Below, piece by piece: positions 1 through 27,961 of a stretch of 27,961 nucleotides of DNA (positions within the stretch are counted from its first letter, which is position 1; each line of letters starts with the position of its first letter). Position numbers and translations under genes: made by a program. Below the pieces are notes generated by a model. It did not search any database. It had not been told where the DNA came from and worked only from the letters and a program-made list of their open reading frames with translations. Origin of the DNA: a virus; the IMG/VR virus record IMGVR_UViG_3300046028_004526, positions 1 through 27,961 of that record; one strand, written 5' to 3'.

Positions 1-92
1 GGAGAAGAAGGGAGGACATGCCGTCCGTCTGGCGCTTGTGGGATGGGGATTCTGACTAGGAAAATTCTGCCTACCTGTGGGGTGGGCGCAAC
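1..92 (+). other. window start, no supported gene
   Basis: Two reading frames are open from base 1 for a short way (to stops at 53-55 and 103-105). Either could be the C-terminus of an upstream gene, but nothing is recognisable. HNH endonuclease genes commonly lie here; I see no such motif in these few codons. Confidence 0.3.
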
Positions 93-107
93 TTGGAGGT
101 TTTAGGT

Positions 108-407
108 ATGAAGGTTCCGGCGGCCCCGAGCGGGTTGAGTGCTGAGGCAAAAAAGCTTTGGGTGAAGATCTTGATGGAAATGGGGGGCTGGGAGGAGTCG
201 CAGTTGTGGATTGTGCGGACGGGGCTGGAGCAGTGGGACCTGATGCAGCAGGCGCGGGCAAGGGTGAAGAAGGATGGCCAGATGGTGGCGGACAGGTTTG
301 GCCAGATGAAGCTGCACCCGCTGTTGTCGGTGATTCGGGACAATGCGGCGGGGGTTCGGCAGACCTACAAGCTGCTGGGATTGGATTTCATGGAGGCTGA
401 CGAGTAG
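108..407 (+). CDS. terminase small subunit, P27-like
   Basis: This is a 99-residue protein resembling the P27 family of phage small terminase subunits, which recognise the packaging site and load the large subunit onto DNA. The sequence shows the family's short helical pattern: an N-terminal P-x-x-L-S-x-x-A-K-x-L-W stretch, a central helix ending in QQARARVKKDG, and a C-terminal L-H-P-x-L-x-x-I-R-D-N segment followed by the usual Y-K-L-L-G-L. The start at 108 is chosen because GGAGG at 95-99 sits 8 nt upstream; a TTG at 93 is in frame but has no such site. The stop overlaps the GTG start of the large subunit by one base, which supports a packaging operon. Identification rests on pattern and position, so confidence is good but not absolute. 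Confidence 0.85.
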   Translation: MKVPAAPSGLSAEAKKLWVKILMEMGGWEESQLWIVRTGLEQWDLMQQARARVKKDGQMVADRFGQMKLHPLLSVIRDNAAGVRQTYKLLGLDFMEADE

Positions 408-2521
408 TGCCTCGCGTTCGCAAGAACCCTCGACGAGGGCGCCGGGTGTCGGGCGGGATAACGCTGTACCAGCGGGCGTATCTGCTGACGGGCATGAGCT
501 ACGACTTCCTGGTGGGGGACCGGGACGTAGTGGGGCGTCCGTTTGCCGATGGTGACGCGGTTCGGGTGGCCTGGGCCTCGCATTCGGCCCTGGTTGAGGG
601 GGATTGTGCCTATGGTGCGGCGCCCTGGGCCCGGTTTGTGTGCGAAAGCAAGGCAAAAACGTGGGGTTTGCGGTGCAAATATGCCCTGAAAAAGACGTAT
701 TTGGGGGGATTTTTCGAGCATGAATGGGTGTGTGAGTACGTCAAAAGCGCGGTTGAGCATGTGGATTGGGCCGAAATTCGGGCCTCGGTGAAGTTCGATT
801 GGCGCTGGATCCGCACCTGGAACGACGTGGAAGCGGTGAAAAGAGGGTGCTATTTCGACGAAAACGCGGGGTTTTATGCCGTTGGTTTCTTCCGATTGCT
901 GCGCCATTGCGTTGGCGAGTGGGCCGGGAAGCCCTTCGAGCCGCTGAACTGGCAGAAGTTCGATCTCTTGATGCCGTTGTTTGGGTGGATGCGGAAGTCG
1001 GGCACCAGGCGCTTCAGGAAGGCGCATGTGGAGATCCCGAAGAAGAACGGGAAGAGCATGATCTGCTCGGGGCTGAGTCTGAAGCTGGCCATCGCGGATC
1101 GGGAGGCGAGCGCGGAGGTGTACAACGCGGCAGGCGAGAAAGAGCAGGCCGAGATCGTCTTTGGTGAGGCTGAGAAGATGGCCAAGGCGAGTCCGTTCCT
1201 GGAGGGGCGTATCAAGTGGACCCCGAGCCGGAAGCGCGGGGAGCATTTACCCAGCGGGAGCACGTACCGGGCGCTGTCGAAAGAGCACAAGAACAAAGAC
1301 GGCTACAAAACATCGGGGTTGGTGATCGACGAGCTTCACATGCAGCAGGATCGGAAACTTTGGGACGTGCTGATCTACGGTGGCCGGACGCGGCGCCAAC
1401 CCATGTTCATTTCCATCACCACGGCAGGCGAGTACGACCCCCACGGGATTGGCTGGGAGCAGCACACGTACGCCAGGCGGCTGCTGAGTGGCGACGGTGG
1501 CATTGGGCGAGACCCGTACTTCTTTGCCTATATCCGCAGCGTGCCGGAAGAGTTGAAAGAGCGATGGATGGAGCCTGACCTGTGGTATCGGGCGAACCCC
1601 AACCTCGGGGTAACGATTGATTTTGAGCAGTTCGAAGCGGAGGCCCAGGAAGCCTTGAACATGCCGAGCAAGGTAAGCAGCTTCCAGCGGTACAGCCTGA
1701 ATATCTGGGTGCGGACGAGGGAGGCTGCGTTCAAGATTGAGAAGTGGAATTCGAGGGCGGTGCAGGGTGATGGGTTGGAGCGGGTGAGGATGGTGGAGGA
1801 ACTGGCCCAGGGGCGGAGGTGCTTTGGCGGGCTGGACCTTGCGGCGGTGAACGATTTGAGTGCGGCGGCGCTGTGGTTCCCACCCAACAACTATGAGGTG
1901 AGTCTGGAGTCTGGAGGGGAGAGTCTGGAGGAAGGGGAAGAGGAAGCCGACCTGCTTAAGGCTTACTCGATTGACGATTGCCATTTGCTGCTGACTTGGT
2001 TCTGGTTGCCGGTGGAGAACATCGGGGATCTGGAGAAGCAGCACAACGCGCCCTACAGCCAGTGGGCGGATGAGGGTTGGCTGAACCTGACGCCGGGTGA
2101 GGTGGCGGACTACAAGACGATCCGGCGCGACCTGGTGGAGATTCACCGGCGCTTCGAGCCGGAGCGGTGGAACTATGACAAGTGGAGCGCGGCGCAGTTG
2201 GTGAGCGACTTGATCGAGTATGACGATCTGCCGATGGTTGAGTTTGGCCAGGGCTTTGGGTGGATGAATGCGCCGACGAAGGAGTTCGAAAGGCTGATGA
2301 TCCAGGAGCGGATCATCCATGCGGCGCATCCGACGATGGACTGGATGGTGGGCAATTGCCAGATGGTTGCCGATGGCGAGGGCAAGGTGAAGCTGGTGAA
2401 GCAGGGGAAGAAGATTGCCTACAAGATTGACGGGCCGATTGCCGCCGTGGAGGCGCTGGACGGGGCTGTGCGGTGCGCGGCTGGGGTGGTTCTTACAGGA
2501 AGTTCGGTTTATGTAGGTTGA
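407..2521 (+). CDS. terminase large subunit (HK97-like)
   Basis: This is the 704-residue ATPase/nuclease motor that packages DNA into proheads. Visible motifs are a Walker A-like loop E-I-P-K-K-N-G-K-S at residues 209-217, a Walker B L-V-I-D-E-L-H at 305-311, an S-I-T-T-A-G coupling motif near 336-341, and a nuclease segment beginning G-G-L-D-L-A near 474-479 with a later Y-D-K-W. The GTG start at 407 has GGAGG at 392-396. The first ~140 residues precede the point where the family normally aligns (around E-W-A-G-K-P-F at 171-177) and I do not recognise them, which makes the protein longer than usual. Residues 499-508 are encoded by a heptad array (1901-1931) of the type otherwise found between genes, between the nuclease Asp and the rest of the nuclease fold. 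Call is firm; the N-terminal extension is unexplained. Confidence 0.93.
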   Translation: MPRVRKNPRRGRRVSGGITLYQRAYLLTGMSYDFLVGDRDVVGRPFADGDAVRVAWASHSALVEGDCAYGAAPWARFVCESKAKTWGLRCKYALKKTYLGGFFEHEWVCEYVKSAVEHVDWAEIRASVKFDWRWIRTWNDVEAVKRGCYFDENAGFYAVGFFRLLRHCVGEWAGKPFEPLNWQKFDLLMPLFGWMRKSGTRRFRKAHVEIPKKNGKSMICSGLSLKLAIADREASAEVYNAAGEKEQAEIVFGEAEKMAKASPFLEGRIKWTPSRKRGEHLPSGSTYRALSKEHKNKDGYKTSGLVIDELHMQQDRKLWDVLIYGGRTRRQPMFISITTAGEYDPHGIGWEQHTYARRLLSGDGGIGRDPYFFAYIRSVPEELKERWMEPDLWYRANPNLGVTIDFEQFEAEAQEALNMPSKVSSFQRYSLNIWVRTREAAFKIEKWNSRAVQGDGLERVRMVEELAQGRRCFGGLDLAAVNDLSAAALWFPPNNYEVSLESGGESLEEGEEEADLLKAYSIDDCHLLLTWFWLPVENIGDLEKQHNAPYSQWADEGWLNLTPGEVADYKTIRRDLVEIHRRFEPERWNYDKWSAAQLVSDLIEYDDLPMVEFGQGFGWMNAPTKEFERLMIQERIIHAAHPTMDWMVGNCQMVADGEGKVKLVKQGKKIAYKIDGPIAAVEALDGAVRCAAGVVLTGSSVYVG
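1901..1931 (+). repeat. heptad array AGTCTGG type, inside terL
   Basis: Units are AGTCTGG, AGTCTGG, a divergent AGGGGAG and AGTCTGG, followed by AGG. The same 31-bp layout (four heptads plus AGG) recurs at 11113, 11930, 12039 and 12517. Here it is translated as S-L-E-S-G-G-E-S-L-E inside the nuclease half of the large terminase. Confidence 0.85.
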
Positions 2522-2600
2522 CCACGGAGGCACGGAGAGGGAGGAGAAGAGAAGAGAAGAGAAGAGGATTCACCACGAAGAGCACGAAGGTGCACGAAGG
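2520..2600 (+). repeat. degenerate purine-rich tandem repeats between terL and helicase
   Basis: Three adjacent simple-repeat blocks fill the gap. An ACCACGGAGGCACGGAG block lies at about 2521-2537, an AGAAG pentamer run at about 2544-2565, and a CACCACGAAGAGCACGAAGG-type block at 2571-2600 reading CACGAAG several times. All are purine-rich on the transcribed strand. The helicase ribosome-binding site (AAGGAAAGAAGGAA) follows directly. No gene is seen here. Confidence 0.75.
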
Positions 2601-2615
2601 AAAGGAAAGAAGGAA

Positions 2616-4544
2616 ATGAAAGCAGAGCAGTATGATAGCCGGTTTGGTCCGGCGGGTTCGTTGAAGTTGTGGCCCTATCAAGCACGGGATGTTATTGCGA
2701 TCCGGTCCGCATTCTGGTCGCACTCCTGGGTGCTTTACTCCCTTTCGACTGGAGCGGGCAAGACGGTGATGTTTTGTCACCTTCTGCGGGAATGGATGTT
2801 TGCCGATCTGCGGGTCTGTGTTGTGGTGAACAGCAGGCACCTGGTTGACCAGACCAGCGCGGCGCTGGGTGATGTGCCTCACGGCATCATTCGCGGAGGT
2901 GTTAAGCCTGAGCCAGAATACTCTGTGCAGGTGGCGACCGTGCAGGCACTCGCGGCGCGGCCAGCCGAGAACCGCTTTGATGTGTATATCGTCGATGAAG
3001 CGCACCATGCGGCGGCGGCTAGCTATCAGAAAGTATTGAGCGGAGCCAAGCACGTGCTTGGGTTGACCGCAACACCCTTCCGAAAAGATGGGATTGGGAT
3101 TGGTTCGGCAGGTTTCACGACCCTGATTCAAGGGCCTGGAATTGCCGAATTGACCCCCGAGTACCTGAGCGAGGCTGAATTGTATGGCCCATCCAACGAC
3201 ACCCCAAAAGTAGACCTAAAGGGCATCAAGAAGGACAATGGTGATTTTGTTGCTGGCGAAGAACTTGCGGGGCGTGTCAACCAGAAGACCATCACGGGGA
3301 GCGCGGTGGACCATTACATCAAGCGGGCGAACGGAAGCCGGGCGCTGGTTTACTGCGTGACCCGCAAGCACGCGCGCGACGTTGCCAGGGCCTTTGGTCG
3401 GGCGGGCATTGCCACGGCGTACCTTGATGGCACGATGGGGGACACGCAACGGCGTGACGTGTTGAATGCGCTGCGTGATGGCCGGATGAAGGTGGTTGTT
3501 TCCTGTGAGCTTATCGGTGAGGGGCTGGACGTTCCATCCGTCGGCTGCGTGATCCTGCTTCGGCCCACTCAGTCACTCCGGGTATTGATGCAGCAGGTGG
3601 GCCGTGGTTTGCGCAAGACAGCACTGCCCGGTAGCAAGATCGTAGTACTCGATCATGTCGGCAACTTCGAGCGCAACGGCTGGTATCCCATGGACGCACT
3701 GAGCTACAGCCTTGAGGGCAAGGCGAGGAATATGCGCGAGGGCGAGCGGCGCGGGGTGCGGCAATGCTCGGCCTGCGGTCGGATCGCCGGGGACGGCAGA
3801 TCTGGCTGTGAGGCTTGTGGGCGGGCGATGCTGGAACCAGTGGAGGTTAATGGGGAGTTGGTGCGACTTGGGCCGGTGAACCTGGTTTGGTGGTCTGGAA
3901 ATTATCGGACATCGAAAGTAATAAATGGAAAATCAATAATTGTAACTCTTGGTAGAGATCGCGTGAAGGCGCAAGCGGGGATTGATGCGGCAAATGCCCG
4001 CTGGGAAGCGGAAGGCGGATGGCCTGATACCGAGGAAGATTTTAGAAAATGGTTAGAAGTTGGCCCGAAACGCGAAATGAATCCATTGCGTCTTTCGGTA
4101 CCTAAAACAAGAAAATGCTCGACCCACAAGAACATCTGCGGCAAAGATTTAACAATTTACCTTGGTTCCGATCCTATAAAGGCTCAGGCGCGTGTGGACG
4201 CGGCCAACGCGCGATGGGAGGCGGCGGGGCGCGTGTGGCCGGACACGGAAGAAGAGATCAGGGAATGGCTTGGCGTGGGCCCCAAAACAGGAAAGGCACC
4301 ACTGAACCTAAGCATCACCGCACGAGGATGGTGTAATTCATCCAAAAATATAGGAGGGAAAAACATAAATGTTTTGATCGGGTCCGATCCAATAAAGGCG
4401 CAAGCGGCGATTGATGCTGCGAACGCGCGATGGGAAGCAGCGGGCCGCGTGTGGCCGACGACAGAGAACGAATTTAGATCATGGCTTGGTGTGGGACCCA
4501 AGCGTAAGTCATTCAAGGACACGAGCAAAAGCGGGAAGGACTGA
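2616..4544 (+). CDS. SF2 DEAH helicase with zinc ribbon and three C-terminal repeats
   Basis: This is a 642-residue superfamily 2 helicase of the COG1061/SSL2 kind. It shows Walker A S-T-G-A-G-K-T (44-50), V-D-E-A-H-H (126-131), motif III L-T-A-T-P-F (150-155), and motif VI Q-Q-V-G-R-G-L-R (326-333). A four-cysteine ribbon follows at C384, C387, C398 and C401. Then come three repeats whose G-P-K ends fall at residues 483, 555 and 627, exactly 72 residues apart. Each contains G-K-x-I-x-V-x-L-G, K-A-Q-A, A-A-N-A-R-W-E-A and W-P-x-T-E. The repeat pattern resembles AP2 or integrase Arm-type DNA-binding modules; that is inference. Base composition drops in parts of the repeats (about 3900-3950, 4330-4380), unlike the helicase core. 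A helicase between terL and portal is out of place for packaging genes; it may serve replication, recombination or anti-defence. Confidence 0.88.
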   Translation: MKAEQYDSRFGPAGSLKLWPYQARDVIAIRSAFWSHSWVLYSLSTGAGKTVMFCHLLREWMFADLRVCVVVNSRHLVDQTSAALGDVPHGIIRGGVKPEPEYSVQVATVQALAARPAENRFDVYIVDEAHHAAAASYQKVLSGAKHVLGLTATPFRKDGIGIGSAGFTTLIQGPGIAELTPEYLSEAELYGPSNDTPKVDLKGIKKDNGDFVAGEELAGRVNQKTITGSAVDHYIKRANGSRALVYCVTRKHARDVARAFGRAGIATAYLDGTMGDTQRRDVLNALRDGRMKVVVSCELIGEGLDVPSVGCVILLRPTQSLRVLMQQVGRGLRKTALPGSKIVVLDHVGNFERNGWYPMDALSYSLEGKARNMREGERRGVRQCSACGRIAGDGRSGCEACGRAMLEPVEVNGELVRLGPVNLVWWSGNYRTSKVINGKSIIVTLGRDRVKAQAGIDAANARWEAEGGWPDTEEDFRKWLEVGPKREMNPLRLSVPKTRKCSTHKNICGKDLTIYLGSDPIKAQARVDAANARWEAAGRVWPDTEEEIREWLGVGPKTGKAPLNLSITARGWCNSSKNIGGKNINVLIGSDPIKAQAAIDAANARWEAAGRVWPTTENEFRSWLGVGPKRKSFKDTSKSGKD

Positions 4545-4547
4545 AAC

Positions 4548-4757
4548 ATGGCTGAATATCTGCGACCGAAACCCGGTGGGGCTTTGTGTCCTGATTGCGG
4601 TGAGCTCACGGCGGCGTATCGGGTTTTGCCGGTGCAGGACGGGTGCCGGGTTCGGTATCACCGGTGTATCTGCTGCGGGTATTTGTTCAAGAGCGTGGAG
4701 AAGGCAATGGACAATGGACAATTGACAATGGACAACGAGGAAAGGAAAACGGGATGA
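4548..4757 (+). CDS. small zinc-ribbon protein
   Basis: This 69-residue protein of unknown function has two Cys pairs, C-P-D-C-G near residue 14 and C-I-C-C-G near residue 40, spaced as in a small zinc ribbon. Such phage proteins often act as nucleic-acid-binding or transcription-modulating factors, but nothing here fixes a role. It starts 3 nt after the helicase stop with AAGGA at 4536-4540 as a ribosome-binding site. Its C-terminus (M-D-N-G-Q-L-T-M-D-N) is encoded by a heptad array (4704-4738), so the array has either extended the gene or eroded its end. The stop overlaps the next start as ATGA. Confidence 0.65.
   Translation: MAEYLRPKPGGALCPDCGELTAAYRVLPVQDGCRVRYHRCICCGYLFKSVEKAMDNGQLTMDNEERKTG
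4704..4738 (+). repeat. heptad array ACAATGG type
   Basis: Successive units read GCAATGG, ACAATGG, ACAATTG, ACAATGG and ACAACGA. The array is translated as the tail of the zinc-ribbon gene and supplies the DNA just upstream of the GAGGAAAGG ribosome-binding site for the gene starting at 4754. Confidence 0.85.
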
Positions 4758-4897
4758 GCATCATTGATGAAATGCGAGAGAAGGCGAGCGATCTCCAGGG
4801 TGTCGGGGAGTACTGGCTGGCGGAGCATCTGGAGGCGTGGGCTGATCGACTGGCGGCATCCGTCGCGCTGGTCCCAATCGCGGAGACCGAGGTATGA
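4754..4897 (+). CDS. hypothetical 47-residue protein
   Basis: I do not recognise this small acidic helical protein. It begins M-S-I-I-D-E-M-R-E-K and contains A-E-H-L-E-A-W-A-D-R-L, which looks like one amphipathic helix. The ATG at 4754 overlaps the preceding stop (ATGA), with GAGGAAAGG at 4737-4745 as a good ribosome-binding site. Its own stop overlaps the next start in the same way. The frame is open further upstream, but only through the heptad array, so the internal ATG is preferred. Translational coupling with both neighbours supports a real gene. Confidence 0.6.
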   Translation: MSIIDEMREKASDLQGVGEYWLAEHLEAWADRLAASVALVPIAETEV

Positions 4898-5103
4898 GTG
4901 ACACGACGGGGTGGACGAAATTAAGCAACGTCTGTTACGAGAAGGTTATTGGTGACCGACCATTTCTTTGTGTGGAATGGTACGGAGTTTGGTGGCTCAG
5001 GATATGCACTGGAAGCGTTGAACTTGCCACCCGCCCGACCCTGCGCGAGTGCCAGCTACTCGCGCACGCAACCGCCCGGCTATGGGCTGGAGAAAAGGAA
5101 TGA
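4894..5103 (+). CDS. hypothetical 69-residue protein
   Basis: This small protein is unrecognised. It has an aromatic centre (residues V-E-W-Y-G-V-W-W-L around 27-35) and a C-terminal helix E-C-Q-L-L-A-H-A-T-A-R-L-W. No signal peptide or membrane helix is evident. It is coupled to the upstream gene by an ATGA overlap with GGAG about 10 nt upstream of the start. It belongs to the cassette of tiny genes between the helicase and the portal. Confidence 0.55.
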   Translation: MSDTTGWTKLSNVCYEKVIGDRPFLCVEWYGVWWLRICTGSVELATRPTLRECQLLAHATARLWAGEKE

Positions 5104-5175
5104 ATGGCGCTTGGGCAGAAGACGAAACATTCGGCTGGTCCGCGACTTTCTGACCGCGTGCTTGGAGGATACGAA

Positions 5176-5784
5176 ATGAAACTCACCCACGCCCTCGGCG
5201 CGACCGTCATCGTCGCCGTCGTCGCTATGGCCCAGACCATGGGCAGCACCGACAAAATCAGCCGCGTCCGCGAGGGGATACAGCACGTACCCGCACCGGA
5301 CGGCAACGTCATCCCGTACCAGAATTACGCCGCGTATGCATGGCACGAGCCGCCCGCGACACCGGACCGGCCGGACGGCACGATAGACGCCACGGGCACG
5401 CGGGTGCTGCGCTGGCCCATCCTCGCCTATTACCCGTCAAGCCCTAACCCTATCGTGGTCTGGTATCACGACGGCGCGTTCCGTGCCAGCAATGGCAACC
5501 GCTGGGGCGGGCCTTCGCGGTGGGCCTACGTGCGGATGGATGAAGAAGTCTGGAACGCCACCAAACGCCAGTGGGAGATACCGGGACTCGGCTACGTGCC
5601 GCCCGAACCGACAGCGCCGCCAACGGGCAAGGCGGGCGTACATATGGACGCGGTGCAAGGCCAGTGGATGGTGGACGACCTCAAGCGGTCATTTACCACG
5701 ACGCAGATACAGGACATGATGGACGCCTCACCATACGATGAACCAGACACGGGAGCGCCGGAAGCAGGCGCGGGAGAAGAATGA
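5176..5784 (+). CDS. putative exported or membrane-anchored phage protein
   Basis: This 202-residue protein begins M-K-L-T-H-A-L-G-A and has one hydrophobic stretch (about residues 6-19, A-L-G-A-T-V-I-V-A-V-V-A-M-A). That fits a Sec signal peptide or an N-terminal anchor. The mature part is rich in Trp, Tyr and Pro (for example Y-A-A-Y-A-W-H-E-P-P) and ends in an acidic tail. I do not recognise a family. The start at 5176 is chosen because GGAGG at 5164-5168 lies 7 nt upstream; an ATG at 5104 directly after the previous stop is in frame but would bury the signal-like segment. Codon choice is noticeably more C-rich than in the neighbouring helicase and portal, which suggests separate acquisition. 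Confidence 0.6.
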   Translation: MKLTHALGATVIVAVVAMAQTMGSTDKISRVREGIQHVPAPDGNVIPYQNYAAYAWHEPPATPDRPDGTIDATGTRVLRWPILAYYPSSPNPIVVWYHDGAFRASNGNRWGGPSRWAYVRMDEEVWNATKRQWEIPGLGYVPPEPTAPPTGKAGVHMDAVQGQWMVDDLKRSFTTTQIQDMMDASPYDEPDTGAPEAGAGEE

Positions 5785-6092
5785 TGACGATGTGGAAATA
5801 TAGCGAGCATGGCGGGGTAAACGTGGCAGTCAAACGAGGCGAAGAAATTGAGCACTTGGGTGATGCGCTCAGGCTACACAACGCAGACATAGCCGCGATG
5901 GAAGCCAAACTAAAGGAAGCCATGGGAGAATCGATATGGGAGGCAGACACTCGCCGTAAAGACAATGCTACATACGAGGCGCGGATCGCAGATTTGCAGC
6001 GCAGGCTGGATGCCATATTGGAATTGGCACCAGACGGCGATCTCGATTATCGCGAGATCCGCGCTATCGCGGAGGGCCGGGACAATGGGTGA
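5781..6092 (+). CDS. hypothetical coiled-coil protein
   Basis: This 103-residue protein of unknown function has long charged heptad-patterned helices, including A-A-M-E-A-K-L-K-E-A and I-A-D-L-Q-R-R-L-D-A-I-L, and ends with I-A-E-G. It overlaps the previous stop (ATGATG) and the next start. The next gene product also ends in a basic/acidic helix followed by I-A-E-G, so the two may be distant paralogues. They could be small cytoplasmic accessory proteins; nothing points to a specific activity. Confidence 0.6.
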   Translation: MMTMWKYSEHGGVNVAVKRGEEIEHLGDALRLHNADIAAMEAKLKEAMGESIWEADTRRKDNATYEARIADLQRRLDAILELAPDGDLDYREIRAIAEGRDNG

Positions 6093-6351
6093 CCGACCGC
6101 GATACCGAAACGGGATTCTGGTGTACGCAGCCAAAGACATCCACGACGATGTGCGTGATGGTATGGATCCCGATTGCCTGTTTGTCGGGCTGGAAAAGTT
6201 TGAGGCGCTGAGTGCAGATCGCGACGAGTGGGAAAAGCGCTGCAAGCGTCTGGTTGGTGTGTTGTCTGTTTACGGACTCAGCCCGCAAGCCGTGGCGATG
6301 ATCGCGGAGGGCAGCATGGAAGCCGAGAACGACTGGAGGCGGACGCTGTGA
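6085..6351 (+). CDS. hypothetical 88-residue protein
   Basis: This is an unrecognised soluble-looking protein. It contains F-V-G-L-E-K-F-E-A-L followed by a charged helix (D-R-D-E-W-E-K-R-C-K-R-L) and then V-A-M-I-A-E-G. This helix plus I-A-E-G pattern resembles the C-terminus of the protein encoded just upstream. The ATG at 6085 overlaps the upstream stop by 8 nt, with GGAGGG at 6071-6076 in a good ribosome-binding position. The frame is open further upstream without a better start. Confidence 0.55.
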   Translation: MGDRPRYRNGILVYAAKDIHDDVRDGMDPDCLFVGLEKFEALSADRDEWEKRCKRLVGVLSVYGLSPQAVAMIAEGSMEAENDWRRTL

Positions 6352-6470
6352 ATTTGCGCGCACTTTGGATCCAGTTCTGGCACGAATTGAGACAGCAGAA
6401 CCGGCACGCGACCGGCAAGCGGAGGAAGGCACGGAGCGCGGGGAATGTGAAGCATCGGAATTTTCGGTGA
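6348..6470 (+). CDS. possible 40-residue basic peptide
   Basis: A GTG start overlaps the upstream stop (GTGA) and opens a 40-codon frame. The peptide is strongly basic, with W-I-Q-F-W-H-E-L-R followed by K-R-R-K-A-R. A Shine-Dalgarno-like GGAGG lies at 6333-6337. The short length and absence of recognisable family make this tentative. It could be a small nucleic-acid-binding peptide or a chance frame that ends at the heptad repeat. Confidence 0.35.
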   Translation: MNLRALWIQFWHELRQQNRHATGKRRKARSAGNVKHRNFR

Positions 6471-6486
6471 AGGTTGAAGGTTGAAG
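6467..6486 (+). repeat. heptad array GAAGGTT type
   Basis: Two complete GAAGGTT units and a partial third follow the stop region of the preceding short gene. The rest of the gap to 6628 holds the hairpin at 6513-6534 and a degenerate repeat at 6585-6615; I see no further gene in it. Confidence 0.6.
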
Positions 6487-6512
6487 AGAACACGGGCCGC
6501 TGACGCGACCCT

Positions 6513-6534
6513 GGACAGGCAGGAATGCCTATCC
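6513..6534 (+). repeat. REP-like palindrome with GGAA loop
   Basis: GGACAGGCA (6513-6521) and TGCCTATCC (6526-6534) can form a 9-bp stem with one C-A mismatch closing a GGAA (GNRA-class) tetraloop. There is no T-run after it, so it is not an intrinsic terminator. It resembles dispersed palindromic elements of bacterial genomes. Confidence 0.55.
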
Positions 6535-6584
6535 TCCGTTGATGAATGTCCGTTTTGATATGGTGTAGGATGAAAAATTGGATG

Positions 6585-6615
6585 GCACGCAAAAGCGCGA
6601 AGGCGCCAAGGAAGG
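6585..6615 (+). repeat. degenerate CGCGAAGGCGCCAAGG-type repeat
   Basis: The segment reads as imperfect copies of an (A)CGC-(A)AAG/GAAG-GCGCCAAGG motif, another simple-repeat family placed immediately before a ribosome-binding site. It overlaps the extended open frame of the following gene, which is one reason to start that gene at 6629. Confidence 0.5.
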
Positions 6616-6628
6616 AAAAGAGAACAGC

Positions 6629-6874
6629 ATGTGTGAGAATTTCAAGTTTAACGCTGTCATCAATGTCGCTTGCTCAAAGTGCGGCAAAGACGAAGTTATT
6701 CCAATTGTATTTTCATTCGAGAAAGAAGATAGATTGCCCAAGGGATGGGTATTAATGAAACTACAGGCCAGGCTAGAAAACAACACGTATTATGATGAAA
6801 GATTGCATTACTTCTGCGAGCCTTGTGCGCGCGAGGTTTTGCCAGGGTACTTCGATCACTTTGACGGTGATTAG
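6629..6874 (+). CDS. small zinc-binding protein
   Basis: This 81-residue protein has two cysteine pairs, C-S-K-C-G-K near residue 15 and C-E-P-C-A near residue 64. The spacing is wide for a simple ribbon but compatible with one zinc site. Function is unknown. The codons are more AT-rich than the neighbours (for example around 6690-6800), suggesting separate acquisition. The ATG at 6629 is preferred over 6578 because the extra 17 residues would be encoded by simple repeat DNA, and AAGGAA lies at 6612-6617. It is the last gene before the terminator at 6901. Confidence 0.6.
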   Translation: MCENFKFNAVINVACSKCGKDEVIPIVFSFEKEDRLPKGWVLMKLQARLENNTYYDERLHYFCEPCAREVLPGYFDHFDGD

Positions 6875-6900
6875 TTGCTAAGTGAAAGGTTAGACCTTTT

Positions 6901-6941
6901 GCCCCTGTTGCTATGGTGTAGCAACGGGGGCCTATTTTTTT
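6901..6941 (+). terminator. intrinsic terminator
   Basis: GCCCCTGTTGCTA (6901-6913) pairs with TAGCAACGGGGGC (6919-6931) as a 13-bp stem with a single G-U wobble, closing a 5-nt loop (TGGTG). A run of seven T follows at 6935-6941. It ends the packaging/accessory transcription unit and implies a new promoter for the head genes between 6942 and 7020, or antitermination. I could not point to a convincing promoter there. Confidence 0.92.
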
Positions 6942-7020
6942 GTGTGGATATGTGGCAAGGTGTTTGCAAAGGGAAGTAATTTCCTGGAGTGAATACTTTG
7001 TCTGTACAAGTGAAAACCTG

Positions 7021-9144
7021 ATGGGCGTCTTGTCGAGTGCGGCACGTGCTTGTCGTTCCGCTGCTTCGGTTCTGGAGCGGCGGTCTTCGGTGCATCCGGC
7101 GCGGCTGGACGATCCTCGGAAGATGTTCTATGGGGTGTCGGGTGAGGATGCCACGGGGCTTGAGCTTGGCGAAGGGGAGGTGTTGGGGTGGCCCGCACTG
7201 ATTCAGGCGCTTCGGATGATCTCGTGGGGCATTGGCTTGATGCCGTGCCACATTTACGAGCGGACCGGGGACGGCAAGGGCAAACTTAAGGCGGCGGAAG
7301 AACATCCGCTTCACTGGGTGCTTCACGACGAGCCCCACGTGGAATATACGCCGTTTGAATTCAACTCGGCTATGGCGTTTCGGGCCGCGTTCCAAGGGGA
7401 TGCCTACGCGCAGATCATGTCGAAGAATGGTTTCGTGACTTCGCTCTTCCCGATGGATACGCACCGGATGACGGCGAAAAGGCTGAATGGCGCGCTCTAT
7501 TTCGAGTACCAGGAGAACGGCGCGAAGAAGCTTTTCCCCGCTGATCAGATCCTCCACATCAAAGGCTTCAACGACGGCGGGATCCTCGGCTTTGCCCTGA
7601 ACCAGCTATCGCGGACGACGCTCGCTAAGGGTGTGGCCATGGATCGATTCGGCGCGCGGGTCTTCAAGAACGGTATGACGGGCGGTGCGGTGATCGAAGC
7701 CGAACAGCCGTTCAAGTTTCCCAACGACGACGAGAAGAAACGGTTTTACGACAAGATCCAGGAGTCCATGAGCGGCCAGGACAACTGGCACCGGGTGATC
7801 GGACTGCCCTACGGCATGAAGATGAAGAACCTCGGGGTGAGTCCGAAAGACGCTCAGCTTATCGAGGGGCTGACCTTTCAGGTGCAGGACATTTCGCGGC
7901 TTACGGGCGTTCCTCCTTCCCTTCTCATGGAACTGAGCCGCAGCACCTTCACGAATACGGAGCAACAGATGCTCCAGTTCATTCAGCTTTGTCTTGGTCC
8001 GTGGATCGTGAACATCGAGCAGCGCTACAAAAAGAGCCTGCTGCTCAGCATGGACGAGCGGAAAAAATACGTGATCAAGTTTTTGGTCGACGCGCTTCTC
8101 AGAACCGATCTCAAAACTCAGAACGACGCACTTCGTGTGGCAGTCGGCCAACCCTGGATGTCGGTCAATGAGGCGCGCGACCTGAAAGAACTCCAGCCCC
8201 TTGAGGGCGAGCAGTATAACGAGGTGGCGCTGCCGCTGAATATGGCATCGCCTGGTGGGGATCCTGGGCTGACGCCGGAGGCACCAGCACCTGCAACGCA
8301 GACCCCTGCGCAAGACGGGGATGCGGACACAGGGCAGAGGAAGACGCGGGACGCGAAGGCTACGGTGGAGCAGCGGGCTTCGAAGCTGAGCGCGGTGAAG
8401 GCGCGGGTGGGGCTTCGGGATGTGTTTCGGCCTTTGCTTGAGGATGCCTATGGGCGCCAGATGCGGGCGGAAATTCGCGAGGTGACGAAGCTGGTGGACA
8501 AGCACCTGGGGACGGAGGGCCGCGCTACGCGGGACGCTTCGAGCCTGGGGGCGTCGCTTGAGAAGTACTACAACAACAACCCGGCCTATGCGGCGGCCCT
8601 GGAGAAGATCCTGGGTCCGGTGATGCGGTCCTATGCGAATGCGGTGAAGCGTGCGGTGGAAGGCGAACTGGGTGGGCCGGTGCCGGACCTCGGGGACTTC
8701 ATCGACAACTACACGAAGGGCTTCACGGCACGCCAGGCGGAGAGCCACCTGGGGCAGTTGCTTGCCCTGGTGCGCGATTCGGAAGACCCCTACGCCTCAG
8801 TCAATGAACGGCTGAAAGAATGGGGCATCGGGCGCAGTGGCGGCGCGGGTAAGACGGCGGCTGAGAAGCTGGCGGGGCGCGAGGCGATCCAGTGGGGTGA
8901 TGCGGTGGCGCGTGAGTCGATGCGCCGTGCCGGTGTGACCCAGTTGGTCTGGATTGCGAACGGAACGGCCTGCCCGATCTGCCAGGAGCTTGACGGCTCG
9001 GTGGTGGGGATTGAAGACGGCTTCGTGGAAGCAAGCGACGAGATCGATCCGGCGGATGACGAGGTGAGCCCGCTGAAGGTTTACAGCAAAGTGCTTCACC
9101 CACCTTTGCACAACGGCTGCGAATGCATGCTGGCGGCGGGCTGA
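7021..9144 (+). CDS. portal protein fused to MuF-like head morphogenesis domain
   Basis: Residues 1 to about 405 of this 707-residue protein match HK97-like portals in order: G-W-P-A-L-I-Q-A-L-R-M-I-S near the N-terminus, G-D-A-Y-A, then D-I-S-R-L-T-G-V-P-P-S-L-L and E-Q-Q-M-L-Q-F. A Pro/Ala-rich linker (about 405-455) follows. The C-terminal part shows the MuF/SPP1 gp7 signature: W-I-A-N-G-T-A-C-P-I-C near 641-651, then H-P-P-L-H-N-G-C-E-C near 695-704. The portal forms the dodecameric DNA gateway; MuF-like proteins are minor head proteins ejected or needed for assembly. These are usually two genes. The ATG at 7021 is taken as start with only a weak ribosome-binding site; the frame stays open upstream to TTG 6940, inside the terminator. 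Confidence 0.93.
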   Translation: MGVLSSAARACRSAASVLERRSSVHPARLDDPRKMFYGVSGEDATGLELGEGEVLGWPALIQALRMISWGIGLMPCHIYERTGDGKGKLKAAEEHPLHWVLHDEPHVEYTPFEFNSAMAFRAAFQGDAYAQIMSKNGFVTSLFPMDTHRMTAKRLNGALYFEYQENGAKKLFPADQILHIKGFNDGGILGFALNQLSRTTLAKGVAMDRFGARVFKNGMTGGAVIEAEQPFKFPNDDEKKRFYDKIQESMSGQDNWHRVIGLPYGMKMKNLGVSPKDAQLIEGLTFQVQDISRLTGVPPSLLMELSRSTFTNTEQQMLQFIQLCLGPWIVNIEQRYKKSLLLSMDERKKYVIKFLVDALLRTDLKTQNDALRVAVGQPWMSVNEARDLKELQPLEGEQYNEVALPLNMASPGGDPGLTPEAPAPATQTPAQDGDADTGQRKTRDAKATVEQRASKLSAVKARVGLRDVFRPLLEDAYGRQMRAEIREVTKLVDKHLGTEGRATRDASSLGASLEKYYNNNPAYAAALEKILGPVMRSYANAVKRAVEGELGGPVPDLGDFIDNYTKGFTARQAESHLGQLLALVRDSEDPYASVNERLKEWGIGRSGGAGKTAAEKLAGREAIQWGDAVARESMRRAGVTQLVWIANGTACPICQELDGSVVGIEDGFVEASDEIDPADDEVSPLKVYSKVLHPPLHNGCECMLAAG

Positions 9145-9146
9145 GG

Positions 9147-9181
9147 GAATTATGAATTACGAATTGCGAATGACGAATGAC
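9147..9181 (+). repeat. heptad array GAATTAT type (five units)
   Basis: Exactly five period-7 units: GAATTAT, GAATTAC, GAATTGC, GAATGAC, GAATGAC. The array begins 2 nt after the portal stop and ends immediately before the GGAGGG ribosome-binding site of the protease gene. Confidence 0.9.
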
Positions 9182-9195
9182 ATGGAGGGTTCGCG

Positions 9196-9897
9196 GTGAA
9201 AGGGCTTATTGAGAGACGTGCGGTGCCTTTCGAGGTGCGGGCGAGCGAGGACGGAAAGCCGAAGTTGCGCGGGCTGGCGGTGGTCTTCAATTCGGAGACG
9301 GTGATTGGTGGCGAATTTCGCGAGGTGGTTCGTCCTGGTGCGCTGACGAAGACGATTGCAGAGCGTGACATCAAGATGCTTTGGAACCATGACACGAACT
9401 TTCCCATGGGTTCCACGCGGGCCGGAACGCTTTCGCTATACGAGAGTGCGCGGGGGCTGGAGGTGGACAACGATCCGCCGAGCCTCGGCATGAATGCCGG
9501 GTTCCTTGAGAGCATCGAACGGGGCGACGTGAGCCAGATGAGCTTTGGCTTCGAGGTGATCAAGGAGAACGTGGTGCGCGCGGAAGGCGAGATGCTTTTG
9601 CGCGAGATCCTTGAGGTGAAATTGTGGGAGGTGAGCCCGGTGACGTTCCCCGCTTATACCGACACCGAGATCGGTACACGGGCGGCGGAAGTACGGGCGG
9701 GCTGGGTTAAAGAAGGCATTTTGCCGGATTCGCTTGTGCGGTCCGGAGACGATAACGCCGAAGGCGACACCACTCCGGAGCCGGACCCCAGTGCGGTCCA
9801 CTCTGTCGAGCCGGGCGGGGAGGCGACGATGGACAGAAACAACGCGAGGGCAATGCGGGCGCTACTGCTGGCAACCCTGGAGAAAGAACTATGCTGA
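9196..9897 (+). CDS. prohead protease (HK97-like, U35)
   Basis: This 233-residue protein is the maturation protease that trims the capsid delta domain and scaffold. The catalytic-type residues are visible as H65 in W-N-H-D, S116 in Q-M-S-F-G-F and E145 in K-L-W-E-V-S-P-V-T-F-P-A-Y. The spacing is close to HK97 gp4. The C-terminal third (from about residue 165) is acidic and low complexity, as expected for a self-cleaved tail. The GTG start at 9196 is supported by GGAGGG at 9184-9189, which sits directly after the heptad array. The last codons overlap the capsid start by 7 nt, coupling protease and capsid translation. Confidence 0.93.
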   Translation: MKGLIERRAVPFEVRASEDGKPKLRGLAVVFNSETVIGGEFREVVRPGALTKTIAERDIKMLWNHDTNFPMGSTRAGTLSLYESARGLEVDNDPPSLGMNAGFLESIERGDVSQMSFGFEVIKENVVRAEGEMLLREILEVKLWEVSPVTFPAYTDTEIGTRAAEVRAGWVKEGILPDSLVRSGDDNAEGDTTPEPDPSAVHSVEPGGEATMDRNNARAMRALLLATLEKELC

Positions 9898-11114
9898 ACG
9901 CATTACGTCAGAAACGGGCTAAGGCCCTGAGCGATGCACAGGCGATTGACGCCCGTGCGCATGGTGAGAACCGGGACATCAACGCGGAAGAGCGCGGGCA
10001 GTTTGAAGCGTTCATGGCGGATTACACCGCTTTGGGCGATCAGATCCAGCGCAAAGAAATGTTGGAGCGTGAGACGCTGCGCCTGGCCGAGTTGACCAAT
10101 GAGCAGGTAGACCTTAACAGCGGCGTCGAACATCGCTCTGTTACCCCTGAATCTGAACTTCGCGCCCGTCAGTACAAGGCGTATGAGGGCTGGTTGCGCA
10201 GCGGCCAGATGGGTCCGGAATTCCGCGCGCTTCAGGTGGATCAGGATGTGACCGGCGGTTACCTCCAGACCCCTCAGCAGATGGTGACCCAGTTGCTCAA
10301 GGCTGTTGATAACCAGGTCTTCATGCGGCAGCTTGGCACCGTCTATCGCGTGCCGAACGCCGAGAGCCTGGGTGTTCCCAGCCTTGACGCTGACCCGGCT
10401 GACCCGACCCGCACCACGGAAATTCTTTCCGGCGATGAAGACAGCACCATGGCCCTGGGCAAGCGCAAGCTGACCCCGACGCCCTATGCCATTCGCCTGA
10501 AGTCTTCCCAGACCCTGCTTCGGAAGGTGCCCTCGGCTGGCGCCCTTATCGAAGAGCGCCTGGCCTACAAGATGGCTGTGGTTGACGAGAACGCTTTCAT
10601 GAACGGCGACGGCGGCGATTCGCCCCTGGGCGTGTTCACTGCAAGCGCGAATGGTGTGCCCACCAGCCGCGACTACAACACCGACATGACCACCACGGCC
10701 CCGACCTTCGACGGGCTGTTGGGCATGAAGTACACCCTGAACGAAGCCTATTGGGGCAACGCTGGAACCCGGTGGATCTTCCACCCCGACTGCATGCTGA
10801 AGATCGCGAAGATCAAGGACGGTGAAGGCCGCTACCTGCTGCGCGAGAACGTGGCCTCGGGCGAGGGTGACACCATCTTCGGCATCCCCGTGGCGCTGAG
10901 TCGCTACGCCCCGAACACCTTCACCGCGGGCCTGTATTTCGGGATCCTCGGTGACCTGAGTTACTACTGGATCGCCGATGCGCTTGACCTTCGGATCCAG
11001 CGGGTGAACGAGCTCTACGCCGCGACCGACCAGGTTGGTTTCTTCGCGCGCGCGGAAGATGACGGCATGCCGGTGCTTGCCGAGGCGTTTGTTCGCGGGA
11101 AACTGGCTTCATAG
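9891..11114 (+). CDS. major capsid protein (HK97 fold) with delta domain
   Basis: This 407-residue shell protein starts with a charged helical delta domain (about residues 1-80, with Q-K-R-A-K-A-L-S and F-M-A-D-Y-T-A-L-G). It continues into the HK97 core with D-V-T-G-G-Y-L-Q-T-P near residue 118, S-Q-T-L-L-R, and G-I-P-V-A-L-S near 343. The delta domain acts as internal scaffold and is removed by the protease encoded just upstream. Codons are richer in C at third positions than in flanking genes, consistent with high expression. The TAG stop shares its AG with the first heptad of the downstream array. Identification is firm. Confidence 0.93.
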   Translation: MLNALRQKRAKALSDAQAIDARAHGENRDINAEERGQFEAFMADYTALGDQIQRKEMLERETLRLAELTNEQVDLNSGVEHRSVTPESELRARQYKAYEGWLRSGQMGPEFRALQVDQDVTGGYLQTPQQMVTQLLKAVDNQVFMRQLGTVYRVPNAESLGVPSLDADPADPTRTTEILSGDEDSTMALGKRKLTPTPYAIRLKSSQTLLRKVPSAGALIEERLAYKMAVVDENAFMNGDGGDSPLGVFTASANGVPTSRDYNTDMTTTAPTFDGLLGMKYTLNEAYWGNAGTRWIFHPDCMLKIAKIKDGEGRYLLRENVASGEGDTIFGIPVALSRYAPNTFTAGLYFGILGDLSYYWIADALDLRIQRVNELYAATDQVGFFARAEDDGMPVLAEAFVRGKLAS

Positions 11115-11143
11115 TCTGGAGTCTGTAGTCCGGAGTCTGTAGG
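11113..11143 (+). repeat. heptad array AGTCTGG type (four units + AGG)
   Basis: Units AGTCTGG, AGTCTGT, AGTCCGG, AGTCTGT then AGG. The capsid stop codon TAG overlaps the first unit by two bases. Confidence 0.88.
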
Positions 11144-11159
11144 AAACAAAAACAATCAA

Positions 11160-11192
11160 CGCCTGGGCACGGCTAAAGGCACGGCCCAGGCG
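11160..11192 (+). promoter_or_regulatory. leader stem-loop upstream of gene at 11209
   Basis: CGCCTGGGC (11160-11168) pairs perfectly with GCCCAGGCG (11184-11192), a 9-bp stem with a 15-nt loop. The AAAGGA ribosome-binding site follows at 11195-11200. There is no T-run. It may be a processing, stability or attenuation element between the highly expressed capsid gene and the next gene. Confidence 0.6.
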
Positions 11193-11208
11193 CGAAAGGA
11201 ATAACGAC

Positions 11209-11646
11209 ATGAGCTTTTTGAAGAACAACGTTTTGTCGGTAGGCGAAGCGGCGGGCGCTGCGAATACCACGGCACTCACCAGTGAGATCGTTGACATGAG
11301 CGGTTTCGACACCGTGACGTTCATCGCCTTGACCGGCGACGTGACGAGCGGGTGCGTGCTGGGCCTGAACATCGAGCACGGCGACGTGGCTGCTGGCAGC
11401 GACATGGCCGACACCACGATCAACGCAGCCTTCACGGCTGGCGCGAGTGATGCGGACAGCAAGATCCTGGCCGTGGAACTGCACAAGCCGACCAAGCGCT
11501 ATGCCCGCGCGGTGCTGACCCGCACCACGCAGAATGCTGTGGTGGGCGGGATCATCGCGATCCAGTCCGAGCCGAGCAAGGCGCCAGTGACCCAGGACGC
11601 GACCGTGATCGATCACGAGATCGGTATCAGTTCGCCGTCCGCTTAA
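11209..11646 (+). CDS. putative minor structural/decoration protein
   Basis: This 145-residue protein is not assigned to a named family. It lacks charged coiled coils and is rich in Ala, Thr and beta-forming residues (for example F-D-T-V-T-F-I-A-L-T and V-V-G-G-I-I-A-I). Its place directly after the major capsid gene is where many HK97-like phages encode a capsid decoration or stabilising protein; that is inference from position. AAAGGA at 11195-11200 is the ribosome-binding site, preceded by a heptad array and a 9-bp hairpin. It is not translationally coupled to its neighbours, unlike the core head genes. Confidence 0.6.
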   Translation: MSFLKNNVLSVGEAAGAANTTALTSEIVDMSGFDTVTFIALTGDVTSGCVLGLNIEHGDVAAGSDMADTTINAAFTAGASDADSKILAVELHKPTKRYARAVLTRTTQNAVVGGIIAIQSEPSKAPVTQDATVIDHEIGISSPSA

Positions 11647-11696
11647 TGATCTCTTTCCTTCTGCTGGGCCTGTCGCCTTGTAGGGTTGCCATGGTT

Positions 11697-11722
11697 GGGG
11701 GTGGTGCGCGAGTGCCACCCCC
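11697..11722 (+). other. GC-rich hairpin after gene at 11209
   Basis: GGGGGTGG (11697-11704) and CCACCCCC (11715-11722) form an 8-bp stem with a 10-nt loop, about 50 nt after the upstream stop. No T-tract follows, so it is a weak candidate for a terminator and a better one for a 3'-end stability element. Confidence 0.5.
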
Positions 11723-11737
11723 ACTCCTGGGCGGAAA

Positions 11738-11765
11738 GAATTATGAATTATGAATTATGAATTAT
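11738..11765 (+). repeat. heptad array GAATTAT type (four perfect units)
   Basis: Four identical GAATTAT units end just before the AAAGGGG ribosome-binding site (11767-11773) of the next gene. Same family as the arrays at 9147 and 15372. Confidence 0.9.
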
Positions 11766-11779
11766 GAAAGGGGATGGTG

Positions 11780-12040
11780 ATGCGTGTGAAGGTTCACCTG
11801 CTGAAGCGGGTTGCGGGGCCGGATGGGAATTTTCCGTCCGGTCGGACGATTGAGGTTTCTGAGGCGCAGGCGAAAGACCTGGTGGCTGATGGTGCTGCGG
11901 AACGGATTGACGCGATGGTGCCGTATGTGAGTCTGGAGTCTGGAGTCCGGAGTCCGGAGGAAGAGAAGGCACCAAAGAGCAAGCGGGAGACGGCGGTTGA
12001 TAAGGGTTCTTCGAAGCGGGAAAAGGCGGACGAAAAGTAG
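11780..12040 (+). CDS. small phage structural-region protein, hypothetical
   Basis: This 86-residue protein has a short ordered N-terminal domain. The pattern is V-K-V-H-L-L-K followed by F-P-S-G-R-T-I-E-V-S, then A-K-D-L-V-A-D-G-A-A-E-R-I. This looks like the small conserved phage proteins encoded between capsid and connector genes, whose role is unknown. A Lys/Glu-rich disordered tail follows. A heptad array (11930-11960) encodes V-S-L-E-S-G-V-R-S-P-E-E at the junction of the two parts. The ATG at 11780 is preferred over the in-frame ATG at 11774 because AAAGGGG ends 6 nt upstream of 11780. The TAG stop shares two bases with the next heptad array. Confidence 0.65.
   Translation: MRVKVHLLKRVAGPDGNFPSGRTIEVSEAQAKDLVADGAAERIDAMVPYVSLESGVRSPEEEKAPKSKRETAVDKGSSKREKADEK
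11930..11960 (+). repeat. heptad array AGTCTGG type, translated
   Basis: Units AGTCTGG, AGTCTGG, AGTCCGG, AGTCCGG then AGG. It is read in the same frame as the copy inside terL (S-L-E-S-G), at the start of the disordered tail. Confidence 0.88.
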
Positions 12041-12069
12041 TCTGGAGTCTGGAGTCTGGAGTCTTTAGG
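12039..12069 (+). repeat. heptad array AGTCTGG type (four units + AGG)
   Basis: Units AGTCTGG, AGTCTGG, AGTCTGG, AGTCTTT then AGG. It overlaps the upstream TAG stop by two bases, exactly as at 11113. Confidence 0.9.
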
Positions 12070-12077
12070 AAACAAGA

Positions 12078-12094
12078 CGCGCGTTGCGCGGGAG
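12078..12094 (+). promoter_or_regulatory. leader mini-hairpin plus Shine-Dalgarno
   Basis: CGCGC (12078-12082), loop GTT, GCGCG (12086-12090), followed at once by GGAG (12091-12094) and the ATG at 12105. Near-identical leaders occur at 12553 and 15409. Confidence 0.65.
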
Positions 12095-12104
12095 AATATA
12101 GAAC

Positions 12105-12515
12105 ATGAGCTACAACAGGAAAGTTTACGAGAAGCAGGGCGCGGACGAGTTGCACGTTTCGGACGAGGGCCGGATCCGGCTGGATGGCGCTGCGGTGATT
12201 GAGGCGGAAACGGCGGCGGTAACGCTGAGCACGAACGCCGGAACGCTGAGCAAGCGCATGGGCCTGATCACGACTGAGGCATTGACCACGGCGGCTGGCG
12301 CGGCGGTGACCTTGACGATCACCAATACCCTCTGCGCTGCTGCGGACATCCTCCGCGTATGGCGCCAGGGCGGTACGAGCGACGAAGGCACGGAGATCTT
12401 CTATGGCATCCCCGCTGCCGGCAGCTTCACGATCCTGCTGGAGAACCGTCACGCGAGTGCGGCGTTTGATGGCACGTTCATCTTCGGCTTCGAGATCATC
12501 AAGCAAGCAGCTTAA
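12105..12515 (+). CDS. putative virion accessory protein, hypothetical
   Basis: This 136-residue protein is unrecognised. Its composition (Ala/Thr-rich, alternating hydrophobics such as A-A-V-T-L-T-I-T-N-T-L and F-T-I-L-L-E-N-R) predicts an all-beta fold, as in decoration or tail-surface proteins. It follows the array-hairpin-SD leader at 12039-12094 with GGAG 10 nt before the ATG, so it is translated on its own rather than coupled. Position between capsid and connector genes suggests a head component, but this is inference only. Confidence 0.6.
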   Translation: MSYNRKVYEKQGADELHVSDEGRIRLDGAAVIEAETAAVTLSTNAGTLSKRMGLITTEALTTAAGAAVTLTITNTLCAAADILRVWRQGGTSDEGTEIFYGIPAAGSFTILLENRHASAAFDGTFIFGFEIIKQAA

Positions 12516-12516
12516 G

Positions 12517-12547
12517 AGTCTGGAGTCCGTAGTCCGGAGTCTGGAGG
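12517..12547 (+). repeat. heptad array AGTCTGG type (four units + AGG)
   Basis: Units AGTCTGG, AGTCCGT, AGTCCGG, AGTCTGG then AGG. It begins one base after the preceding TAA stop. Confidence 0.9.
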
Positions 12548-12552
12548 AAGAA

Positions 12553-12569
12553 CGCGCTTTGCGCGGGAG
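12553..12569 (+). promoter_or_regulatory. leader mini-hairpin plus Shine-Dalgarno
   Basis: CGCGC (12553-12557), loop TTT, GCGCG (12561-12565), then GGAG (12566-12569), 8 nt before the ATG at 12578. Same design as 12078-12094. Confidence 0.65.
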
Positions 12570-12577
12570 TTTTGGCG

Positions 12578-12946
12578 ATGCATGTTCAACGATTTGTTGT
12601 GCCGGTTACGGTGGATGCGAGTGGCGATGCCACGGCGTACAGCCCTGTGGTTACGGGGCGGGTGCTCCAGATTCATTATGTGAAGACGGACTACGCGAAT
12701 GGCGTGGACTTCACGATCACGAGCGAGGCTACGGGCCAGCAGCTTTGGGTACAGGTGAACCAGGACTCGGCCGCTATCAAGGCACCGAGGCAGCCTACCT
12801 ATGACGGGGTTGGGGTGGCGAGCCTGTATGCGGCTGGTGGTGAGCCGGTTGAGGATCACATTTATCTGGCGAATGACCGGGTGAAGATCGTTGTCGCTGC
12901 TGGTGGTGTTTCGAAGACGGGCACGTTCCACGTTGTGATTGGGTAA
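12578..12946 (+). CDS. putative virion accessory protein, hypothetical
   Basis: This 122-residue protein is not assigned. It opens with H-V-Q-R-F-V-V-P-V-T-V-D and continues as a beta-rich sequence (G-R-V-L-Q-I-H-Y-V, V-D-F-T-I-T-S-E, D-R-V-K-I-V-V-A-A-G-G-V), a pattern common in small head or decoration proteins near connector genes. The ATG at 12578 has GGAG 8 nt upstream; a TTG at 12572 in frame is less likely. It sits 3 nt before the connector gene, so it may be co-expressed with it despite its separate leader. Confidence 0.62.
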   Translation: MHVQRFVVPVTVDASGDATAYSPVVTGRVLQIHYVKTDYANGVDFTITSEATGQQLWVQVNQDSAAIKAPRQPTYDGVGVASLYAAGGEPVEDHIYLANDRVKIVVAAGGVSKTGTFHVVIG

Positions 12947-12949
12947 CGC

Positions 12950-13759
12950 ATGAACCTCTATGCGACATTGACTGCTTTGAAGAGCGCGCTGAATGTGACG
13001 AGCACGGCGCGGGACTCGCTTTATCTGGAGCATCTGGCGGCGGCGAGTCGTCGGATTGAGCAGCATTGTGGCCGGGTGTTCTATGTGTCGAGCGCGGTGC
13101 GGTATTTCAATGCGCCGTCCGGTGACCTGGCCTGGCTGGACGACTTCTGTAGTTTGTCGGCGCTTGCGATGGACAGCGATCTGGATGGAACCTTCGACGG
13201 TGAGACTTGGGTGGAGGGGACGGACTGGGTTTCGTTCCCCTACAACTCGTTCCCGAAGTTCGGCGTGGAGATGCACGTCAATGGTGACTACGGCTTCGTG
13301 GAGCAGCGGCGGTACATAAAGGCTACCGGTATCTTCGGGTATGGCGACGGGCTGAGCGCAAGCCCCTGGGACGCGAAGACGATCACGGGGACGGTGGCCA
13401 GCGTGGACGGCACGACACTGACGCTCAGCGCGGATGGGGTGGTCCAGGCGGGCCACACGATCCAGATCGGGACGGAGCAGATTTATGTGGAGAGCCTGGG
13501 CACGCTGAATGCCGTGGTGCTGCGCGGTGTGAATGGGACCACTGCGGCGATTCATGCGGCGGCTGCGGTGAGCCTGGCGAAGTACCCGGTGGCGGTGGTG
13601 CGGGCTTGCGTGACGCTGGCGATCTCGGGGCTGAGTCGCGAGGGCAAGGCCGGGATGAAGACGGAGCGGATCGGGGACTACAGCTACACGCTTTCGGATG
13701 AAGGCGACGAAATGAAGTTTCTTGAGCGTGCGCTCATGGGCCTTGGAAAACTGGTATGA
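12950..13759 (+). CDS. head-tail connector (gp6-like) with inserted beta domain
   Basis: The N-terminal part of this 269-residue protein (L-T-A-L-K-S-A-L, then A-A-A-S-R-R-I-E-Q-H-C-G-R-V-F) and its C-terminal helix (G-D-Y-S-Y-T-L, F-L-E-R-A-L) match the gp6-like connector family that seats under the portal. It is about twice the usual ~100-residue core. Between them, residues about 144-214 form an extra beta module with T-L-T-L-S-A-D, I-Q-I-G-T-E-Q-I-Y-V and R-G-V-N-G-T-T-A-A-I-H. A similar module is found in the tail protein at 19123. The start follows the preceding stop by 3 nt, and the stop overlaps the next ATG (ATGA). Confidence 0.85.
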   Translation: MNLYATLTALKSALNVTSTARDSLYLEHLAAASRRIEQHCGRVFYVSSAVRYFNAPSGDLAWLDDFCSLSALAMDSDLDGTFDGETWVEGTDWVSFPYNSFPKFGVEMHVNGDYGFVEQRRYIKATGIFGYGDGLSASPWDAKTITGTVASVDGTTLTLSADGVVQAGHTIQIGTEQIYVESLGTLNAVVLRGVNGTTAAIHAAAAVSLAKYPVAVVRACVTLAISGLSREGKAGMKTERIGDYSYTLSDEGDEMKFLERALMGLGKLV

Positions 13760-14085
13760 GCTTCGACAGCCTGAAAAATACCACGATGGACGTATGGCGC
13801 GAGGGTTCGCCTTCGAAGAACGCTATCGGTGAGAGCGAGGGAACCTGGGGCGCCATCGAGGAGGCCGTGTCGGTGCGCTGGCAACCTACGGGCGGCGAGG
13901 AACGGACGGACGAGAGCAAGGCGGCGCTTCGGCTGGGTAAGGTTTGGTTTGACCTGGGGCTTGACCTTCGGGCTTCGGACCGCGTGGAGATCGACGGGGA
14001 CTACTGGGAAGTGGTCACCGTGGATCCCGACGTTTCCGGGGCTGGCCACCATGGCGCGGCGGAACTTCGACAGGTGACGCTATGA
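13756..14085 (+). CDS. head closure / head-tail adaptor protein
   Basis: This 109-residue protein fits the head-tail adaptor family (SPP1 gp16 / HK97 gp7 type): an N-terminal V-W-R-E-G, a central V-R-W-Q-P, and a late D-R-V-E-I-D-G-D-Y-W-E-V segment followed by a strand rich in small residues. These proteins close the portal channel after packaging and join head to tail. The start and stop overlap both neighbours as ATGA, typical of the connector operon. Family assignment is from pattern and gene order. Confidence 0.8.
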   Translation: MSFDSLKNTTMDVWREGSPSKNAIGESEGTWGAIEEAVSVRWQPTGGEERTDESKAALRLGKVWFDLGLDLRASDRVEIDGDYWEVVTVDPDVSGAGHHGAAELRQVTL

Positions 14086-14423
14086 AGGTGGGCATCCGCG
14101 CGAAGATCAACCTGGGCGGTAAAGACTGGGTGGCGCACGTGACCGGGCTGACCGGCGACCAGATCCAGCAGATGGGTCAGGACATCGCGGCGGAAGCGGA
14201 GCGCAATGTGGGCGCGATGAGCTTCATCGAGAGCACGGGCGAACTGAAGTCGAACATAGACTATCAGAAGACGGGCGCACTCAGTTGCCAGGTGTCGGCG
14301 GCGGCGGACCATTCGAGCTATATCGAGTGGGGCACGAAGTACATTGATCAGAAGATGCCTTTTATCTGGCCTGCTTATCGCAAGGTGAAGAAGGCTCTTC
14401 TGAGCGGGAAACCGTGGGTATGA
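14082..14423 (+). CDS. neck / tail completion protein (HK97 gp10-like)
   Basis: This 113-residue protein has the characteristic end of the HK97-gp10 family: Y-I-E-W-G-T-K near residue 86, followed by M-P-F-I-W-P-A-Y. The N-terminal half has a helix with M-G-Q-D-I-A-A-E-A-E-R-N-V. Members act at the head-tail joint. Translation is coupled both upstream and downstream (ATGA overlaps). Confidence 0.85.
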   Translation: MKVGIRAKINLGGKDWVAHVTGLTGDQIQQMGQDIAAEAERNVGAMSFIESTGELKSNIDYQKTGALSCQVSAAADHSSYIEWGTKYIDQKMPFIWPAYRKVKKALLSGKPWV

Positions 14424-14827
14424 TTGACGCGGACGCGATCCTGTATGCCTTCCTCACGGAGAGTGGGAACGCGCTATATAACCTGGTGGAGACGCGGATC
14501 GAGTATGGCCAGACGCCTGAGGGCTTTGACGATACGGCCACGCAGTTGGTCTTCCTGCTGGATGATGGCGACCCGTACACGCGGGGGCAGATGGAGGATT
14601 GCACGTACCTCTTCCACTGCTACGGCGGTGCGGGGAAGTGGCGGGCGGCGAAGGCGGTCTATGAGGCACTTCGGGATCGCCTCCACAACGTGAACATGGA
14701 GACGGTGGGGGTGCTGGGTGTGATTATGGCGATGCATGCGGATGGCACCGGGGAGCCTATGACGCACCCCGGCACAAAACACAAGCTGGTAGTGGGCCGC
14801 TTTCGCGGCAAATTCAAGGAGATCTAA
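14420..14827 (+). CDS. tail terminator protein (DUF3168-like)
   Basis: This 135-residue protein lies where siphoviruses encode the tail terminator that caps tube polymerisation. It shows D-A-I-L-Y-A-F-L near the start, V-E-T-R-I-E-Y-G-Q-T-P-E, and a helix with A-K-A-V-Y-E-A-L-R-D-R-L-H, the pattern of the DUF3168 family. The ATG at 14420 overlaps the previous stop; an in-frame GTG at 14414 is less likely. The tail-tube Shine-Dalgarno (AAGGAG) lies inside its last codons. Confidence 0.78.
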   Translation: MIDADAILYAFLTESGNALYNLVETRIEYGQTPEGFDDTATQLVFLLDDGDPYTRGQMEDCTYLFHCYGGAGKWRAAKAVYEALRDRLHNVNMETVGVLGVIMAMHADGTGEPMTHPGTKHKLVVGRFRGKFKEI

Positions 14828-14830
14828 GAC

Positions 14831-15370
14831 ATGGGAACAGTTGCGAATCTTATTATTCCGAAGCCGGAAATTTACCTCGGGCCTGTTGCCCAGGCGATGC
14901 CGACGATTACCGGGACGCTCGGCGGAACGGTGAGCACTACGGGCTTCACGAGCGTGGGCTTCCTCAGTGAGGGATCCAAGGCGTCTCTCGAGTTCATGGC
15001 GGAGCGGCGGAAGTTTCGCCCGATGAATAAGCTGACGCCGATTGGCGCGGCGAACATCACCAAGGGCGCAACGATCACGCTTACCCTGGCGGAGAGCGAT
15101 GTGGCCGCGTGGGAAGTGGCCATGGCCTCAGCTGCTGAAACGGGCGGGGTGGTGACGGACAACGACGACGGCACGATCAATTTCTATCAGATGCTGATCA
15201 TTACGGCGGCCAAGGTGTGGCAGTTCCGCATGGTTGCGGCGGATGAGAACGCCAAGAGCGAACTGGACGACACGCAGGAAGAGCAGATCGAGGTGGTCTT
15301 CGAGGCTTATGAATATGAGTCTGGGAGCGATGGCGAACGCGTTTGGAAGTGCCACACGCGGACGGCGTGA
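14831..15370 (+). CDS. major tail tube protein
   Basis: This 179-residue protein is placed between the tail terminator and the chaperone genes, where the tube subunit is expected. It shows a beta-rich sequence with G-F-T-S-V-G-F-L-S-E-G, K-G-A-T-I-T-L-T-L-A-E-S-D and a C-terminal acidic strand, I-E-V-V-F-E-A-Y. These patterns fit tube proteins that stack as hexameric rings around the tape measure. AAGGAG lies 9-14 nt upstream of the ATG. The assignment relies largely on gene order and fold-like pattern. Confidence 0.78.
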   Translation: MGTVANLIIPKPEIYLGPVAQAMPTITGTLGGTVSTTGFTSVGFLSEGSKASLEFMAERRKFRPMNKLTPIGAANITKGATITLTLAESDVAAWEVAMASAAETGGVVTDNDDGTINFYQMLIITAAKVWQFRMVAADENAKSELDDTQEEQIEVVFEAYEYESGSDGERVWKCHTRTA

Positions 15371-15371
15371 T

Positions 15372-15399
15372 GAATTATGAATTGTGAATTATGAATTAC
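15372..15399 (+). repeat. heptad array GAATTAT type (four units)
   Basis: Units GAATTAT, GAATTGT, GAATTAT, GAATTAC, then a partial GAATGA. It begins one base after the tail-tube stop. Confidence 0.9.
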
Positions 15400-15408
15400 G
15401 AATGAAGA

Positions 15409-15421
15409 CGCCCTGCGGGCG
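15409..15421 (+). promoter_or_regulatory. leader mini-hairpin
   Basis: CGCCC (15409-15413), loop TGC, GGGCG (15417-15421), then GGAATAGGAGAA as ribosome-binding region. The arm sequence differs from 12078 and 12553, but stem length, loop length and placement are the same. Confidence 0.62.
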
Positions 15422-15441
15422 GGAATAGGAGAATATGAGCA

Positions 15442-15912
15442 ATGAGTATTTCTAGTCCGGTTATCAAGATTGGGATCACTGCTTCGGAGTTGATCGCGGA
15501 TGACACGCTGAGCACGACCGCGCGGACGGTGCAGCACACGCTGTTCGATGAGACGATCACTCCGAGTCCGGCGACTGTGTTCTCGGGTGCGGTTTACGCG
15601 CTGATCGCTGGTGCGAAGACCCTGGACCTTCGCGCGCTGCGGACGGTGGCGGGTGGCTCGGGCGACGGCAACGGTCTGAAGGTACAGGGGTTCTATTTCA
15701 AGAACCTGGGCGCGAACCCGATGACCATCGTGGCCGGTGCTTCGAATGGGTATCTGATTTTCGGCACGAGCGGGAGTGTGATCGTTCCTGCGGGTGGCGC
15801 GCTTTGCCTTTCCCTGGCGGACGCGAGCGCAGATGTTGACGCGACCCACAAGACGATTGACGTGAGCGGCACACTGGTGCAGACGTTTGAAGCGGCTGTG
15901 ATCCTCGGATGA
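15442..15912 (+). CDS. putative tail accessory protein, hypothetical
   Basis: This 156-residue protein is unrecognised, with a Gly/Ala-rich, beta-predicted sequence (F-Y-F-K-N-L-G-A-N-P-M-T-I-V, L-I-F-G-T-S-G-S-V-I-V-P-A-G-G-A). The F-K-N-x-G-x-N-x-M-T-I-V segment recalls virion surface proteins that carry a small jelly-roll; this is inference. It sits between tube and chaperone genes, behind an array and a mini-hairpin, so it looks like a later insertion in an otherwise standard tail operon. AGGAGA at 15427-15432 serves the ATG at 15442; another ATG at 15435 leads only to a six-codon frame. Confidence 0.6.
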   Translation: MSISSPVIKIGITASELIADDTLSTTARTVQHTLFDETITPSPATVFSGAVYALIAGAKTLDLRALRTVAGGSGDGNGLKVQGFYFKNLGANPMTIVAGASNGYLIFGTSGSVIVPAGGALCLSLADASADVDATHKTIDVSGTLVQTFEAAVILG

Positions 15913-15917
15913 TGGCT

Positions 15918-15934
15918 GAAGGATGAAGGCTGAA
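15918..15934 (+). repeat. heptad array GAAGGAT/GAAGGCT type
   Basis: GAAGGAT, GAAGGCT and a partial GAAG unit directly precede the AAGGA ribosome-binding site of the chaperone gene. An ATG inside the array (15923) is in frame with that gene but is probably not its start. Confidence 0.6.
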
Positions 15935-15946
15935 GAAGGAAAGAGC

Positions 15947-16384
15947 ATGGACGAGGATGGCAATACGGTGACGCCCAGGACGGACGATCAGATTCTGTCT
16001 GGCGTGGTGCCGGGACACGGGGCCATGGTTCTGGGTGGTCGGTCGTATCCGGTGCGCGAGGCGAGCAATGCGCGGGCGCGTGATATACGGCTGGCGATTG
16101 CGCAGTTTGGCGCGGATGCGGCCAAGTGGCGCGAGGATGACCCCAGGACGCTGGACCGGATGGAGACGATGCTGGATCAGTCGATCCGGCGCTTCTCCCC
16201 CGAGATTGAAGCGGACTGGGAACACATTGCCGAGAACGCCACGGACACGGAACGCTTGACGGCGATGGCGATCATCCGCGAGGTGGTGATGCTCCCTTTT
16301 ACGACGCTGGCGGGGATGGTGCCGGTGGCCCCTCCAGCGGGCAACCGGAAAACAAAACGGGCTGGTCGGAAGTCTACGACCTGA
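15947..16384 (+). CDS. tail assembly chaperone, short form (gpG-like)
   Basis: This 145-residue protein of the lambda gpG type binds the tape measure during tail assembly. It is helical, with A-R-A-R-D-I-R-L-A-I, a T-L-D-R-M-E-T-M-L-D-Q helix and a C-terminal E-R-L-T-A-M-A-I-I-R-E-V-V segment, and ends in a basic tail. The start at 15947 is supported by AAGGA at 15936-15940; the ATG at 15923 lies in repeat DNA. It ends normally at 16384, but a slippery site at 16294 allows a longer product. Location directly before the tape measure is diagnostic. Confidence 0.85.
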   Translation: MDEDGNTVTPRTDDQILSGVVPGHGAMVLGGRSYPVREASNARARDIRLAIAQFGADAAKWREDDPRTLDRMETMLDQSIRRFSPEIEADWEHIAENATDTERLTAMAIIREVVMLPFTTLAGMVPVAPPAGNRKTKRAGRKSTT

Positions 16385-16569
16385 TTCAGCATGAGTATGG
16401 CGCGAGCCTGCTGGAACTGGATCGGGAATGGACGCCGGGTATCACTCAGTTGATGCTGCGGCGGATGTCGGAACGGTACAAGAAGCAGCACAAGAAGTCG
16501 AAGAAGAAGCCGGGCACGATAGAACTAAGCGAAGACCGGATCGAGGGTTCGATCTGGGAGAAGGGTTAG
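15947..16569 (+). CDS. tail assembly chaperone, -1 frameshift product (gpGT-like)
   Basis: A second frame runs from the slippery site to 16569 and has no start of its own in a sensible place. Read by slipping back one base after TTT at 16298-16300, the product has 118 zero-frame residues. These are followed by 89 from the -1 frame: a Gly-rich linker (Y-D-A-G-G-D-G-A-G-G-P-S-S-G), W-S-E-V-Y-D-L-I-Q-H-E-Y-G, L-M-L-R-R-M-S-E-R-Y, and a Lys-rich stretch. This total of 207 residues matches the architecture of gpGT chaperones, where the T part recruits tube subunits. The tape measure starts 3 nt after the stop. Coordinates span both frames; the join is at base 16300, used twice. Confidence 0.85.
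16294..16338 (+). promoter_or_regulatory. -1 programmed frameshift signal
   Basis: CCCTTTT (16294-16300) is a canonical X-XXY-YYZ heptamer in the zero frame (ctC-CCT-TTT). Five nucleotides later a stem can form: GCTGG (16306-16310) with CCAGC (16334-16338), one C-T mismatch, then GGGG (16312-16315) with CCCC (16329-16332). The spacer length is ideal for stimulating -1 slippage. Confidence 0.85.
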
Positions 16570-16572
16570 CCG

Positions 16573-18327
16573 ATGGCATTCAAGGCCGGTGAAATAGTTT
16601 TCCAGATTACCGCTGAAACCAAGGCGCTGAACAAGGCCATGGGCGACGTGAGTGCGAATGTGCAGAAGAACTTCGGCAACATCGCGAAAACGGTGGGCAA
16701 CACCATGATGGGCGTTGGCGCGGCGGTGACGGGGGCTGTTGCTGGAATCGGCTATAAGGCACTGAGCGCGGCGGAGGAAGTGAGCAAAGCCTCAACGAAG
16801 ATAGTGGCGGCGCTGGGCCTTCCAAAGGAAGAGGCGGAACGGTTTCGCCAGATGATCAGGGAAGTGTACGGCGACAACTTCGGCGAGAGCCTGACGGACG
16901 TGGGCGTGGCTATTCAGGAGATCGCTGTGGGTCTGGCGAAAGTCGGCGTTATGTCTAATGAGGAGATCGTGAAGGCCACAGAAAACGCTTACATGCTGCG
17001 GGACGCTTACCAGGTGGACATCGGCGAAAGCGTAGGCGCGGTCACTGGCCTGATGCAGAACTTTGGACTAACGAGCCAACAGGCTTTTGATTTTTTGACC
17101 CTGGGGATGCAGCGGGGCATGAACACCTCGGGGGACTTCCTGGAATCCATTGGCGAATACTCCACCCAGTTTGCCGAGGGTGGGGCGACTGCTGCGCAGT
17201 TCTTCAGCATGATGGAGACCGGCATGCAAAGTGGCATGCTCGGCACGGACAAGGCGGCGGATGCGTTCAAGGAATTCCGCGTGCGGCTGCTGGACGGATC
17301 TAAGGCCACGGCAGGCGCGATGGCCATGATCGGGCTGGACATTGGCCAGATCACAGCGCAGATCAACGCGGGAACCTTGACCACCGCAGACGCCTGGGAT
17401 CTGGTGATCGAAAAGCTACGGGGGACGAAGGATCAGGCGGTCCAGCTTCAGGCAGGCGTGGGTCTGATCGGGTCGCAGTTCGAGGATCTGGGGGCCAAGA
17501 CCGTGCTGGCGATGACCATGGGCATGACTTCCATGGACGAAATGAAGGAATCCACAGCAAACCTTTCCGAGCAATATAAGACGCTCGGAAACGACTTGGA
17601 GGGCGTGAAGCGGAAGATGGTTCTGGCTTCGGAAGCCATGGGCCATGCGATTGCCCCGGCGCTCGGCAGAATATTGGATGCGGTGGCTCCGGTGATTGAG
17701 AAGTTTGCCGCATGGGTTGAGAAGAATCCAGAACTTGCAGCAACGCTTGGTGTGGTGGCTGGTGCGCTGGGTGCGCTGATACTTGCTGCTGGCATTGTGA
17801 TCAAAATTGCGGCGGCGGTGGCGGAGTCTTGGATTCTTGTGAAGGCTGCGTTTGCGATTGTGGCAACTGCGGCCTCGGGCCTGGCGGCTGCGATTGGTTT
17901 GCCGGTGTGGGCGGTGGTGGCGATTGTGGCGGCGGCGACGGCGGCGATCTACTACTACTGGGATGAACTAAAATATGGTCTTGGCGTTGTGTGGCGCGCC
18001 ATTTCATCGGCATGGATGACTATATGGGGTCCGATCATTGATGGGATTATGTGGCTGCAAAACATCGGGCTGAGTGTGCTTGAAAAGGCACAGGGCCTGA
18101 TTGGCTGGGGCGGCGGTGGTGGCGGCGGTCCACAGTACGCGATGGCGGGGCCTGGTGGTGGTGGTCCGCAGTACGCGATGGCTGGCCCAGGTGGAGGCGG
18201 GGGCGGTGGCGGCTTCGGTGGCGGTATCAGTCTGACTTTCAATGTTTCGGGCATTACGGATCCGGGCGCTTTCTCTCGGATGGCGGCTGAACAGCTTCAG
18301 CTTGAACTCAGATCGCGTGGTCTCTAA
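16573..18327 (+). CDS. tail tape measure protein
   Basis: This 584-residue protein sets tail length. It has the TP901-like core (helical residues about 85-330, with repeated Met/Gln/Gly patterns such as S-I-G-E-Y-S-T-Q-F-A-E-G-G). Hydrophobic segments follow at about 395-420 and 430-465 (A-A-L-G-V-V-A-G-A-L-G-A-L-I-L-like and W-A-V-V-A-I-V-A-A-A-T-A-A-I). After these comes a Gly-rich stretch containing the direct repeat G-P-Q-Y-A-M-A-G-P-G-G-G-G twice. At roughly 0.15 nm per residue the tail would be about 90 nm; that is an estimate. No lytic transglycosylase or peptidase motif is seen. Its stop overlaps the next start by one base. Confidence 0.9.
   Translation: MAFKAGEIVFQITAETKALNKAMGDVSANVQKNFGNIAKTVGNTMMGVGAAVTGAVAGIGYKALSAAEEVSKASTKIVAALGLPKEEAERFRQMIREVYGDNFGESLTDVGVAIQEIAVGLAKVGVMSNEEIVKATENAYMLRDAYQVDIGESVGAVTGLMQNFGLTSQQAFDFLTLGMQRGMNTSGDFLESIGEYSTQFAEGGATAAQFFSMMETGMQSGMLGTDKAADAFKEFRVRLLDGSKATAGAMAMIGLDIGQITAQINAGTLTTADAWDLVIEKLRGTKDQAVQLQAGVGLIGSQFEDLGAKTVLAMTMGMTSMDEMKESTANLSEQYKTLGNDLEGVKRKMVLASEAMGHAIAPALGRILDAVAPVIEKFAAWVEKNPELAATLGVVAGALGALILAAGIVIKIAAAVAESWILVKAAFAIVATAASGLAAAIGLPVWAVVAIVAAATAAIYYYWDELKYGLGVVWRAISSAWMTIWGPIIDGIMWLQNIGLSVLEKAQGLIGWGGGGGGGPQYAMAGPGGGGPQYAMAGPGGGGGGGGFGGGISLTFNVSGITDPGAFSRMAAEQLQLELRSRGL
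18132..18196 (+). repeat. direct repeat encoding Gly-rich G-P-Q-Y-A-M-A-G-P units
   Basis: CAGTACGCGATGGC occurs twice, about 36 bp apart, flanked by GGT/GGC/GGA runs. It encodes two copies of P-Q-Y-A-M-A-G-P-G-G-G-G near the end of the tape measure. Such repeats can change copy number by slippage. Confidence 0.7.
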
Positions 18328-18785
18328 TGGCTCATAGCATGACGATAGACGGGATCGACCTGGGCGGGGCGAACTATGGCTTTGTGGTGGAGGCGAATGA
18401 TTTCGTTACGCCGCCTGACGCTCGGGTGAACCGGGACCGGCTTGCTATGGCGGACGGGGACGCGGCGCAGGGTTCGACGTTTGACGGGCGGACGGGTGTG
18501 GTGTCGGGGGTGGTTGTGGCGACGAGCTACGAGAACCTACTGGCACAGAAAGAGAATATCCAGCGGGTTACCTGGCTCACGCAGTCGGGCAGCAAGGTGT
18601 TGACGTTCGACGCGCACGCGGGAAAGCAGTGGCGCGGGCGGGTGCTTAAAGTTGCCTATTCGAATGAGACCCCGGTGACGGTGGATCTGGTGCTGACCCT
18701 TTACGCCCCGCAGCCCTGGGCCGAAGCGAGCACAGCGACGACGGTGACGGCGGCGAGCATTCCCACGAATCCTTCCACCATTTAG
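18327..18785 (+). CDS. distal tail protein (Dit), N-terminal part
   Basis: This 152-residue protein has the N-terminal beta-barrel pattern of siphovirus Dit proteins: I-D-G-I-D-L-G near the start, a central R-T-G-V-V-S-G-V-V-V, a helix around Y-E-N-L-L-A-Q-K-E-N-I-Q-R, and the closing Y-S-N-E-T-P-V-T-V-D-L-V-L-T-L-Y-A-P-Q-P-W. Dit forms the hexameric hub joining tube to baseplate. The protein stops just where the C-terminal galectin-like domain would begin, and that domain is encoded by the next gene. Confidence 0.82.
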   Translation: MAHSMTIDGIDLGGANYGFVVEANDFVTPPDARVNRDRLAMADGDAAQGSTFDGRTGVVSGVVVATSYENLLAQKENIQRVTWLTQSGSKVLTFDAHAGKQWRGRVLKVAYSNETPVTVDLVLTLYAPQPWAEASTATTVTAASIPTNPSTI

Positions 18786-18795
18786 AAAGAGAAAG

Positions 18796-19119
18796 ATGAC
18801 ACCAGGCGGAACACAGCTTACAGACTGGGTGCTGACGATCAAGAATGGCGCGACCGGGGCGGCGTCGGTACAGGTGTCGAACGCTTACACGGGGGAGAGC
18901 GTGGTGTGGGCGAATGCGCTGGCGGTGAATGCGTGGCTCAGGCTGAGCAGTGAGACGCAGCGGTGCGAGGTATCGACGGACAGCGGGGCGACCTGGACGC
19001 GACGAAATGAGAATGTGACCGGGTTGATTCCGCAGATTCAAGGTGGGGTGAGCAATGTGATCACGATCACGGGTTTGGTTGGGGCGACGGCGGATTATTC
19101 TTACACGGCGAAAGGTTAG
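18796..19119 (+). CDS. distal tail protein C-terminal (galectin-like) domain as separate gene
   Basis: This 107-residue protein resembles the C-terminal jelly-roll domain of Dit proteins: W-V-L-T-I-K-N-G-A near the start, then V-Q-V-S-N-A-Y-T-G-E, L-S-S-E-T-Q-R-C-E-V-S-T-D-S-G, G-L-I-P-Q-I-Q-G-G-V-S-N-V-I-T-I. It has its own ribosome-binding site (AAAGAGAAAG) and ATG, 10 nt after the preceding stop, in a different frame. The frame is also open upstream across the junction, so a frameshift-made fusion cannot be excluded. It probably assembles with the N-terminal part as a two-chain Dit. Confidence 0.78.
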   Translation: MTPGGTQLTDWVLTIKNGATGAASVQVSNAYTGESVVWANALAVNAWLRLSSETQRCEVSTDSGATWTRRNENVTGLIPQIQGGVSNVITITGLVGATADYSYTAKG

Positions 19120-19122
19120 CTG

Positions 19123-19845
19123 ATGGCCCAGCGAGCAATACATAAGGTTGCGGATCGGTGGTTCGCGCAGCTTAATACGACGGTGAACTCGGCTGTTACA
19201 AGCTGGGTTTTGAAGGCTTCGGGCGCTACCGGGTTGCCGGTGCCGAGTGCGCTTCAGGATGTGGTGGTGCATTGTGGGACGGAGAAGGCGCTTGTCACTG
19301 CGATTGCTGTGGACACACCCTCGGCAGGGCTGGACACCCTGACGGTGACACGGGGCTATGGCGGGAGCACGGCGGCAAGCCACTCGGCGGATGCTTATGT
19401 GGGCCACTACTACTACCGGGAACATCACAACGACCTGGCGGAGCGGCTGGCGCAGTTGGAGTATTTCCTGTGGGGCCAGTTCGGCAAGACGAACGGGCGA
19501 CTTCAGAGCGGGCTTTATGTGCAGGCTGAGGGTTCGCCAAGCCTCACGGTGGAGATCACGGCGGGGGGAGGCTTCGCTGTGGGTCAGCCTGTGGCGCTTA
19601 GGACCACGGCGACGAAGACATTTATCGCACCCGTGACGAACCCGCGCATTGACGTGATCCAGATTGACCAGGAGGGGAACATCGAGGTGAAGGCGGGGAC
19701 AGAGGCGGGATCACCGGCTGCGCCAAGTGTGGACGCGGACGCGCTGAAGTTGTGTGAGATCTATTGTCGGGTGGGGATGACCTCAATCAAGGACACGGAC
19801 GACGCGAGCAACGGCTACATCACGAATACGGATAATTGGCTGTGA
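19123..19845 (+). CDS. baseplate/tail protein with beta module
   Basis: This 240-residue protein is not assigned to a named family. Residues about 18-95 show the module T-L-T-V-T-R-G-Y-G-G-S-T-A-A-S-H-S-A-D-A-Y-V preceded by a strand pair, the same pattern as the insertion in the connector at 12950. The rest is beta-rich, with V-E-I-T-A-G-G-G-F-A-V-G and a P-R-I-D-V-I-Q-I-D segment seen in several baseplate and receptor-binding upper domains. A helix, N-D-L-A-E-R-L-A-Q-L-E, may trimerise it. It lies 3 nt after the Dit C-terminal gene. A role as a tail-tip structural subunit is inferred from position. Confidence 0.68.
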   Translation: MAQRAIHKVADRWFAQLNTTVNSAVTSWVLKASGATGLPVPSALQDVVVHCGTEKALVTAIAVDTPSAGLDTLTVTRGYGGSTAASHSADAYVGHYYYREHHNDLAERLAQLEYFLWGQFGKTNGRLQSGLYVQAEGSPSLTVEITAGGGFAVGQPVALRTTATKTFIAPVTNPRIDVIQIDQEGNIEVKAGTEAGSPAAPSVDADALKLCEIYCRVGMTSIKDTDDASNGYITNTDNWL

Positions 19846-19846
19846 T

Positions 19847-19881
19847 GAAGGGTGAAGGGTGAAGGGTGAAGGGTGAAGGGT
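19847..19881 (+). repeat. heptad array GAAGGGT type (five perfect units)
   Basis: Five identical GAAGGGT units start one base after the preceding TGA. The Tal gene ribosome-binding site (CGAGG) and ATG follow at 19895-19911. Confidence 0.92.
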
Positions 19882-19908
19882 GAAAAACTTGAGCAACGAG
19901 GTTTTTGA

Positions 19909-21660
19909 ATGAGTGCTTTGATCGGTGATTTTGAGATTGGGACGCAGCCGCTTTGGCCTGCGGCTTCGGTCACGATTGCCGATGTGTTTGATCTGCCAGC
20001 CTGGGAACGGCCTACGGGGGACACGGGCTACACGGCACCGGAGGGCACGGAGACGTTCACGGGTACGCCGGGCTTTGGCGGGACGGGCGGCACGGAACCG
20101 AGCACGGGCACGCCGGGCTTTGATGGCGAGCCGACGACGGCCAGCTTCTGGAGCATTGGCGATGAGAGCGACCCGAACGACGGCGGCGCGATCACGGTGG
20201 TGGGCATTGATGGGACTGTAACGCTGATCCCGATTTATGCGCACCGGGTTCGGTTCTGGCGGGTGGAGGTGTACGACGAGGACGGGGTGCGGGTGGCGTA
20301 TGTGCCGCACATCATAAGCGGCAAGCTGCAAAGGAAATTGGACCAGGCGAGCACGCTGGAGTTCAAGGTGGCTTTCGGTTCGGAGGGCGCTTCGGACTTG
20401 ACGCGGCCTAACTACATCGTGCTGCGGGACCGGTGGGGCTTCGTGGTGGACACGTTCCAGATTCAGCGGCGGCGCCCTATTGGCCAGGGTGACGCGAGCT
20501 ACATCGAGATCGTGGCCCAGGGCAAGATCGCGCAGCTTCGTGATGAGGTGGTGCTTGAGTACAACGCGGCGACGGCGGGGATTACCGTGGGTGATCACGT
20601 GGCGGCGTTGTTGGCACTCCAGGCGCAGGCGGCGTTGATCGAACTCGGCACGATTGAACCGGAGATCGCGGACATCGAGTTGCCCTTCTATGTGGCGGAT
20701 TCGAACATCCATGCGGCGCTGCTCCAGCTTCAGACGGCGATTCCCAAGGACTTTCGCGGGCGGTTTTACCTGGACGCGAAGGGGAAATTCCAGTGGCGAT
20801 TGATACCGGGCGACACGGGCGAGCAGGTGATCACGCGGGGCCGGAACGTGCAGAACGTACAGGCCGAGACGGATTACAGCCTGCTGGTGAATCGCGTTTA
20901 CATGTATGGCGATGGCTTGGACGTGCGGGACCGGCTGAAGTTGACGGACGCGGGGGAGGCGGAAGAGTACCTGGAAGACGCGGCGAGCGTGACGGCGTGG
21001 GGGTTGAGTCCTGCGATTAAGGTGGACCGGCGCATCCGGCACCCTGAGACACTGCTCAGGGTGGCGACACGGATCCTTGAGGAATTCGCCACGCCCCAGG
21101 TGAAGATCGATGTTGACCTGCTGGACCTGGCGAAGGCGGACGGCATTGCGGGGTGGCGGGACATCGAGATCGGCGGGAAGTATCGGGTGGTGGATACGAC
21201 GCTCGGGGTTGACACGACGGTTGAGATCGTGGGCATCGAGGTGGACTTCTCGCGGCCTGTGGCCATCCGGGTGGAGCTTGCGAACCAGACGAAGACGCTC
21301 GGGGACTTGATCGGCGATCTGGTGGACTCGCTACAGCAGCCGCTTGATGTGGATGGCGACCGCTACCCGACGATGGGCAGGAACTACAGCGAGCGTGAGG
21401 CACGGGTGGCGCGGGCTGGTGACGTGCGCTGGAATGACGGGACCGATAAAGGGCAGATGCATGACGGAGCCGACTGGCAGGACATCGGCGCGGGGGATGA
21501 GTTGCACTTCCAAGCGACCACCAAGGCCGGGCTTACTGCGGCCAGCGGTGTGGACGTGCGGAGCTTTGGCCGTGTGGAGGGCAGTGGATCGGACAACGGC
21601 ATGGTGTGTGTACCCAATCCGGCGAAGTCTGGGTGGGACGCTTTGAACTTCTGGGAATAG
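19909..21660 (+). CDS. tail-associated hub protein (Tal / tip attachment type)
   Basis: This 583-residue protein follows Dit in the usual order and has the gp27-like hub pattern. Residues about 110-480 contain R-F-W-R-V-E-V-Y-D-E-D-G, a K-L-Q-R-K-L-D strand, R-P-N-Y-I-V-L-R-D, I-V-A-Q-G-K-I-A-Q-L, and a late R-A-T-R-I-L-E-type helix followed by strands. These hubs close the tube at the tip. The N-terminal 30-75 region is a low-complexity collagen-like stretch with two G-T-P-G-F repeats and may be a flexible linker. I see no peptidase or lysozyme motif in the C-terminus. The last ~90 residues carry a short beta motif, V-R-W-N-D-G-T. Confidence 0.78.
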   Translation: MSALIGDFEIGTQPLWPAASVTIADVFDLPAWERPTGDTGYTAPEGTETFTGTPGFGGTGGTEPSTGTPGFDGEPTTASFWSIGDESDPNDGGAITVVGIDGTVTLIPIYAHRVRFWRVEVYDEDGVRVAYVPHIISGKLQRKLDQASTLEFKVAFGSEGASDLTRPNYIVLRDRWGFVVDTFQIQRRRPIGQGDASYIEIVAQGKIAQLRDEVVLEYNAATAGITVGDHVAALLALQAQAALIELGTIEPEIADIELPFYVADSNIHAALLQLQTAIPKDFRGRFYLDAKGKFQWRLIPGDTGEQVITRGRNVQNVQAETDYSLLVNRVYMYGDGLDVRDRLKLTDAGEAEEYLEDAASVTAWGLSPAIKVDRRIRHPETLLRVATRILEEFATPQVKIDVDLLDLAKADGIAGWRDIEIGGKYRVVDTTLGVDTTVEIVGIEVDFSRPVAIRVELANQTKTLGDLIGDLVDSLQQPLDVDGDRYPTMGRNYSEREARVARAGDVRWNDGTDKGQMHDGADWQDIGAGDELHFQATTKAGLTAASGVDVRSFGRVEGSGSDNGMVCVPNPAKSGWDALNFWE

Positions 21661-21662
21661 CG

Positions 21663-22682
21663 ATGGCTTGGACGGTGCCGACATATGCGGGGACCTACAT
21701 GGGCGGAACGCCGAGCAATGCGCGCACTGCCATGTTTGAACTTTGCCGTGCCGTGAACGAACGGCAGGCGGCGCTTGCGCTGACAAAGACGGAATTTTTC
21801 AAGGCGGACGGGACGGAGGCAGCCGACATTACCCTGGCGGACATTTTGAATATCCGCGCGGCAGGCGTCGAATCGAATGCAGAGAAGAACTTGAAGCGGG
21901 TGCGCGGCGCGATTATTGCCATGCTCGCTGGTGCGAGCTTTGACCCGGTGTTTACAACAACGTCCCTCGGCAATACTGCATTGACGAAGGCGGCAGTGGA
22001 GACGGCCATAGGCACGGACTTGGACGCGAACCCGATACGACCGCAGGAGGCGCGATATTGGCAAGCCATGCAAGACGCGCTCGACTTGATGATTTATGCG
22101 CGGCGCTATCGCGGTGAGTTGGTCAATCCTGCATGGGTCGGTATTTCCGCAGCGCGAATGACATGGGATGTTTATTCCGCTTCGGGATCACCGCCGCGCC
22201 AGACGGCATGGACAACGATGCTGGCCGACTCCCCTACGTCCGTCGATACTGGACTCAGCAGCAATAATTTCGTGCAGGCGACTTTGACCAGCGGCAGCAA
22301 CGCGCAGGCGCGCGACCATGTGAGCAACGTCGGGCTGGCGGCTCCCACCTCGGGCTATTTTGACGACGTGGCGAGTTGCTATGCGGGCGCTTCTGTGTCT
22401 GCGCTGGGGACCATCGAGGATGGGACTATCACGACCATTGATGTTGACCTCGATGGGGACACACACACTATCTCGCTCGGGGCGATACCTGGGCAGGTAA
22501 ATTATTTGCCGATATCAACCACACAAATACCGCTTGCGGCTGCGCGGGATGACATAACTTTGGCATTTATCGGGTTGCCTGGGACGGTGCCTTTTTCGGC
22601 GGACGATGCCAACCTGGGGGTGATGTGCAATCTCGCGTGGTGTCACTTTGATTTGACTTCTATTTTATCTGACCAAGCATAG
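21663..22682 (+). CDS. tail tip / upper fibre protein, hypothetical
   Basis: This 339-residue protein is unrecognised. It starts M-A-W-T-V-P-T-Y-A-G and carries an alpha-helical first third (A-M-F-E-L-C-R-A-V-N-E-R-Q-A) with R-Y-W-Q-A-M-Q-D-A-L-D-L-M-I-Y in the middle. A beta-rich C-terminal part contains D-V-D-L-D-G-D-T-H-T-I-S-L. It begins 2 nt after the hub stop, so it is probably part of the same assembly unit. The frame is open upstream to 21606 inside the hub gene, but 21663 is the natural ATG. Lower GC content toward the end (22500-22680) is noticeable. Confidence 0.62.
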   Translation: MAWTVPTYAGTYMGGTPSNARTAMFELCRAVNERQAALALTKTEFFKADGTEAADITLADILNIRAAGVESNAEKNLKRVRGAIIAMLAGASFDPVFTTTSLGNTALTKAAVETAIGTDLDANPIRPQEARYWQAMQDALDLMIYARRYRGELVNPAWVGISAARMTWDVYSASGSPPRQTAWTTMLADSPTSVDTGLSSNNFVQATLTSGSNAQARDHVSNVGLAAPTSGYFDDVASCYAGASVSALGTIEDGTITTIDVDLDGDTHTISLGAIPGQVNYLPISTTQIPLAAARDDITLAFIGLPGTVPFSADDANLGVMCNLAWCHFDLTSILSDQA

Positions 22683-22693
22683 GAACACCCAAC

Positions 22694-24484
22694 ATGAAAA
22701 ACAGATCTACCCCTTCCCGGCTGGGCCTTACGCTTGCGCTGCTGCTGGGTGTGACCCTGATCGCGGCGGCTGCGCAGCGGTACACGAGCATCCAGATCGG
22801 GCCGAACCCGAGCACGACGAATCTGGAACTGGTGAGCGGCGGCGATATTGTCTTCAAGGAGAAGGCGGACCACTCTTCCACGCCGGGCGCGGGGTTCGGC
22901 TACCTGTGGACGAAGAACACCACGCCTTCTACCCTCATGTTCACCAACGACGCGGGGAGCGATACGACCCTGGGCGCGGGTGGTGGGGGCGGTGGGCACA
23001 CTATCGAGGACGAAGGCACGCCGCTGACCACGCGGACGAAATTGAACTTCGTCGGCTCGGGCGTGACGGTGACGGATGACTCGGGCGACGATGCGAGCGT
23101 GGTGACGATATCGAGCGGCGGGGATGCCTTGACAGCGAACCCGCTGAGCCAGTTCGCGGCTACCACATCGAGCCAGTTGCTTGGCGTGCTGAGCGATGAG
23201 ACCGGGACGGGCGCTGCGGTGTTTGGCACGTCGCCAACGCTGACCACGCCTGCGCTTGGGACACCTTCGGCGCTGGTGCTCACGAATGCGACGGGGCTCC
23301 CCGCGACGAGCGTGGGCAATGGCCTGACCGATGCCCAGGTGAGCGACACGCTTACGGCTTCGCTGTTCGTGGGCAGTGGCAGCACGACCAGCGCTATTGA
23401 TGCGGCTACGGCTGAGTTCGCGGGGAACATTCCCGTGGCCAGGCTGAACAGCGGCACCAGTGCGAGCGGGAGCACGTTCTGGCGCGGTGATGGGACGTGG
23501 GCGACACCCACGGGCACGGGGGATGTGGTCGGACCTGGGGCGGCTACGGACAACGGGATCGCAAGATACGACACCACCACGGGCAAGCTGTTGCAGAATT
23601 CGGCGGTGACGATTGCGGACACCACGGGGAACATGGCCGGGGTGGGCACGCTGAACACTCACACGATACCAGGTGGCACCGGAACGCTTGCGCTCACGTC
23701 GCAGATCACCGGCACGAACAGCGGGACGAATACGGGCGATGTGACGCTGGCCGGAACACCGGATTACATCACCATAGCCGGGCAGGTTATCACGCGGGGC
23801 GCGGTGGACCTGACCACGGACGTGACGGGCGAATTGCCGGACGCGAATGTCAGCAACACGCTCACGGCGAGCAAGGTGATCGGAAGTGGCAGCACGACGG
23901 ACGCGGTAGACCTCGCAACGGCTGAGGTGGCGGGGAGTCTGCCGGATGGGAATGTGTCGGACACGCTCACGGCTTCGCTATTCGTTGGCTCGGGCAGCAG
24001 CACGACGGCGGTGGACCTTGCGACGGCGGAAGTCGCTGGCGATCTGCCGCTGGCGAACATCGCGCAGATCGCGCAACGGACGCTGGCAGGGCGGGCGCTG
24101 GGTGCGGGCACGGGTGACATTACCGCGCTGACCATGCTGCAAATTCAGACGCTATTGAACACCCCGATTGATGTGACCTCGGCAACGAACGCGACACCGT
24201 GGAACGGGAACAACGGAAAGATATTTTCCGACACGCTGACGGAGAACACGACCGTTTCCGCGAGCAGCGGGACGCCGTTTAATGGTCAGGTGGTGACGTT
24301 CCTGTTTACGCAGCACGCGAGCAGCGCGAAGACGCTGGCTTGGAATTCACAGTTCGCTGCGGGGTCTACGTTCACGAACACGATCCCGGTTATGACCACG
24401 ACGCTTTCCGGTCGGAGTCGCTATATCTATGTTTACGATGGAACATTAACCAAGTACACGCTTCTGGCGCATGGGAATCACTAA
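22694..24484 (+). CDS. repetitive tail-fibre-like protein with signal peptide
   Basis: This 596-residue protein begins with a convincing Sec signal (M-K-N-R then a hydrophobic core L-T-L-A-L-L-L-G-V-T-L-I-A-A-A-A, cleavage near A-Q). The rest is Gly/Thr/Ala-rich, with three 35-residue repeats encoded at 23324, 23834 and 23939. Each has (L-x-D)-x-x-V-S-(D/N)-T-L-T-A-S, G-S-G-S, and A-T-A-E-(F/V)-A-G. The fibre-like motif F-W-R-G-D-G-T-W-A appears in the middle. Such repeats and motifs are typical of phage tail fibres. A cleavable signal on a virion protein is unexpected. No chaperone is encoded nearby. Confidence 0.75.
   Translation: MKNRSTPSRLGLTLALLLGVTLIAAAAQRYTSIQIGPNPSTTNLELVSGGDIVFKEKADHSSTPGAGFGYLWTKNTTPSTLMFTNDAGSDTTLGAGGGGGGHTIEDEGTPLTTRTKLNFVGSGVTVTDDSGDDASVVTISSGGDALTANPLSQFAATTSSQLLGVLSDETGTGAAVFGTSPTLTTPALGTPSALVLTNATGLPATSVGNGLTDAQVSDTLTASLFVGSGSTTSAIDAATAEFAGNIPVARLNSGTSASGSTFWRGDGTWATPTGTGDVVGPGAATDNGIARYDTTTGKLLQNSAVTIADTTGNMAGVGTLNTHTIPGGTGTLALTSQITGTNSGTNTGDVTLAGTPDYITIAGQVITRGAVDLTTDVTGELPDANVSNTLTASKVIGSGSTTDAVDLATAEVAGSLPDGNVSDTLTASLFVGSGSSTTAVDLATAEVAGDLPLANIAQIAQRTLAGRALGAGTGDITALTMLQIQTLLNTPIDVTSATNATPWNGNNGKIFSDTLTENTTVSASSGTPFNGQVVTFLFTQHASSAKTLAWNSQFAAGSTFTNTIPVMTTTLSGRSRYIYVYDGTLTKYTLLAHGNH
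23324..24043 (+). repeat. 105-bp coding repeats of fibre gene (one + tandem pair)
   Basis: Copies are at 23324-23428, 23834-23938 and 23939-24043, each 105 bp (35 codons); the last two are adjacent. The ACGCTnACGGCT core and the GGCAGTGG/GGCTCGGG segments are conserved. This is a candidate for copy-number change. Confidence 0.75.
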
Positions 24485-24485
24485 C

Positions 24486-25067
24486 ATGAAATACCTGATT
24501 TTATTCGCAACACTGACCCAGGCCGCACTCAGCTACGGGGACACCTTGCAGCAACGGGTTGACGCATTGGACGGGGCACCGAACGTGCTTGAGGCGTGGA
24601 TCGAGGTCGCCCCGGTGAGCATCGGCAGGGCGGGCACGGTCTACGCGGGGCGCGTGGCCTGGGTGGAGAGCACCGGAGCCACGGCCACCCAGAAGGGCAT
24701 CGAGGTGATCGTGGTCAACCTGGGCGTGGTCGGGCAGGAGGCCGCGTATTGGCTGAATGCTATTCCCGAGCCGCTGAAACCTGCCACGCCGGATGCCTAC
24801 ATCACGGGGCGGACGGTGCCGTTCACGAAGGCCCAGGTGGAGAGCTTCTGTAATACGCAGTGGAAGGCGACGAGCGGCAACGCGGCGGCACGTGACGTGA
24901 TTGAATTCTCGGTTGAGAACGTGACAGCGAACACCGTGCGCGTGTCGGGACTGTTTCACGATGTGGCCACGAACAACCGGCTGCAACTCACCTACCTGAT
25001 TAGCCTGGTGGACGCGAATGGCTCTGCTTCTGGAGCCAACGTCAAGTTTGAGAAGGTGGTGGAATGA
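24486..25067 (+). CDS. putative exported protein, hypothetical
   Basis: This 193-residue protein is unrecognised. It begins M-K-Y-L-I-L-F-A-T-L-T-Q-A-A-L-S-Y-G-D, a good signal peptide. Thereafter it is beta-rich with short helices (for example V-D-A-L-D-G-A-P-N-V-L-E-A-W-I-E). Its C-terminus overlaps the next gene by ATGA. The ATG at 24486 is chosen over the in-frame 24471 because it starts the signal peptide, but its ribosome-binding site is weak. Its position between two other signal-peptide proteins suggests that they work together. Confidence 0.62.
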   Translation: MKYLILFATLTQAALSYGDTLQQRVDALDGAPNVLEAWIEVAPVSIGRAGTVYAGRVAWVESTGATATQKGIEVIVVNLGVVGQEAAYWLNAIPEPLKPATPDAYITGRTVPFTKAQVESFCNTQWKATSGNAAARDVIEFSVENVTANTVRVSGLFHDVATNNRLQLTYLISLVDANGSASGANVKFEKVVE

Positions 25068-26728
25068 TGTTCCGCAGACTGATAGCCTGCTGTCTGATAC
25101 TGATCGCGCCGCTGTCGTGGGCTGATTGGGCTGACGAAAGAGACGGCAGCTTAGGATACGATACCGTCACAACGCTCGCCTCGGCTATCGATGAGGCTGT
25201 GACGTTTGTCGTCGTGTATATGTCCGATCTGTCTGCTGATTTTTGGGCCGCAATGGACACCGCCTCGGACACCGACGGCAAGACTATCCGCGTGAGCACC
25301 GCAGACGGCACGACGCAGCTCGCCTGTGTGCCCATCGGCGTCAACACCGGCACGGACACCGGGTGTCTCATATTCCTCGGGACCGGCATGTCGGCGTCGG
25401 TGGACGTGGACTACCGGATCTATGTTGGCAACGCCTCGCTGTCTATGCCCACGGCGAGCGGCGGCATGGGCGAGCAAGCGGTATTCGCGAGTTATGCTGG
25501 GGTGTATTTCCCCGGCGTGGCAACGCGGGACTGGACATCAGGCGGGCGGACGCTGACTGCGGTGAACAGCCCCGGCACGGCGGCGTCCGGTTATGAAGGC
25601 ATCGTGGCGGCGACGTATGTTACCGCGTCATCGCAGTATCACAGTTACAGCGGGACGCAGGCGGTGACTGACTGGCCGTTGACACTGGAGGCGCTAGGCT
25701 ACGCTGACAATTTGACGGCAGATCATTGTTTGGTCGCGCTATCGGATTCCGCAACTGCATTCAGTTACGTAGAAAATTACTTATCGGGGACCAGTGCCGA
25801 TAAGCCGCGTATGTTGGTGCAGGGGCCATCCGGTTCCTTGTCTGCGGCGGCGCCGACAACAGCAACGTATTCAGCGACCACATGGCACTATACAGTAGCT
25901 ACGCGAGACGATGATACCGGCACATCAAAGATATATTTGGACGCAGGCACGGCCGGCACAAACGCAACCACAGTGGCCGCGACGCCTACGTTTGACAGAC
26001 TCGGCATCGGCGCGCGCGTAGGGTCGACAGTCATACATGAAATGGGTGGCCGCGTCGCCGTCGCGTTGCTGTCATCCAGCGTTCGCAGCGCGGATTACAT
26101 CGCGACTATGCAGGACAACTGGGCCGGGACGATGTACTCGGCGGGCGCGTGGACGGCGCTGGACTCGGATGTAGTCGCAGGATCCACTGGCTGGGTGCTG
26201 TTCCAGACGATAGGCCAGTCAACGAGCGCAGCCGCCGACTGGACGAATACCGCCGACGCGCTGGTGGACGATGCCAACACGGCGGAATGCACGCTCGACG
26301 ATACGGGCGTATTCGAGTCGGAGTATCTGAACTTCACCAACCCGGCATACGGCACGACGATACCGACCGGCGCGCCGTCGTACACCGTGGAATTTCGCAT
26401 CAAGAAAAAGAGCGACACCAGCAGCGCGCGCGAGATTCAGGACTTGACCGTGCAGTTCATTGATGACACCGGGACGCGCGTGGGGGACAACGAAGCCGAC
26501 ACGATAACCGACTGGCCCAGTGCGCTGGGCACGGTGGACTACATCGTCTCGGGCCTCACGCCGGACGGCACGGAGTTCACGTCGGCGGCTGGCATGGCGC
26601 TGCGGGCCACGGGCGTAAACACGAACGGTGCCACGCTCACCGAAGTGGCGACCGCGTGGATCCGCGTCTCGTGGACTGGCACGGACGCCGCCTACAACAC
26701 GCGCGGATTTTTCGCACTCACTGAGTGA
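25064..26728 (+). CDS. exported DUF2341/LamG-like lectin domain protein
   Basis: This 554-residue protein has an N-terminal signal (R-R-L-I-A-C-C-L-I-L-I-A-P-L-S-W-A). Residues about 30-125 follow the DUF2341 pattern: T-F-V-V-V-Y-M-S-D-L-S-A-D-F-W, then D-G-T-T-Q-L-A, ending V-D-Y-R-I-Y-V-G-N-A. The next ~200 residues resemble a concanavalin A-like (LamG) fold, with W-H-Y-T-V-A-T-R-D-D, K-I-Y-L-D, R-L-G-I-G-A-R-V-G. Such domains bind sugars or surfaces, so a receptor- or host-binding role is plausible but inferred. Codon usage is more C-ending than in the tail genes. Start ATG (25064) overlaps the upstream stop. Confidence 0.72.
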   Translation: MMFRRLIACCLILIAPLSWADWADERDGSLGYDTVTTLASAIDEAVTFVVVYMSDLSADFWAAMDTASDTDGKTIRVSTADGTTQLACVPIGVNTGTDTGCLIFLGTGMSASVDVDYRIYVGNASLSMPTASGGMGEQAVFASYAGVYFPGVATRDWTSGGRTLTAVNSPGTAASGYEGIVAATYVTASSQYHSYSGTQAVTDWPLTLEALGYADNLTADHCLVALSDSATAFSYVENYLSGTSADKPRMLVQGPSGSLSAAAPTTATYSATTWHYTVATRDDDTGTSKIYLDAGTAGTNATTVAATPTFDRLGIGARVGSTVIHEMGGRVAVALLSSSVRSADYIATMQDNWAGTMYSAGAWTALDSDVVAGSTGWVLFQTIGQSTSAAADWTNTADALVDDANTAECTLDDTGVFESEYLNFTNPAYGTTIPTGAPSYTVEFRIKKKSDTSSAREIQDLTVQFIDDTGTRVGDNEADTITDWPSALGTVDYIVSGLTPDGTEFTSAAGMALRATGVNTNGATLTEVATAWIRVSWTGTDAAYNTRGFFALTE

Positions 26729-26744
26729 CTAGAACGGATTATTG

Positions 26745-27026
26745 ATGGCTGAGACTGGTGACATCGTGGCCGCCGCGACCGGCGTGGGGGCGTTCTTCGG
26801 CGCGCTCTTCGGGGCGTGGAAGATATTCAAACCGGCCACCCAGCCGGAGAAAGGCGCAGGCATGGAGACGCGCGTGGCACGACTGGAAGAACGGGCAGAC
26901 GAACAGGACCGACGCGAGGTGGAGCGGGTGCAGTGGCGCGGGGAGATATTCGCGCGGCTGCTGGCGCTGGATAAAAACACAAGCGCGATACTGGCGATAC
27001 TGGACGAACGGAGGGAACATAGATGA
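26745..27026 (+). CDS. holin-like membrane protein
   Basis: This 93-residue protein has one hydrophobic stretch (about 7-25, I-V-A-A-A-T-G-V-G-A-F-F-G-A-L-F-G-A-W). A charged coiled coil follows (R-V-A-R-L-E-E-R-A-D-E-Q-D-R-R). It sits immediately before the endolysin with an ATGA overlap, the usual place for a holin or holin-associated small membrane protein. The single helix plus coiled coil also fits an i-spanin or hemolysin XhlA-like product. The ATG at 26745 lacks a clear ribosome-binding site. Confidence 0.6.
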   Translation: MAETGDIVAAATGVGAFFGALFGAWKIFKPATQPEKGAGMETRVARLEERADEQDRREVERVQWRGEIFARLLALDKNTSAILAILDERREHR

Positions 27027-27556
27027 ACGACGCATGTTTTCTAGCCGCATTCGATAACCTCATGGCGCTGGAAGGCGGCAAGGTTACCGACCACGCCGGG
27101 CCGACGAACTACGGCATCACCCTGCGCAACCTGCAAGACTCTGGCGACATGGACTTCGACCTGAACCACAACGGCGCGCTGGACCGTGAAGACCTCTGGA
27201 CATTCAGCCGGGACGACGCGCGCGTCTACGTCTACCGGCACTGGTGGGCGTCGGTCGGTCTGGACAAGATCGGATCGCCCATCGTGGCTAGTAAGGTTCT
27301 CGACATCACGTATAACTGCGGCGTGCCCAGGGGCGTGCGGATGCTGCAAGCGGCGTGCAACCGCTTCGGCAGCGCGCTGGACATTGACGGCAAGCTCGGG
27401 CCGGTGACCATCGAGGCTGTCAACCGCATCAACGGCGCGTCGCTGGTGTCGGCACTACGCGATGAACAGGCCGCGTGGTATCAGTACCTCATTCGCAGCA
27501 ACCCGGCGCGGTTCAAGAAATACGAGCGTGGCTGGATGCGGCGGGCGCAGACGTGA
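27023..27556 (+). CDS. endolysin, GH108 N-acetylmuramidase
   Basis: This 177-residue protein has the GH108 N-terminal pattern (M-A-L-E-G-G-K with catalytic-type E17, then T-N-Y-G-I-T). A C-terminal PG_binding_3-like segment shows L-D-I-D-G-K-L-G-P-V-T-I-E-A-V. It cleaves peptidoglycan to release progeny. Between the two, residues 46-57 (D-L-N-H-N-G-A-L-D-R-E-D) form a perfect EF-hand/dockerin calcium loop, followed by L-W-T-F-S-R-D-D-A-R-V-Y-V-Y. That loop is not usual for the family. There is no signal peptide, so it needs the holin. The start has GGAGGGAA at 27010-27017. Confidence 0.88.
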   Translation: MNDACFLAAFDNLMALEGGKVTDHAGPTNYGITLRNLQDSGDMDFDLNHNGALDREDLWTFSRDDARVYVYRHWWASVGLDKIGSPIVASKVLDITYNCGVPRGVRMLQAACNRFGSALDIDGKLGPVTIEAVNRINGASLVSALRDEQAAWYQYLIRSNPARFKKYERGWMRRAQT

Positions 27557-27645
27557 GCCAGCGGCCCGGCTTACTGGAGATCGGAATTATTCTGGCCGTC
27601 ATTCTGGCGGCGCTAACGCTCGCACTGCGGGCAGTAGGAGACTGA
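27553..27645 (+). CDS. 30-residue single-TM peptide
   Basis: A GTG overlapping the endolysin stop (GTGA) opens a short frame that encodes S-Q-R-P-G-L-L-E, then one transmembrane helix (I-G-I-I-L-A-V-I-L-A-A-L-T-L-A-L). It is too short for most gene callers. Lysis cassettes often carry such peptides (holin inhibitor or spanin-like). There is no sequence evidence for one specific role. Confidence 0.5.
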   Translation: MSQRPGLLEIGIILAVILAALTLALRAVGD

Positions 27646-27646
27646 T

Positions 27647-27961
27647 ATGGGTGCTAATAGATTTCTGAAGCGGGTGACGTTACGCAAGGCCGCATCGACC
27701 GGGGTGACCTTCCTCGGGCTGTTCGTCGCGGGCATGGCGACGGTGGACATACCGACCGACCCATCGGCGCTGGACAAGGCGCTCCCGGCCATCGGTATCG
27801 CTGTGGCGGGCGCTGCGTGGCGGGCGTATCGGAACATGCGGAAGAACAGCGACAAGGCGGGGAACCCGCTGGCCGGGCCGAACGTGCCGAGCGGGTACGC
27901 GCTCGCGGTGGCTGGCCTCGCTGCCACGCTGGCGGGCTGTGTGACGACGACGGCGCCGGTT
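27647..27961 (+). CDS. putative two-TM lysis-region protein, partial at window end
   Basis: This frame runs off the window after 105 codons with no stop. The first part has two hydrophobic segments (about 18-31 and 47-57), holin-like in arrangement. Later, A-L-A-V-A-G-L-A-A-T-L-A-G-C (Cys 98) resembles a lipobox and is followed by T-T-T-A-P. This could be a spanin-type lipoprotein sequence, but its signal would be internal to the frame rather than at its start. GTAGGAG at 27634-27640 serves the ATG. What follows beyond the window is needed to decide. Confidence 0.5.
   Translation, partial: MGANRFLKRVTLRKAASTGVTFLGLFVAGMATVDIPTDPSALDKALPAIGIAVAGAAWRAYRNMRKNSDKAGNPLAGPNVPSGYALAVAGLAATLAGCVTTTAPV

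Follow-up and report, generated by a model that had tools for sequence, protein, structure and literature searches.

Period-7 repeat arrays in the late operon of a siphophage as probable insertions of host-type heptad elements

The window, by which we mean the whole 27,961-nt stretch of DNA that was analysed, represents the structural half of a siphophage. Its genes were named by Pfam and encode TerL, portal, prohead protease, an HK97-type capsid protein, a minor tail (tape-measure-like) protein and a lysozyme-type endolysin. The same phage is present in IMG/VR as a 43,448-nt contig, whose compared parts match the window at 100% identity from window base 17 up to its end. This contig adds helicase and primase genes and an ORF weakly matching the phage-integrase N-terminal domain, and on account of these genes, including the weak domain match, the phage is apparently temperate. 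We found 12 period-7 arrays in the window, all on the + (coding) strand and belonging to at least four families: AGTCTGG (five arrays), GAATTAT (three), TGAAGGN (three) and GACAATG (one). The arrays are located as follows.

1900–1934, + strand: AGTCTGG element, four heptads (the third degenerate) and a GAGGAAG tail, inside the TerL ORF
4705–4735, + strand: GACAATG-family array, in the C-terminal codons of ORF 4548–4757
6468–6486, + strand: TGAAGGT array of 2.7 units, beginning at the TGA stop of the possible ORF 6228–6470
9147–9181, + strand: GAATTAT-family array of 5 units, degenerate, between the portal and protease genes
11113–11145, + strand: AGTCTGG element with the tail AGGAAAC, the capsid-gene stop TAG being its first bases
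11738–11768, + strand: GAATTAT array of 4.4 units, 91 nt past the stop of ORF 11209–11646 and 5 nt before the next start
11929–11963, + strand: AGTCTGG element, read as VSLESG, inside ORF 11774–12040
12039–12071, + strand: AGTCTGG element, its start overlapped by a stop TAG
12516–12550, + strand: AGTCTGG element, directly after a stop TAA
15370–15403, + strand: GAATTAT-family array, overlapping the stop TGA of ORF 14831–15370
15910–15935, + strand: TGAAGGC/A array, overlapping the stop TGA of ORF 15442–15912
19846–19884, + strand: TGAAGGG array of 5.6 units, immediately after the stop TGA of ORF 19123–19845

With a fixed score cut, 11 arrays were detected versus a mean of 0.02 (maximum 1) in 50 dinucleotide-preserving shuffles, which rules out a chance origin and bears out the claim of the first-pass annotation that several families of period-7 arrays coexist in one phage. 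The same scan of the window gave zero arrays for periods 4, 6, 8, 11, 12 and 15–19, neighbouring periods being essentially absent. The common purine-rich orientation proposed earlier was also confirmed, as the coding strand is the purine-richer one for 12/12 arrays (purine fraction 0.56–0.83). All arrays are confined to ~18 kb of the 43-kb contig, the scan of its remainder revealing none. Moreover, a second record, IMGVR_UViG_3300044950_000601, is 100% identical over 21 kb, departing from the window only before base 17, and carries all 12 arrays unchanged; an artefact of a single assembly, the possibility raised at the outset, is therefore unlikely. Unit numbers are the same in the window and in this only second record, whose DNA is 100% identical.

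Nine of the 12 arrays lie at gene junctions, where all of them had been expected, but three are inside ORFs: 1900 in the terminase ORF, 11929 in the 88-aa ORF 11774–12040, and 4705 in ORF 4548–4757. The proposed proximity to a stop codon holds for eight of the nine junction arrays, which begin no more than 3 nt from the upstream stop, the exception being 11738 (91 nt); one of these eight (6468) depends on ORF 6228–6470, which our codon-usage caller did not support. The upstream stop is often part of the first array unit (TAGTCTGG, TGATGAATT, TGATGAAGGG). As for the opposite end, arrays 9147, 11738, 15910 and, roughly, 19846 do end just before a ribosome-binding site, as had been suggested, but 12039, 12516 and 15370 are separated from it by a small GC hairpin, and 11113 by a longer one. 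The small hairpins are the following.

12078–12090, + strand: perfect 5-bp GC hairpin with a 3-nt loop, between the 12039 array and GGGAG
12553–12565, + strand: perfect 5-bp GC hairpin with a 3-nt loop, after the 12516 element
15409–15421, + strand: perfect 5-bp GC hairpin with a 3-nt loop, after the 15370 array

These are the only three perfect 5-bp GC hairpins (3-nt loop, then GG) in the window, and each is situated a few nt 3′ of an array and before a ribosome-binding site, a coincidence of ~3e-7 by placement. Hairpins in this form were not seen beside arrays in the bacterial genomes checked (G094, G006, G070 and G047). The idea that array and hairpin together make up a host element was thus rejected, since the arrays of G094, G006 and G070 have no such hairpin, and three hairpins by the G047 arrays sit in CGCGCGG-rich runs. 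An Rfam search of the window gave no family at threshold.

The five AGTCTGG copies share one layout, in which four heptads are followed by an in-register GAGGAA-type (AGGAA) tail, ~35 bp altogether. The layout is strict in four copies, and the TerL copy has one degenerate unit. Being composed of heptads and a non-repeat tail, they are not simple arrays; no common tail was detected in the remaining families (GAATTAT, TGAAGGN and GACAATG). The TerL copy falls within 26 extra residues after the FPP motif, and these residues are missing in five TerL homologues. The copy in ORF 11774 is in the same reading frame as the TerL copy (VSLESG), and the homologue of this ORF in the relative L007 is shorter by 12 residues, its C-terminus aligning loosely.

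Relatives of the phage were gathered by searches with the capsid and ORF 12572. The comparison of orthologous junctions called for in the first-pass annotation showed that the gene order from the capsid to ORF 12572 is largely kept in relatives, while matching junctions bear no arrays; since the relatives are distant (MCP 45–48%), this comparison cannot date or delimit inserts. The junction between ORFs 12105 and 12572, which is 56 nt long and bears an array in the window, measures −1, −1, 0 and 9 nt in four relatives and 69 nt, with no array, in L200; in L007, the counterpart of ORF 11774 is located between these two ORFs. The capsid–ORF 11209 junction is long in several relatives too, again with no array, so that arrays do not account for all of the gaps. 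In one relative (L201), two arrays from another family are present near start codons, and the capsid junction of another (L285, Hydrogenedentota bin G088) bears inverted repeats GGGACAGACCCC...GGGGTCAGTCCC and ACCGGCGATGGCGCCGGT as well as AAGGACAGC repeats (a 9-nt repeat). Given these other-family arrays and other small repeats, gaps of the same kind seem to have been filled in each lineage with its own repeats.

AGTCTGG arrays were found on more than 100 contig stretches from many phyla, with arrays of other families alongside. Genes of bacterial contigs were predicted with our own codon-usage gene caller, which had been checked against the window. Between codirectional genes, 36 chromosomal arrays were on the same strand vs. 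38 on the opposite one, in contigs that were chosen for holding AGTCTGG and where loci from one genome are not independent. Among same-strand chromosomal AGTCTGG copies, 11/12 start from −4 to +6 nt relative to a stop (1.2 expected), and among opposite-strand copies 0/16 start there. Coding-strand copies begin at stop codons in the phage and in chromosomes alike. Furthermore, the chromosomal unit number peaks at 4–5, also in the families not used for retrieval.

Two other phage contigs were informative. In a Mu-like phage, 14 arrays of several heptad families occupy junctions and all lie on the coding strand; another contig, which has tail genes and integrase-like ones, bears 16, likewise of several families at junctions, in mixed orientation. 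We thus discarded the idea that phage arrays always keep to the coding strand, because other contigs are mixed. The notion that such a set of arrays is unusual within one virus stood only in part, as at least two other phage contigs combine several heptad families at their junctions; the window thus belongs to a class and is not unique. Carrying host-type heptad repeats is unusual for a phage but not wholly new.

The anatomy of the AGTCTGG element, including the tail, is common to the phage and chromosomal copies. We defined a tail signature as two AGTCNGG units plus GAGGAAGA. It occurs in 5/68 Hydrogenedentota, 0/247 Acidobacteriota and 0/246 Planctomycetota genomes sampled (Fisher p 2e-5, with genomes treated as independent), and in IMG/VR it was found in this phage's other record and in no further contig. 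The AGGAA tail is present in 6/11 arrays of G094, 6/15 of G047 and 6/23 of CAIPEB, and in 0/47 arrays from two Acidobacteria, one Chloroflexota genome and other viruses. The window segment 12516–12550 differs from a copy in G094 (Hydrogenedentota) by one base in ~36. The search of host genomes with the arrays, recommended earlier, has thus matched the tailed four-heptad AGTCTGG form in Hydrogenedentota chromosomes. One Planctomycetaceae genome outside the sample of 246 also has the tail, which is therefore a good but not exclusive host pointer.

The Hydrogenedentota lead is further backed by a capsid match and a REP-like hairpin. A capsid protein with 47% identity is encoded in a Hydrogenedentota bin, on a contig of just 3.4 kb, so that its binning is uncertain; the capsid of Streptomyces phage Chymera shows ~42% identity. 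No genome with all the phage families was found: of 34 genomes with AGTCTGG, 3 have GAATTAT and 3 have TGAAGGG. The flanking parts contain no tRNAs that might hint at a host. A REP-like hairpin at window positions 6514–6534 (GACAGGCAGGAATGCCTATCC) has exact copies in the Hydrogenedentota genome G073, and its CCTGTCC versions occur in a few Planctomycetota. A Planctomycetota host was considered because of this hairpin and dismissed, as the matches are few, the exact CCTATCC form is in Hydrogenedentota G073, and none of the 246 sampled Planctomycetota has the AGTCTGG tail. Judging from sequence comparisons, the phage probably infects Hydrogenedentota-like bacteria.

Short tandem heptanucleotide repeats are described in chromosomes as the intergenic cyanobacterial STRR and long simple sequence repeats, to which both PMC4692102 and PMC4679880 refer; a fixed length combined with a conserved tail was not found among their described features. 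Unlike REPs, whose palindromic units are associated with RAYT transposases, the phage arrays are not palindromic in sequence and have no known enzyme. REP/REPIN are small, non-autonomous and scattered over bacterial genomes (PMC3116915), and the phage-type heptad elements resemble them in these three traits.

The heptamers GGGAATC of Xanthomonas and GGGGA(T/C)T of Nostoc are dispersed, mostly intergenic period-7 repeats with four units commonest, and their coding-strand copies lie <50 bp from stops, some overlapping the stop; Xanthomonas GGGAATC is near the 5′-neighbouring ORF in both orientations (PMC4692102). Similarly, the phage tandem heptads are dispersed, AGTCTGG has four units in each copy, and the upstream stop adjoins the array, as in the 8/9 phage junction arrays (≤3 nt) and 11/12 chromosomal AGTCTGG copies above. 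The Xanthomonas and Nostoc genomes each have one G-rich family, with many convergent pairs and none on the two Xac plasmids (PMC4692102). The phage, in contrast, has several families with different units; GAATTAT and GACAATG lack GGG and AGTCTGG has just GG, unlike the quadruplex-able G-runs, and instead of convergent inverted pairs all 12 arrays are on one strand. TAACTGA heptamers occur at gene junctions in a preferred orientation in distant lineages (Beggiatoaceae, some Cyanobacteria and Bacteroidetes); most of them precede start codons, and a Shine–Dalgarno site is usually lacking (PMC4679880). The phage heptads are also direct repeats at gene junctions with a preferred orientation, but they differ from the single TAACTGA sequence in having AGTCTGG, GAATTAT, TGAAGGN and GACAATG units, and most of them follow stops and leave a ribosome-binding site.

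Taken together, the results lead us to the view that the arrays are probably host-type dispersed heptad elements inserted into the phage's late operon, the phage being apparently temperate and its hosts probably Hydrogenedentota-like bacteria. Their source would be the small dispersed elements of four to five 7-nt units littering bacterial chromosomes, with a fixed non-repeat tail in the case of the AGTCTGG family. The elements would have come from the host, probably during a prophage stage, through some copying mechanism, and selection would have kept those insertions that left the upstream stop and the downstream start usable. The arrays probably serve no essential function for the phage. 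By analogy, we assume that the GAATTAT, TGAAGGN and GACAATG families originated in the same way. We prefer insertion of pre-formed elements because of the shared tail, the fixed length, the array-free relatives and the terminase copy, and such insertion explains the data better than slippage, required spacers or gene-insertion scars. No mobilising enzyme or target duplication was identified for the arrays. What also counts against insertion is that 12/12 arrays are co-oriented vs. ~50:50 in chromosomes, which passive insertion does not predict (p ~2e-4, provided that copies are independent, and this may not hold). Among the roles suggested in the first-pass annotation, recombination substrates shared with the host came closest: the sharing is supported by the tailed four-heptad AGTCTGG form in Hydrogenedentota, the presumed host group, but the recombination itself is not.

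The uniform orientation would suit late-mRNA elements under selection, i.e., purine-rich, weakly structured post-stop tracts acting in multi-frame ribosome stop, re-initiation or protein binding. All 12 arrays share the coding strand, eight of those at junctions adjoin stops, six arrays have stop codons in all three frames, and a hairpin plus a GGGA(G) ribosome-binding site comes after three of them; translational regulation was also proposed by MacGregor for the TAACTGA repeats (PMC4679880). However, relatives do without arrays, three arrays lie within ORFs, AGTCTGG units are free of stop codons in every frame, the sequence differs between families, and the orientation is mixed in chromosomes and other phage contigs, which makes selected RNA elements an unlikely alternative. 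Translation spacers in the sense of required spacing are likewise disfavoured, as in some cases the orthologous genes lie close together or overlap with no array between them; the arrays may nevertheless have a compatible or co-opted translational role.

Local replication slippage would start from a chance heptad close to a ribosome-binding site and build the respective array on the spot. Period 7 is reported to be the most abundant long repeat class, for which slippage has been suggested (PMC4692102, PMC4679880), and some arrays include degenerate units, but five distant copies have the family, the four-unit length and the non-repeat tail in common, the unit number has its mode at 4–5 with no decay from 3, and a near-identical copy resides in a bacterial chromosome; slippage is thus highly improbable. 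We give as little credence to the arrays being gene-acquisition scars or recombination joints that flank accessory genes and move single genes by exchange. It is true that two direct AGTCTGG copies bracket ORF 12105, and that ORFs 11774 and 12105 are in reverse order in L007, the three junctions involved carrying arrays in the window. Nevertheless, L205 and L213 apparently have the window order and no arrays (the ORF 11774 counterpart being assigned by position and size), so that L007 is the odd one, and rearrangement breakpoints, at which L007 hinted, were set aside. Several arrays adjoin core head–tail genes, and the TerL copy flanks nothing. The landing marks of gene insertion suggested earlier find no support in view of the largely same gene order in relatives without arrays and of the terminase array, which is extra coding sequence.

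Bacterial chromosomes have long been known to contain heptanucleotide repeats, for which no way of spreading is known. Thanks to the compact operon of this phage, its array-free relatives, the tail and the terminase copy, dispersal and slippage become distinguishable. A wider and rather doubtful generalisation of the insertion reading is that four-heptad arrays could be widespread, unrecognised small mobile elements with an insertion preference for stop codons, which would be copied by a host enzyme, enter temperate phages and be able to add coding sequence to essential virion genes. As the geometry (4–5 units, the 5′ end at a stop) is repeated in different phyla and families, a common mechanism becomes testable. 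The tail signature also provides a lead for linking uncultured phages to hosts.

Several minor features were also noted. The post-TerL junction (window 2515–2622) contains other low-complexity purine repeats (GAGAA, CACGAAGG). Before the portal gene, the window has an extra helicase and small genes, where phage Chymera has one small gene. The ResIII/DEAD helicase at 2616–4544 bears three similar repeats in its C-terminal part (SDPIKAQARVDAANARWEAAGRVWP), and a second ResIII helicase is encoded in the other contig part, L034. Finally, window positions 1–16 differ from the otherwise identical IMG/VR contig, which is G-rich there, possibly due to a strain difference or a contig-end effect.
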